From positions 1 to 44,594 of the forward strand of contig NZ_JACMOM010000010.1 in NCBI RefSeq assembly GCF_014378035.1: DNA of 44,594 nt, in the 5' to 3' direction. The notes under the pieces were generated by a model, which did not search any database, was not told the origin of the DNA, and saw nothing but the letters and a program-made list of their open reading frames with translations. This DNA is from Aeromicrobium sp. Its GTDB lineage: Bacteria; Actinomycetota; Actinomycetes; Propionibacteriales; Nocardioidaceae. A program made the translations under genes and the position numbers. Shown one piece after another: positions 1 to 44,594 of the stretch (positions are counted from its first letter, which is position 1; every line of letters begins with the position of its first letter).

Positions 1-510
1 GACAGCGGTCCCGCCGGCTGATGGCGCGGTCGCGGCCTGCGGTGCGGGTGCGTTCTCGGCGGCGGCCTGCTCGGCCTCGGCGCTCCCGGCGGCGGCAGGA
101 GCACGTTCCTGCGCGGCTTCCTCGGCGATCGGCTCCTTGGCTGGAGCGTTCTCGGCCGGAGCGTCGGGGGCAGCTGTCGCGGTCTCGGGAGCAGCGGCCG
201 CGTCGCCCGTCTTCTCTTCCTGCAGGTTCTCATCGGACACCGGTGCGACCGCGGACTCGTCGGTGGTCTCGCCAGCCTCGCCGATGACGGCCAGCACGGC
301 GCCGATCTCGACGGTCTCGTCCTCGGCGGCCTTGATCTCCAGCAGGGTGCCGGCGACCGGCGAAGGGATTTCGGTGTCGACCTTGTCGGTGGAGATCTCG
401 AGCAGCGGTTCATCGACTGCGACGGTGTCGCCGACCTGCTTGAGCCACTGGGTGACGGTGCCCTCGGTGACGCTTTCGCCGAGAGCGGGAAGGGTGACAG
501 ACGTAGCCAT
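1..510 (-). CDS. sucB: Dihydrolipoamide acyltransferase (E2 of 2-oxoacid dehydrogenase), N-terminal part
   Basis: Only the first 170 codons lie in the window; the rest runs off the left edge. Residues 1-75 form a biotinyl/lipoyl domain: [17 protein letters not shown] start, then a DKVDTE lipoylation motif with the modified Lys at about 43. An Ala/Pro/Glu-rich flexible linker follows (about 80-170), as in E2 proteins, where it lets the lipoyl arm swing between active sites. Known role of the family: transfer of the succinyl or acetyl group to CoA in 2-oxoglutarate or pyruvate dehydrogenase. In M. tuberculosis the orthologue DlaT serves the pyruvate complex, so substrate cannot be set from this fragment. 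The ATG has a GAGG-type ribosome site just upstream. lpdA (E3) lies 21 nt upstream on the same strand, so E3 and E2 form an operon. Confidence 0.9.
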
Positions 511-531
511 GATGTCCTCAGGTTCTCGGTG

Positions 532-1917
532 TCAGGCGTGCGAGTGAAGTGGTTTGCCGGCGAGGGCCATTGCGGCCTCGCCGAGTGCTTCGTTCTCCGT
601 GGGATGCGCGTGCAGCAGCTGCGCAACGTCCTCGGGATAGGCCTCCCAGTTGACGATCAACGAGGCCTCACCGACCTGCTCGCCGAAGCGGGAGCCGATC
701 ATGTGGACGCCGACGATGGGGCCGCCCTTCTCGCGGACGAGCTTCACGGTGCCCGCCGTCTTGAGGATCTGGGCCTTGCCGTTGCCGCCGAGGTTGTACT
801 CCAGGACCTCGACGTTGTCGTCGCCGTACTTCTCGCGGGCTTGGGGCTCGGTGATGCCGACCGAAGCAATCTCGGGCTCGCAGTAGGTGACCCGCGGGAT
901 GCCTGAATCGATGACCGGCTGGGGCTGCAGGCCCGCGATCTCCTCGGCCACGAAGATGCCGTGGGCGAAACCGCGGTGGGCGAGCTGCAGGCCGGGCACG
1001 AGGTCACCGACGGCGAACACGCCGTCGACGTTGGTGCGCAGACGCTCGTCCGTCGGCACCCAGCCACGGTCGACCGTGATGCCGGCCTCCTCGTAGCCCA
1101 TGCCGGCAGAGTTGGCGCCGCGTCCGACGGCCACGAGGACCAGGTCGGTGTCGATCGTGTCGCCGTTCTCGAGGGTCACGGTGACGCCGTCGTCGGTCTG
1201 CTTGACGGACTCGAACTTGACCCCGGTCTTGAAGTTGATCTTGCGCTTGCGGAACGCCCGCTCGAGCTGCTTGCTCAGGGCCGGATCCTCCAGCGGGACG
1301 AGGGTGGGGAGTCCCTCGATGATGGTGACGTCGGCGCCGAATGACTTCCAGACCGACGCGAACTCGACCCCGATGACGCTGCCGCCGATGATGACGACGC
1401 GCTCGGGCACTTCGCTCATGGTCAGCGCCTCGTAGGAGGTGATGACTCGGCCGCCGATTTCCAGACCGGGGAGCGTCCGGGCGTACGAACCGCTGGCCAG
1501 CACGACGTTGGTGCCGGTGTAGCGCTCTCCGCCGACCTCGACGGTGTCCTTGGAGACGAGCTTGCCCTCACCCTCGACCACGGTGATGCCGCCGGCCTTG
1601 ATGAGGCCCTGCAGGCCTTTGTACATCCGGGCGACCACGTCGTCCTTATAGGCGTTGACGCCGCTCATCTCGACCCCGTCGAATGTCGACCGGATGCCGA
1701 ACTGCTCGCCTTCTCGGGCGGTGTCGGCCACCTCGGCCGCGTGCAGCAAAGCCTTGGTCGGGATGCAGCCGTAGTGCAGGCAGGTGCCTCCGAGCTTGTC
1801 CTTCTCCACCAGAGCCACAGTCATGCCGAGATGAGCTGCTCGCAGCGCGCAGGCGTATCCGCCACTGCCGCCGCCGAGAATCACGATGTCGAAGTTGTTG
1901 CCGGCGCCGTCCGCCAC
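532..1917 (-). CDS. lpdA: Dihydrolipoamide dehydrogenase (E3)
   Basis: 461-aa flavoprotein of full family length. It reoxidises dihydrolipoamide on the E2 lipoyl arm and passes electrons through a disulfide and FAD to NAD+. Visible: FAD-binding GGGSGG near residue 15; redox-active C46-x4-C51 in GGTCLHYGCIPTK; second NAD-binding glycine motif around 180 (GGSVIGVE); FAD motif with VGDL near 305; dimer-interface HAHPTENE close to the C-terminus, with catalytic His438 and Glu443. The GTG start is preceded by a GGAGG ribosome site 5 nt away, unlike the many leaderless genes here. It is followed 21 nt later by sucB, so E3 and E2 are co-transcribed. Confidence 0.95.
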   Translation of the reverse strand: MADGAGNNFDIVILGGGSGGYACALRAAHLGMTVALVEKDKLGGTCLHYGCIPTKALLHAAEVADTAREGEQFGIRSTFDGVEMSGVNAYKDDVVARMYKGLQGLIKAGGITVVEGEGKLVSKDTVEVGGERYTGTNVVLASGSYARTLPGLEIGGRVITSYEALTMSEVPERVVIIGGSVIGVEFASVWKSFGADVTIIEGLPTLVPLEDPALSKQLERAFRKRKINFKTGVKFESVKQTDDGVTVTLENGDTIDTDLVLVAVGRGANSAGMGYEEAGITVDRGWVPTDERLRTNVDGVFAVGDLVPGLQLAHRGFAHGIFVAEEIAGLQPQPVIDSGIPRVTYCEPEIASVGITEPQAREKYGDDNVEVLEYNLGGNGKAQILKTAGTVKLVREKGGPIVGVHMIGSRFGEQVGEASLIVNWEAYPEDVAQLLHAHPTENEALGEAAMALAGKPLHSHA

Positions 1918-2021
1918 GGTTTCCTCCCAGGGATGTCTCTTCTCATCATCTTGTCACTCCTGAACCGGAGCGTGCCACCGGGGTGACGCGTTCACAACCG
2001 ATCATCAGGCACAATTGTGGG

Positions 2022-2618
2022 ATGGGAATCTTCGGGAGCCGCAAGGCCAGGACAGACGGCGGTGCCGTGGTGTCCGACCGTGATGCGAGCCGCGCCGATC
2101 TCGACGCGTTGCGCCAGTTCGCCGGGTCGCGTCAGGGTGTGGAGGCGTTCATCGAGCCCAAGACGTCTGTGACCCAGACGACCCTGTTGCTCGTGGCCTC
2201 CGACGGTGAGTCGATCCGTCGGCGCGTCGCCTCGGCCCAGGCCGCGCACGATTTTGCCCGCAAGAAGCTGCAGATCCCCGTGTACGACTCGAATCTTGTC
2301 GGCATCCCGGCGCGCAAGCGCGAGTACGACCTGCGCAAGGCGAGGGGATCGGCCACGGGCGGCACGTCCTCGCGGCCGTCGTCGGCTTCCGCGCCGTCGT
2401 CGTCCGTGGGTCGTTCGTCCCCACGCGAGCTGAAGGCGATCATGACCCTCGAGTCAGTCGCCGGTGCCGACCCGTTGCCGACCAATCCGTCCGACGACGA
2501 CCTCATGCGTCTTTATCGCCGGGCCCGCTCACAGGCACACCCCGACCGCTTGGGCGGCGCCCGCGAGAAGTGGGACACCGTCGGGGACGCCGCGCGCGTC
2601 CTGGGCCTCCCCGACTAA
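2022..2618 (+). CDS. Small protein with C-terminal J-domain-like HPD segment
   Basis: 198 aa, function not recognised. The N-terminal part (1-110) is rich in Arg and Asp and has the segments TLLLVASDGESIRRRVASA and KKLQIPVYDSNLVGIPARKR. A Ser/Ala/Pro-rich linker follows (about 115-135). The last 50 residues read like helices II-III of a DnaJ domain: a helix with LMRLYRRARSQA, then HPDR, then a helix ending ARVLGLPD. HPD is the motif by which J-proteins trigger DnaK ATPase. The ATG at 2022 was chosen because translation of the upstream frame runs antisense into lpdA. A CACAAT sits 6 nt upstream of the ATG, close to the leaderless pattern seen elsewhere here. It is divergent from lpdA and converges with the serine hydrolase. 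Confidence 0.7.
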   Translation: MGIFGSRKARTDGGAVVSDRDASRADLDALRQFAGSRQGVEAFIEPKTSVTQTTLLLVASDGESIRRRVASAQAAHDFARKKLQIPVYDSNLVGIPARKREYDLRKARGSATGGTSSRPSSASAPSSSVGRSSPRELKAIMTLESVAGADPLPTNPSDDDLMRLYRRARSQAHPDRLGGAREKWDTVGDAARVLGLPD

Positions 2619-2730
2619 CCCGTCGCTCCCAACGTGCGCCGGCTGAAGCACGCTTCTGGCGTCGGGTCCAGGAGAAAAGGTGCCCCAGCCGCCACACCTT
2701 GGGGACCAGGGCTTGCGGACTTGGGGATGG

Positions 2731-4080
2731 TCAGTGCCAGCTGTCGGGGTGGAGGCCACCCGGAATGTCGGCATCGGTCTCGTAGGGCGTGCGGGTGAAC
2801 ACGAACGAGGCGAGGACGAGGCGCAGCGGGAGCCCTTTTGCGTCACGCTCTGCCTCAAGGGGCTCGCCGGAGTAGTAGCCGCCCACACCGATCCAGCCGT
2901 CGCCGTCGCGGCGGAACACCGCGCCGCGGCCCTCGCCGGGGGTGCCGAGACGTAGCTCGTGATCGCGGCCAGCTGCGACGGTGAAGCGGTAGGTGCCCCA
3001 GAACCAGTCACCGACCAGGTCCAGGTCGACTGCCTGCGACGCGTCCGCCGTCCAGGGCTTGGGCACGACCGGCTCAGCCTTGGAGAAGACGTCGAGGAGG
3101 TTCGCCTCGAGCGGCCCGATGCCGCTCGTCGCGTTGGCCATGACGACGGCACCGTCTCCGCTCGAAAGGTTGACCCTCAGCCCGGCCAGAAAGCCCGGCA
3201 TCGACCCTCCGTGGCCGGCGAATCGAGCACCCGCCACATTCCACATCTGCCAGCCGAGAGCATGAGCCCCGCCCCACGCATTGCCTGGAACGTCGTTGAT
3301 GGCGACGGGTCTGAGCATCTCGGTGAGGGTCGACGGGGCCAGGACGCCATGGGTGGCCCCGGCCAGGAACGCCGCCCACGTCGCGAGATCGTGGCTGGTC
3401 GACCACAGCTGACCGGCCGGCGCCATGGCGCCGGCGTCGTGCTCGGGCTCGACGTGGACGAGGTCGGCGAACGGGTGCACCGCGAGCCCCGGCGCAGCGA
3501 GACCGACCGGCCGCGACGTGGTCCGGCTCATGCCGAGGGGCTCGATCAGCCCGGTGCGCACCGCCTCGTGCCATGGCACCCCGCGCAGGCGCGCCACGAG
3601 CTCACCGAGCACGGCGAAGCCGACGTTGGAGTAGTGGAACCGGGTACCGGGGGTGAGCCTCAGTGCGGGAGTCGAGGCCAGGAGCGCGGACCAGGACACG
3701 CCGGGGGTCCGCTCCCACCACTGACCGTCGGTCTCGGCCTGCAGCCCCGACGTGTGGGTCATGAGCTGTGCCACCGTCACGTGGCCGAACGGCACCGCGG
3801 GCAGGTGGACGCCGATCGTGTCGCCCAGCGAGAGTCGACCCTCGTCGCGCAGCCGCATGATCTCCACGGCGACGAATGTTTTCGTGATCGACCCGATGCG
3901 GTACTGGGTGTCGGTCGTCGCGGGCTCACCGCCGGCTCGGCCGTCGAGCGTCCCCGCCGCGCCCGACCACACCACCGCGCCGCTCCGCACGATGGCGGCC
4001 GTCACGGACGGCACCCGGCGCGCTGACTGCTCAGAAGCGAGAAGTCGGGAGAGCGTGCGGGCGGTGCCGGGCTCGATCAT
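2731..4080 (-). CDS. Serine hydrolase, beta-lactamase class C / S12 family
   Basis: 449 aa. All three catalytic motifs of the penicillin-recognising acyl-serine fold are present: S64-ITK67, Y150-S-N152 and the HGG triad at 290-292. Length and the C-terminal beta-rich extension (about 355-449) match actinobacterial esterases/D-aminopeptidases rather than secreted beta-lactamases. I see no signal peptide, so a cytoplasmic role on peptides or esters is likelier than antibiotic resistance. Its ATG overlaps the pepA stop codon (ATGA at 4077-4080), so translation is coupled to pepA. That suggests a shared role in peptide turnover, which is inference. No frameshift or missing residue is seen. Confidence 0.85.
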   Translation of the reverse strand: MIEPGTARTLSRLLASEQSARRVPSVTAAIVRSGAVVWSGAAGTLDGRAGGEPATTDTQYRIGSITKTFVAVEIMRLRDEGRLSLGDTIGVHLPAVPFGHVTVAQLMTHTSGLQAETDGQWWERTPGVSWSALLASTPALRLTPGTRFHYSNVGFAVLGELVARLRGVPWHEAVRTGLIEPLGMSRTTSRPVGLAAPGLAVHPFADLVHVEPEHDAGAMAPAGQLWSTSHDLATWAAFLAGATHGVLAPSTLTEMLRPVAINDVPGNAWGGAHALGWQMWNVAGARFAGHGGSMPGFLAGLRVNLSSGDGAVVMANATSGIGPLEANLLDVFSKAEPVVPKPWTADASQAVDLDLVGDWFWGTYRFTVAAGRDHELRLGTPGEGRGAVFRRDGDGWIGVGGYYSGEPLEAERDAKGLPLRLVLASFVFTRTPYETDADIPGGLHPDSWH

Positions 4081-5525
4081 CGAGCCTCGGCCAGCTCCGT
4101 CGCGAGCCTGACGAGCGTGCGGACGCCGGTGCCTGTGCCGCCGACCGGCGTGTAGTCGAAGGCGGACCCCTCGTTGAACGACGGCCCGGCGATGTCGAGG
4201 TGGGCCCACGGAATCTCGTTGACGAACTCCCGGAGGAACGCTGCCGCGAAGAGGGTTCCGCCGTACGGCTTGGGGTTGTGCTGGCGCAGGTCGGCGATGC
4301 TCGACGACGTGACGACGCCCTTCATCTCCTCAGTGATCGGCAGCGGCCACATCGACTCGCCGGCAGCCTTCGATGCAGCGAGGACTGTGTCACCGAAGGC
4401 CTCGTCGTTGCCGAGGATGCCGCTGGTGTGCTGGCCCAGAGCGACGACGCAGGCGCCCGTCAGGGTGGCGACGTCGACGATGTGGTCGGGCTTGGCGTCA
4501 ACGGCGAGCGACAGACCGTCGGCGAGGACCAGCCGGCCCTCGGCATCGGTGTTGTGCACCTCGACGGTCGCGCCACTGCGCATGTGCAACACGTCGCCGG
4601 GACGGGTCGCGCCGCCGCTCGGCATGTTCTCGGCGATGCACGCGTAAGCGGTGATGCGAATCGGGAGACCGAGCTTGGCGATGGCGACGGTGGCAGCGAC
4701 CACCGCGGCGGCTCCGGCCATGTCGAGCTTCATGGTCTGCATCGAGGCGCCGGGCTTGATCGAGAGGCCGCCCGAGTCGAAGGTGATGCCCTTGCCGACG
4801 AGGGCAAGGTGCGCGACAGCACCGGCAGGCTCATAGGTCAGGGTCACGAGCCGCGGGGGGCTGTCTGAGCCACGGCCGACGCCGAGGATGCCGCCGCACT
4901 TCTCCTTGGCAAGACGCTTCTCGTCCCAGACCGAGACCTTGACGTCGGTGCCCGCGTGCGCCGTGATGGCGTCGGCGAAGTCGGCGGGCCGGAGGTCGCC
5001 GGGCGGTGTGTTGACCCAGTCGCGGGCCGTGTTGACAGCGGTGGCGACTGTCGCAGCACGCTCGAGGGCCCGGGTGGCGGTGCTCTGCCGTGCAAATGGG
5101 CTAAGGATCACAGCGGTCTTGAGCACCGGCTTCTTGTCAGCGCCCTTCTTGGCCGACTTGAAGGTGTCGAAGCGGTAGGCGCCCAGCGCCAGCCCTTCCG
5201 CGATCGCCTCGACCTCGTCGACACCGGCCGGATGCAGGTCGACGGCGAGGCTCGTGGCGGTGTGGGCAGCACGCACACCGCGGGCAGCGGCGCGGCGAAG
5301 GTCCTCAGCGGTGGGTTCCGACGGCAGCGCGACGGCCACGACCACCGGCGCCTTGTCCGACCCGCCTGACGGGAACATGACGGTCTGGCCCTTCTCGCCG
5401 GTGAAGCCGAGGAGGTCGAGCGTCGCGGCGTGATCACCCTTGTCGTCGTCGTTGCGGATCCCGAGGATGAGTACATCGGCGCGGGCTGTGGTCGGCTTGG
5501 ATGTGCTGAGGCTGACTGAGAGCAT
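4077..5525 (-). CDS. pepA: Leucyl aminopeptidase (M17)
   Basis: 482 aa cytosolic zinc/manganese exopeptidase that removes N-terminal residues from peptides. The M17 signature NTDAEGRL is at 325-332. Metal and catalytic residues are visible: K245 and D250 (VGKGITFD), D268 (KLDMAG), D327, E329, R331. The N-terminal macro-like domain spans about 1-160. An ATG at 5585 would lengthen it by 20 codons, but it would overlap the divergent gcvT start. The ATG at 5525 lies exactly 7 nt after TAGAGT, the -10/leaderless spacing used by many genes here, so I chose it. It is followed by the coupled serine hydrolase. The orthologue in M. tuberculosis is pepB, also close to gcvT. Confidence 0.93.
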
Positions 5526-5532
5526 GTCTGTC

Positions 5533-5576
5533 ACTCTAAGGTCGCGGCTCGGGCGTGCGCGACCCTGCTCTAGGTT
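5533..5576. promoter_or_regulatory. Divergent leaderless promoters of pepA and gcvT
   Basis: On the minus strand TAGAGT (5538-5533) is followed by 7 nt and the pepA ATG. On the plus strand TAGGTT (5571-5576) is followed by 7 nt and the gcvT ATG. Both fit a sigma-70-type TANNNT -10 with transcription beginning at the A of the start codon. I see no convincing -35 box. Confidence 0.6.
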
Positions 5577-5583
5577 GGCTGGC

Positions 5584-6684
5584 ATGGATCTGCTTCATTC
5601 GCCCATTCACGACCGTCATGTCGCACTGGGTGCGAAGCTCGCGGAGTTCGGTGGTTGGGACATGCCGCTGGAGTACGCCGGCGGGGGTGTCCTTGCCGAG
5701 CACAAGGCGGTCCGCGAGGCCGTCGGCATCTTCGACGTGAGCCACCTCGGCAAGGCCCTCGTGCGGGGATCGGGCGCCGCCGATTTCGTCAACTCGTGCT
5801 TGACCAACGATCTCGGTCGCATCGAGCACGGCAAGGCGCAGTACACCCTCTGCTGCGACGCGGAGGGCGGCACGGTCGACGACATCATCGCGTACCTCCG
5901 TAGCGACTTCGAAGTCTTCCTCATCCCCAATGCCGCCAACTGCGCCGCTGTCGTCGCGCTGCTCCGTGCCGCCGCGCCGGACGGCATCGAGGTCACGGAC
6001 CTGCACCGCGACTACGCCGTGCTCGCCGTGCAGGGTCCGCTGAGCGACGAGGTGCTGCAGTCACTCGGCCTGCCGGTCGACCACGAGTACATGTCCTTTG
6101 CCGACAGCACCGTCGCCGGTCATCACATCACGGTGTGCCGCACCGGCTACACGGGGGAGCGGGGCTACGAGCTCGTCGTCCCGTCAGCCTTCGCGGTCGA
6201 CGTCTGGGACGCGGTCATGATCGCCGGTGAGCCGTTCGGGCTCCGAGCCTGCGGCCTCGGCGCGCGCGACACGCTTCGCACCGAGATGGGTTATGCCTTG
6301 CACGGGCACGAGCTGTCGGCTGAGATCAGCCCGGTCATGGCCAGGACGGGGTGGGCCGTCGGTTGGGACAAGCCGGCCTTCTGGGGCAAGGCCGCCCTGA
6401 CTCGTCAGCGCGAGGAGAAGACAGTGCGCACCCTGCGAGGGCTGCTCGCACAGGGCCGAGGCATCCCGCGTCCCGGCATGCGCGTTCTCGGAGACGACGG
6501 CGCAGAGCTGGGTGAGGTCACCTCCGGAACGTTCTCACCGACCCTGCGTCAGGGCATTGCGCTTGCGCTCCTCGATCGGTCGGTCGAAGATGGCGCGACG
6601 GTTGTTGTCGACGTCAGAGGTCGGTCCGAGGCGTTCACGGTGACGAAACCACCGTTTGTCGTTCCGTCGACGAAGGAGGCTTGA
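5584..6684 (+). CDS. gcvT: Aminomethyltransferase, glycine cleavage T protein
   Basis: 366 aa, normal family length. The enzyme moves the aminomethyl carbon from the lipoylated H protein to tetrahydrofolate, releasing ammonia, in glycine catabolism and one-carbon supply. Family features seen: [25 protein letters not shown] start; the [10 protein letters not shown] segment near 45-55; [10 protein letters not shown] near 185; [14 protein letters not shown] near 235-250, part of the folate pocket; and the C-terminal barrel with [12 protein letters not shown]. The genes for P, H and L proteins are not beside it, as in other actinobacteria. The frame is open further upstream, but the ATG at 5584 has TAGGTT exactly 7 nt before it and matches the family's N-terminus. 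It ends 2 nt before the next small gene, so they form an operon. Confidence 0.93.
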
Positions 6685-6686
6685 GC

Positions 6687-6887
6687 ATGACCTGGACCTG
6701 GAAATTCGAGACCGCGATCGGCGACGAGGTCGGTCGCTCAGAGGTGTTTGAGAGCCGCGGCGACGCGGAGTCATGGGTCGGTGAGACGTTCGGGCAGCTG
6801 GTGGAGGACGGCATCGACCAGGTACGGCTGTTCGACGGCGACACCGAAGTCTACGGACCGATGTCCCTGCACGCCGAGAACAGCTGA
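6687..6887 (+). CDS. Conserved small acidic protein, 66 aa
   Basis: Unrecognised function. It begins MTWTWKFETAIG and contains an alpha/beta pattern with QVRLFDGDTEVYGPMSLH at the end; strongly acidic, no cysteines, no membrane segment. An AGGAGG ribosome site at 6674-6679 lies inside the last codons of gcvT, 7 nt before the ATG at 6687. An in-frame TTG at 6681 is too close to that site. The gene is therefore translated from the gcvT transcript. Codon use looks like its neighbours and the frame is intact, which supports a real gene. Confidence 0.75.
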   Translation: MTWTWKFETAIGDEVGRSEVFESRGDAESWVGETFGQLVEDGIDQVRLFDGDTEVYGPMSLHAENS

Positions 6888-6888
6888 C

Positions 6889-6910
6889 GCGCGGGCAGGA
6901 CGGCCCGCGT
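6889..6910. terminator. Hairpin between convergent genes
   Basis: A 7-bp GC stem (arms 6890-6896 and 6903-6909, loop AGGACG) sits between the stop codons of the 66-aa gene and the DUF3043 gene. It touches both ends and could serve both directions. There is no T-tract, so termination strength is unknown. Confidence 0.45.
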
Positions 6911-7458
6911 CAGTAGCGCTCGGCCAGCGCTTCGCCACGCTTGACCTGCGGCTTCGGCAGCCTGAACCGGCGAAGCTGGGTGCTGCGGAGCACCGAGTAC
7001 CCGACCGAGCCGCGAATCTCATCGGCCTTGAAGCGTGCCGCGAGCTGGCGGCGCAACCCACGCACGAGCACGAACTCGTCGACGATCGTGCCGACGATGA
7101 CGAAGGGGTAGGCGACGAAGGTCGCCGTGACGGACCACGGCTGGTTGGCGCCGACGAATCCGAGCACGACAATGACCAGCAGGAACGGCAGCAGGAACTC
7201 GGCGAAGTTCCAGCGGCGGTCGACGTAGTCGCGGCAGAACTTGCGCACCGGACCCTGCTCACGGGCGGGCAGGTACTTGTCGTCGCCGGTCTTGAGCGCC
7301 TCGCGCTGCTTCTCGCGCACAGTCTCGCGGACGACGCGTTCTCGCTTCGCCTGATCCTTGCGCGAGACGGGCACCTTCATCTGCTTCTTGCGGGCGGCCT
7401 CGGCCTGTTTGCGGCTGGGCGTTGCGCGGCCCTTGCCAGCCTCTGTCTCGTCTACCAC
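6910..7458 (-). CDS. DUF3043 membrane protein
   Basis: 182 aa, recognised as the actinobacteria-specific DUF3043 family of unknown function. Residues 1-60 are highly basic (many KR pairs, RKQAEAARKKQ). A conserved YLPAREQGPVRKFCRDYVD motif is near 60-80. Two or three hydrophobic helices follow (about 90-135), and the C-terminal tail is basic. The GTG at 7458 is used because TAGGGT (7471-7466) ends 7 nt before it. The alternative GTG at 7467 would lie inside that -10 box. Divergent from pspA across 30 nt. Confidence 0.85.
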   Translation of the reverse strand: MVDETEAGKGRATPSRKQAEAARKKQMKVPVSRKDQAKRERVVRETVREKQREALKTGDDKYLPAREQGPVRKFCRDYVDRRWNFAEFLLPFLLVIVVLGFVGANQPWSVTATFVAYPFVIVGTIVDEFVLVRGLRRQLAARFKADEIRGSVGYSVLRSTQLRRFRLPKPQVKRGEALAERY

Positions 7459-7465
7459 CCGCGTC

Positions 7466-7481
7466 ACCCTACCCGTACGCT
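7466..7481. promoter_or_regulatory. Divergent leaderless promoters of DUF3043 and pspA
   Basis: Minus-strand TAGGGT (7471-7466) lies 7 nt from the GTG at 7458, and plus-strand TACGCT (7476-7481) lies 7 nt from the ATG at 7489. The two -10 boxes are 4 bp apart, so polymerase could open only one at a time. The -35 region of each would lie in the other gene. Confidence 0.6.
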
Positions 7482-7488
7482 TGAGGTC

Positions 7489-8238
7489 ATGAGCATCGGG
7501 AAGCGCATGGTCAAGATCTTCACCTCGTGGCGCTCCCGGGGCGACGATGCTGGCGCACTCAAGGACCGGCTCGACGAGACCTACCGCACCCAGACCGCTT
7601 TGCTCCAGCAGGTTCGTCGGGGTGTGGCCGACGTGGTGACGAGCCGCAAGCGTGTCGAGCTCCAGCTCGCTTCGCTCACCGCGCAGACCACACAGCTCGA
7701 CGACGACGCGCGCCAGGCCGTGGCCCGAGGCAACGATGACGAGGCGCGCACCGTGCTCACGCGAAAGGTCACCCTCGAGAAGGCTGCCGCCGATCTCCAG
7801 CAGCGGCACTCCGATCTGAAGGGGGAGGAAGAAAAGTTGCAGATGTCGGCGTTGCGCATCGAGCAGGACGTGGAGAACTTTCGTGTCCGCAAGGACACCC
7901 TCTCGGCTCGACACACTGCCGCCGCTGCCCGGGCGGAGATCAACAGCGCGACGAGCGGCATCAGCTCCTCGGTGAGCGACGTCGGTCAGGCCATGGAGTC
8001 GGCCGAGCGGCGCACCCGCGAGCTCGAGTCCACGGCGGACGCGGTCGACGAGCTCGTCAACGAGGGTGTCATCAGCAAGCCCGGTGAGACCGCCGACGAG
8101 GCGACGAGCCGGCGTTTCGACGTCGCTCTCAACGGTGCTGAGGTCGACCGTCAGCTCGAGGCGATCACCGCGCATCCCGACACGACGGCGCAACCCGACA
8201 GGAAGGACGACCATGGCCCGGACCCGGTTCAAAGGTGA
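7489..8238 (+). CDS. pspA: PspA/IM30 (Vipp1) family envelope-stress protein
   Basis: 249 aa, almost wholly alpha-helical with long heptad-like Ala/Leu/Glu/Gln stretches. The N-terminus MSIGKRMVKIFTSW is the amphipathic membrane-binding helix a of the family. ESCRT-III-like PspA proteins assemble on the inner face of the membrane and limit proton leakage under stress. Two helical hairpin halves are visible (about 25-150 and 155-215). The acidic C-terminal tail (about 215-249) overlaps the start of htpX by 26 nt. The ATG at 7489 follows TACGCT by 7 nt. It is the first gene of a pspA-htpX-pspAB operon; no pspAA gene lies between pspA and htpX. Confidence 0.9.
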   Translation: MSIGKRMVKIFTSWRSRGDDAGALKDRLDETYRTQTALLQQVRRGVADVVTSRKRVELQLASLTAQTTQLDDDARQAVARGNDDEARTVLTRKVTLEKAAADLQQRHSDLKGEEEKLQMSALRIEQDVENFRVRKDTLSARHTAAAARAEINSATSGISSSVSDVGQAMESAERRTRELESTADAVDELVNEGVISKPGETADEATSRRFDVALNGAEVDRQLEAITAHPDTTAQPDRKDDHGPDPVQR

Positions 8239-9112
8239 TCGTGGCCTGACGTTGCGCATGGGCGGCGTCGGGTTCGGACTCGGAGCGCTCTACGTCGCCT
8301 TCGGCGTGTTCCTCTACCAAGGGCTCGGGCTCGGCGCGATCGGTCTGGTCATCGTCCTCGTCATGGCGTGGGGCCAGTGGTACTTCTCGGACACGCTCGC
8401 CCTCAAGTCCATGAGCGCCAAGGTGGTCACCCCCGAGCAGGCGCCAGATCTTCACGCGATGATCGACCGCCTCTGCGCCCTCGCCGACATGCCCAAGCCG
8501 CGCGTGGCCGTCGCCGTCACCGACATGCCCAACGCCTTCGCCACCGGACGCACCCCGAAGCACTCTGCCGTGTGCGTCACGACAGGCATCATGCAGAGGC
8601 TCGACGCCGACGAGCTCGAGGGAGTGCTGGCTCACGAGCTCTCCCACGTCGCCAACCGCGACGTCACGGTGATGACCGTCGCATCGTCGCTAGGGCTCAT
8701 TGCGGGCTTCATCACGCGGTGGGGCATCTACGCCAGCAGCATGTTCGGCGGTCGCAACAACCGCAACAGCGGTGTGGCCTTCTTCGCCGTGTTCGTGGTG
8801 AGCATGGTGGTCTACGCCGTCAGCTTCGTCCTGACCCGCTCGCTCTCGCGCTACCGCGAGCTCAGTGCCGACCGCAGCGGCGCCTATCTGACGGGACGCC
8901 CGTCGAAGCTCTCCTCGGCTCTGGTCAAGATCTCCGGCGACATGGCGCGCATCCCGAACAAAGATCTGCGTGAGGGCCAGGCGATCAGCGCCTTCTTCTT
9001 TGCGCCGGCCATCAACCGTGAGTCGATCGGCGCCCTGTTCTCGACGCACCCGCCGCTCCAGCAGCGCCTCGACCAACTGGCGGCGGTCAGCGCCGAGTTG
9101 TCCGAGCAGTGA
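8213..9112 (+). CDS. htpX: HtpX-type membrane zinc metalloprotease (M48)
   Basis: 299 aa. Two N-terminal membrane helices (about 20-40 and 42-60). HELSH zinc motif at 141-145 with the third ligand in SRYRELSAD (E216). Two more hydrophobic segments at about 153-172 and 187-208. The fold is that of HtpX, a membrane protease for quality control of misfolded membrane proteins. Its ATG lies inside the end of pspA (26-nt overlap) with GGAAGGA upstream, so translation is coupled. HtpX beside PspA is known in actinobacteria, cyanobacteria and archaea, and the context points to membrane repair. Confidence 0.93.
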   Translation: MARTRFKGDRGLTLRMGGVGFGLGALYVAFGVFLYQGLGLGAIGLVIVLVMAWGQWYFSDTLALKSMSAKVVTPEQAPDLHAMIDRLCALADMPKPRVAVAVTDMPNAFATGRTPKHSAVCVTTGIMQRLDADELEGVLAHELSHVANRDVTVMTVASSLGLIAGFITRWGIYASSMFGGRNNRNSGVAFFAVFVVSMVVYAVSFVLTRSLSRYRELSADRSGAYLTGRPSKLSSALVKISGDMARIPNKDLREGQAISAFFFAPAINRESIGALFSTHPPLQQRLDQLAAVSAELSEQ

Positions 9113-9681
9113 TGGGCATCTTCGACTCGATCCTCGGGCGCAGCAAGCCCCCGGAGGCCGACCTCGACGTTCTCTTCGCCGTCCCGCAGGCAGCAATCTC
9201 GCTCCAGGTCGGCGGATTCACCCTCACGGGCTCGGGCTCGGTGTGCTTCAGGGACGTGGAGGGTGGTGCCGACGACTCGGTGCTCGCCGACGCGGAGAAG
9301 CTCATCACCACCACGGCCGGTGCGACGGTGAGCCGTAGCGACGACCGATTCGGATTCCACTGGTTCACCGTGACTCGTACGGATGCCGACGTCTCCGGCC
9401 TGGTGACCGATCTCCATGCGGTCAACAGCTCGCTCGTCGACGCCGGCTTCGGCGCCACCCTGCTGTGCTCGACGATCGGCCTGACCGCGACCGACGGCAA
9501 GCCGCTGGCACTCGTCTACCTCTACAAACGTGGCACCTTCTATCCGTTCGCCCCGCTCGAGGGTGAACGCCGCGACAACGCGCTTGAGCTGCAGGTGCGG
9601 GGGATCGTCGGGGAGGATGTCCCGGTGGAGCCCGATCTCAACCGCTGGCTCGCCATCTGGGGAGCGCCTGGTCTCGGTTGA
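9112..9681 (+). CDS. pspAB: PspA-associated protein PspAB
   Basis: 189 aa, soluble, begins MGIFDSILGRSK. I place it in the PspAB family from its start, its length and its place directly after htpX; family membership is recall, not a search. Pattern is alpha/beta with VYLYKRGTFYPFAP near 140 and a short EPDLNRWLAIWG end. No catalytic motif is seen. The ATG overlaps the htpX stop (TGATG); a GTG three bases earlier is the alternative. Its biochemical role is unknown, but it is thought to work with PspA and HtpX. Confidence 0.75.
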   Translation: MGIFDSILGRSKPPEADLDVLFAVPQAAISLQVGGFTLTGSGSVCFRDVEGGADDSVLADAEKLITTTAGATVSRSDDRFGFHWFTVTRTDADVSGLVTDLHAVNSSLVDAGFGATLLCSTIGLTATDGKPLALVYLYKRGTFYPFAPLEGERRDNALELQVRGIVGEDVPVEPDLNRWLAIWGAPGLG

Positions 9682-9695
9682 CGGTCTCGTCGCGA

Positions 9696-9701
9696 TAGAT
9701 T
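9696..9701 (+). promoter_or_regulatory. -10 box TAGATT of aspC
   Basis: TAGATT ends 6 nt before the GTG at 9708, predicting a leaderless transcript separate from the pspAB operon that ends 26 nt upstream. Confidence 0.55.
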
Positions 9702-9707
9702 GAGCGT

Positions 9708-10979
9708 GTGACGTTCGACGCCCTCTCCCGTGACCAGATGCAGACCCTTCTCGATGAGCAGACTGCGGCGTACCGCCATCTGCAGAATGCGGGTCTTACG
9801 CTCGACCTCACCCGAGGAAAGCCGTCACCGGAGCAGCTTGACCTGTCGACAGACCTGCTGGGCCTACCCGGTGACGACTTCATCGATTCACGCGGCACCG
9901 ACACCCGCAACTACGGCGGGCTCAACGGTCTTCCCGAGCTGCGCGCGATCTTCGCCGAGATCATGCAGGTGCCGGCCGATCAGGTCGTGGCGGGCGGCAA
10001 CGCGAGTCTCGCGATGATGCACGACAACCTGGTGTTCGCGCTCTTCCATGGCGTTCCCGGCTCCGAGCGTCCGTGGGGCCAGGAGGACGCCGTCAAGTTC
10101 ATCTGCCCCGTTCCCGGCTACGACCGTCACTTCGCGCTGCTCGAGGAGTACGGCATCGAGATGATCCCTGTCGCGATGCACGACGACGGACCTGACGTCG
10201 CGGCAGTACGCGAGCTCGTCAAAGATCCCGAGGTCAAGGGCATGTGGCTGGTCCCGACCTATGGCAACCCCACCGGATCGGTCGTCAGCGAGGCAGTCGC
10301 GGCCGAGCTGGCCGCCCTCGAGACCGCCGCCCCTGACTTCCGCATCCTCTGGGACAACGCCTACGCCGTGCACCACCTCACCGACCAGCACACCAAGACC
10401 GCTGACATCCTTGGCCTCTGCGTGGCGTCCGGCCACCCCGACCGGCCGGTCATCTTCGCGTCGACGTCCAAGATCACGCTGGCGGGGTCGGGCGTGTGCT
10501 TCCTGGGAGGTTCGACCGACAACATCAAGTGGTACCTGCGTCACCTCGGCAAACGCACCATCGGCCCCGACAAGGTCAACCACCTGCGGCATGCGCGCTT
10601 CCTGAAGGACGTTGACGGCGTTCACGCCCTGATGGACCGCCATCGCGCGATCCTGGCGCCCAAGTTCGACGCTGTCGCCACTGTCCTGCGCGATCGACTC
10701 GGCTCCCACGACGTTGCCACCTGGACCGAGCCGAGCGGCGGTTACTTCGTCAGCCTCGACGTGGTCGACGGCACTGCGTCCAGAGTCATCGAGCTGGCTG
10801 GCGAGGCCGGTGTCGCCATGACCCCGGCTGGTGCGGCGTTCCCGTACGGCGACGACCCGCGCGACCGCAACATCCGCATAGCACCGACCTACCCCTCCCT
10901 CGACGAGCTCACCGTGGCGATCGACGTGCTCGCCACCTGTGTGCTCGTGGCCGCCGCCGAGCAGTCGCTCGCCACCTGA
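9708..10979 (+). CDS. aspC: Aspartate aminotransferase, Rv3722c (Ic) type
   Basis: 423 aa PLP enzyme of fold type I. Lys255 in STSKITLAG is the expected Schiff-base lysine. N187 (PTYGNPTG), D216 and Y219 (WDNAYAVHH) match cofactor-binding residues. The NYGGLNGLPELR segment near 68-80 is typical of the atypical group that holds M. tuberculosis Rv3722c, the main aspartate aminotransferase there. Such proteins are often misannotated as MocR-like regulators; no winged-helix domain is present here. Reaction: glutamate plus oxaloacetate to aspartate plus 2-oxoglutarate. The GTG at 9708 is backed by TAGATT 6 nt upstream. The glycerate kinase follows 19 nt downstream. Confidence 0.88.
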   Translation: MTFDALSRDQMQTLLDEQTAAYRHLQNAGLTLDLTRGKPSPEQLDLSTDLLGLPGDDFIDSRGTDTRNYGGLNGLPELRAIFAEIMQVPADQVVAGGNASLAMMHDNLVFALFHGVPGSERPWGQEDAVKFICPVPGYDRHFALLEEYGIEMIPVAMHDDGPDVAAVRELVKDPEVKGMWLVPTYGNPTGSVVSEAVAAELAALETAAPDFRILWDNAYAVHHLTDQHTKTADILGLCVASGHPDRPVIFASTSKITLAGSGVCFLGGSTDNIKWYLRHLGKRTIGPDKVNHLRHARFLKDVDGVHALMDRHRAILAPKFDAVATVLRDRLGSHDVATWTEPSGGYFVSLDVVDGTASRVIELAGEAGVAMTPAGAAFPYGDDPRDRNIRIAPTYPSLDELTVAIDVLATCVLVAAAEQSLAT

Positions 10980-10998
10980 TCTGCACGCTCGTGAGCCG

Positions 10999-12114
10999 AT
11001 GAAGATCCTTGTGGCACCCGATGCGTTTGGGGGCACGCTGACGGCGCCGGAAGCGGCCCGGGCGATCATCGAGGGATGGCACAGGCACGCTCCGGACGAT
11101 GAGCTGACCCAGGCGGCCATGGCCGACGGCGGGCCCGGTTTCGTCGACGTCCTCCACGAAGGCCGGGGGGGCGACCTCGCCGTGGTCACGGTGCGAGGCC
11201 CAGCCGGGGCGGAGGTGCCGATCACGATCCTGCATGAAGGTGGCACGGCCTACATCGAGAGCGCTCAGGCGTGCGGGCTGCACCTCGCCGACCCACCAGA
11301 CCCGATGAACGCTTCGAGCTTCGGGGTCGGTCAGGCCATCGACGCGGCGCTTGCGGCGGGGGCCCGGCGCATCGTGGTCGGCCTGGGCGGCAGCGCGACG
11401 AACGACGCCGGCGCCGGCATGCTCGCGGCCCTCGGGGCAACTGCTGACGTTCGCCTGGATGCCGGTCCCCACGGACTCCGCGGCGTCACCGCCGTCGACC
11501 TCGCCGCCGCTCGCGACCGTCTCGACGGCATCGACGTCGTGATTGCAGCCGACGTCGACCTCGCGCTGCTCGGAATGTTCGGCGCGACCAAGACATTTGG
11601 GCCGCAGAAGGGCCTGACCGAGGATGAAATCCTCACGGTCGACGGCGTGCTCGACCGCTTTGTCGTCGCCGCCTGCGGACCCACCCCGCCGGACCGCCGC
11701 GTCGCCGACGCCAAGGGAGCAGGGGCGGCCGGCGGCCTCGGCTTCGCTCTGATGCTCCTTGGCGGCAGGGTCGTGTCCGGTATCGACCTGGTTGCCGACG
11801 CGGTCGGTCTCACGACGCAGGCGGCGAGCCACGACCTCGTCATCACGGGGGAGGGCACCTACGACTTCTCATCGCGCGCCGGCAAGGCCGTTTACGGCGT
11901 CGCGTCGGTAGCCGCGGCCGCCGCCCGGCCCTGCATCGTCCTGGCCGGCCAGGTCAGCGTCGGATCCCGCGAGATGCGGGCGATGGGGGTCGAGAGTGCC
12001 TATGCGGTGGCCGACGTGGTCGGCATCGAGGCGTCGCTGAGCGATGCCTTCGCGAGCCTCGCGACGCTCGCCGAGCGTGTCGCACGAACATGGTCGCCCG
12101 ACTCTCACGAGTGA
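10999..12114 (+). CDS. Glycerate kinase (GlxK/GarK family)
   Basis: 371 aa. The start MKILVAPDAFGGTLTAPEAA, the MADGG motif near 47, the GLGGSATNDAGAG glycine loop near 130-142, FGATKTFGPQKG near 195 and a late GEG motif near 283 define the type I glycerate kinase family. It phosphorylates D-glycerate (to 2- or 3-phosphoglycerate depending on the branch), joining glyoxylate or serine breakdown to glycolysis. It starts 19 nt after the aminotransferase stop, so the two may be co-transcribed. In M. tuberculosis the counterpart Rv2205c sits next to the same erpA-like gene. Confidence 0.9.
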   Translation: MKILVAPDAFGGTLTAPEAARAIIEGWHRHAPDDELTQAAMADGGPGFVDVLHEGRGGDLAVVTVRGPAGAEVPITILHEGGTAYIESAQACGLHLADPPDPMNASSFGVGQAIDAALAAGARRIVVGLGGSATNDAGAGMLAALGATADVRLDAGPHGLRGVTAVDLAAARDRLDGIDVVIAADVDLALLGMFGATKTFGPQKGLTEDEILTVDGVLDRFVVAACGPTPPDRRVADAKGAGAAGGLGFALMLLGGRVVSGIDLVADAVGLTTQAASHDLVITGEGTYDFSSRAGKAVYGVASVAAAAARPCIVLAGQVSVGSREMRAMGVESAYAVADVVGIEASLSDAFASLATLAERVARTWSPDSHE

Positions 12115-12271
12115 CCGCGTACCATGGAATGGAATCGTCCCGGAGCATGTTGATCGGTGACGATGGCATCGTCCAGGGTTACAGTTCAGAACCATGGTCC
12201 AGGGCAGTGCCAACCGATACGCACCATCTACTTCGTGCACCAGACAGCCAGACCAGACACTGGGAGAACAC

Positions 12272-12640
12272 ATGACAGTCGAGACCGAGCAGACCACCGT
12301 CGAGACGACGCCCGCCGATGGCATCCTCCTCAGCGAAGGCGCGGCCGGCAAGGTCCAGAGCCTGCTGGCGCAGGAAGGGCGCGACGATCTCTCCCTGCGT
12401 ATCGCTGTGCAGCCCGGCGGTTGCTCGGGCCTTCGCTACCAGCTCTTCTTCGATGAGCGGGCGCTCGACGGCGACCAGACGTTCGAGTTCGGCGGCGTGA
12501 GCGTCGTGGTCGATCGCATGAGCCTTCCCTATCTCGGTGGGGCGACGATCGATTTCGTCGACACCATCGGGAAGCAGGGTTTCACCATCGACAACCCGAT
12601 GGCGACAGGCTCCTGCGCCTGCGGTGATTCCTTCCACTGA
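12272..12640 (+). CDS. erpA: A-type iron-sulfur carrier, ErpA/HesB family
   Basis: 122 aa. Three conserved cluster ligands are visible: C51 in GGCSG, and C115 and C117 in SCACG near the C-terminus. A-type carriers deliver Fe-S clusters from the SUF scaffold to target proteins. The adjacency to respiratory genes (the Rieske protein QcrA is one possible client) is suggestive only. The ATG at 12272 has a GGGAGA ribosome site 4-5 nt before it and matches the family's N-terminal length. The 157-nt upstream region holds a small hairpin (GACGAT/ATCGTC, 12159-12173) and no clear -10 at leaderless distance, so this gene, unlike its neighbours, has a 5' UTR. Confidence 0.92.
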   Translation: MTVETEQTTVETTPADGILLSEGAAGKVQSLLAQEGRDDLSLRIAVQPGGCSGLRYQLFFDERALDGDQTFEFGGVSVVVDRMSLPYLGGATIDFVDTIGKQGFTIDNPMATGSCACGDSFH

Positions 12641-12656
12641 TACGCGTTTGACGGAC

Positions 12657-12690
12657 CGGCCTCCTGCAAAGCGGGAGGCCGTTGTCTATT
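12657..12690 (+). terminator. Rho-independent-like terminator after erpA
   Basis: 8-bp stem (12657-12664 with 12674-12681, GGCCTCC/GGAGGCC core) with a 9-nt loop, followed by GTTGTCTATT. It ends where the adoK -10 box (12687-12692) begins, separating the two units. Confidence 0.6.
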
Positions 12691-12692
12691 CT
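12687..12692 (+). promoter_or_regulatory. -10 box TATTCT of adoK
   Basis: TATTCT is 6 nt before the GTG at 12699, directly after the erpA terminator; predicts a leaderless message. Confidence 0.6.
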
Positions 12693-12698
12693 GTCTGA

Positions 12699-13673
12699 GT
12701 GCACCTCGCCATCACCGGTTCGATCGCCACCGATCACCTCATGACATTCCCGGGCAAGTTCTCCGATTCACTCGTGCTGGATCAGCTCGACAAGATCTCG
12801 CTGTCCTTCCTTGTCGATGACCTCGACGTGCGGCGCGGGGGGTGTGCAGCCAACATCGCCTTCGCGCTGGCCAAGCTCGGTCACCGCGCCCTCCTGGTCG
12901 GAGCAGTGGGCCAGGACTTCGACGTCGAGTACCGCGCATGGCTCGACAGTGCAGGCGTCGACACGTCCGGCGTGCTCGTCTCGGAGACGCAGCACACGGC
13001 GCGTTTCGTCTGCACCACCGATAGCACCATGGCGCAGATCGCCACGTTCTACGCCGGTGCGATGTCCGAGGCTCGCGACATCGATCTCCTCGCAGCCGGC
13101 TCCGGCTTCGATCTTGTGCTGATCGGGCCGGACGATCCCGAGGGCATGCTGCGCCACACGCGCACCTGCCGCGACAAGGGAATCCCGTTCGCGGCAGACC
13201 CGTCTCAGCAGCTGGCCTGGGCCGAGGGTGACGTGATCAGCGAGCTCATCGACGGCGCGACCTACCTGTTCAGCAACGACTACGAGTCCGCCCTGATCCA
13301 GCAGAAGACCGGCTGGTCCGCCGCCGACGTGCGCTCACGCGTGGGCACACAGATCGTCACCCGCGGCAAGGATGGCGTCACGGTGTTTCCCGCTGACGGC
13401 GAGCCCATCGAGGTGGGGGCAATCGAAGGTGTCGTGGCCGTCGACCCGACGGGTGTCGGCGACAGTTTCCGAGCCGGTTTCCTCGCTGGGATTGCTGCCG
13501 GACTCGACTTCGAGCGATCGGCCCAGATCGGTTGCACCGTCGCGGCCAGCGTCGTCGAGACCAAGGGCACCCAGGAGTACGAGCTCGACCGCGTGGGCTT
13601 CCTCAAGCGGCTCGGTACGGCTTACGGCGAGAAGGCGCAGGACGAGGTGGACGCCGCGCTCACCTTGGTGTGA
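12699..13673 (+). CDS. adoK: Adenosine kinase-like PfkB-family kinase
   Basis: 324 aa ribokinase-fold kinase. GGCAANIAFALAKLG near 48-61 is the substrate-side glycine motif. DPTGVGDSFRAGF at 249-261 is the anion hole with catalytic base D255, two residues from D257 of the M. tuberculosis adenosine kinase Rv2202c. That enzyme also lies between the HesB gene and ctaC, so I infer adenosine (ATP + adenosine to AMP) as substrate; another nucleoside or sugar cannot be excluded. GTG start with TATTCT 6 nt upstream. No close same-strand partner; ctaC has its own promoter. Confidence 0.85.
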   Translation: MHLAITGSIATDHLMTFPGKFSDSLVLDQLDKISLSFLVDDLDVRRGGCAANIAFALAKLGHRALLVGAVGQDFDVEYRAWLDSAGVDTSGVLVSETQHTARFVCTTDSTMAQIATFYAGAMSEARDIDLLAAGSGFDLVLIGPDDPEGMLRHTRTCRDKGIPFAADPSQQLAWAEGDVISELIDGATYLFSNDYESALIQQKTGWSAADVRSRVGTQIVTRGKDGVTVFPADGEPIEVGAIEGVVAVDPTGVGDSFRAGFLAGIAAGLDFERSAQIGCTVAASVVETKGTQEYELDRVGFLKRLGTAYGEKAQDEVDAALTLV

Positions 13674-13739
13674 TTCATGTCCTCCTGCCACGCACTCAGA
13701 ACAGGTCGCCCTCACCGCACCTGCGCCGAGCTACTGAAG

Positions 13740-13745
13740 TAAGGT
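13740..13745 (+). promoter_or_regulatory. -10 box TAAGGT of ctaC
   Basis: TAAGGT ends 6 nt before the GTG at 13752; would drive the ctaC-ctaD-ctaF operon as a leaderless message. Confidence 0.5.
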
Positions 13746-13751
13746 GAAGTT

Positions 13752-14645
13752 GTGTCATCACGTGCCAGTCATGGTTTAGAAAGGCGCCCCGTGGGTCGGT
13801 TGAAGTTGGCAGTTCTCGCCATCGCTGTCGTGGCTCTGAGCGGGTGCTCCCCGGTCGACAACTCCGACGTCAAGCGGTTGGCGCTCCCGGTCGCGGGCAG
13901 CGATCGTTCGCAGACGATGTGGGAGCTCTGGCTCGGCGCCTGGATCGCCGTGCTGGTGATCTTCCTTCTGGTGTTCGGGCTCATCGTCTACGCCATGGTT
14001 CGCTACCGTCGGCGCAGCGATGATGAGATCCCCGCGCAGATCCGCTACAACCTGCCGCTCGAGGCGCTCTACACGTTCGCACCCGTCATCATCGTGGCTG
14101 TCTTCTTCTTTCACACCGTCACCTCACAGAACGACATGCTTGCCAAGGTCAAGAGCCCTGACCACGTCGTCCAGGTCGTCGGCAGCAAGTGGCAATGGGC
14201 CTTCAGCTACACGAAGGAGAAGGCCACCGCCGGAACCGACGTCTTCGACTCTGGCACGCCGCAGGACCCGGCCGAGCTGTGGTTGCCGGTGGGGGAGTCA
14301 GTGCGCTTCAACCTGAAGTCACCCGACGTCATCCATTCCTTCTGGGTCCCGGAGTTCTACTTCAAGATGGACGTCGTGCCCGGCAAGGTCAACACCTTTG
14401 ATCTGTCACCGTCGCGTGAGGGCGTGTTCACGGGTCGCTGTGCCGAGTTGTGCGGTCTCTACCACTCGCGGATGATCTTCAAGGTTCACGTTGTCGCACG
14501 AGATGAGTACGACGCACATCTGACCAAGCTCAAGAACGCGGGTCAGATCGGTACACCCAAGGGCGCGGACGAGGCAGACAAGATCGCCGGGCTCGGCAAG
14601 GCCGGCGACGTCGCAGGCACGCAGGGCAATGGAGGCGGTAAGTGA
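13752..14645 (+). CDS. ctaC: Cytochrome c oxidase subunit II
   Basis: 297 aa. An N-terminal signal ends in a lipobox (LSGC, C32), so the mature protein is probably a lipoprotein. Two membrane helices (about 60-83 and 103-122) precede the periplasmic cupredoxin domain. Copper A ligands are complete: H195, C230, C234, H238 and M241 ([12 protein letters not shown]). It takes electrons from the QcrC heme and passes them to subunit I. The GTG at 13752 is 6 nt after TAAGGT; a GTG at 13791 with a weak AGAAAGG upstream is the alternative and would still leave a signal peptide. The stop overlaps the ctaD start (TGATG). Confidence 0.94.
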
Positions 14646-16387
14646 TGGCCACGACGACAGCAGCATTCGAGACCCCCCGGGAGGCGACGCGTGAGCGCAC
14701 GCTCGGTCAGAAGGTGGTCACGGTCATCACGACGACCGATCACAAGGTCATCGGCAACATGTACCTCGTCACGTCCTTCGCCTTCTTCATCATCGGTGGT
14801 GTGCTGGCGCTGCTGATCCGCGCTGAGCTGGCCCAGCCCGGTACGCAGATCGTCGACGACGAGACCTACAACCAGCTGTTCACGATGCACGGCACGATCA
14901 TGCTGCTGATGTTCGCGACACCGCTGTTCTTCGGCTTCGCCAACGCGATCATGCCGCTGCAGATCGGCGCGCCCGACGTGGCGTTCCCGCGGCTCAACAT
15001 GTTCAGCTACTGGCTCTACCTCTTCGGCAGCACCATCGTCGTGTCCGGATTCTTCGTTCCCGGCGGAGCGGCGGCCTTCGGTTGGTTCGCGTACGCGCCC
15101 CTGAGCGATTCCGTCAACTCGCCAGGAGTCGGCGGTGACCTGTGGGTCATGGGCCTCTGGATGTCGGGGCTCGGCACGATCCTGGGTGCTGTCAACTTCG
15201 TCACCACGATCTTCACCATGCGTGCGCCCGGCATGACGATGTTCCGCATGCCGATCTTCGTCTGGAACACTCTTGTGACCAGCATGCTCGTGCTGATCGC
15301 GTTCCCGATCTTCGCTGCGGCGCTGCTGGCGCTTGAGGCCGACAGGCGGCTGGGTGCGCACGTGTTCGATCCAGCCAACGGTGGCCCGATCCTCTGGCAG
15401 CACCTGTTCTGGTTCTTCGGCCACCCCGAGGTCTACATCATCGCTCTGCCGTTCTTCGGCATCGTCACCGAGATCCTGCCGGTCTTCAGCCGCAAGCCGA
15501 TCTTCGGCTACGTGGGGCTTGTCGGCGCGACATTGATGATCGCGGCCCTGTCGGTCGCGGTCTGGGCGCACCACATGTTCGTGACCGGCTCGGTCGACCT
15601 TGCCTTCTTCTCCTTCATGACATTCCTCATCGCGGTTCCCACCGGGGTGAAGTTCTTCAACTGGATCGGCACGTTGTGGGGAGGATCTCTGTCCTTCGAC
15701 ACTCCTCTGATCTTTGCGCTCGGTTTTCTTGTGACGTTCCTCTTCGGTGGTCTCACCGGAGTCATCCTGGCGTCGCCGACCCTCGACTTCCAGCTCTCCG
15801 ACAGCTACTTCGTCGTCGCGCACTTCCACTACGTCGTGTTCGGCACCGTGGTGTTCGCGATGTTTGCTGGCTTCTACTACTGGTGGCCCAAGCTCACCGG
15901 TCGGATGCTCGATGAGAAGCTCGGCAAGATTCACTTCTGGCTGTTGTTCATCGGGTTCCACCTGACCTTCCTCGTCCAGCACTGGCTGGGTGTCGAGGGA
16001 ATGCCGCGACGCTACGCTGACTACTCATCGACCGATGGGTTCACGACCCTCAACGAGATCTCCTCGATCGGCGCCTTCCTGCTCGGCGCGTCGACCCTGC
16101 CGTTCTTCTACAACGTGTGGAAGTCGCGCAGGTCGCCTCTCGTGGGGCTCGACGACCCGTGGGGCTGGGGACGTTCCCTCGAGTGGGCCACGTCGTCGCC
16201 CCCGCCGCGGCACAACTTCACCTCGCTGCCGCGCATCCGTTCCGAAAGCCCCGCCTTCGATCTGCATCACCCCGAGATCGCCGCACTCGAGCTCGCGCAC
16301 AACCCGGGTGAGCGCTCGATCTTCGCCGATGCACCGGACGTCAGCGGTAGGGGCGAAGCCATCAACGACGCCAAGGACGGCGAGTGA
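14645..16387 (+). CDS. ctaD: Cytochrome c oxidase subunit I (aa3 type)
   Basis: 580 aa, about twelve membrane helices. Heme and copper ligands visible: H82 (heme a), H260 with cross-linked Y264 (GHPEVY, CuB), H309-H310 (CuB), H393 (heme a3) and H395 (heme a). The motif set is that of A-family oxygen reductases with the D- and K-proton channels. The ATG at 14645 overlaps the ctaC stop by one base; a GTG three bases earlier is the alternative. It forms one operon with ctaC and ctaF. On the opposite strand lies a long open frame without coding support. Confidence 0.96.
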
Positions 16388-16390
16388 CCC

Positions 16391-16786
16391 ATGAAGGCTG
16401 AAACCTGGACCATCTTGTCGGTCGGCATCTTCTTCGCGCTGATCGCCCCCGTGTACTGGGTGCTCAGCTACGATCCCACCGGCACCACGGCTCTGGTCAT
16501 GACCTTTCTGCTCTGCGCGCTCCTGGGGTTCTACCTCGGCGTCGTCGCCAAGCAGATTCCGGAGCGTCCCGAGGACCGAAGCGATGGCGAAATTGCGGAC
16601 GGGGCCGGCGAGCAGGGGTTCTTCCCGCCCTACAGCTGGTGGCCGCTGTTCTGCGCGGCGGCCCTTGCGGTCGTGGTGCTGGGTGTTGTCATCGGCTGGT
16701 GGCTGTTCATCATCGGCATCGGCCTCGGCGCCGTGATGGTCGTCGGGTGGATCTTCGAGTACTACCGCGGTATTCACGCTCACTGA
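16391..16786 (+). CDS. ctaF: Actinobacterial cytochrome c oxidase subunit IV
   Basis: 131 aa with four hydrophobic helices (about 5-25, 33-52, 78-98, 100-122) and the charged loop EDRSDGEIADGAGEQGFFPPYSWWP between helices 2 and 3. This matches the small subunit IV of high-GC Gram-positive aa3 oxidases. It follows ctaD after 3 nt, so it is co-translated. It stabilises the oxidase within the bcc-aa3 supercomplex (family knowledge). Confidence 0.9.
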   Translation: MKAETWTILSVGIFFALIAPVYWVLSYDPTGTTALVMTFLLCALLGFYLGVVAKQIPERPEDRSDGEIADGAGEQGFFPPYSWWPLFCAAALAVVVLGVVIGWWLFIIGIGLGAVMVVGWIFEYYRGIHAH

Positions 16787-16848
16787 TACTTCACCCACAC
16801 GTCACATCCGCACCGCTGGGTAAGGCAAAAAGCGTTGTCCCCGTCACC

Positions 16849-16854
16849 TAGAAT
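16849..16854 (+). promoter_or_regulatory. -10 box TAGAAT of the L,D-transpeptidase gene
   Basis: TAGAAT, close to consensus TATAAT, lies 6 nt before the GTG at 16861; one of the clearest leaderless promoters in the window. Confidence 0.65.
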
Positions 16855-16860
16855 ATTGGG

Positions 16861-18036
16861 GTGAGGGATCCACGGTTTTCCGCAGTAGCGGCCTGTGCCG
16901 CGTTGGTCGTCCTGTCCGCCTGCTCAGCGGGGGCTGTCAGGGATGTCGTGACGCCCGACGAGGGGACGCCGAAGGATTCGATCGTCCTGACGGCCAACGT
17001 CGCCCCCAAGGCTGATGGTGTCGAAGTCAAGACCATCGTGTCGGCTTCGGCCACGCACGGCATCATCTCCACCGCCCGCCTCGCCACTGTTGACGGCAAG
17101 ACCACCATCGCAGGGAGCGTCGCGGGCAGCTCGTGGGTCGCCGGCGATCGGCTCGAGCCGAGTACCACCTACCGGCTGTCGGTCACCGGTCGTGGCGACG
17201 ACGGCAAGGAGCAGACGCTTTCCCGCACGTTCTCCACGCAAGCGCTGAGCTTGGCCCAGCAGACCTATCCGTCGGTCGCGCCCTTGAGAGGCGAGACCGT
17301 CGGGGTAGGCATGCCGGTCATCGTGACCTTCGACGTACCGGTCAAGAACCGTGCCCTGTTCGAGCGCAACATGACGGTTGAGTCCACTCCCGCCGTCCGA
17401 GGCTCGTGGGACTGGTTCAGTGACCGTGAGGTGCACTTCCGGCCACAAACGTTCTGGCCGGCACACGCCCGCGTCAACGTGTCGTTACGCCTCAACGGGC
17501 TTCCGGCCGGCGGTGGCGTCTACGGCCAGCAGGACCAGGACATTGACTTCAAGGTCGGCCGCGAGATCATCAGCGTGGTCAACATCGCCAAGCACCGGCT
17601 GAAGTACACCGTCGACGGCAGGGTCGGGAAGACCATCCCTGTGACGACGGGCGACAGCGGCCACGCGACACGTGAGGGCACCAAGGTCATCATGGAGAAG
17701 TTCTCCTCCATCGACATGGACGCCGCCACCACAGGCGTCGACTCCGAGGATCCGGGCTATTACAACATCAAGGATGTCCGCTGGGCGATGCGTGTCACCA
17801 ACTCGGGTGAGTTCTTGCACGCTGCACCGTGGTCCGTGGGCGCCCAGGGCTCGGCCAATGTCAGCCACGGGTGCACCGGCATGAGCACAGCCGATGCTGC
17901 GTGGCTGTTCCAGCACTCACGTCGCGGAGATGTCGTCCGCTACGTCAACGGATCTCGTCAGCTCGAAGACCGCAACGGCTGGACTGACTGGAACGTCCCG
18001 TGGTCTGAGTGGGTGCGCGGTTCGGCGCTCAGCTGA
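16861..18036 (+). CDS. L,D-transpeptidase lipoprotein (YkuD domain)
   Basis: 391 aa. The signal peptide has a lipobox LSAC (C21), so the enzyme is probably anchored outside the membrane. Two Ig-like beta domains (about 35-130 and 135-235) precede the YkuD domain with its catalytic SHGC (335-338, Cys338). The layout is that of mycobacterial LdtMt2-type enzymes, which make 3-3 cross-links in peptidoglycan. GTG start with TAGAAT 6 nt upstream, giving it a promoter separate from the ctaCDF operon 74 nt before. It converges with qcrB at a strong inverted repeat. A wall enzyme inside the respiratory cluster is a position shared by chance or by surface location; no functional tie is shown. Confidence 0.92.
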   Translation: MRDPRFSAVAACAALVVLSACSAGAVRDVVTPDEGTPKDSIVLTANVAPKADGVEVKTIVSASATHGIISTARLATVDGKTTIAGSVAGSSWVAGDRLEPSTTYRLSVTGRGDDGKEQTLSRTFSTQALSLAQQTYPSVAPLRGETVGVGMPVIVTFDVPVKNRALFERNMTVESTPAVRGSWDWFSDREVHFRPQTFWPAHARVNVSLRLNGLPAGGGVYGQQDQDIDFKVGREIISVVNIAKHRLKYTVDGRVGKTIPVTTGDSGHATREGTKVIMEKFSSIDMDAATTGVDSEDPGYYNIKDVRWAMRVTNSGEFLHAAPWSVGAQGSANVSHGCTGMSTADAAWLFQHSRRGDVVRYVNGSRQLEDRNGWTDWNVPWSEWVRGSALS

Positions 18037-18068
18037 GCGTCGTCCACCTGCCCCATGAGAGGGGAGCG

Positions 18069-18104
18069 CATCACCATCGAGGTCCGTGGACCTCGATGGT
18101 GATG
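18069..18104. terminator. Perfect 17-bp inverted repeat between convergent ldt and qcrB
   Basis: Arms 18069-18085 and 18088-18104 match perfectly around a 2-nt centre, CATCACCATCGAGGTCC on the left. It lies 32 nt after the transpeptidase stop and 14 nt before the qcrB stop. There is no T-tract; symmetry means it can act for both strands. Very likely a bidirectional terminator. Confidence 0.75.
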
Positions 18105-18118
18105 ACGCGATGCCCTGC

Positions 18119-19819
18119 TCAGTGGACGCGGGGGATACCGGTCTCGGAGACTCCGTGGAACTCATCGCCGAGCTCGACCGGGTGACCCTCGTGCTCGCCG
18201 AGGTGCTGTTCGGCGTGCTGGACATCCTCCGACGTGGGCTTGTCGATGGACCCGTCGTAGTAGAACAGCGCTGCCTTGGCCTTGAGCTTCGCCATGCGGC
18301 CGTGCGGCGCTGCGACGCCGTTGTGGTCGACCTCAGCCGGGGCCTTGAGCGCGGGCAACCTGTCGTGCCTGGTGAGCGTGTACTGGGCACCCACCGGCAA
18401 AGGAGCGTGGCGCTCGGCGAACCCACCGTCGGGCGAGCGTTCGATGACGCCTGTCTCGTAGCCGTGCAGGATCGTGTTGGCATCCTTGCGCTGCAGGCCG
18501 ATGCAGATGCGCTTGGTGGCCATGAACATCAGCACTGGCAGGACGAACAGGCCGATGCGGACGAACCACGTGATCGTGTAGATGTCGAGGTGGAACTTGG
18601 TGGCGATGATGTCGTTGCCACCACCGATCCACAGGACACCGTACGCCGTGATGCCAGCGACGCCGAGTGCAGTGCGCACCGGGGCGTTGCGCGGACGCTC
18701 GAGCAGGTGGTGCTCACGCTTGTCGCCGGTGATCCACTGCTCGATGAAGGGCCAGGCTCCCAGAGCTCCAAAGAACAGAGGCAGCAGCATGGCGGCAGGG
18801 ATGAAGACGTTCCAGCTCCAGGTGAAGCCGAAGAACGTGCTCTCCCAGTTGGGCATGATGCGGACCGCACCCTCGACAAAGCCCATGTACCAGTCAGGCT
18901 GCGAACCTGCTGTCACCTCGGACGGGTTGTACGGCCCGTACGACCAGATCGGGTTGATCTGCAGCAGCGCGCCCATGAGGGCGGTGAAACCGAACACGAC
19001 GAAGAAGAATCCGCCGGCCTTGGCCGCGTAGACCGGGAGCATCGGGTAACCGACGACGTTCTTCTCGGTCCGTCCGGGGCCAGGCCACTGCGTGTGCTTG
19101 TGGTAGACGAGCAGCAGCATGTGGGCGCCGATCAGCCCCAGCAGAAGTGCCGGGATGAGCAGGATGTGCGCCATGTAGAGGCGCGGGATGATGACGTCGC
19201 CGGGAAACTCGCCGCCGAAGACGAAGTACTCGAGGTAGGAGCCGACCAGCGGGATCGAGCGAAGCAGACCGTCGACGAACCTCAGGCCGGTGCCAGACAA
19301 CAGATCATCGGGCAGTGAGTAGCCAGCGAAGCCCTCGATCAGTCCGAGGAGCATCAGCAGGACTCCGATGATCCAGTTGATCTCGCGCGGCCTGCGGTAG
19401 GCGCCCGTGAAGAACACGCGCAGCATGTGCGCGATCATGGCGGCCATGAACAGCGCCGCAGCCCAGTGGTGGATCTGGCGCATGAGGAGGCCGCCGCGGA
19501 TGTCGAACGAGATGTGAAGTGTCGACGCGTAGGCGTTGGACATCTCGAGCCCGTTGAGTGGCGTGTAGGAACCGTTGTAGACCGTCGCGCCCATGCTTGG
19601 CTGGTACCAGAACGTGAGGAACACGCCGGTCAGCAGCAGGACGACGAAACTCCAGAGAGCAACCTCGCCCAGCATGAACGACCAGTGCTCGGGGAACACC
19701 TTGCGGAGGTTTTTCTTGGCCAGACCGGCCAGTCCGAGGCGGTCATCCAGCCATTCGACCGGGCCGGCGGCCTTCTTGCCTAGTGGTGTCTTTTCGATGT
19801 CGGTGTACTCGACGCTCAT
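18119..19819 (-). CDS. qcrB: Cytochrome bc complex cytochrome b subunit
   Basis: 566 aa with eight core membrane helices. The histidine pairs that hold the two b hemes are in helices II and IV (HHWAAALFMAAMIAH near 117-131 and the later AHILLIPALLLGLIGAH stretch). The Qo-site PDWY-type motif appears as QPDWYMGFVEG near 310. The long C-terminal extension (about 440-566) is typical of actinobacterial QcrB. It oxidises menaquinol in the inner membrane and is the target of Q203-type drugs in mycobacteria. It overlaps qcrA by 4 nt (ATGA), in the order ctaE-qcrC-qcrA-qcrB. Confidence 0.95.
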   Translation of the reverse strand: MSVEYTDIEKTPLGKKAAGPVEWLDDRLGLAGLAKKNLRKVFPEHWSFMLGEVALWSFVVLLLTGVFLTFWYQPSMGATVYNGSYTPLNGLEMSNAYASTLHISFDIRGGLLMRQIHHWAAALFMAAMIAHMLRVFFTGAYRRPREINWIIGVLLMLLGLIEGFAGYSLPDDLLSGTGLRFVDGLLRSIPLVGSYLEYFVFGGEFPGDVIIPRLYMAHILLIPALLLGLIGAHMLLLVYHKHTQWPGPGRTEKNVVGYPMLPVYAAKAGGFFFVVFGFTALMGALLQINPIWSYGPYNPSEVTAGSQPDWYMGFVEGAVRIMPNWESTFFGFTWSWNVFIPAAMLLPLFFGALGAWPFIEQWITGDKREHHLLERPRNAPVRTALGVAGITAYGVLWIGGGNDIIATKFHLDIYTITWFVRIGLFVLPVLMFMATKRICIGLQRKDANTILHGYETGVIERSPDGGFAERHAPLPVGAQYTLTRHDRLPALKAPAEVDHNGVAAPHGRMAKLKAKAALFYYDGSIDKPTSEDVQHAEQHLGEHEGHPVELGDEFHGVSETGIPRVH

Positions 19820-20865
19820 ACTTTATTGTCCAACTTCTTTTGGTCCCGCGCGAGTTGTGGGTAGCTCGGGCCGACGATCTCAGGGAAGTCACTCACCGCG
19901 ATGATGTAGCCCTCTGCGTCGAGTGCCAGCGGCATCTGGGGGAGAGGCCGGTGGGCGGGGCCGAAGATCGGCTTGCCGTTGTTACCGAGGTCGAACGTCG
20001 ACTGGTGGCACGGGCACAACAGGTGGTGCGTCTGCTGCTCCCACAGGCTGATCGGACAGCCGACGTGGGTGCAGATCTTGGAGAAGCACAGGATGCCGTC
20101 GATGCCCCAGTTTTCGCGACCCTTGGACGGGGTGATGTCTTCTGGACGCATGCGGACCATGATGACGGCGCCCTTGGACTTGGCCTGCAGGAGCGAGGTG
20201 CCGTGCAGGACCGGCTCGCCGTCGGCGCCCTTTTCGTACATGATCGCTGGCTGCGCGTTCACGAGCTGGCCGACTTGAAGGTCGGCGGGCTTGATCGGGA
20301 TGCCTGACACGTCGTTGACGACCCTCATGCCCTTGGCCCAGACCGTATTGCGCTGGCCCTTGGGGGTCGGCCCGAGGTCGGCCAGCATCACGATGGCCGG
20401 CAGCCCCAGGGCGCCGACGGCACCCAGCAGGCTGTTGCGGATCATCGGGCGACGACCGAAACCGGACTCGGAGATGCCATCATTGAGATCTTGGAGCACC
20501 TCGGCGCGGTCCTCGGCCGAGGACGCTGCCGGGTGGCGCATCTCGATCATCTCGTGGTCACCCATGAGCTTCTTGGCCCATTGGATGATGCCGACGCCCA
20601 TCAGCAGCATTGCGCCACCGAGCGTGGAGCCGAGCGCGAAGTTGGACGCTGACCAGCCGAGGAACGTCTGGTCGCTGTCGATCACGAAGTAGGACACGCT
20701 GAACACCAGCAGGAGCACGGTGGCAGCGCCGAACATCCCGGAGATCTGCCGTTCGGCGCGCTTCTCCTGCGCCGGATCGGTATCGGTGGGCCGGTACTGG
20801 TGCTCCGGGAGTCCTGGATCCTTGATCGGCTCGTCGCTGGCCGTCAGATCAACCTCATTGCTCAT
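19816..20865 (-). CDS. qcrA: Rieske iron-sulfur subunit of the bc complex
   Basis: 349 aa, larger than the usual single-helix Rieske subunit. Three hydrophobic helices (about 45-62, 73-95, 144-163) agree with actinobacterial QcrA. The 2Fe-2S ligands are C265, H267, C284 and H287 (CTHVGC and CPCHQS), and C270 with C286 can form the stabilising disulfide. The cluster takes one electron from menaquinol at the Qo site and hands it to QcrC. ATG start; it overlaps qcrC and qcrB by 4 nt each, so the three are tightly coupled. Confidence 0.96.
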   Translation of the reverse strand: MSNEVDLTASDEPIKDPGLPEHQYRPTDTDPAQEKRAERQISGMFGAATVLLLVFSVSYFVIDSDQTFLGWSASNFALGSTLGGAMLLMGVGIIQWAKKLMGDHEMIEMRHPAASSAEDRAEVLQDLNDGISESGFGRRPMIRNSLLGAVGALGLPAIVMLADLGPTPKGQRNTVWAKGMRVVNDVSGIPIKPADLQVGQLVNAQPAIMYEKGADGEPVLHGTSLLQAKSKGAVIMVRMRPEDITPSKGRENWGIDGILCFSKICTHVGCPISLWEQQTHHLLCPCHQSTFDLGNNGKPIFGPAHRPLPQMPLALDAEGYIIAVSDFPEIVGPSYPQLARDQKKLDNKV

Positions 20866-21698
20866 TTCTTCTTCACTCTCGCTCCGTGTGCTCCGATCCA
20901 GATGGCGGCGATGATCAGCCCGCCGATGCCGATGATCCAGGTGAACAAGCCGTCGACGACCGGTCCGAGCCCGCCGCCTGCGAGTCCGCCGTAGTCGGGC
21001 TGATTCTGGATCGTCTTGACGTAGGCGATGATGTTGCTCTTGTCCTCTGGCGTGATGACGTCATCGGAGAAGACGGGCATCTGCTGGGGACCGGTGATCA
21101 TGGCTTCGGCGAAGTGCTTGGGGCTGACGCCGGTGAGCTTGGGGGCATACCGGCCGCCGGGCAGTGCGCCGCCTGCGCCGACCGAGTTGTGGCAGGCGGT
21201 GCAGTTGGTGCGGAAGAATTCTCCGCCCTGTTTGATCTGAGCGACCGTCTTGCCCGAGATGTCTGTGTAGGTGCTGTCCGGGATGGCCGGACCGGGCGCC
21301 AGCGAAGCGATGTAAGCCGCGAGCAGCCTCGTCTCAGCGGGGGAGTACTCCGGAGCCTTGCGCGGTGCCTGCGGGGCCGCCTGCGCCATGGGCATGCGAC
21401 CTGTGCCGACCTGGAAGTCGACCGAGGCAGCGCCGACGCCCACAAGCGTCGGTCCGTAGTTGCCCCCGCGCTTGGTGACAATGCCTTCGGCGTTCTTGCC
21501 GTGGCAGCTGGCGCAGCCAACGAGGAACAGTTGTCGCCCCGCTTCCACGTCGCGCGAGGACGACTCGTCCGCGGTAGCAGGCTTCGGCGCGAACGCTGAG
21601 TAGAGGCCTCCGGCAACAACAAGTCCCATGAGGAGCACGACGAAGCCGGCAAGTGGATGCCGGCGTCTGGTCGACAGTTTCCGCACCGAGAGCCTCAT
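20862..21698 (-). CDS. qcrC: Diheme cytochrome c subunit of the bc complex
   Basis: 278 aa. One signal-anchor helix (about 17-37), two CxxCH heme sites (C62-C65-H66 and C166-C169-H170), and a C-terminal membrane helix ending in KKK. The two c-type domains fuse the roles of cytochrome c1 and soluble cytochrome c, so electrons pass straight to the ctaC copper centre within the supercomplex. The ATG at 21698 is preceded by AGGA and, 5 nt away, by TAACTT (21709-21704); this could be an internal promoter after ctaE, 69 nt upstream. Confidence 0.95.
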   Translation of the reverse strand: MRLSVRKLSTRRRHPLAGFVVLLMGLVVAGGLYSAFAPKPATADESSSRDVEAGRQLFLVGCASCHGKNAEGIVTKRGGNYGPTLVGVGAASVDFQVGTGRMPMAQAAPQAPRKAPEYSPAETRLLAAYIASLAPGPAIPDSTYTDISGKTVAQIKQGGEFFRTNCTACHNSVGAGGALPGGRYAPKLTGVSPKHFAEAMITGPQQMPVFSDDVITPEDKSNIIAYVKTIQNQPDYGGLAGGGLGPVVDGLFTWIIGIGGLIIAAIWIGAHGARVKKK

Positions 21699-21767
21699 TC
21701 CTAAAGTTATTCACAACTGATTCAAGTGTACCCGCGGGTGCGGCGAACCGCCGAGGTCTGTGAGGAC

Positions 21768-22406
21768 TCAGCGGATCAGGTAGACGGTGGCGAAGAGGCC
21801 GACCCACACGATATCGACGAAGTGCCAGTAGTACGAGACCACGATCGCGGAGATCGCCTGCTCGTGGGTGAACCTACGCGCGGCAAACGTACGTCCGATG
21901 ACCAGCAGGAAGGCGATCAAACCGCCGACGACGTGGATGCCGTGAAATCCGGTGGCGAGGTAGAACAGGCTGCCATAGGGCGAGCTGGCGATCGTGACGT
22001 TCTCCCGGACGAGCGCGGCGTACTCGGTGGCCTGGCCGCCGATGAATATCGCGCCCATGAGGTAGGTGAGGACGAACCACTCACGCATTCCCCACAACTT
22101 GAACTGAAACAGCTTGCCGCTGCGACCGGGCTTGCCCCGCTCGGCAGCGAACACACCGAACTGACAGGTGACGGAGGAAAGAACCAAGATCGTGGTGTTG
22201 GCGGTCGCGAACGGGATGTTGAGCTTGACCGTCTCGTTGGCCCAGAGCTCGGGGGAGATGTTGCGGACCGTGAAGTAGGCGGCGAACAGCCCCGCGAAGA
22301 ACATCAGCTCGCTGGAGAGCCACACGATCGTGCCAACCGTCACCATCGACGGGCGACCTTCTTGGCCATGGAGTCGGGAAGCAGGAATCACGGATGTAGT
22401 CGCCAC
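21768..22406 (-). CDS. ctaE: Cytochrome c oxidase subunit III
   Basis: 212 aa with five membrane helices, beginning after a short polar head (residues 1-20). Conserved elements: [26 protein letters not shown] near 150-160 and [11 protein letters not shown] near 190, all typical of subunit III, which supports proton uptake of the oxidase. It is separated from ctaCDF and heads the qcr operon, as in mycobacteria. GTG start; CATAAT (22418-22413) lies 6 nt upstream, so it may be leaderless too. Confidence 0.94.
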
Positions 22407-22412
22407 AAGATC

Positions 22413-22424
22413 ATTATGTACGAT
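22413..22424. promoter_or_regulatory. Back-to-back -10 boxes of ctaE and the pseudo-receiver gene
   Basis: Minus-strand CATAAT (22418-22413) ends 6 nt from the ctaE GTG. Plus-strand TACGAT (22419-22424) ends 7 nt from the GTG at 22432. The two boxes touch without a gap, inside a 25-nt intergenic space. Confidence 0.5.
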
Positions 22425-22431
22425 TCACTTC

Positions 22432-22836
22432 GTGAGTGAGCACAAGCCCCTACGTGTCCTGGTCTACAGCGACGATCGTGACGTCCGCGCTGCCGTTCTG
22501 TCAGCGCTCGGAGCTCGGCCCCATCCCGACCTTCCGGCGTTCGAGTATGTCGAGTGCGCCACCGAGCCGGTGGTCTTTCAACACCTTGACGAGGGTGATG
22601 TCGACCTCGTCATCCTCGATGGCGAGGCGGTCCCGGTAGGCGGTATGGGCATTGCCCGTCAGATGAAGGACGAGATCTATCAGGCACCCCCGGTGCTCAT
22701 CCTCACCGGACGTCCGGGCGATGCGTGGCTCGCCACGTGGTCGCGGGCTGAGGCGGCGTTGCCTCACCCGATCGAACCGATTCGCCTGGCCGAGGTCGTC
22801 ATCGACCTTGCACGCGGCGTGCTGCAACCGGGCTGA
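22432..22836 (+). CDS. Single-domain receiver-like protein (pseudo-receiver)
   Basis: 134 aa, one CheY-like alpha/beta domain without output domain. A strand ending in LVILD near 59-63 carries the Asp equivalent to the phosphorylation site, and ILTGRPGD gives the switch Thr. The place where receivers have Lys-Pro reads HPIEP, so the key Lys is replaced. The acidic pair early in the fold appears as YSDDRD. It may therefore not be phosphorylated in the usual way. GTG at 22432 with TACGAT 7 nt upstream; the longer upstream frame would run antisense through ctaE. trpD starts 5 nt downstream, so they are one operon. Function unknown. Confidence 0.7.
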   Translation: MSEHKPLRVLVYSDDRDVRAAVLSALGARPHPDLPAFEYVECATEPVVFQHLDEGDVDLVILDGEAVPVGGMGIARQMKDEIYQAPPVLILTGRPGDAWLATWSRAEAALPHPIEPIRLAEVVIDLARGVLQPG

Positions 22837-22841
22837 GGGCC

Positions 22842-23882
22842 ATGTCGCTGACCTGGCCCGACGTCCTCTCGGCACTCGTGGCCGGGCAGGACCTCGACAC
22901 CGTCTCGACGTCGTGGGCGATGGAAGAGATCCTTTCCGGCAACGCCACCCCCGCGCAGATCGCTGGTTTCGCCGTCGCCCTGCGAAGCAAGGGCGAGACC
23001 TTGGCGGAGGTGCAGGGTCTCGTCGACTCGATGTACCGCCATGCTGTTTCGCTGGAGGTCGACGGCCGGGTCGTCGACATCGTCGGCACCGGGGGAGACC
23101 GCGCACGCACCGTCAACATCTCGACGATGTCCGCGGTCGTGATCGCTGGGGCCGGCATCCCCGTGGTCAAGCACGGCAACCGCGCAGCCTCGAGTTCCAG
23201 TGGATCTGCCGATGTGCTCGAGCAGCTCGGGGTGCGGCTCGACGTCCCACCCTCGAGGCTCGTTGAGGTGCTGGAGACCGCAGGCATCACGTTCTGCTTC
23301 GCGCCGGTGTTCCACTCGTCGCTGCGCTTCGCCGCCGTACCTCGGCGCGAGCTGGGCATCGCAACGACCTTCAACTTTCTCGGACCGCTGACCAATCCCG
23401 CGCGTCCTGAGGCGATGGCTGTCGGAGTCGCCGACGCTCGCATGGCCCCGATCATGGCCGGGGTGCTTGCCGCGCGCGGCGCCGACGCGTTCGTGTTTCG
23501 CGGCGACGACGGCCTCGACGAGATCACCACCACGACCACCACGCAGGTCTGGGTCTCCGACGGGGGGACCGGCACCGTGTCCGGGGAGTCGATCGACCCG
23601 CGCGCGTTCGGGTTCGACTACTCGCCGGGCTCCGACCTCACCGGCGGCGACGCAGCATTCAACGCCAAGGTCTTCGAGCGGGTGCTCGGTGGCGAGGACT
23701 CGTCGGTACGCATCGCGGTGCTGCTCAACGCGGGGGCGGGCATCGCGGCCTACGAGGCATCTGGTGGCGACGTGGAGTCTCGGCTGCGGTCGGGTATCGA
23801 GCGTGCGCGGGAGTCCATCGACTCCGGCGCGGCGACCAAGGTCCTCGAGACCTGGTCGGCAACAACCCAGACCCTCACCTGA
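22842..23882 (+). CDS. trpD: Anthranilate phosphoribosyltransferase
   Basis: 346 aa. It joins anthranilate to PRPP in the second step of tryptophan synthesis. Visible: GTGGD (82-86) and NIST for the PRPP pyrophosphate, KHGNR (110-114), and DGLDE near 222 for the second magnesium. The gene is apart from other trp genes, as in M. tuberculosis Rv2192c. Its ATG is 5 nt after the pseudo-receiver stop. Low-complexity CCCAC-type sequence follows the stop, then an inverted repeat. Confidence 0.94.
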   Translation: MSLTWPDVLSALVAGQDLDTVSTSWAMEEILSGNATPAQIAGFAVALRSKGETLAEVQGLVDSMYRHAVSLEVDGRVVDIVGTGGDRARTVNISTMSAVVIAGAGIPVVKHGNRAASSSSGSADVLEQLGVRLDVPPSRLVEVLETAGITFCFAPVFHSSLRFAAVPRRELGIATTFNFLGPLTNPARPEAMAVGVADARMAPIMAGVLAARGADAFVFRGDDGLDEITTTTTTQVWVSDGGTGTVSGESIDPRAFGFDYSPGSDLTGGDAAFNAKVFERVLGGEDSSVRIAVLLNAGAGIAAYEASGGDVESRLRSGIERARESIDSGAATKVLETWSATTQTLT

Positions 23883-23914
23883 GCACCCACCCACACCCAA
23901 CCCCACCCCAACAC

Positions 23915-23988
23915 CGCTCGCGAGTCACTGAGGTCTGGAGTCCGTGGTCCTGAATGACTCCTCGGTGGTCCTGAGTGACTCGCGAGCG
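23915..23988. repeat. Imperfect inverted/direct repeat cluster between trpD and the RAM gene
   Basis: Arms 23915-23933 and 23970-23988 pair over 19 nt with one mismatch (core GAGTGACTCGCGAGCG). Inside lies a further related direct copy: GTGGTCCTGAATGACTCCTCG at 23944-23964 next to GTGGTCCTGAGTGACTCGCG from 23965. There are thus three versions of one 20-24 nt motif, one inverted. It fills most of the space between two convergent genes; it may be a terminator or a member of an extragenic repeat family. Confidence 0.65.
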
Positions 23989-24002
23989 ACATGGGGGAGG
24001 GG

Positions 24003-24278
24003 TCAGAGGCCGATGCTGAAGGCGTCTTCCAGGTCGTGCTGGCTGAAGGTCTGGAACGCAATCTGGGTCTGGGTCGACAGCACCCCATCGACCTTGTTGA
24101 GCTGATCGGCGACGACGCGCGAGATGTCATCGTGCTGACGCACCCGCACCATCGCGAGGAGGTCGAGGTCACCCGTGACCGAGTAGACCTCGCTGACGCC
24201 GGCAATGGCTGCGATTTGCTCGGCGATCTCGGACAGCCGTGAGACCTCGGCATGGATGAAGACGATGGCGGTGATCAC
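24003..24278 (-). CDS. Stand-alone RAM (Lrp/AsnC ligand-binding) domain protein
   Basis: 91 aa, the length of one AsnC-C/RAM domain with no helix-turn-helix. It starts MITAIVFIHAEVSR and shows the babbab pattern with VSEVYSVTGDLDLLAMVRV near 28-46, the ligand-loop region. Such single-domain proteins bind amino acids or pair with full Lrp proteins; the target is unknown here. The GTG at 24278 lies 6 nt after TAGGCT (24290-24285). It stands 9 nt from the upstream nuclease gene but has its own -10. Confidence 0.85.
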   Translation of the reverse strand: MITAIVFIHAEVSRLSEIAEQIAAIAGVSEVYSVTGDLDLLAMVRVRQHDDISRVVADQLNKVDGVLSTQTQIAFQTFSQHDLEDAFSIGL

Positions 24279-24284
24279 GCCCGC

Positions 24285-24290
24285 AGCCTA
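24285..24290 (-). promoter_or_regulatory. -10 box TAGGCT of the RAM gene
   Basis: TAGGCT reads on the minus strand and ends 6 nt before the GTG at 24278; it overlaps the stop region of the upstream nuclease gene. Confidence 0.5.
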
Positions 24291-25991
24291 ACCCGGCTGC
24301 TGGAGCTCGTGCCATGACGCGCTGGCATCCTCGAACGGGGTGAGGTGTCGGGCTCCACCCTCGAGCGAGGCGTGCCACGACCCGCGAACCATGCGCAGGC
24401 CCGGCGAGTCGAGCCAACGGATGAGCGTCTCTGTCTCTTCGGCGGTCGCCGCCGGGATGGGTCCGAATCCGGGCTGGACCGTCTCGGCCGTGGCGAGCAG
24501 CGCGTCGACCCACCCGGAGGGATGGACGCCGCGCGGCAGGATGCCGGCGGCGGCGAGCCGGCCGAACCGGATAACATGAATTTCCCAACCCGCAGGGTGA
24601 GGGATCGCGGCGACGAGCTCGGCGGTCCCGGTGAGCTCGCGAAGCCGCTGGGTGCGCACCACCGCCCGCAGAAAGCCTGTGAGCCGGTCGCGCCAGATCG
24701 CCGCGTCCTCAAAACGTTCGGCACGTGCGAGGTCGAGCATGTGGGCGCGGACGATGATGACGAGCTCTTCAGGGTCGGCGGTCATGGCTCGGCGCACGCG
24801 CGAGACTTCGGCGGCATACTCGGCGATGTCGGCAGATCCGTCGCAGGGGGAGAGGCAATGCCCCATCTCGGCGAGGGCGCACGCAGGACGACGAGACTTG
24901 GCCGCGAGCCGCGGCGTGCACTGCCGGATGCGGAACGAGTCGTGCAGGGCAGTGAGCGCACCTTCGGCAGCCGCCCGACCCCGGAACGGGCCGATGTAGT
25001 CGGCGTCGTCGTCGAGGATCTTGCGGACGATGGAAAGCCGCGGCCACGGCTCGCGGGTGAGCTTGAGCCAGCTCAGACGATCAGGGAACCGCGAGCGTCT
25101 GTTGTAGGGAGGTCGGTGTCGGCCGATGAGACGGAGCTCGCGCACCTGCGCCTCGAGGGCGGTGGCGCACACGATGCCCTCGATGCGTTGGGCCAGCATG
25201 ACCATCTCACCCATGCGGGTGCGGGTCTCGGCCTTGGTGAAGTAGGAGCGGGTGCGAGACCGCAGGTTGCGTGAGGTGCCGACGTAGAGGATGGCATCGT
25301 TGGCGTCGCGGAACAGATAGACCCCGGGAGCCTCGGGCAGGTGTTCGGCGAGGTGCCGCTTGCGACGCTGCTCGGGCTTGACCTTCGAGGTGTATGTCGA
25401 CACCTCCTCGAGCGTCGTGACGCCCAGGGGGCCAAGGCGCTCGAACAATGCGTGCAGCACGTCGACGGTGGCCCGGGCGTCGGACAGTGCACGGTGGTTG
25501 GGTGTCGTGGTGGCGCAGAACCGCGCGGCAAGCGTGGAGAGCTTGCAGTTGGGAACCTCTTCACGCGACAGGATTCGCCGTGCGAGGACTGCTGTGTCAA
25601 GCACCTCGAAGCTGGGCCACACGATGTCGAGCTCGAGGCTGAAGTGCTTGAGGAAACCGATGTCGAAGGGTGCGTTGTGCGCCACCAGCACGCACCCGCG
25701 GGCGAACTCCAGAAAGCTCGGCAACACCTCGGCGATGCGGGGCGCGTCGATGACCATCTGGTTGGTGATGCCCGTGAGCACCGTGATGAAGGCGGGGATG
25801 GCCTCGTCGGGGTTGAGGAGCGTCTGGAACTCCCCGAGGACCTCGCCGCCCCGCACCTTGACTGCGCCGAACTCGGTGATCTTGGATCCCTTGGCCGCCG
25901 ACCCACCGGTGGTCTCGAGGTCGACGACGCAGAACGTCGTGTCGGACAGGGGACGGCCGAGCTCGTCGAACGATCCTTGGACTGCGTGCAC
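24288..25991 (-). CDS. DEDDh exonuclease fused to UvrC-like GIY-YIG nuclease
   Basis: 567 aa. Residues 15-185 are a DnaQ-type 3'-5' exonuclease: D24 and E26 in VVDLETTG, D110 in HNAPFD, and H166 with D171 in HRALSDARATVD. Residues 220-300 are a GIY-YIG domain (GVYLF, then ILYVGTSRNLRSR, with E at about 280 or 285). The rest resembles the UvrC middle region (FRGRAAAEGAL, CxxAxxGxCxxPC-like cysteines in CALAEMGHCLSPC). The architecture matches M. tuberculosis Rv2191 and resembles a DnaQ-Cho fusion for DNA repair. The frame is open far upstream (to about 26705), but the GTG at 25991 begins just before the domain and has TAGCGT 7 nt upstream, so I chose it. Confidence 0.88.
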   Translation of the reverse strand: MHAVQGSFDELGRPLSDTTFCVVDLETTGGSAAKGSKITEFGAVKVRGGEVLGEFQTLLNPDEAIPAFITVLTGITNQMVIDAPRIAEVLPSFLEFARGCVLVAHNAPFDIGFLKHFSLELDIVWPSFEVLDTAVLARRILSREEVPNCKLSTLAARFCATTTPNHRALSDARATVDVLHALFERLGPLGVTTLEEVSTYTSKVKPEQRRKRHLAEHLPEAPGVYLFRDANDAILYVGTSRNLRSRTRSYFTKAETRTRMGEMVMLAQRIEGIVCATALEAQVRELRLIGRHRPPYNRRSRFPDRLSWLKLTREPWPRLSIVRKILDDDADYIGPFRGRAAAEGALTALHDSFRIRQCTPRLAAKSRRPACALAEMGHCLSPCDGSADIAEYAAEVSRVRRAMTADPEELVIIVRAHMLDLARAERFEDAAIWRDRLTGFLRAVVRTQRLRELTGTAELVAAIPHPAGWEIHVIRFGRLAAAGILPRGVHPSGWVDALLATAETVQPGFGPIPAATAEETETLIRWLDSPGLRMVRGSWHASLEGGARHLTPFEDASASWHELQQPG

Positions 25992-25998
25992 GGCGACC

Positions 25999-26004
25999 AC
26001 GCTA
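25999..26004 (-). promoter_or_regulatory. -10 box TAGCGT of the DEDDh/GIY-YIG gene
   Basis: TAGCGT on the minus strand ends 7 nt before the GTG at 25991 and decides between that start and ATG codons up to 130 nt further upstream. Confidence 0.55.
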
Positions 26005-26110
26005 GGCGCGGCCACCGACAGACCGTGGAGACTCGCCGACGCGGCCGATCCGGGGACGTCTGTCGACGCCCTCGACACGACATGCCGGTGTTTTTGTCCG
26101 AGCAGTCTCC

Positions 26111-26116
26111 TAGCGT
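26111..26116 (+). promoter_or_regulatory. -10 box TAGCGT before the mini-ORF
   Basis: TAGCGT ends 5 nt before the ATG at 26122, so transcription should start at or within a base or two of that codon. Confidence 0.5.
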
Positions 26117-26121
26117 GATGC

Positions 26122-26169
26122 ATGTCCTCGAATGACGGGGACCAACCAGCACAGGAGGTGCCGGCATGA
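26122..26169 (+). CDS. Leaderless 15-aa mini-ORF coupled to the Cys4 protein
   Basis: Encodes MSSNDGDQPAQEVPA. Its ATG is placed at the expected transcription start after TAGCGT, and its stop TGA (26167-26169) overlaps the ATG of the next gene (ATGA). A GGAGG at 26154-26158 lies inside the mini-ORF, 7 nt before the downstream ATG, so the Cys4 gene also has its own ribosome site. Whether the peptide itself matters, or only its translation, cannot be told. The peptide has no Cys, Trp or rare-residue run that would mark a classic attenuator. Existence is inferred from layout alone. Confidence 0.4.
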   Translation: MSSNDGDQPAQEVPA

Positions 26170-26399
26170 ACGAGACAACTCCCACCGACTCCGTGGTCGT
26201 CGACTGCGATCGGTGTCTTGTCCGCAGTCCCTCTGCCTGCGGCGACTGTGTCGTCACGTTCCTTCTCGGAGCCCCGCCCGCAGGCATCGAGCTGGACGTC
26301 GATGAGCTCGCGGCCCTCGGTGCGCTGGCCGATGCAGGCTGCGTCCCGCCGCTTCGGCTCGTGACTCCCATCGCAGGCCCTGAGACCCAGGCAGTCTGA
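26166..26399 (+). CDS. Small four-cysteine protein, probable metal-binding knuckle
   Basis: 77 aa. Cysteines are arranged C14-x2-C17 and C25-x2-C28 (CDRC, then CGDC), a treble-clef or zinc-ribbon-like spacing. A conserved VVTFLLGAPP and an acidic helix (ELDVDELAALGALADAG) follow. I recall similar small proteins as widespread in actinobacteria near NlpC/P60 genes, with no known function. Good ribosome site GGAGG 7 nt before the ATG. It lies upstream of, and in the same direction as, the riboswitch-controlled NlpC gene but has a separate promoter. Confidence 0.75.
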   Translation: MNETTPTDSVVVDCDRCLVRSPSACGDCVVTFLLGAPPAGIELDVDELAALGALADAGCVPPLRLVTPIAGPETQAV

Positions 26400-26411
26400 A
26401 GCATGGCGCAG

Positions 26412-26440
26412 TTGATCTGACTTCGGGCGCCACCTACACT
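26412..26440 (+). promoter_or_regulatory. Promoter of the riboswitch/NlpC transcript
   Basis: TTGATC (26412-26417), a 17-bp spacer, and TACACT (26435-26440) form a sigma-70/SigA-like promoter. The predicted start near 26447 would give a leader of about 200 nt carrying the riboswitch. A small CGACCT/AGGTCG hairpin lies at 26466-26479 in the leader. Confidence 0.6.
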
Positions 26441-26518
26441 GGGTCTTTGTGCGTCCGGTGAACGGCGACCTCCAGGTCGGCGTCGGGCGCTCCGTCGAAT
26501 TGTTGCAGGCATGGGGAA

Positions 26519-26629
26519 GATGTCTGGGACGAACCGGGGACCCAATGTGTGTGGGGTGAATCGGACCACGTTCGCGTGGACCGTAGGGCAGACCTTGGCC
26601 CGAATCCGTCAGCTCACCCGGTAGACGTC
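26519..26629 (+). ncRNA. ydaO-yuaA type c-di-AMP riboswitch
   Basis: Conserved blocks of the class appear in order: CCGGGGACCCA at 26534-26544, GGGGTGAATC near 26553-26562, and CCGAATCCGTCAGCTCACC at about 26600-26618, ending in GGTAGACGTC. The outer stem P1 pairs 26519-26525 (GATGTCT) with 26623-26629 (AGACGTC), fully paired with one G-U. The AGGAG ribosome site of the NlpC gene is 9 nt beyond P1. I see no terminator with a U-tract after the aptamer, so control of translation or Rho access is possible. In actinobacteria this class is known to sit before genes for wall hydrolases and resuscitation factors, where c-di-AMP usually turns expression down. Confidence 0.9.
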
Positions 26630-26647
26630 GAGGATGTAGGAGTTTGT

Positions 26648-27634
26648 GTGCCCTTGTTGTCGCGTACCCACGCCCGTCGTCACGGACTTGCCTCCGCTGC
26701 AGCACTCGCCCTGATCGGTAGCCTCTTCGTGCTGCCTTCGGCCGAGGCTGCTCCCGCCATCACTCCCAAGGATGTGGCCGCTGCCTTCCATCAGGCCGAG
26801 GCGCTGAACGAGCAGGTCAACCAGATCACGGTGGATTCCCAGCAGACGCAGAACCAGATCGACGACATCACGGCCGACATCGACCACGACCTCATCGGCT
26901 ACAACCGGCAGAAGTCGGCGCTCGGCAGTGCGATCGTCCAGCAGCAGATGGACGCCCCGCTCGGGCCCACCGTCAAGCTTCTCAGCAGTGACGATCCCGA
27001 GGCCTTCCTTGCTGGCCTCGGCGCCGTGCAGGCACTCAACAGCACCCGGGCCGATGCCCTCGAGCAGTTCGGCCGGTCGAGCAAGGCCCTCAAGAACCGT
27101 CGCGCCCAGTTGCAGGACCGCCAGGACCAGCTCACCGCGGCCAAGAAGGACGCAGCATCCAAGCGCGCAGAGATCCGCGCCAAGTACCAGAAGGCCAAGA
27201 CGCAGCTTGCGCAGCTCACGGCGGCGCAGCAGGCCAAGGTCGACGGGCCCAAGCCCGAGGCCGGGCCCAACATCACGGTCAACGTCAACGCGAGCGGGCG
27301 GGCCAAGATAGCAGTCGACTTCGCCCTCGCACAGCTGGGCGAGCCCTACGTCTACGGTGGCGCCGGTCCCGACAGCTGGGACTGCTCTGGTCTCCTGATG
27401 AAGGCGTGGGCGGCCGCAGGAGTCACGATCCCTCGCGTCGTTGGCCCGCAGATGGCCGCCGCGACGTCGATTCCGATGAGCCAGCTGCAGCCGGGCGACC
27501 ACGTGGCCTACGCAGACATGTCCCACATCGGCATGTACCTCGGCGGCGGCAAGGTCATCCATGCACCTCGACCCGGACGAAACGTCGAAATCACCGGACT
27601 CGACGGCTTCTCCGAGGCCGCCAGGGTTGGCTGA
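26648..27634 (+). CDS. Secreted NlpC/P60 peptidoglycan endopeptidase
   Basis: 328 aa. A basic head and hydrophobic helix form a signal peptide (about 1-34, ending PSAEAA). A long coiled-coil region follows (about 40-200, Gln/Lys/Ala-rich), then an NlpC/P60 domain (about 210-328) with catalytic C246 (WDCSG), H293 (SHIG) and H305 (VIHAP). The domain cuts D-Glu-DAP bonds in stem peptides. The layout equals RipA/Rv2190c-type hydrolases, where the coiled coil restrains the enzyme. The GTG at 26648 has AGGAG at 26638-26642; the open frame further upstream is the riboswitch. The next gene overlaps its end by 8 nt. Confidence 0.92.
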   Translation: MPLLSRTHARRHGLASAAALALIGSLFVLPSAEAAPAITPKDVAAAFHQAEALNEQVNQITVDSQQTQNQIDDITADIDHDLIGYNRQKSALGSAIVQQQMDAPLGPTVKLLSSDDPEAFLAGLGAVQALNSTRADALEQFGRSSKALKNRRAQLQDRQDQLTAAKKDAASKRAEIRAKYQKAKTQLAQLTAAQQAKVDGPKPEAGPNITVNVNASGRAKIAVDFALAQLGEPYVYGGAGPDSWDCSGLLMKAWAAAGVTIPRVVGPQMAAATSIPMSQLQPGDHVAYADMSHIGMYLGGGKVIHAPRPGRNVEITGLDGFSEAARVG

Positions 27635-28925
27635 GCCTCCAAGACGGCCGATTGCCGCACGACGCCCACCCGCTCGACCGCCACGATCGCGGCGGCTGGG
27701 CCCTAACGCCACCGCCGCAGTCGTCCTGGTGGCACTCGCGGCGGCACTACTCGTGTGGCAACGGCCGTGGCAGGGTTCCGACGACTCGGCCGTGGCGATC
27801 CCGGCCGATGCCGCGTCGGTCCTGACGGACCAGTTCCGCGCTCTGTCGACGGCGACGACGGAGTCTGACTTCGCCGCCGCGGCAGGAGGGACCGCGGGGG
27901 CTCGCACCTTCGCGCGTCGCGCGTGGGCTTCGCGCACAGCGCTCGGAGCCAGCGGCGTCGATCTGCGTTACGTCAGCGGCGGTGAGGTGACAGACAGGGA
28001 AGACGGTTCCAGCGAGGCCACGATCGAGGTCACCTGGCAGCCCGACGAGGAGTCCGGCCTGGCCATGGTGTCGAACCACACATCGTCCGTTGCCTTCCGG
28101 GTGGCACCCCAGCGAGGTGGCGGGTTCTCGATCGTCAGCGTCCGACCGGTCGGGGGAGCGCTTCCCCTGTGGCTGGCGGGCAAGGTCATTGTGGAGCGGC
28201 GGCCGGGTGCCAACGTCATCAGGGTCGACGGCGGCGACACGTCACTGCCGGTCGAGTCGATGGCAGCGGTCGCCCGGTCGGCGGTGGCGCGGGTCGTGCC
28301 CGGAACCCGGGGCAACATCACCGTCGTGTCGCCCCACACGCAGCAGCAGATGGCGCAGCTGGTCGGTCAGGACGTCGCAGAGGTGGCGCAGATCGCCGCC
28401 GTTACGACAAGGCTCGACGGTCGTGGTGCCGACGAGTCGTCGGCCGACGTGGTCGTGCTGAACCCCACCGTCTTCGCCACGATGGACCGCCGCGCAGCCC
28501 AGGTCGTCATGAGCCACGAGGCGACCCACCTGCTGACCGACGCGGTGGGGTCTTCGGCCGCGAGCTGGGTCATCGAGGGATTTGCCGACTTCGTCGCGCT
28601 GCACGACGACACAGCCCCGCTGTCGCTCAGCGCAGGTCAGGTCCTCGCCGAGGTGAAGGCGGGCAGGTCGCCGACGCGCCTGCCGACCTCCGGCGACTTC
28701 GATGCGACGCGCCACGGGCTCGGCGCGGTCTACGAGTCAGCCTGGATGGCTTTCCGGCTGCTCGGAGCGCGAGACGGCGACAAGGCTGTGGTGTCGTTCT
28801 ACGAGTCGGTGCTCCGGGGTGCCGATCTGGACAAGGCCCTCAAGTCATCATTCGGGACGTCGCAGCGGCGCCTCACCACTGACTGGCGTGCCTACCTGAC
28901 GAAAAGTGCCTCGATCGTGTCGTGA
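27627..28925 (+). CDS. Membrane-anchored HEATH metallopeptidase-like protein
   Basis: 432 aa, no family name recognised. A basic Arg/Pro-rich head (1-30) and one membrane helix (about 32-50) point to an extracytoplasmic protein. The C-terminal half carries HEATH at 297-301 and, 16 residues on, E317 in VIEGFADF, the spacing of gluzincin zinc proteases. The middle (about 75-190) looks like an NTF2-like or beta-rich domain. The start is uncertain: TTG at 27627 overlaps the NlpC stop by 8 nt, and an ATG at 27561 lies inside NlpC. Coupling to NlpC puts it under the same riboswitch. Its last 34 nt overlap the convergent acyl-CoA ligase gene. Confidence 0.75.
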   Translation: MAEPPRRPIAARRPPARPPRSRRLGPNATAAVVLVALAAALLVWQRPWQGSDDSAVAIPADAASVLTDQFRALSTATTESDFAAAAGGTAGARTFARRAWASRTALGASGVDLRYVSGGEVTDREDGSSEATIEVTWQPDEESGLAMVSNHTSSVAFRVAPQRGGGFSIVSVRPVGGALPLWLAGKVIVERRPGANVIRVDGGDTSLPVESMAAVARSAVARVVPGTRGNITVVSPHTQQQMAQLVGQDVAEVAQIAAVTTRLDGRGADESSADVVVLNPTVFATMDRRAAQVVMSHEATHLLTDAVGSSAASWVIEGFADFVALHDDTAPLSLSAGQVLAEVKAGRSPTRLPTSGDFDATRHGLGAVYESAWMAFRLLGARDGDKAVVSFYESVLRGADLDKALKSSFGTSQRRLTTDWRAYLTKSASIVS

Positions 28926-30625
28926 AGGTCGCGCAGCACCGCGTTGCGCTTGACCTTGAACGAGGGGGTGAGGAAGCCGTTGTCCTCGGTCCAGTCCTCA
29001 GGCAGGATCTCGAACTTGCGGATCGACTCAGCCTGGGAGACCTGCGAGTTGGCGTCGTCGACGGCTTTCTGCACCGCGGCCCGGAGCGCGGGATCGTCGA
29101 GTCGTCCGGTCCAGGCCTCGGTGTCGATCGTCACCAGTGCGGCGACGAAGGGCTTGCCGTCGCCCACGACGAGGCACTGGCTGACGTATGGGCTCGCACG
29201 CACGCTGTCCTCGAGGGCGGCTGGCGCGACGTTCTTGCCGCCGGCGGTGACGATGATTTCCTTCTTGCGGCCGGTGATACGGACGTAACCGTCATCGTCC
29301 ACCTCGCCCAGGTCGCCTGTGGCGAACCAGCCGTCGTGGTCGATCGAATCCGCCGTGGCCGCCTCGTTGTGCCAGTAGCCCGCGAAGACCTGGGGGCCAC
29401 GGAAGCTGAGCTCACCGTCAGGTGCCACTCGCACCTCGGTGCCCGGCAAAGGTCGTCCGACGGTGCCGATCCGCTGCTCGTCCGGCGTGTTGACGGTCAG
29501 CGCAGCTGAGGTCTCGGTGAGGCCGTAGCCTTCGAGGACGGTGACGCCGATGCCCCGGTAGAAGTGCGCGAGCCGGTCGCCGAGCGGCGCCCCTCCCGAC
29601 ATCGCCCAGTCGGCGTGTCCGCCGAGCGCGGCCCGGAGCTTGCCGTAGACGAGCCTGTCGAAGATGCCGTGCCTCGCCCGGAGAGCGAGGCCGGGGCGGC
29701 CGGAGTCGGCGGCCTTGCTGTAGGAGATCGCCGTCTGCGTCGCCCGGTCGAAGATCTTGCCCTTGCCGTCGGCGTAGGCCTTGCTGCTGGCGGTGTTGTA
29801 GACCTTCTCGAAGACGCGCGGAACGGCGAGGACGAAGGTTGGCTGAAAGGTGCCGAGGTGGGCGATGAGGTCCTTGACGTCGGCCGTGTGGCCGAGCTTC
29901 GTCCCGGTGCGGATGGACCCGACCTGGATGACACGGGCGAAGACGTGTGCCAGGGGTAGGAAGAGCAGCGTCGAGGCATCGTCGGGGCTGAACAGCTCGG
30001 GGAGCCGCTCCACCGCTCCCTCCAGCTCGCTACGGAAGTTGCCGTGGGACAGCCGGCAGCCCTTGGGACGGCCGGTCGTGCCGGAGGTGTAGATCAATGT
30101 CGCGAGGTGATCGCTCGTCAGCGTCGCTCGTCGTGACTCGAGGTCGGCGTCGCTGACACTCGCGCCCAGAGCCGTGACCTCGTCGATCGCTCCCGCCTCG
30201 AGGGTCCAGACGTGCCGCAGGTCGGGGGCTTCGGGGCGGATGTCCTCGACCCGTGCCCGGTGCTCATCGGACTCGACGATGGCGGCCACGGCGCCGGAGT
30301 CCGACAGGATCCAGGCAACCTGGGAAGGGGAGGACGTCTCGTAGATCGGAACCGTGACAGCGCCGACCCACCAGATCGCGTAGTCGCAGACCGTCCACTC
30401 GTAGCGCGTCTTGGATAGCAGGACGACGCGGTCGCCCGAACAGATTCCGGCCGCGAGGAGGCCCTTCGCCACGGTGGTGATGTCGTGGTGGAACGCGCCG
30501 AGCGTGACGTCGAGCCACGCGCCATCGATCCATCGGCCGAGGGCGACCTCGTCGGCGTGGGCCGGGAGTCGGTCGAGGACGTCGTCGGTGAGGTTGCCCG
30601 GCTCGAGTGATGGCTGGTTCGTCAC
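28892..30625 (-). CDS. Long-chain acyl-CoA synthetase (FadD15-like)
   Basis: 577 aa adenylate-forming enzyme: fatty acid + ATP + CoA to acyl-CoA. The P-loop LIYTSGTTGRPKG is at 177-189, EGYGLTETSA near 360 and the hinge motif FATGDLGEVDDDGYVRITGRKKE near 440-460, with a catalytic Lys near the C-terminus in SFKVKR. It agrees with Rv2187 (fadD15) by position next to a START-like gene. GTG at 30625 with TAACCT 7 nt upstream. Its 3' end overlaps the convergent metallopeptidase-like gene. The substrate chain length cannot be told from the sequence. Confidence 0.92.
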   Translation of the reverse strand: MTNQPSLEPGNLTDDVLDRLPAHADEVALGRWIDGAWLDVTLGAFHHDITTVAKGLLAAGICSGDRVVLLSKTRYEWTVCDYAIWWVGAVTVPIYETSSPSQVAWILSDSGAVAAIVESDEHRARVEDIRPEAPDLRHVWTLEAGAIDEVTALGASVSDADLESRRATLTSDHLATLIYTSGTTGRPKGCRLSHGNFRSELEGAVERLPELFSPDDASTLLFLPLAHVFARVIQVGSIRTGTKLGHTADVKDLIAHLGTFQPTFVLAVPRVFEKVYNTASSKAYADGKGKIFDRATQTAISYSKAADSGRPGLALRARHGIFDRLVYGKLRAALGGHADWAMSGGAPLGDRLAHFYRGIGVTVLEGYGLTETSAALTVNTPDEQRIGTVGRPLPGTEVRVAPDGELSFRGPQVFAGYWHNEAATADSIDHDGWFATGDLGEVDDDGYVRITGRKKEIIVTAGGKNVAPAALEDSVRASPYVSQCLVVGDGKPFVAALVTIDTEAWTGRLDDPALRAAVQKAVDDANSQVSQAESIRKFEILPEDWTEDNGFLTPSFKVKRNAVLRDLHDTIEALFVR

Positions 30626-30632
30626 CTGAGGC

Positions 30633-30638
30633 AGGTTA
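30633..30638 (-). promoter_or_regulatory. -10 box TAACCT of the acyl-CoA synthetase
   Basis: TAACCT on the minus strand ends 7 nt before the GTG at 30625; predicts a leaderless message. Confidence 0.5.
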
Positions 30639-30760
30639 CCCTCACGATGGGCTAGAGGTGGCGGCGGTTGTGATGCCCGCGACGCCGCCGCCCTGCGGAA
30701 GTATTGGCCTCAGGACGCACTAGCATGTGGTGACACACACAGGCCGGACGAGGAGGGGTG

Positions 30761-31198
30761 ATGGCGCGAACAACGAGCGACATTGTCATCGAGGCACCGG
30801 CCGACCAGATCATGGATGTCATCGCCGACTTCGGGTCCTACCCCGACTGGGCGACGGGGGTCAAGGCCGCGAACGTCGTCGCTGGTGTCGATGGCGGGCG
30901 TGCAGAGCAGGTGCACTTCGTGCTTGATGCCGCACCGATTCGCGACGAGTACGACCTCGGCTACACGTGGGACGGCGACAGCGCCGTGTCGTGGAGCCTG
31001 ACCGAGCCCGGATCGATGCTGAAGTCGATGGACGGCACCTACGCGCTCGAACCGCTCGGCGACACCTCCACGCGCGTCACCTACCAGCTGGCCGTCGATG
31101 TGTCGGTGCCGTTGCTCGGGATGCTCAAGCGGAAGGCCGAGAAGGTCATCATCGACACCGCGCTCAAGGGGTTGAAGAAGCAGGTTGAGGCCCTGTGA
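30761..31198 (+). CDS. SRPBCC/START-like (polyketide cyclase family) protein
   Basis: 145 aa with the helix-grip pattern: start TTSDIVIEAPADQIMDVIADF, YPDWATGV near 33-40, central antiparallel strands and a long C-terminal helix (LKRKAEKVIIDTALKGLKKQVE). The family binds hydrophobic ligands; here no ligand is known. The position beside a FadD15-like ligase agrees with Rv2185c and hints at lipid binding. AGGAGGGG lies just before an in-frame GTG-ATG pair; I took the ATG at 30761. A TAGCAT at 30721-30726 may be its -10. The first of four or five coupled plus-strand genes leading into the sugar kinases. Confidence 0.87.
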   Translation: MARTTSDIVIEAPADQIMDVIADFGSYPDWATGVKAANVVAGVDGGRAEQVHFVLDAAPIRDEYDLGYTWDGDSAVSWSLTEPGSMLKSMDGTYALEPLGDTSTRVTYQLAVDVSVPLLGMLKRKAEKVIIDTALKGLKKQVEAL

Positions 31199-31572
31199 CC
31201 GATCGAGGCTCTGCCCGCACGGACGCTACGAGCACCGAATCCCTCGACGCTGAGCAACTCGGTGGTGAGTCGGCCAGCCCAGAGCAGGTGGGCACGGTGG
31301 CCGAGGAGGCCTTCAAGCTGATTCGTGCACTGAGCAGTCAGGCACTCAGCGGCCCGGCATCGGGCAGCGAAGCACCGGACGACGAGTCCGCGGACGGTCA
31401 CGACATCTCGACCCACGTGTGCACTGCGACCTGGTGCCCGGTCTGTCAGGTCGTCGGTTTCGTGCACGACAACCCCCACGCGCTGGCGCATGTCTCCCGG
31501 TCGGCCGCGGAGCTCGCCCGATCACTTCGCGATCTCCTGGAGAACGCCACGACACCACAGGAGAAGCCGTGA
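31195..31572 (+). CDS. Conserved protein with C-x5-C-x2-C motif
   Basis: 125 aa, function not recognised. An acidic, Ser/Glu-rich N-terminal half (1-70) precedes a helix, then THVCTATWCPVCQ near 77-89 with three cysteines and a nearby His, then a helical end (SRSAAELARSLRDLLE). The Cys cluster may bind zinc. In Streptomyces a similar protein lies between a START-like gene and the glucokinase glkA (from memory). GTG start overlapping the stop of the upstream gene (GTGA), and a like overlap with the ROK kinase after it. Confidence 0.7.
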   Translation: MTDRGSARTDATSTESLDAEQLGGESASPEQVGTVAEEAFKLIRALSSQALSGPASGSEAPDDESADGHDISTHVCTATWCPVCQVVGFVHDNPHALAHVSRSAAELARSLRDLLENATTPQEKP

Positions 31573-32516
31573 CACTCGCCATTGGAGTCGACATCGGCGG
31601 CACCAAGATCGCCGCCGGACTTGTCTCGGAGACCGGCGAGATCCTCGACTCCGCCTCGCAGCCGACCCCCGACGACTCCACCAAGATCCCGGCCGTCGTC
31701 GCCGATCTCGTCGACCGACTCACCGGTGAGGAGAAAGCCGTCGGCATCGGCATCGGTGCGGCTGGCTTCACCGGTGAAGATCGTGCCACGGTGCGGTTCG
31801 CGCCCAACATCGACTGGGTCGAGGAGCCGCTCGCGGCCCACGTCCGTTCGCTGATCGATCTCCCGGTCGTCGTCGAGAATGACGCCAACGCCGCAGCGTG
31901 GGGAGAGTTCCGGTTCGGTGCAGGCAAGGACATGGACGACCTTCTTCTGGTCACGATCGGCACCGGTGTCGGGGGCGGCATCGTTCACAAGGGGAAGCTC
32001 TTCCGCGGCGGGTTCGGCGTCGCCGCCGAGATCGGCCACATGCGCATCGTCCCCAATGGCATCTTGTGCGGTTGCGGCCAGCACGGCTGCTACGAGCAGT
32101 ACGCCAGTGGCAGTGCGCTCGTGCGCGACGCACGCGAGCGGGTCTCCAACGACGATCCGGGTGCGGTCGCCATCGCGGCCCTCGCCAACGGCGATCTCGG
32201 TCGCATCACCGGCCCCGCGATCACCACCCTTGCCCAAGGGGGCGATCCGCTCGCGATCGAGCTGATCACCGACGTGGGCCGATGGATCGGCGAAGGCCTG
32301 GCGATCCTTGCGACGATCCTCGACCCGAGCGTCATCGCCATCGGTGGCGGTGTCGGGGCCGCGGGCGAGCTGCTTCTCGGCCCCGTCGTGGAGGCGTTCA
32401 GAGAGAACCTGCCAGCGCGTGCGCACCGGCCGGAGGCGGCCATCAGGTTGGCCGCCCTCGGCAACCGGGCCGGCATCATCGGAGCCGCCGACCTCGCTCG
32501 GACCGAGCCCCTCTGA
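31569..32516 (+). CDS. ROK-family sugar kinase, probable glucokinase
   Basis: 315 aa. Phosphate-binding GVDIGGTKIAAG near 6-17, catalytic Asp in VENDANAAAWGE near 101-112, EIGHM near 155, and the zinc-binding ROK signature CGCGQHGCYEQYASG near 166-180. The family phosphorylates glucose or other hexoses with ATP; the closeness to glkA of Streptomyces by context argues for glucose. GTG start overlapping the previous stop (GTGA). It is followed with one-base overlap by a paralogous ROK kinase. No DNA-binding domain is present, so it is an enzyme and not a NagC-type repressor. Confidence 0.9.
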   Translation: MTLAIGVDIGGTKIAAGLVSETGEILDSASQPTPDDSTKIPAVVADLVDRLTGEEKAVGIGIGAAGFTGEDRATVRFAPNIDWVEEPLAAHVRSLIDLPVVVENDANAAAWGEFRFGAGKDMDDLLLVTIGTGVGGGIVHKGKLFRGGFGVAAEIGHMRIVPNGILCGCGQHGCYEQYASGSALVRDARERVSNDDPGAVAIAALANGDLGRITGPAITTLAQGGDPLAIELITDVGRWIGEGLAILATILDPSVIAIGGGVGAAGELLLGPVVEAFRENLPARAHRPEAAIRLAALGNRAGIIGAADLARTEPL

Positions 32517-33553
32517 TGGCCGACAAGCTCTCCGTCGGCATCGACATCGGCGGCACCAAGATCGCCGCAGGCGTCGTTGACGAGGACGGTCACATCCTGG
32601 CCCGTCTGCGTCGTGAGACTCCGACCACCGAGCCACTCGAGGTCATCGACGCCATCGCCGACATCACCGAGGAGTTCCGCCGGGAGCACCACATCCGAGC
32701 CATCGGCATCGGTGCCGCCGGATTCGTCGACGCCACCCAGTCGACCGTCCTGTTTGCGCCGCACCTCTCGTGGCGGCACGAGCCGCTGCGTGACTCAGTG
32801 GCGCGACGAACGGGTCTGCCCGTGCTGGTCGACAACGACGCGAACGCCGCGGGCTGGGCCGAGTGGCGCTACGGAGCCGCGCAGAACGAGGCAGACCTCG
32901 TCCTCATCACCCTCGGCACGGGTATCGGCGGAGCGATCGTCATCGACGGCCAGCCTTACCGTGGCCAGTTCGGCATCGCGGGGGAGTTCGGCCACATGCA
33001 GGTCGTGCCGGGCGGCCAGCTCTGCGAGTGCGGCAATCGCGGCTGCTGGGAGCAGTACGCCAGCGGCCGTGTCCTGACTCGTCGCGCGAGAGCCGCGGCC
33101 ACCGAGGGCACTGCCTTCGGCAAGGTCCTGCTGTCCGAGACCGACGGCGACGTCGAACGCATCGAGGGCCAGCTCGTCACCAAGCACGCCCAGGCCGGCA
33201 ACGACGAGGCCGTCGAGTGGGTCGCCGAGGTGGGCGACTGGTTGGGCATCGGCATTGCCAACCTCGCTGCCGCGCTCGACCCGGGAATGTTCGTCATCGG
33301 TGGGGGTGTGAGCGATGCCGGCGAGCTGCTCGTGGGCCCTGCACGTGCGGCGTTCAGCCGCCATCTGACCGGCCGCGGCTACCGTGCGGAGGCGCGCATC
33401 GTGCGCGCGCACTTGGGGCCCGAGGCCGGACTCATCGGGGCGGCCGACATGGCGCGGCTCACAGCACGGCGCCGTCGTCCGGCCAATCCCGGCGCGAGGG
33501 CCCGTGTTCGGGCAACTGCAAGATCAGGAAGATCGCCGCGGCGACGAAAATGA
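32516..33553 (+). CDS. Second ROK-family sugar kinase with basic C-terminal tail
   Basis: 345 aa. Same motifs as its neighbour: GIDIGGTKIAAG near 8-19, catalytic Asp in VDNDANAAGWAE, GEFGHM, and the zinc signature CECGNRGCWEQYASG. The two proteins are clear paralogues in tandem, with much shared sequence at the start. The normal ROK end comes at about residue 313 (AADMARL); after it runs an Arg/Pro/Ala-rich tail of about 30 residues that is the antisense of the next minus-strand gene. That tail overlaps 95 nt of it. ATG start joined to the previous stop (TGATG). Substrate unknown and may differ from the first kinase. Confidence 0.87.
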   Translation: MADKLSVGIDIGGTKIAAGVVDEDGHILARLRRETPTTEPLEVIDAIADITEEFRREHHIRAIGIGAAGFVDATQSTVLFAPHLSWRHEPLRDSVARRTGLPVLVDNDANAAGWAEWRYGAAQNEADLVLITLGTGIGGAIVIDGQPYRGQFGIAGEFGHMQVVPGGQLCECGNRGCWEQYASGRVLTRRARAAATEGTAFGKVLLSETDGDVERIEGQLVTKHAQAGNDEAVEWVAEVGDWLGIGIANLAAALDPGMFVIGGGVSDAGELLVGPARAAFSRHLTGRGYRAEARIVRAHLGPEAGLIGAADMARLTARRRRPANPGARARVRATARSGRSPRRRK

Positions 33554-33863
33554 GTGCCGCGCCCCCAATGACCGACGGGTCGAGGTAGACGCCCGAGATC
33601 GTCGCGACGACGAGCGAGAGCGGGGCGCCCAGCAGTCCGAGCCAGGCCAGCAGGATGCCGCGGCGGCGCGGGATGATCGGGGTGGAATCGACCTTGCGGT
33701 AGAACGGCTCCTCGATGTCGCCCCCAGACCGGGCCTGCTCCGGCGACCATGCCGCAGCGGACGGCGGGGCGGCCGGCTCCTCGGGATCGGCCGGCTCGTC
33801 GGGAAAGGTGAAGTCGAGGTCGAGCCCCTCGACGATCTTGTCGAAGTCGTCGCGGTCAGTCAC
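33459..33863 (-). CDS. Small acidic membrane protein
   Basis: 134 aa, function unknown. Acidic, Pro/Glu/Asp-rich cytoplasmic head (1-70, starting MTDRDDFDKIVEGLDLDF), then two hydrophobic helices (about 75-95 and 98-118) and a short polar end. The length and pattern fit small actinobacterial two-helix membrane proteins. The GTG at 33863 overlaps the end of the lipase gene by 8 nt, so the pair is coupled. Its last 95 nt overlap the convergent ROK gene. Confidence 0.75.
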   Translation of the reverse strand: MTDRDDFDKIVEGLDLDFTFPDEPADPEEPAAPPSAAAWSPEQARSGGDIEEPFYRKVDSTPIIPRRRGILLAWLGLLGAPLSLVVATISGVYLDPSVIGGAALIFVAAAIFLILQLPEHGPSRRDWPDDGAVL

Positions 33864-34632
33864 CGGTGCCACCGAGCTGCTCGGCGATGAAGGCGGCGGT
33901 GCGTTCGAAGATGAGCGGTGCATCGTTGTCGAGCGTCGCCACGTGGAAGCTGTTGGGCAGTGCCACGAACTCCTTGACCGTCGAGGACACGCCGTCGAGG
34001 ATGATCGCCTTCGACGTCGCATCGACGACGTGGTCTTCGTCTGACCGGAAGAACAGCAGCGGCTGGGTGACAGACGGCAGCGCCGCGCGGACGTCCTTCC
34101 ACATCTTGAGCTGCGACGCGAGCGCCTTGAGCGGCGTCTTGTCGTAGCCGATCTCGTCCTGACCGGGCTTCTTGATGTCGTTGCCGATGCCGGGCATCGC
34201 CGGGAGCACCCACTGCAGCGCCGGCACGAGCTTGATGTCGAACCGCGCGACGTTGACAGCCGGGTTGACCAGCACGATCGCGTCGACGTCGTGCGGCCGC
34301 TGCTCGGCCAGGCGCAGCGCGAGACAGCCGCCCATCGACAGGCCGGCCACGACGACGCGGTCGCAATGAGCTCGCAGATCGGTGAGGGCAGCGTCGACCT
34401 CGGCGTACCAATCTGGCCAGCGCGTGCGATTCATGTCATTCCACGTCGTGCCGTGACCCGGGAGGCGCGGAACCCGGACGGTGTGGCCGAGGCCGGCCAG
34501 CTGGCGGCCCCACGGCGTCATGGAGGCGGGCGAGCCGGTGAACCCGTGGCACAGCAGCACCCCGATCGGACCGCCGTCCGCGGAGTAGGGCTCGGTTCCG
34601 GCGACTGCCGCAGCGTCCGGCGAGAGGGTCAT
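33856..34632 (-). CDS. Alpha/beta hydrolase, carboxylesterase/monoacylglycerol lipase type
   Basis: 258 aa. LCHGFTG near 28-34 forms the oxyanion hole, RLPGHGT near 56-62, the nucleophile S99 lies in GLSMGG, the acid is D198 or D200 in SDEDHVVD, and the catalytic base is H230 in NSFHVATLD. The pattern matches thermostable carboxylesterase/MGL-like serine hydrolases. ATG at 34632 follows GGAAG at 8 nt; ATGs at 34647, 34650 and 34662 are also in frame. A TACTCT (34699-34694) shares its TA with the plsC -10. Neighbour to an acyltransferase, so a lipid role is plausible. Confidence 0.85.
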   Translation of the reverse strand: MTLSPDAAAVAGTEPYSADGGPIGVLLCHGFTGSPASMTPWGRQLAGLGHTVRVPRLPGHGTTWNDMNRTRWPDWYAEVDAALTDLRAHCDRVVVAGLSMGGCLALRLAEQRPHDVDAIVLVNPAVNVARFDIKLVPALQWVLPAMPGIGNDIKKPGQDEIGYDKTPLKALASQLKMWKDVRAALPSVTQPLLFFRSDEDHVVDATSKAIILDGVSSTVKEFVALPNSFHVATLDNDAPLIFERTAAFIAEQLGGTGD

Positions 34633-34693
34633 ACAACCATCTTCCATCATGGACGTTCTCATCGCGAAGCATCATGCGAAACGGGCGAGGTTC

Positions 34694-34703
34694 AGAGTAG
34701 TGT
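34694..34703. promoter_or_regulatory. Overlapping divergent -10 boxes of lipase and plsC
   Basis: AGAGTAGTGT reads TAGTGT on the plus strand (34698-34703, 7 nt before the plsC GTG) and TACTCT on the minus strand (34699-34694). The two share the TA at 34698-34699. The plus message is predicted leaderless; the minus one would have a leader of about 55 nt. Confidence 0.5.
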
Positions 34704-34710
34704 CCTGTCC

Positions 34711-35463
34711 GTGTTCTATTGGTTCCTGAAGTTCCTCGCACTGGGTCCCGTGCTCAAGCTGATCTTCAGGCCGTGGGCCGAGGGCACCGAGAACGTCCCC
34801 AAAGAGGGCGCCGTCATCCTGGCCAGCAATCACCTCTCCTACAGCGACTGGCTGTTCATGCCGCTGGTCATCCCGCGGCGCGTGACGTTCGTGGCGAAAG
34901 CCGAGTACTTCGAGGGCTCGGGCGTCAAGGGGTGGCTGCAGAAGACCTTCTTCTCCGGTGCCGGCCAGGTGCCCATCGACCGCTCGAGCGGTTCGGCCGC
35001 GGCGGGTGCCATCAAGACCCAGCTGCGCCTGCTCGCCGACGGCGAGGTCTGCGGCATCTATCCCGAGGGCACCCGTTCGCACGACGGCAAGCTTTACCGC
35101 GGCCGCACCGGCGTGGCTCGGCTCGCACTCGAGGCGGGCGTCCCGGTCATCCCGCTGGCCGTCATCGGCACCGACGTGGTGGCACCTCCCGGCAAGATCT
35201 TCGGCTCGTTCTCGCGCCCCGGCGTCCGGTTCGGCAAGCCGCTCGACTTCAGCCGCTACGAGGGCATGCAGGACGATCGCTACATCCTGCGCGCCATCAC
35301 CGACGAGATCATGTACGAGATCATGCGCCTGTCCGAGCAGGAGTACGTCGACCTCTACGCCCCCGACGCGAAGAAGCGCGACCGTGACGCGGAACGCGAG
35401 GCCGACAAGGTCGCGGCACGCGCCGAGGCCGACGAGGTCTGGGACGACATCAAGCCCGACTGA
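34711..35463 (+). CDS. plsC: 1-acyl-sn-glycerol-3-phosphate acyltransferase
   Basis: 250 aa membrane-bound acyltransferase. The catalytic HX4D motif is NHLSYSD (H41, D46), the glycerophosphate motif PEGTRS is at 118-123, and the further family blocks GVPVIPLAV (near 146) are present. One hydrophobic N-terminal stretch anchors it. It adds the second acyl chain in phosphatidic acid synthesis. The last 35 residues are highly charged (KKRDRDAEREADKVAARAE), a tail common in actinobacterial members. GTG at 34711 has TAGTGT 7 nt before it. The phosphofructokinase follows 44 nt downstream with its own ribosome site. Confidence 0.9.
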   Translation: MFYWFLKFLALGPVLKLIFRPWAEGTENVPKEGAVILASNHLSYSDWLFMPLVIPRRVTFVAKAEYFEGSGVKGWLQKTFFSGAGQVPIDRSSGSAAAGAIKTQLRLLADGEVCGIYPEGTRSHDGKLYRGRTGVARLALEAGVPVIPLAVIGTDVVAPPGKIFGSFSRPGVRFGKPLDFSRYEGMQDDRYILRAITDEIMYEIMRLSEQEYVDLYAPDAKKRDRDAEREADKVAARAEADEVWDDIKPD

Positions 35464-35507
35464 CCAGCACGACCACCACCGCACGACCACCACAGGAGGA
35501 GGCACGG

Positions 35508-36536
35508 ATGCGCGTCGGCATGCTCACCGGGGGAGGCGACTGCCCCGGACTCAATGCGGTCATCCGTGGAGCAGTCCGCAAGGGTGTCTCCGCCTACGGC
35601 CACGAGTTCGTCGGCTTCCGTGACGGCTGGCGAGGCCCGCTGGAGAACGACACCGTCCCGCTCGGCATCCCCGAGGTGCGCGGCATCCTGCCGCGTGGAG
35701 GAACAATCCTCGGCTCGTCGCGGACCAACCCGTTCGCGATCGACAACGGTGTCGAGCGCATCAAGGACAACCTCGCCGCTCAGGGGTGCGACGCGTTGAT
35801 CGCCATCGGCGGTGAGGACACGCTCGGCGTCGCGACCAAGCTGGCCGACCTCGGCGTCAACGTCGTCGGCGTGCCCAAGACGATCGACAACGACCTGTCC
35901 GGCACCGACTTCACCTTCGGCTTCGACACTGCTGTCAACATCGCCACCGAGGCCATCGACAGGCTCCACACGACGGCTGAGTCGCACCACCGTGTGCTCG
36001 TCGTGGAGGTCATGGGACGGCACGCAGGTTGGATCGCTCTGCACGCTGGGCTCGCGGGCGGCGCCAACATCATCCTGATCCCCGAGCGCCCGTTCGACAT
36101 CGAGAAGGTGTGCGCGCAGGTCGAGAGCCGCTTCGCCACCCATTATTCGCCGATCATCGTCGTGTCGGAGGGGGCAGTGCCCGCCGAGGGTGGCTCGATG
36201 TCGCTCGTCAGCGGCGAGAAGGACTCCTTCGGGCATGTGAGGCTCGGCGGCATCGGCGACCGGCTCGCCTCGGAGATCGAGCACCGCACCGGCAAGGAGG
36301 CGCGCGCCGTGGTGCTGGGGCACGTCCAGCGAGGTGGCTCACCGACGGCATTCGATCGCTGGCTCGCCACCCGTTTCGGGTTGCACGCCATCACGGCCGT
36401 CCACGAGGGTGACTTCGGCAAGATGATGTCGCTGCGGGGCACCGAGATCGCCCGTGTGCCGCTGTCTGAGGGCACCGCGGTGCTCAAGCTCGTCCGGCCC
36501 GACCTCTACGAAGAGGCTGAGGTGCTGTTCGGCTGA
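35508..36536 (+). CDS. pfkA: 6-phosphofructokinase, group III with pyrophosphate-type signature
   Basis: 342 aa. GGGDCPGLN (8-16) and the PKTIDNDL (123-130) catalytic loop with base D127 are typical. At the donor-specificity positions (E. coli numbering, and by chance the same here) the protein has D104 in GGEDT and K124 in PKTID. E. coli ATP-enzymes have Gly at both. D104 plus K124 is the signature of the PPi-dependent enzyme of Amycolatopsis methanolica, so this enzyme may use pyrophosphate and run both ways. A strong AGGAGGAGG ribosome site lies 5 nt before the ATG. Probably expressed with plsC or from a promoter in the short gap. Confidence 0.9.
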   Translation: MRVGMLTGGGDCPGLNAVIRGAVRKGVSAYGHEFVGFRDGWRGPLENDTVPLGIPEVRGILPRGGTILGSSRTNPFAIDNGVERIKDNLAAQGCDALIAIGGEDTLGVATKLADLGVNVVGVPKTIDNDLSGTDFTFGFDTAVNIATEAIDRLHTTAESHHRVLVVEVMGRHAGWIALHAGLAGGANIILIPERPFDIEKVCAQVESRFATHYSPIIVVSEGAVPAEGGSMSLVSGEKDSFGHVRLGGIGDRLASEIEHRTGKEARAVVLGHVQRGGSPTAFDRWLATRFGLHAITAVHEGDFGKMMSLRGTEIARVPLSEGTAVLKLVRPDLYEEAEVLFG

Positions 36537-36559
36537 GGTGCGACCCCCGCGCATGTCCG

Positions 36560-36565
36560 TAGGCT
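36560..36565 (+). promoter_or_regulatory. -10 box TAGGCT of the DUF427 gene
   Basis: TAGGCT ends 6 nt before the ATG at 36572; predicts a leaderless transcript. Confidence 0.55.
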
Positions 36566-36571
36566 CGAGGC

Positions 36572-37051
36572 ATGACATCCGAACGTCCCGTGGAGAACGT
36601 CTGGGACTACCCGCGTCCACCGTCCATCGAGGCCAGCGACGAGCACATCGTTGTCACCTTCGGCGGCCGGGTCGTCGCCGACTGCACGCAGTCCTACCGG
36701 GTGTGTGAGACGAGCCACCCACCGAGCTACTACCTGCCGGTCACCGCTTTCGCCGAGGGCGTGCTGAGACCGGTTGAGGGCTCGACGTTCTGCGAGTGGA
36801 AGGGTGCGGCGTCCTACTTCGACCTCGTCGGCCCCGACCGCTTCATCCCTGCGGGCGCCTGGACCTATCCGCACCCCACTTCACGATTCGCCCCACTCGT
36901 CGAGCACGTGGCGATCTACCCCGGCAAGGTTGACGAGTGCACGATCGATGGCGAGGTCGTGCAGGCCCAGGAAGGTGACTTCTACGGCGGTTGGATCACC
37001 TCGCGGGTCATTGGCCCGTTCAAGGGAGCTCCTGGGACGTTGTCCTGGTAG
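36572..37051 (+). CDS. DUF427 domain protein
   Basis: 159 aa, one DUF427 beta-fold domain: YPRPPSIEASDEHIVVTFGGRVVADC at the start, then PPSYYLPV, FCEWKGAASYFDL and AWTYPHPTSRF, ending with a WITSRVIGPFKG segment. These proteins are compact beta-tent structures common in actinobacteria, with unknown activity. The conserved Tyr, Cys and Trp/His residues could line a pocket. The ATG at 36572 is fixed by TAGGCT 6 nt upstream. It stands alone, 35 nt after pfkA and 97 nt before aroG. Confidence 0.88.
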   Translation: MTSERPVENVWDYPRPPSIEASDEHIVVTFGGRVVADCTQSYRVCETSHPPSYYLPVTAFAEGVLRPVEGSTFCEWKGAASYFDLVGPDRFIPAGAWTYPHPTSRFAPLVEHVAIYPGKVDECTIDGEVVQAQEGDFYGGWITSRVIGPFKGAPGTLSW

Positions 37052-37136
37052 GGCGCCTGCCTATCGACGGGCCCGGCTTGGGCGTGTCTGTCCCGCCTCG
37101 CTCGGCCTGTGGTCCGGTGTGGACGGAGCACCCGCG

Positions 37137-37142
37137 TATCCT
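37137..37142 (+). promoter_or_regulatory. -10 box TATCCT of aroG
   Basis: TATCCT ends 6 nt before the GTG at 37149; predicts a leaderless aroG message. No attenuator-like structure is seen in the 97-nt gap. Confidence 0.6.
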
Positions 37143-37148
37143 TGGTAG

Positions 37149-38486
37149 GTGAGCATCCCCAGTCTTGACGAACTCCACGCGATGGGTGCTGCACAGCAGC
37201 CCACGTATGTCGATCCGTCTGCCCGCGACGCCGCGGTGCAGAAGCTGCGCAAGATGCCCCCTCTCGTGTTTGCCGGTGAGTGCGACTCCCTGCGCGACAA
37301 GCTTGCCGAGGTCGCCCGCGGGGAAGCGTTCCTGCTCCAGGGTGGCGACTGCGCTGAGACGTTCGAGGGTGTCACTGCCGAGAACGTGCGCAACAAGCTG
37401 CGGGTGCTGCTGTCGATGGCGGTCGTGCTCACGTATGCCGCCAGCGTGCCTGTCGTCAAGGTCGGGCGGCTCGCTGGCCAGTACGCCAAGCCACGCTCGA
37501 GCGACACCGAGACCCGCGACGGCGTCACGCTCCCGGCCTACCGGGGCGATGCCGTCAACGGCTTCGACTTCGACCCGGTCACCCGCGCGCACGACCCCCA
37601 GCGGCTCGTCGACGTCTACCACGCGTCAGCCTCGACCCTGAACCTTGCGCGCGCCTTCACGACCGGCGGTTACGCCGACCTGCGGCAGATGCACGCGTGG
37701 AACACCGATTTCGTGAAGAACAGTCCTGTGGGCGAGCGCTACGAGCGCATCGGTGCCGAGATCGACCGTGCGCTGGCCTTCATGGACGCGATCGGTGTCG
37801 ACCCCGACGAGTTCCACACCGTCGACTTCTACTCCTCGCACGAGGCGCTGGTCCTCGAGTACGAGCACGCCATGACGCGCATCGATTCGCGCACCTCGCT
37901 GCCCTACGACGTCTCGAGCCACTTCGTCTGGATCGGTGAGCGCACCCGCCAGCTCGACGGCGCCCACGTCGAGCTGCTGAGTCGAATCGCCAACCCCATT
38001 GGCGTCAAGCTCGGCCCCACGAGCACCGCCGACGACGCGATCGCGCTCTACGAAAAGCTCAACCCCGAACGAGTGCCCGGCCGCATCACCTTCATCACCC
38101 GGTTCGGTGCCGGCAAGATCCGCGACGGACTGCCCAACCTCGTCGAGAAGGTCACCGCTGCGGGCATCGAGGTCGCGTGGGTGTGCGACCCGATGCACGG
38201 CAACACGTTCGAGACCTCCAACGGTTACAAGACGCGCGAGTTCGACGACGTCATCGACGAGGTGCGTGGATTCTTCGAGGTGCACCGTGCTCTGGGTACC
38301 TGGCCCGGCGGAGTCCACGTCGAGCTGACTGGCGACGACGTCACGGAATGCGTCGGTGGCAGCGGCAAGCTCTCGGCGCAGGACCTCTCCCATCGCTACG
38401 AGACCTTGTGCGATCCGCGCCTCAATCGTGCGCAGTCGCTCGAGCTCGCCTTCCTCGTGGCCGAGATGCTGTCCGGCCGGCCTTGA
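37149..38486 (+). CDS. aroG: Class II 3-deoxy-7-phosphoheptulonate synthase
   Basis: 445 aa, full length for class II (plant-like) DAHP synthase. It condenses phosphoenolpyruvate with erythrose 4-phosphate in the first step of the shikimate pathway. Visible: FLLQGGDCAETF near 60-71 with a metal Cys, VGRLAGQYAKPRS near 104-116, KLGPTSTADDA near 285, WVCDPMHGNTF near 342-352 (metal His) and HVELTGDDVTEC near 385-396. The extended N-terminal region, used in M. tuberculosis for aromatic-acid feedback and chorismate mutase binding, is present. GTG start with TATCCT 6 nt upstream. A DUF1990 gene follows 5 nt after the stop. Confidence 0.95.
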   Translation: MSIPSLDELHAMGAAQQPTYVDPSARDAAVQKLRKMPPLVFAGECDSLRDKLAEVARGEAFLLQGGDCAETFEGVTAENVRNKLRVLLSMAVVLTYAASVPVVKVGRLAGQYAKPRSSDTETRDGVTLPAYRGDAVNGFDFDPVTRAHDPQRLVDVYHASASTLNLARAFTTGGYADLRQMHAWNTDFVKNSPVGERYERIGAEIDRALAFMDAIGVDPDEFHTVDFYSSHEALVLEYEHAMTRIDSRTSLPYDVSSHFVWIGERTRQLDGAHVELLSRIANPIGVKLGPTSTADDAIALYEKLNPERVPGRITFITRFGAGKIRDGLPNLVEKVTAAGIEVAWVCDPMHGNTFETSNGYKTREFDDVIDEVRGFFEVHRALGTWPGGVHVELTGDDVTECVGGSGKLSAQDLSHRYETLCDPRLNRAQSLELAFLVAEMLSGRP

Positions 38487-38491
38487 CCGAC

Positions 38492-38977
38492 GTGCCTCGG
38501 CAACAGCTGACGTACGACGAGGTCGGTGGCACGGCGCTCTCGCCACTTCCGGCGGGGTACCACCACGTCCGTGAATCCCGCTCGCTCGGAGTCGTCGACC
38601 TCGACGACGCCGCGGAGATCCTGCTGACGTGGCAGATGCACTCCCGGGCGGGGGTCCGGCAGGTCGGTGGTGCCCCCCGCGCAACGCTCGACGCCGAGGT
38701 GACCTTCCGCTTCCTCGGTCAGACCATCCCGTGCCGCGTCGTCGAGGTCATCGACGAGCCGCATCGTCGGGGATTCGCCTACGGCACCCTGCAAGGACAT
38801 CCGGAGAGCGGCGAGGAGCGCTTCGTCGTCGAGCGTGATCCGACGACGGCCGAGGTGACGGCGACCATCATCGCGTTCTCGAGGCCAGGCACCTGGCGGA
38901 CCAGGCTGATCGGCCCGGCCGGACGTCTGCTGCAGCGCCGCATGACCCAGCGTTACCTCGTCGCACTGCAGCCCTGA
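38492..38977 (+). CDS. DUF1990 family protein
   Basis: 161 aa. LTYDEVGGT at the start, ALSPLPAGYHHVRESRSLG near 15-33 and a late AFSRPGTWRTRLIGPAGRLLQRRMTQRYL fit the DUF1990 family (SRPBCC-like fold, function unknown). The start is uncertain: GTG at 38492 gives the family-typical short head; a TTG at 38483 would overlap the aroG stop as TTGA. No ribosome site is seen for either, so it is likely translated by coupling from aroG. The last 25 nt overlap the convergent EamA gene. Confidence 0.8.
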   Translation: MPRQQLTYDEVGGTALSPLPAGYHHVRESRSLGVVDLDDAAEILLTWQMHSRAGVRQVGGAPRATLDAEVTFRFLGQTIPCRVVEVIDEPHRRGFAYGTLQGHPESGEERFVVERDPTTAEVTATIIAFSRPGTWRTRLIGPAGRLLQRRMTQRYLVALQP

Positions 38978-39834
38978 CCCACGCGCGTCTCGTGACGTCC
39001 TGAGACTTCGGCCAGCATCATGGCGGCGAGGACCAGCGCGCCACCCACGAGCACCCGCCAACCCAGCAGCTCGCCGCCGAGGACGATCGCGAACGACGCG
39101 GCGAAGACCGGCTCCATCGTCATCAGCAGGGCGGCGCGCGAGGCGTCAATCTGGCCCTGTGCCCAGGTCTGGGCGACCATCGCGAACGCTCCGGCGACGA
39201 GTGCCATGTAGACGACGGCGAGCCAGTCGTCGGTTCGCTGGGGGAGCGACAGGCCCCCGGGCGTGGCGACCAGCAGGCAGAGCAGCGCGATGACACCCAT
39301 CTGGATCGTGGCCATCCCGTACGCATCGCGGGCCGACGACCAGCGGGACAGCAACACGATGTGCACCGCGTAGAGGATCGCGCAGACGAACGTGAGGGCT
39401 TCGCCGAAGCCGACCGTGAGGCCGCGAAGCGACAGGATGCCGAGCCCGACCGTGGCCAGTGCGACCGCGGTCCAGACGGTGCGGGAGATTCGCTGACGGA
39501 AGGCGAGCGACGCGAGGACGGGCGTGGCCACGACGTAGAGACCCGTGATGAAGCCGGACACGCTGGCGTCGGTGTGGCCCAGGCCGATGGTCTGCAGTAT
39601 CTGCGCGACTGCGTAGACGAGACCGGCGTAGACGCTGCGGCGCCGCACGATCGGGTCGAGGCGGACGACGGCCCGCGGCGCCACCGCGAGCATCACGACG
39701 GCCGCCAGCGCGAAGCGCACTGCGAGGAAGTCGGCGGCGGGAAGGCGGTCGAGGAGGTCCTTGATGAGGAAGAACGTCGAACCCCATACCGCGGTCACTG
39801 ATAGGAGCGCCGCTGCGGCAAGTCGGGTGTGCAC
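38953..39834 (-). CDS. EamA/DMT-superfamily permease
   Basis: 293 aa with ten hydrophobic helices in two EamA repeats (about 5-130 and 145-280). Conserved pieces are AVWGSTFFLIK at the start, LRFAL-type AVRFALAAVVM in helix 2, and EPVFAASFAIVLGGELLG in the second repeat. The family exports or imports small metabolites such as amino acids; substrate unknown. GTG at 39834 lies 3 nt after the kinase stop, so the two are one operon and the permease could be linked to the kinase. Its 3' end overlaps the DUF1990 gene. Confidence 0.9.
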   Translation of the reverse strand: MHTRLAAAALLSVTAVWGSTFFLIKDLLDRLPAADFLAVRFALAAVVMLAVAPRAVVRLDPIVRRRSVYAGLVYAVAQILQTIGLGHTDASVSGFITGLYVVATPVLASLAFRQRISRTVWTAVALATVGLGILSLRGLTVGFGEALTFVCAILYAVHIVLLSRWSSARDAYGMATIQMGVIALLCLLVATPGGLSLPQRTDDWLAVVYMALVAGAFAMVAQTWAQGQIDASRAALLMTMEPVFAASFAIVLGGELLGWRVLVGGALVLAAMMLAEVSGRHETRVGQGCSATR

Positions 39835-39837
39835 GGG

Positions 39838-41859
39838 TCAGATGTAGATGACGACGGTGGACCCTCGTGGGGCCTTCTCGTCGCTGTTGGGGGCCTGGAA
39901 CCGGACGGTGTCCGTGATCGGGACGACGTTGCGCACGCTCACCTTGAAGCCCTTGACCCTCAGCGCGCGCGATGCGTTGATGCGGGTCAACCCCATGACG
40001 TCTGGCACGGCGATGCGCTTGGGCCCCTTGGACACCACGAGCGCGATGTCGTCGTTCCTGAATGCCTCGCCACTGGCGGGCGACTGGGAGACGATGGCGC
40101 CCTTGTCGACGTCGTCGCTGAAGGCTTCGGAGGTCGTGACGTCGAAGCCCACGCCCTCGAGGGCGGCGCGTGCCCCCGACGCGTCCTGGCCGGTGTAGTC
40201 GGTGACCTTGATCGGTTGACGACCTCGGCTCAGGTAGAGGTCGATGGCGGTGCCTGGTTTGAGGGCGTTGTCGGTCGTGAAGTCGATGGCACCCAGCACG
40301 AGGTCCTTGTCGACCTTCTCGTCGTACCGCTTCCTCGTGGCGCCAACCTTGAGTCGCACGTCCGTGAGCGAGGCCGTGGCCTCCTTGAGGGTCATGCCCT
40401 CAAGATCCTTGGGGAGCCTGACGCGGTCCTTGCCCCGGGAGATGACGGCGGTGATGACGCCACCCGGAAGGATCTTCTCGCCCGGATCGGGGCTGGTCGA
40501 CATGACAGTGCCCAGTGGTTCGTTCTCAGAGAACCTGCGCTCGTCGACCTTCCAACCGAAGCCATCACCGGCGACGGCGACCTTGGCCTGCGTCTCGGTC
40601 TGGCCGACGAGCCGCGGCGTGTCCGTGTAGCGGCCCACGTTGACGTAGTAGCCGATGCCGAAGGCGATCAGTGCCAGCAGGAGAGCACCGATCAGAAGGT
40701 TGCGGCCGCGGTGGGAACGAGGGTTGTTGGCCTTGTCCCTGCGGTAGTCCTCAGTAGACATGACGGGGTGCAGCCCGGCGGGCCGGTCTGCGGTGTCACT
40801 GAGGACGGACGCGGCTGACCCCGAGGTGACAGGGAGCGAGGACCACTGCATGGTCTCTTCAGGCATGAACACCGATTGCGTGGGCGCGGAGTCGGCGGCG
40901 GTGCCACGGACCGCGGCGCGCGGGACCGACACTGTGGGGGTGGTGTCGTCGTTCTTGGGGCGGGGGCGGGGCATCAGGTCGGCGACGAGATCGGGGTCGT
41001 CGGTGAGGCCCGCGTGGAGCGCCCGCTGGACCGACCGCACCTGCTGGAGCATGACGCGCGCGTCGGTCGAGCGCTGGTCGCGGTCACGGACGGTGGCACG
41101 GGCGACGAGTGCGTCGACGTAGGGCGGGATGCCAGCCTGGATGTCTGACGGAGCGCCGATGTCCTCGTGGACGTGCTTGTAGGCAACCTGGATCGGTGAC
41201 TCACCCGAGTGCGGCTTGAGGCCCGTGAGCATCTCGTAGAGCACCGCGCCGCAGGCGTAGATGTCGGAGCGGGCGTCCGCCCCCTCGTTGACGACGATCT
41301 CGGGCGCGAGGTAGGACACCGTACCGATGAGTGTTCCGCCGGTGGCGGTCGTTGCCGCGCTCACGGCTCGGGCCAGGCCGAAGTCGGCGACCTTGACGTC
41401 GCCGTCGGGGGTGATGAGGACATTCTCGGGCTTGACGTCCCGGTGGATGATCTTGGCGGCATGGGCGGCCGACAGCGCGATCAGGATCTGCTCGAGGAGC
41501 TCGAGCGCGCGGTAGGGAGGCATCGGGGCCTCTTCGCGCATGAGGTCGCGCAGGGTGTGCCCGGGCACGTACTCCATCACGAGGTAGGTGATCTCCCCGT
41601 CCTTGCCCTGATCGAAGACGGAGACGACGTTGCGATGGTTGAGCTTGGCCGCCGACTTCGCCTCGCGGACGAAACGGTTGGTGAACTGCTCGTCGTCGCC
41701 CAGACCGCGGTGCATGACCTTGATGGCCACTTCACGGTCGAGCCGTTGGTCGGTGGCGCGGAAGACGCTTGCCATGCCGCCGCGCGCGATGCGCTGGCCG
41801 ATCAGGTAGCGGTCGTTGAGGACGTGTCCGACCAAGGCTTCATCGCCCATCGATGCCAC
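39838..41859 (-). CDS. pknL: PASTA-domain Ser/Thr protein kinase (PknL/PknB-like)
   Basis: 673 aa. Kinase domain (about 17-275) with ARGGMASVF glycine loop, K47, E66, HRDVKPEN (D141) and DFG (D159). A juxtamembrane Asp/Thr/Pro-rich region (about 285-385) precedes one membrane helix (about 388-408). Four extracytoplasmic PASTA repeats follow (about 410-673), which sense peptidoglycan fragments or lipid II in this family. M. tuberculosis PknL holds the same gene neighbourhood but lacks PASTA repeats, as I recall, so this one is domain-wise nearer PknB. GTG at 41859 has a GGAGGAGG site 5 nt away; ATG 41850 is the alternative. -10 TAGAAT lies at 41910-41905, giving a leader of about 40 nt. Confidence 0.93.
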   Translation of the reverse strand: MASMGDEALVGHVLNDRYLIGQRIARGGMASVFRATDQRLDREVAIKVMHRGLGDDEQFTNRFVREAKSAAKLNHRNVVSVFDQGKDGEITYLVMEYVPGHTLRDLMREEAPMPPYRALELLEQILIALSAAHAAKIIHRDVKPENVLITPDGDVKVADFGLARAVSAATTATGGTLIGTVSYLAPEIVVNEGADARSDIYACGAVLYEMLTGLKPHSGESPIQVAYKHVHEDIGAPSDIQAGIPPYVDALVARATVRDRDQRSTDARVMLQQVRSVQRALHAGLTDDPDLVADLMPRPRPKNDDTTPTVSVPRAAVRGTAADSAPTQSVFMPEETMQWSSLPVTSGSAASVLSDTADRPAGLHPVMSTEDYRRDKANNPRSHRGRNLLIGALLLALIAFGIGYYVNVGRYTDTPRLVGQTETQAKVAVAGDGFGWKVDERRFSENEPLGTVMSTSPDPGEKILPGGVITAVISRGKDRVRLPKDLEGMTLKEATASLTDVRLKVGATRKRYDEKVDKDLVLGAIDFTTDNALKPGTAIDLYLSRGRQPIKVTDYTGQDASGARAALEGVGFDVTTSEAFSDDVDKGAIVSQSPASGEAFRNDDIALVVSKGPKRIAVPDVMGLTRINASRALRVKGFKVSVRNVVPITDTVRFQAPNSDEKAPRGSTVVIYI

Positions 41860-41904
41860 GCCAACCCTCCTCCGACCTTCACGTGTCGCCCCGACCGTGC
41901 CCTG

Positions 41905-41910
41905 ATTCTA
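41905..41910 (-). promoter_or_regulatory. -10 box TAGAAT of pknL
   Basis: TAGAAT on the minus strand, about 45 nt before the GTG and followed by a leader with a strong ribosome site: an example of a leadered gene in this window. Confidence 0.5.
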
Positions 41911-41999
41911 GAGACTCTTCCACACGAGTGAGGCGCTAGCGGTGCGTGTCACGGTCCTGTGGTGATGTTCGCCACGCTCAGATGGGCCACGATGGATCC

Positions 42000-42275
42000 A
42001 TGCGTCGTCACCCCTGGCTGCTGTGCGCGGCAGCGTGCGTGCTCGCACTGCTGGTCGGTCCGCAGCCGGTCGACGACTCCCGGACCTCCTCCGGAAAGGG
42101 ATCCGCGGTGGCCAGCGGGCTAACACGCAAAGCCCGAGAGACAGTGGCAGTCATCGCTAGCGGTGGGCTGGAGCGCTTTGCGTCTCGACTCGACGGACAA
42201 CGTGTCGGTGCAGGACTTCTACGACGTGATCGTCTGTTCGTGGGGCCTGCCCACCTGGTTCGGTCGCAATCTTGA
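42000..42275 (+). pseudogene. Truncated barnase-type ribonuclease (toxin remnant)
   Basis: Starts MRRHPWLLCAAACVLALLVG, a secretion signal, then a Ser/Gly linker and ARETVAVIASGG at about residues 45-56. Actinobacterial barnase/RNase precursors carry a like EAR-T-LI--GG segment just before their catalytic domain. Here the reading runs straight from SGG into the first bases of the barstar gene (42163) instead of the PFPYxxDG, NRE, GYYREYTV, RGxRRIV and YYTxDHYxSF blocks. The frame then continues out of register through barstar to 42275 and has no catalytic residue. It looks like a deletion that removed the whole catalytic domain. Similarity is from memory of the family, so the call needs a search. 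Confidence 0.5.
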
Positions 42276-42477
42276 TGCGCTTTTCGATGCCCTCGGTGAC
42301 CTGACCATGACGCCGACGGTGCTGGTGTGGTCCGGGCTCGGGCAGCTCGCCGACATCGACCCGGAGCTGGCAGGCGCCGTCCTCGACATCTTGCGTGATG
42401 CCGTTGGGCAGGCCCCGGCATTCGCGGTCATCGTTCGCGATGACCTTGGCGTCAGCGGTTTCGACGGGTTGCTGTGA
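42163..42477 (+). CDS. Barstar-family ribonuclease inhibitor
   Basis: 104 aa. The segment LPTWFGRNLDALFDALGDL (about 29-47) is the barstar hallmark helix. D38 and D42 match D35 and D39 of Bacillus barstar, the residues that plug the barnase active site. The rest shows the three-strand alpha/beta pattern with VLVWSG and AFAVIVRDDL. GTG start in the sequence shared with the RNase remnant. It appears complete and intact although its toxin partner is gone. The last 26 nt overlap the convergent prenyl synthase gene. Confidence 0.88.
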   Translation: MGWSALRLDSTDNVSVQDFYDVIVCSWGLPTWFGRNLDALFDALGDLTMTPTVLVWSGLGQLADIDPELAGAVLDILRDAVGQAPAFAVIVRDDLGVSGFDGLL

Positions 42478-43513
42478 GTGCGAGCGGGCCGAGCACGGCG
42501 CGCGCTGTGGAACCGATCTCATCGATCGCCTGATCTGCCTGCCGCTCGAGACGGCTGATGTCGGCCTCGACCGCCGCACGGGCGCCGGACTCTTCGATCA
42601 GTCTTCGGACTGCGTCGACGCCGTCTGGCGTGCCGAGCCCCTCGGCGAGCACAGCGCGGCCCTTGTCGTCGGTCATCTCCGAGGCCCGCGCCACCAGGAC
42701 GGTGCGCTTGCCCTCGCGCAGGTCATCACCCGCGGGTTTGCCGGTGACGGCCGGATCGCCGAAGACACCGAGCATGTCGTCGCGCAGCTGGAAGGCTTCA
42801 CCAAGAGGTAGTGCGACTGCCGAGAGTGCCGACATGAGCTCGGTTCCGGCACCGGCGAGCGCAGCGCCGATGTGCAACGGACGCTCGACGGTGTATTTCG
42901 CTGACTTGTAGCGCACCACCGTCATGGCCTCCGCGACGGAGAGCGACGCTCGGGTCTGGCCGACGACGTCGAGGAACTGACCGGCGACCACCTCTGTCTT
43001 GCAGAGATCGAGGTGATGGCGTCCGGCGACGACGTGACGGACCAGAGACGGCGAACCGAGCACAGAGTTGGTGAACAGCTCATCGCACCACGAGAGCATC
43101 AGGTCACCAAGAAGGACCGCGGTGGATCTGCCGAATCCGGCGGCGTCACCGAGACGGTCCTGATCCTGGTGCAGGGTCTCGAACTGTCGATGGATGCTCG
43201 GGCGGCCCCTGCGCGTGTCGGACCCATCCATGAGGTCGTCATGCACCAGGGCGCTCGCCTGCAGCCATTCGAGGGCGGCGGCGGCGGCCACGATGGCCGG
43301 CTCGTCGGGATCGCCGCCCGCAACGAGCCATCCGGCCTGACAGAACATCGGACGCAGGCACTTGCCCCCACCCACGAACGCGAGGGCGGCGTCGGCGAGC
43401 TCGTCGAGCTCGGGGCCGAGACCGGCCAGCACTGCGCGCTGGCCCTGGACGAACGTCTCGAGAGTGTGACCGATCAGTGACCGGAAATCTGTGTCGTCGG
43501 CGCGTGAGGTCAC
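42452..43513 (-). CDS. idsA: Trans-isoprenyl diphosphate synthase (GGPP synthase type)
   Basis: 353 aa. First Asp-rich motif DDLMDGSD (about 92-99) with RRGRP after it, and second motif LRDDMLGVFGD near 247-257, which bind the diphosphates through magnesium. The KCLRPMF segment near 50 is the isopentenyl diphosphate site. It makes C15-C20 or longer prenyl chains for menaquinone or carotenoids; the phytoene-desaturase-like gene at the right edge favours geranylgeranyl diphosphate. GTG at 43513 with TATCGT 7 nt upstream. Divergent from metF over 23 nt. Confidence 0.92.
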   Translation of the reverse strand: MTSRADDTDFRSLIGHTLETFVQGQRAVLAGLGPELDELADAALAFVGGGKCLRPMFCQAGWLVAGGDPDEPAIVAAAAALEWLQASALVHDDLMDGSDTRRGRPSIHRQFETLHQDQDRLGDAAGFGRSTAVLLGDLMLSWCDELFTNSVLGSPSLVRHVVAGRHHLDLCKTEVVAGQFLDVVGQTRASLSVAEAMTVVRYKSAKYTVERPLHIGAALAGAGTELMSALSAVALPLGEAFQLRDDMLGVFGDPAVTGKPAGDDLREGKRTVLVARASEMTDDKGRAVLAEGLGTPDGVDAVRRLIEESGARAAVEADISRLERQADQAIDEIGSTARAVLGPLALTATRRNR

Positions 43514-43520
43514 AGCCCGG

Positions 43521-43530
43521 ACGATACCGT
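43521..43530. promoter_or_regulatory. Overlapping divergent -10 boxes of idsA and metF
   Basis: ACGATACCGT reads TACCGT on the plus strand (43525-43530, 6 nt before the metF ATG) and TATCGT on the minus strand (43526-43521, 7 nt before the idsA GTG). The boxes share the TA at 43525-43526; both transcripts would be leaderless. Confidence 0.6.
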
Positions 43531-43536
43531 TGGCGC

Positions 43537-44430
43537 ATGCAATCCGGTCAGCTGTCCCTCGTCGAGGCCCTGCGTGGGCCCACGCCGAGCTATTCCTTCG
43601 AGTTCTTCCCGCCGAAGGACGACGACGGCGAGGCAGTGCTCTGGCGCACCATTGCCGAGCTTGAGCCGCTGGACCCGACCTTCGTGTCGGTGACCTACGG
43701 CGCCGGGGGCACGAGCCAGGAGCGGACGGTCCGCATCACCGCGCGCATTGCCGAGCAGACTGCGATGCGTCCCGTGGGTCACCTGACCCTGGTGGCGCAG
43801 ACCCGGGGCGAGATCGAGTCGGTGCTCAAGCAGTACGCGGCGGCGGGCGTCGACAACGTGCTGGCACTCCGTGGCGACCCCAAGGGTGGGCCACGGGCCC
43901 CATGGGAGTCTCACCCGGACGGCATGGACCACGCCATCGACCTCGTGGCACTCGCGACCGACCTCGGCGGGTTCGAGATCGGCGTCGCCGCGTTTCCCGA
44001 AGGCCATCCAGATGCCGCCAGCCTCGACGCCGACGCCGAGGTGCTCGTCGCGAAGGCACGCGCCGGGGCCGACTACGCGATCACCCAGCTGTTCTTCCGG
44101 GCCTCCGACTACTTCTCGCTCGTCGAACGCGTGCGCGCCCTGGGCAGCGACATGCCGATCGTGCCGGGCATCATGCCGATCCTCAACTTCGCGCAGGTCG
44201 CGCGCATGGCCGAGCTGTCGGGTGCCGAACTGCCCCGCGAGGTGCTCGACGAGGTCGAGCCCATCCAGGACGACAAGGACGCCGTGCGAGCCAAGGGCAT
44301 CGAGCTTGCCACGAACCTGTGCCGCGACCTGCTCGCCGGCGGCGCTCCGGGACTCCACTTCATCACCCTCAACCGGTCGAAGGCGACACGAGAGATCTTC
44401 GAGGCCCTCCGGGCAGCCGGCGTCCTCTGA
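43537..44430 (+). CDS. metF: Methylenetetrahydrofolate reductase
   Basis: 297 aa FAD enzyme that reduces 5,10-methylene-THF to 5-methyl-THF for methionine synthesis. SFEFFPPKDDDGE near 20-32 (with the catalytic Glu), TYGAGGTSQERT near 55-66, NVLALRGDPKG near 107-117, and FPEGHP near 152 are family motifs. DYAITQLFF near 185 and GIMPI near 212 complete the TIM barrel. The ATG at 43537 is 6 nt after TACCGT. The partner gene gcvT, also folate-linked, is far to the left of the window. A short gap leads to the convergent desaturase-like gene. Confidence 0.93.
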   Translation: MQSGQLSLVEALRGPTPSYSFEFFPPKDDDGEAVLWRTIAELEPLDPTFVSVTYGAGGTSQERTVRITARIAEQTAMRPVGHLTLVAQTRGEIESVLKQYAAAGVDNVLALRGDPKGGPRAPWESHPDGMDHAIDLVALATDLGGFEIGVAAFPEGHPDAASLDADAEVLVAKARAGADYAITQLFFRASDYFSLVERVRALGSDMPIVPGIMPILNFAQVARMAELSGAELPREVLDEVEPIQDDKDAVRAKGIELATNLCRDLLAGGAPGLHFITLNRSKATREIFEALRAAGVL

Positions 44431-44447
44431 CGTCTGCGAGAACGGCG

Positions 44448-44594
44448 TCAGCGGGCTGACGGGCCGACGGCCTCGGCGATAGCGGCCGTCGCCATGCCGA
44501 TCGCCTCCAGGGTGCCGCCGGGATGCGCGTGGGCGCCTGCGAAGTACACGCCACCTCTCGGCGCGACGCCGGGCAGCTCGAGCGCCGTCGTCCA
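44448..44594 (-). CDS. C-terminal end of phytoene desaturase-like FAD oxidoreductase
   Basis: Only the last 48 codons are in the window; the start lies beyond the right edge. The residues WTTALELPGVAPRGGVYFAGAHAHPGG then LEAIGMATAAIAEAVG match the C-terminal FAD-binding segment of the CrtI/phytoene-dehydrogenase-like family (GVYFAGAHAHPG). Next to a prenyl diphosphate synthase this points to carotenoid or related isoprenoid metabolism, but many family members act elsewhere. Converges with metF across 17 nt. Confidence 0.75.
   Translation of the reverse strand, partial: WTTALELPGVAPRGGVYFAGAHAHPGGTLEAIGMATAAIAEAVGPSAR

Follow-up and report, generated by a model that had tools for sequence, protein, structure and literature searches.

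TANNNT boxes of candidate leaderless genes in Aeromicrobium, and divergent gene pairs with shared -10 base pairs

Does a TANNNT hexamer ending 6 or 7 nt before a start codon mark, in Aeromicrobium, a gene transcribed from its own first base, and what becomes of such boxes when two of these genes stand back to back? The question is raised by a 44,594-nt stretch of an Aeromicrobium sp. draft genome (contig NZ_JACMOM010000010.1, positions 1 to 44,594; hereafter the window), in which a preliminary description had listed 17 genes of this type. All 17 boxes are present, far above chance, eight with a 6-nt and nine with a 7-nt spacer before ATG or GTG (Table 1). The accessible passages of earlier reports offer several precedents. 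Indeed, in Actinobacteria TANNNT lies about 12 bp before the start codons of leaderless genes, whose share averages 19.2 percent (range 2.3-29.8) (Zheng 2011, PMC3160421); in Mycobacterium tuberculosis, 26 percent of the genes with a primary start are leaderless (Cortes 2013, PMC3898074); in M. smegmatis, RTG at +1 was reported as necessary and sufficient (Shell 2015, PMC4633059), and P. acnes provides a further actinobacterial case (PMC3848588). The Aeromicrobium boxes resemble those described there in their distance to the start, in the ATG/GTG starts and in concerning a minority of genes.

Table 1. Putative -10 boxes of the window, with the start codons that they precede, and one riboswitch (for genes, positions written with two dots run from the box through the start codon)
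Feature	Box	Position	Strand	Spacer (nt)	Start codon	Orthologues keeping box
pepA (M17 aminopeptidase)	TAGAGT	5538-5533	-	7	ATG 5525	5/6
gcvT	TAGGTT	5571-5576	+	7	ATG 5584	6/6
DUF3043 gene	TAGGGT	7471-7466	-	7	GTG 7458	7/7
pspA	TACGCT	7476-7481	+	7	ATG 7489	7/7
aspC	TAGATT	9696..9710	+	6	GTG 9708	7/7
adoK (PfkB kinase)	TATTCT	12687..12701	+	6	GTG 12699	7/7
ctaC (feature 13740..13793)	TAAGGT	13740-13745	+		GTG 13791	
ldt (L,D-transpeptidase)	TAGAAT	16849..16863	+	6	GTG 16861	7/7
ctaE (COX3), -10-like	CATAAT	22418-22413	-	6	GTG 22406	
Pseudo-receiver gene	TACGAT	22419..22434	+	7	GTG 22432	7/7
RAM (Lrp/AsnC ligand-binding domain) gene	TAGGCT	24290-24285	-	6	GTG 24278	5/5
DEDDh/GIY-YIG nuclease	TAGCGT	26004-25999	-	7	GTG 25991	4/6
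c-di-AMP riboswitch (RF00379, 61 bits), precedes gene called at 26648		26493..26634	+			
fadD	TAACCT	30638-30633	-	7	GTG 30625	7/7
plsC	TAGTGT	34698..34713	+	7	GTG 34711	4/7
DUF427 gene	TAGGCT	36560..36574	+	6	ATG 36572	1/3
aroG (class II DAHP synthase)	TATCCT	37137..37151	+	6	GTG 37149	7/7
idsA (polyprenyl synthase)	TATCGT	43526-43521	-	7	GTG 43513	6/7
metF	TACCGT	43525-43530	+	6	ATG 43537	7/7

As TANNNT has just three fixed bases and a gene offers several candidate starts (mean 2.5), such a list might in principle arise from chance combined with the liberty to pick a start. When genes were called by a program that ignores the motif and every in-frame ATG or GTG near the called start was considered, 14 of the 42 called window genes had a box at 6 or 7 nt, while the mean for two adjacent control spacings is 0.4 genes; at control spacings left equally free, a box turns up in 1-2 percent of genes and in 0-4 of 109 orthologue checks. 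These controls refute a chance origin, whose probability we regard as practically nil, and the earlier estimate of about 3 percent per start was generous. The caller is crude: alone, it miscalled DUF3043/pspA, and it chose other starts for ctaC, ldt, the DEDDh nuclease, plsC and DUF427. It nevertheless gives 27 transcription-unit heads (16 divergent, 11 codirectional), close to the 29 or so counted before.

Beyond the window, a TANNNT peak exactly 6-7 nt before starts was found in the own-genome sample and in two relatives. Across 1.56 Mb from five Aeromicrobium, 320 genes have TANNNT at these spacings versus 16-32 at five control spacings, and the nine single-base variants of the motif reach 0.75-1.24 times control, which implies that none of the three fixed bases is dispensable; spacings 5 and 8 lie close to background. 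Such variants were hence rejected as additional leaderless promoters, being without clear general excess (about 1.1 times control for CA...T and GA...T). Contamination makes up 7 percent of the draft genome and was rejected as the source of the peak, which is also present in the two relatives; 20 own stretches are compatible in composition with the window (r 0.84-0.98). Per 100 kb, the excess amounts to about 16 genes in the own-genome sample and to 19 when the five Aeromicrobium are taken together, so that roughly one fifth of Aeromicrobium genes appear leaderless, a share which is ordinary for Actinobacteria and for which "the rule", as leaderless transcription had been called, is too strong a term. 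In genome G019, the caller-based excess is limited to 10 percent among all genes and 7 percent among divergent heads. The high density claimed for this block was confirmed (17 genes versus 9.1 expected, P 0.012): compared with 80 other stretches, 5 percent of which reach its rate, its density is about 1.9-fold, and in being about twice as dense as its genome the block differs from the known actinobacterial cases. For TANNNT-N6-ATG, 11 Aeromicrobium genomes show a mean excess of 64.8 per Mb (range 42.6-76.5, lowest in G000); among 118 of 295 class-wide rows, chosen by eye for high counts and as examples and covering ATG at spacing 6 only, genus g60 of family f32 comes near it (64.3 per Mb, 9 genomes, with the highest single genome among the picked rows, G189, at 84.3), and g102 lies above it (69.1 per Mb, one genome). 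No leaderless report for Aeromicrobium was found in the searchable part of the open-licence literature, where both words met only in a Streptomyces review.

Whether the boxed codons are the true starts is best judged from orthologues. The box is retained in 95 of 109 orthologue checks and, where N-termini differ in length, it moves along with the start codon. For gcvT, aspC, adoK, the pseudo-receiver gene (whose product has a Response_reg match below the Pfam cut-off), RAM, plsC and aroG, the boxed codon opens every full alignment among the matches listed; alignment hence makes the boxed codon clear as the true start for seven genes, and for most others the shift of the box with the start speaks for it, DUF427 (1/3) being a doubtful case. 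One might object that the promoters are real while the true starts lie downstream, or stronger leadered promoters upstream, so that the mRNAs carry leaders as at ctaC (see below). For pepA, DUF3043, ldt, the DEDDh nuclease, fadD and metF, many relatives' alignments indeed begin a few residues past the boxed codon, and plsC looks leadered in three of seven relatives, in which the box lies further upstream and is accompanied by an AGGAG-type site. The seven fully aligned genes, the box that follows the start codon and the sharp 6-7 nt spacing, unexpected if starts were elsewhere, all argue against this explanation, which we consider very improbable. The leaderless reading of the 17 genes is well supported for most by conservation and by the genome-wide peak, whose absence the preliminary description had named as a refutation: 16 of them are likely leaderless, with less support for DUF427, plsC and the DEDDh nuclease (spacer 8 in L145).

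For ctaC, the proposal that TANNNT at 13740 gives a leaderless mRNA fails, and the gene is probably leadered. A conserved AGAAAGG is followed by the GTG at 13791, 39 nt downstream of the codon at 13752, and by a lipoprotein-like signal; the motif AGAAAGGCGC(C/T)(C/T)CGTGGGTCGG recurs in the window and in 7/7 orthologues. An RTG occupies the place of 13752 in three of seven orthologues, an in-frame TGA separates this place from the later start in two of seven (L141, L146), and one of six has a box at 6 or 7 nt of an in-frame start. The ctaC -10 may still be a real promoter element, with an RNA start at about 13752, and the case implies that a gene may have a box 6 nt ahead of an in-frame RTG without being leaderless. 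Conversely, ctaE had been overlooked and is probably leaderless: GTACATAAT-N6-GTG is found in the window and in 7/7 orthologues, all eight sequences share the N-terminus VATTS, and its start lies 25 nt from that of the divergent pseudo-receiver gene. CATAAT at 6 or 7 nt precedes 0 genes in the five-Aeromicrobium sample (1.56 Mb), and the ctaE box is an exception, for which its conservation is the argument. A respiration gene would thereby belong to the block, unlike in M. tuberculosis, where this class is described as almost without leaderless mRNAs (PMC3898074).

Regarding promoter context, no -35 consensus was found over 146 sites, every position before the box holding at most 0.07 bits. A pyrimidine precedes the start in 119 of 146 boxed versus 496 of 794 other starts (pooled, P 5e-6), the difference not being significant in the own genome alone (41/54 versus 159/250, P 0.11), and position -2 also differs between boxed and other starts. 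Both traits recall M. tuberculosis, for which the lack of a -35 consensus is reported and whose RNA starts prefer C at -1 (PMC3898074). A Shine-Dalgarno sequence occurs in 0/120 boxed heads versus 110/480 others, in line with the earlier remark that genes with ribosome sites have no box; since hardly any space remains for one beside a box at -12 to -7, this exclusion is nearly forced by geometry, carries no weight and was rejected as evidence. The gene called at 26648 behind the c-di-AMP riboswitch is a leadered neighbour of the boxed genes.

With box positions, spacing peak, conservation and shared base pairs established here, the boxes are very probably housekeeping -10 elements producing leaderless mRNAs at ATG or GTG and, in some divergent pairs, a shared -10 that would serve both genes. 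Promoters of the sigma-A type would make RNA polymerase start either at the opening base of the start codon or one base ahead, and the mRNA would be translated from its 5'-terminal RTG. An RNA start at a fixed distance, combined with two spacings, would coincide with the codon or precede it by one base, which lends some plausibility to very short leaders of 1-5 nt, above all with 7-nt spacers, translated by a different route. Transcription initiation, however, normally shifts by about a base to reach a purine, and the numbers at spacings 5 and 8 differ little from background; such short leaders are in our opinion unlikely.

Where leaderless genes stand back to back, their -10 boxes would be brought together, and shared or interlocked divergent boxes, missed by the preliminary description, are the least ordinary feature here. 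Divergent pairs with both genes boxed number 65 (42 orthologous clusters), whereas five control spacings give 0; when the coding filter is dropped, a single control pair emerges, with a gap of 0. The starts of gcvT and pepA are 58 nt apart and those of DUF3043 and pspA 30 nt, the latter with boxes 4 nt from each other. Between the start codons of idsA and metF there are 23 nt, and the TA at 43525-43526 is common to both boxes. The shared-TA core ANNNTANNNT is present in 19/19 related loci (L051-L069), where the fuller core ACGATACCGT is conserved at free positions too (C 18/19, G 19/19, C 19/19), and the gap is 22-24 nt in 17 Aeromicrobium pairs; on the idsA side, the spacer in G020 is 8, beyond the 6-7 rule. 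In other Nocardioidaceae, including many Nocardioides, the two genes usually have separate TANNNT boxes at 6 or 7 nt. Outside the window, a PEBP/SpoU-methylase pair has TAnnnTA between its starts in 25 of 27 genomes, usually with an 18-nt gap, both TA being kept and the middle bases variable; loci L267 and L269 have two separate boxes. A preference of divergent gaps for 18 and 23 nt was considered and set aside: all five clusters of at most 24 nt are the two shared-base forms, but they are few.

The conservation of the idsA/metF core beyond the bases that TANNNT requires could also indicate a regulator's operator instead of a shared -10. Such an operator is hard to reconcile with the start gap maintained among the Aeromicrobium pairs, with the separate boxes of other Nocardioidaceae and with the variable middle of the PEBP/SpoU core, and a search of the window and 363.6 kb of its own genome found the palindrome a single time; we hold an operator alone to be distinctly unlikely, while both roles could coexist at idsA/metF.

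For the shared -10, a known counterpart exists in bidirectional promoters, in which two divergent -10 boxes reportedly share base pairs. Each of the two pairs combines spacers of 6 and 7, which gives 24 bp for idsA/metF and 19 bp for PEBP/SpoU if RNA starts coincide with the codons; with 6-nt spacers on both sides, TANNNTA gives 18 and ANNNTANNNT gives 23 between RNA starts. Both pairs may match the published classes of bidirectional promoters with a symmetric -10, whose preferred RNA-start distances are 18 and 23 bp (Warman and colleagues, PMC12825309), if slight deviations are tolerated and with two-way activity presumed here. Unlike in these promoters, both genes would be leaderless, and the promoter core would hence be the whole intergenic region. 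In M. tuberculosis, prpD and Rv1129c are divergent neighbours, both with leaderless mRNAs, in a figure legend that makes no mention of base pairs common to two -10 boxes (PMC3898074). Closely juxtaposed divergent promoters are another comparable arrangement (PMC3898074). Among the matches listed for open-licence titles and beginnings of abstracts, no description of two leaderless genes sharing one -10 was found.

We therefore propose, as a reading with somewhat more in its favour than against it, that a symmetric element of 7-10 bp acts in Aeromicrobium as a two-headed leaderless promoter. Using the same base pairs, it would serve two divergent mRNAs beginning on their own start codons, its symmetry imposing an intergenic length of about 18 or 23-24 nt and its remaining contacts lying inside the partner's coding sequence, and polymerases would exclude each other so that the genes compete. 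On this reading, the shared-box arrangement would be under selection, being retained as neighbouring bases change, with each gene keeping its own box where genes have moved apart.

With controls and cross-species conservation, these results would extend leaderless expression to Aeromicrobium. The start codons of ctaC and ctaE could be misannotated, and plsC, apparently leaderless in some members of the genus and leadered in others, is informative about the way in which such genes may change type. Finally, the shared-box pairs offer a natural test bed in which one base change should hit two genes together, the two-box loci (L267, L269 and many Nocardioides) providing matched controls for a coupling through polymerase competition.

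All 17 TANNNT boxes, i.e., the putative -10 elements claimed in the preliminary description, are present in the window, eight with a spacer of 6 nt and nine with one of 7 nt between box end and start codon, and the gene names agree with the Pfam families of the products. A genome-wide peak at this distance, the test set by that description, was obtained in the own-genome sample, in relatives and with base-change controls. Indeed, using a gene caller blind to the motif and considering every in-frame ATG or GTG near the called start, we counted 43 of 320 own-genome genes with TANNNT at spacer 6 and 11 with it at spacer 7 (background 2.1 per spacer); the corresponding figures were 40 and 20 of 364 genes in relative G026, and 19 and 13 of 296 in relative G019. 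Spacers 5 and 8 (0-4 genes in the three samples) lay near background. In the window itself, 14 of 42 called genes have the box at 6/7, and control spacers predict 0.4. Over 1.5636 Mb of five Aeromicrobium, own genome included, 320 boxed open frames that look coding have the box at 6/7, versus 18, 20, 32, 22 and 16 at control spacings. Altering a single fixed base, whichever of the three, abolished the excess or nearly so (0.75-1.24 times control).

Window genes with a TANNNT box, shared-base divergent pairs and neighboring features
Feature	Coordinates	Product (Pfam) or description
pepA		M17 peptidase
gcvT		GcvT
DUF3043 gene		DUF3043
pspA		PspA
aspC		aspartate aminotransferase
adoK		PfkB kinase
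ctaC	13740-13793	COX2
ldt		L,D-transpeptidase
pseudo-receiver gene		receiver domain, score under Pfam cut-off
RAM gene		Lrp/AsnC domain
DEDDh nuclease gene		exonuclease with GIY-YIG
fadD		AMP-binding enzyme
plsC	34698-34713	acyltransferase
DUF427 gene		DUF427
aroG		class II DAHP synthase
idsA		polyprenyl synthase
metF		MTHFR
ctaE/pseudo-receiver pair	22406-22434	CATTATGTACGAT
c-di-AMP riboswitch	26493-26634	upstream of gene called at 26648
idsA/metF core	43521-43530	shared-base pair
Peptidase M13/siderophore-interacting protein		shared-base pair outside window
PEBP/SpoU methylase		shared-base pair outside window
MmpL/MarR and TetR/MFS	L176:8574-8598, L193:13351-13375	shared-base pairs outside window

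The boxes are also retained among relatives. For the 17 genes in seven Aeromicrobium (119 cases, 10 of them left out as absent, truncated or at an edge), TANNNT stands 6/7 nt before an in-frame start in 95 of 109, against 0-4 for seven control spacer pairs. When sequences were anchored on their starts (71 comparisons), agreement with the window was 0.72, 0.72 and 0.76 for the fixed T, A and T, figures lowered by spacer shifts between 6 and 7, and 0.54-0.65 for the free middle bases; as the four bases directly preceding the box reach 0.56-0.68, the contrast is modest (0.24-0.45 at 7-24 nt further up).

Regarding frequency, the excess at 6/7 amounts to 19.1 genes per 100 kb when the five Aeromicrobium are pooled and 16.4 in the own sample which, at ~0.9 called genes per kb, would correspond to roughly a fifth of genes. 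Caller-based, it represents 16 percent of own-sample genes: divergent heads show 27 percent, codirectional heads 19 percent and internal genes 7 percent. The figure is 15 percent for G026 and 10 percent for G019, whose divergent heads reach only 7 percent. Leaderless transcription had been called the rule: the high density holds for the window (17 boxed genes versus 9.1 expected; Poisson P 0.012, a comparison chosen after the fact), but not genome-wide. Since the Actinobacteria mean is 19.2 percent of genes (PMC3160421), the genome is ordinary and the window dense. Of 80 other stretches, 5 percent reach the window's box rate. In seven relatives, 20 stretches surrounding the syntenic block have a mean of 7.2 per 20 kb (range 2-10), versus 4.1 elsewhere. 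Among the best 80 named loci, of at least 547 that encode a relative of the metF protein, the closest proteins (72-89 percent identity) are titled Aeromicrobium (L051-L068), the other 62 loci being mostly Nocardioides or Nocardioidaceae. The window's own draft genome (4.23 Mb, 400 contigs, 90.5 percent complete) may be mixed, given 7 percent contamination and a control-pattern count of 150 versus 21-83 in ten other Aeromicrobium.

Three start codons deserve closer attention. ctaC had been listed as leaderless at 13752; however, an AGAAAGG site precedes GTG 13791 in the window and 7/7 orthologues, and this GTG opens a lipoprotein-like signal, so that translation probably starts there and the box would yield a leader of ~39 nt. 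As ATG or GTG (RTG) at +1 suffices for translation in M. smegmatis (PMC4633059), an extended form from 13752 may exist in the window's strain; the equivalent position is RTG in 3/7 orthologues (L132, L138, L150), and aligned rows of L141 and L146 place an in-frame TGA between it and the later GTG. The plsC start is constant in position across eight sequences (TTG in L139) and looks leaderless in five, namely the window, G026, G029, G018 and G006, and ribosome-site-led in three of the same genus (G014, G019 and G020; loci L139, L145, L149), where the box lies further up with an AGGAG-type site. The L139 box is near an out-of-frame GTG. Finally, GTG 22406 heads the COX3 gene ctaE (conserved N-terminus VATTS), 25 nt from the pseudo-receiver start codon, with CATAAT 6 nt upstream in 8/8 sequences; the leaderless case is weaker here because CATAAT has no excess at 6/7 elsewhere in the 1.5636 Mb. 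The sequence conserved across this pair in 8/8 sequences (table) exceeds the need of two -10 boxes.

Divergent pairs no more than 150 nt apart in which each gene has its box at 6/7 were sought in the window and in stretches sampled from 17 genomes. There were 65 such pairs, falling into 42 orthologous clusters; five control spacer pairs yielded none (one, with gap 0, without the coding filter). In five of the clusters the start codons lie 18-24 nt apart, and in all five the two putative -10 boxes share bases, within TANNNTA in two and ANNNTANNNT in three; in the four pairs beyond the window, 8/8 proteins were assigned Pfam families. The idsA/metF core occurs in 19/19 loci (L051-L069; 18 by the first filter, L061 being added under a wider filter set after its sequence was seen), with an idsA-side spacer of 8 in G020. 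In other Nocardioidaceae, 62 loci gave 52 doubly boxed idsA/metF pairs (a locus may be counted twice) with gaps of 23-116, 50 of them at least 30. Positions of the idsA/metF core left free by TANNNT are also conserved, and certain species have a perfectly palindromic core, to which a regulator might bind. PEBP/SpoU had matches in 48/49 genomes; among the 30 loci taken (L242-L271), 27 are divergent and 25 of these carry TANNNTA, including one from the window's own genome (L257, G000:C364). Of these 25, 23 have a gap of 18, one of 17 and one of 21, the last with a CAT at 18 as well; the remaining two divergent loci carry separate boxes, at gaps of 36 and 85. PEBP is absent from three loci, in which the box before SpoU is still present.

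Bidirectional promoters are described as pseudo-symmetric, with RNA starts preferably 18 or 23 bp apart (10 also being common) and polymerases unable to bind in both directions simultaneously (PMC12825309). From the sequences we infer that the same -10 symmetry, set on start codons by leaderless transcription, would give the gaps seen here, the 18-24 nt of the shared-base clusters being measured between start codons, i.e., predicted RNA starts. For MmpL/MarR and TetR/MFS, regulator and transporter would compete for one promoter core.
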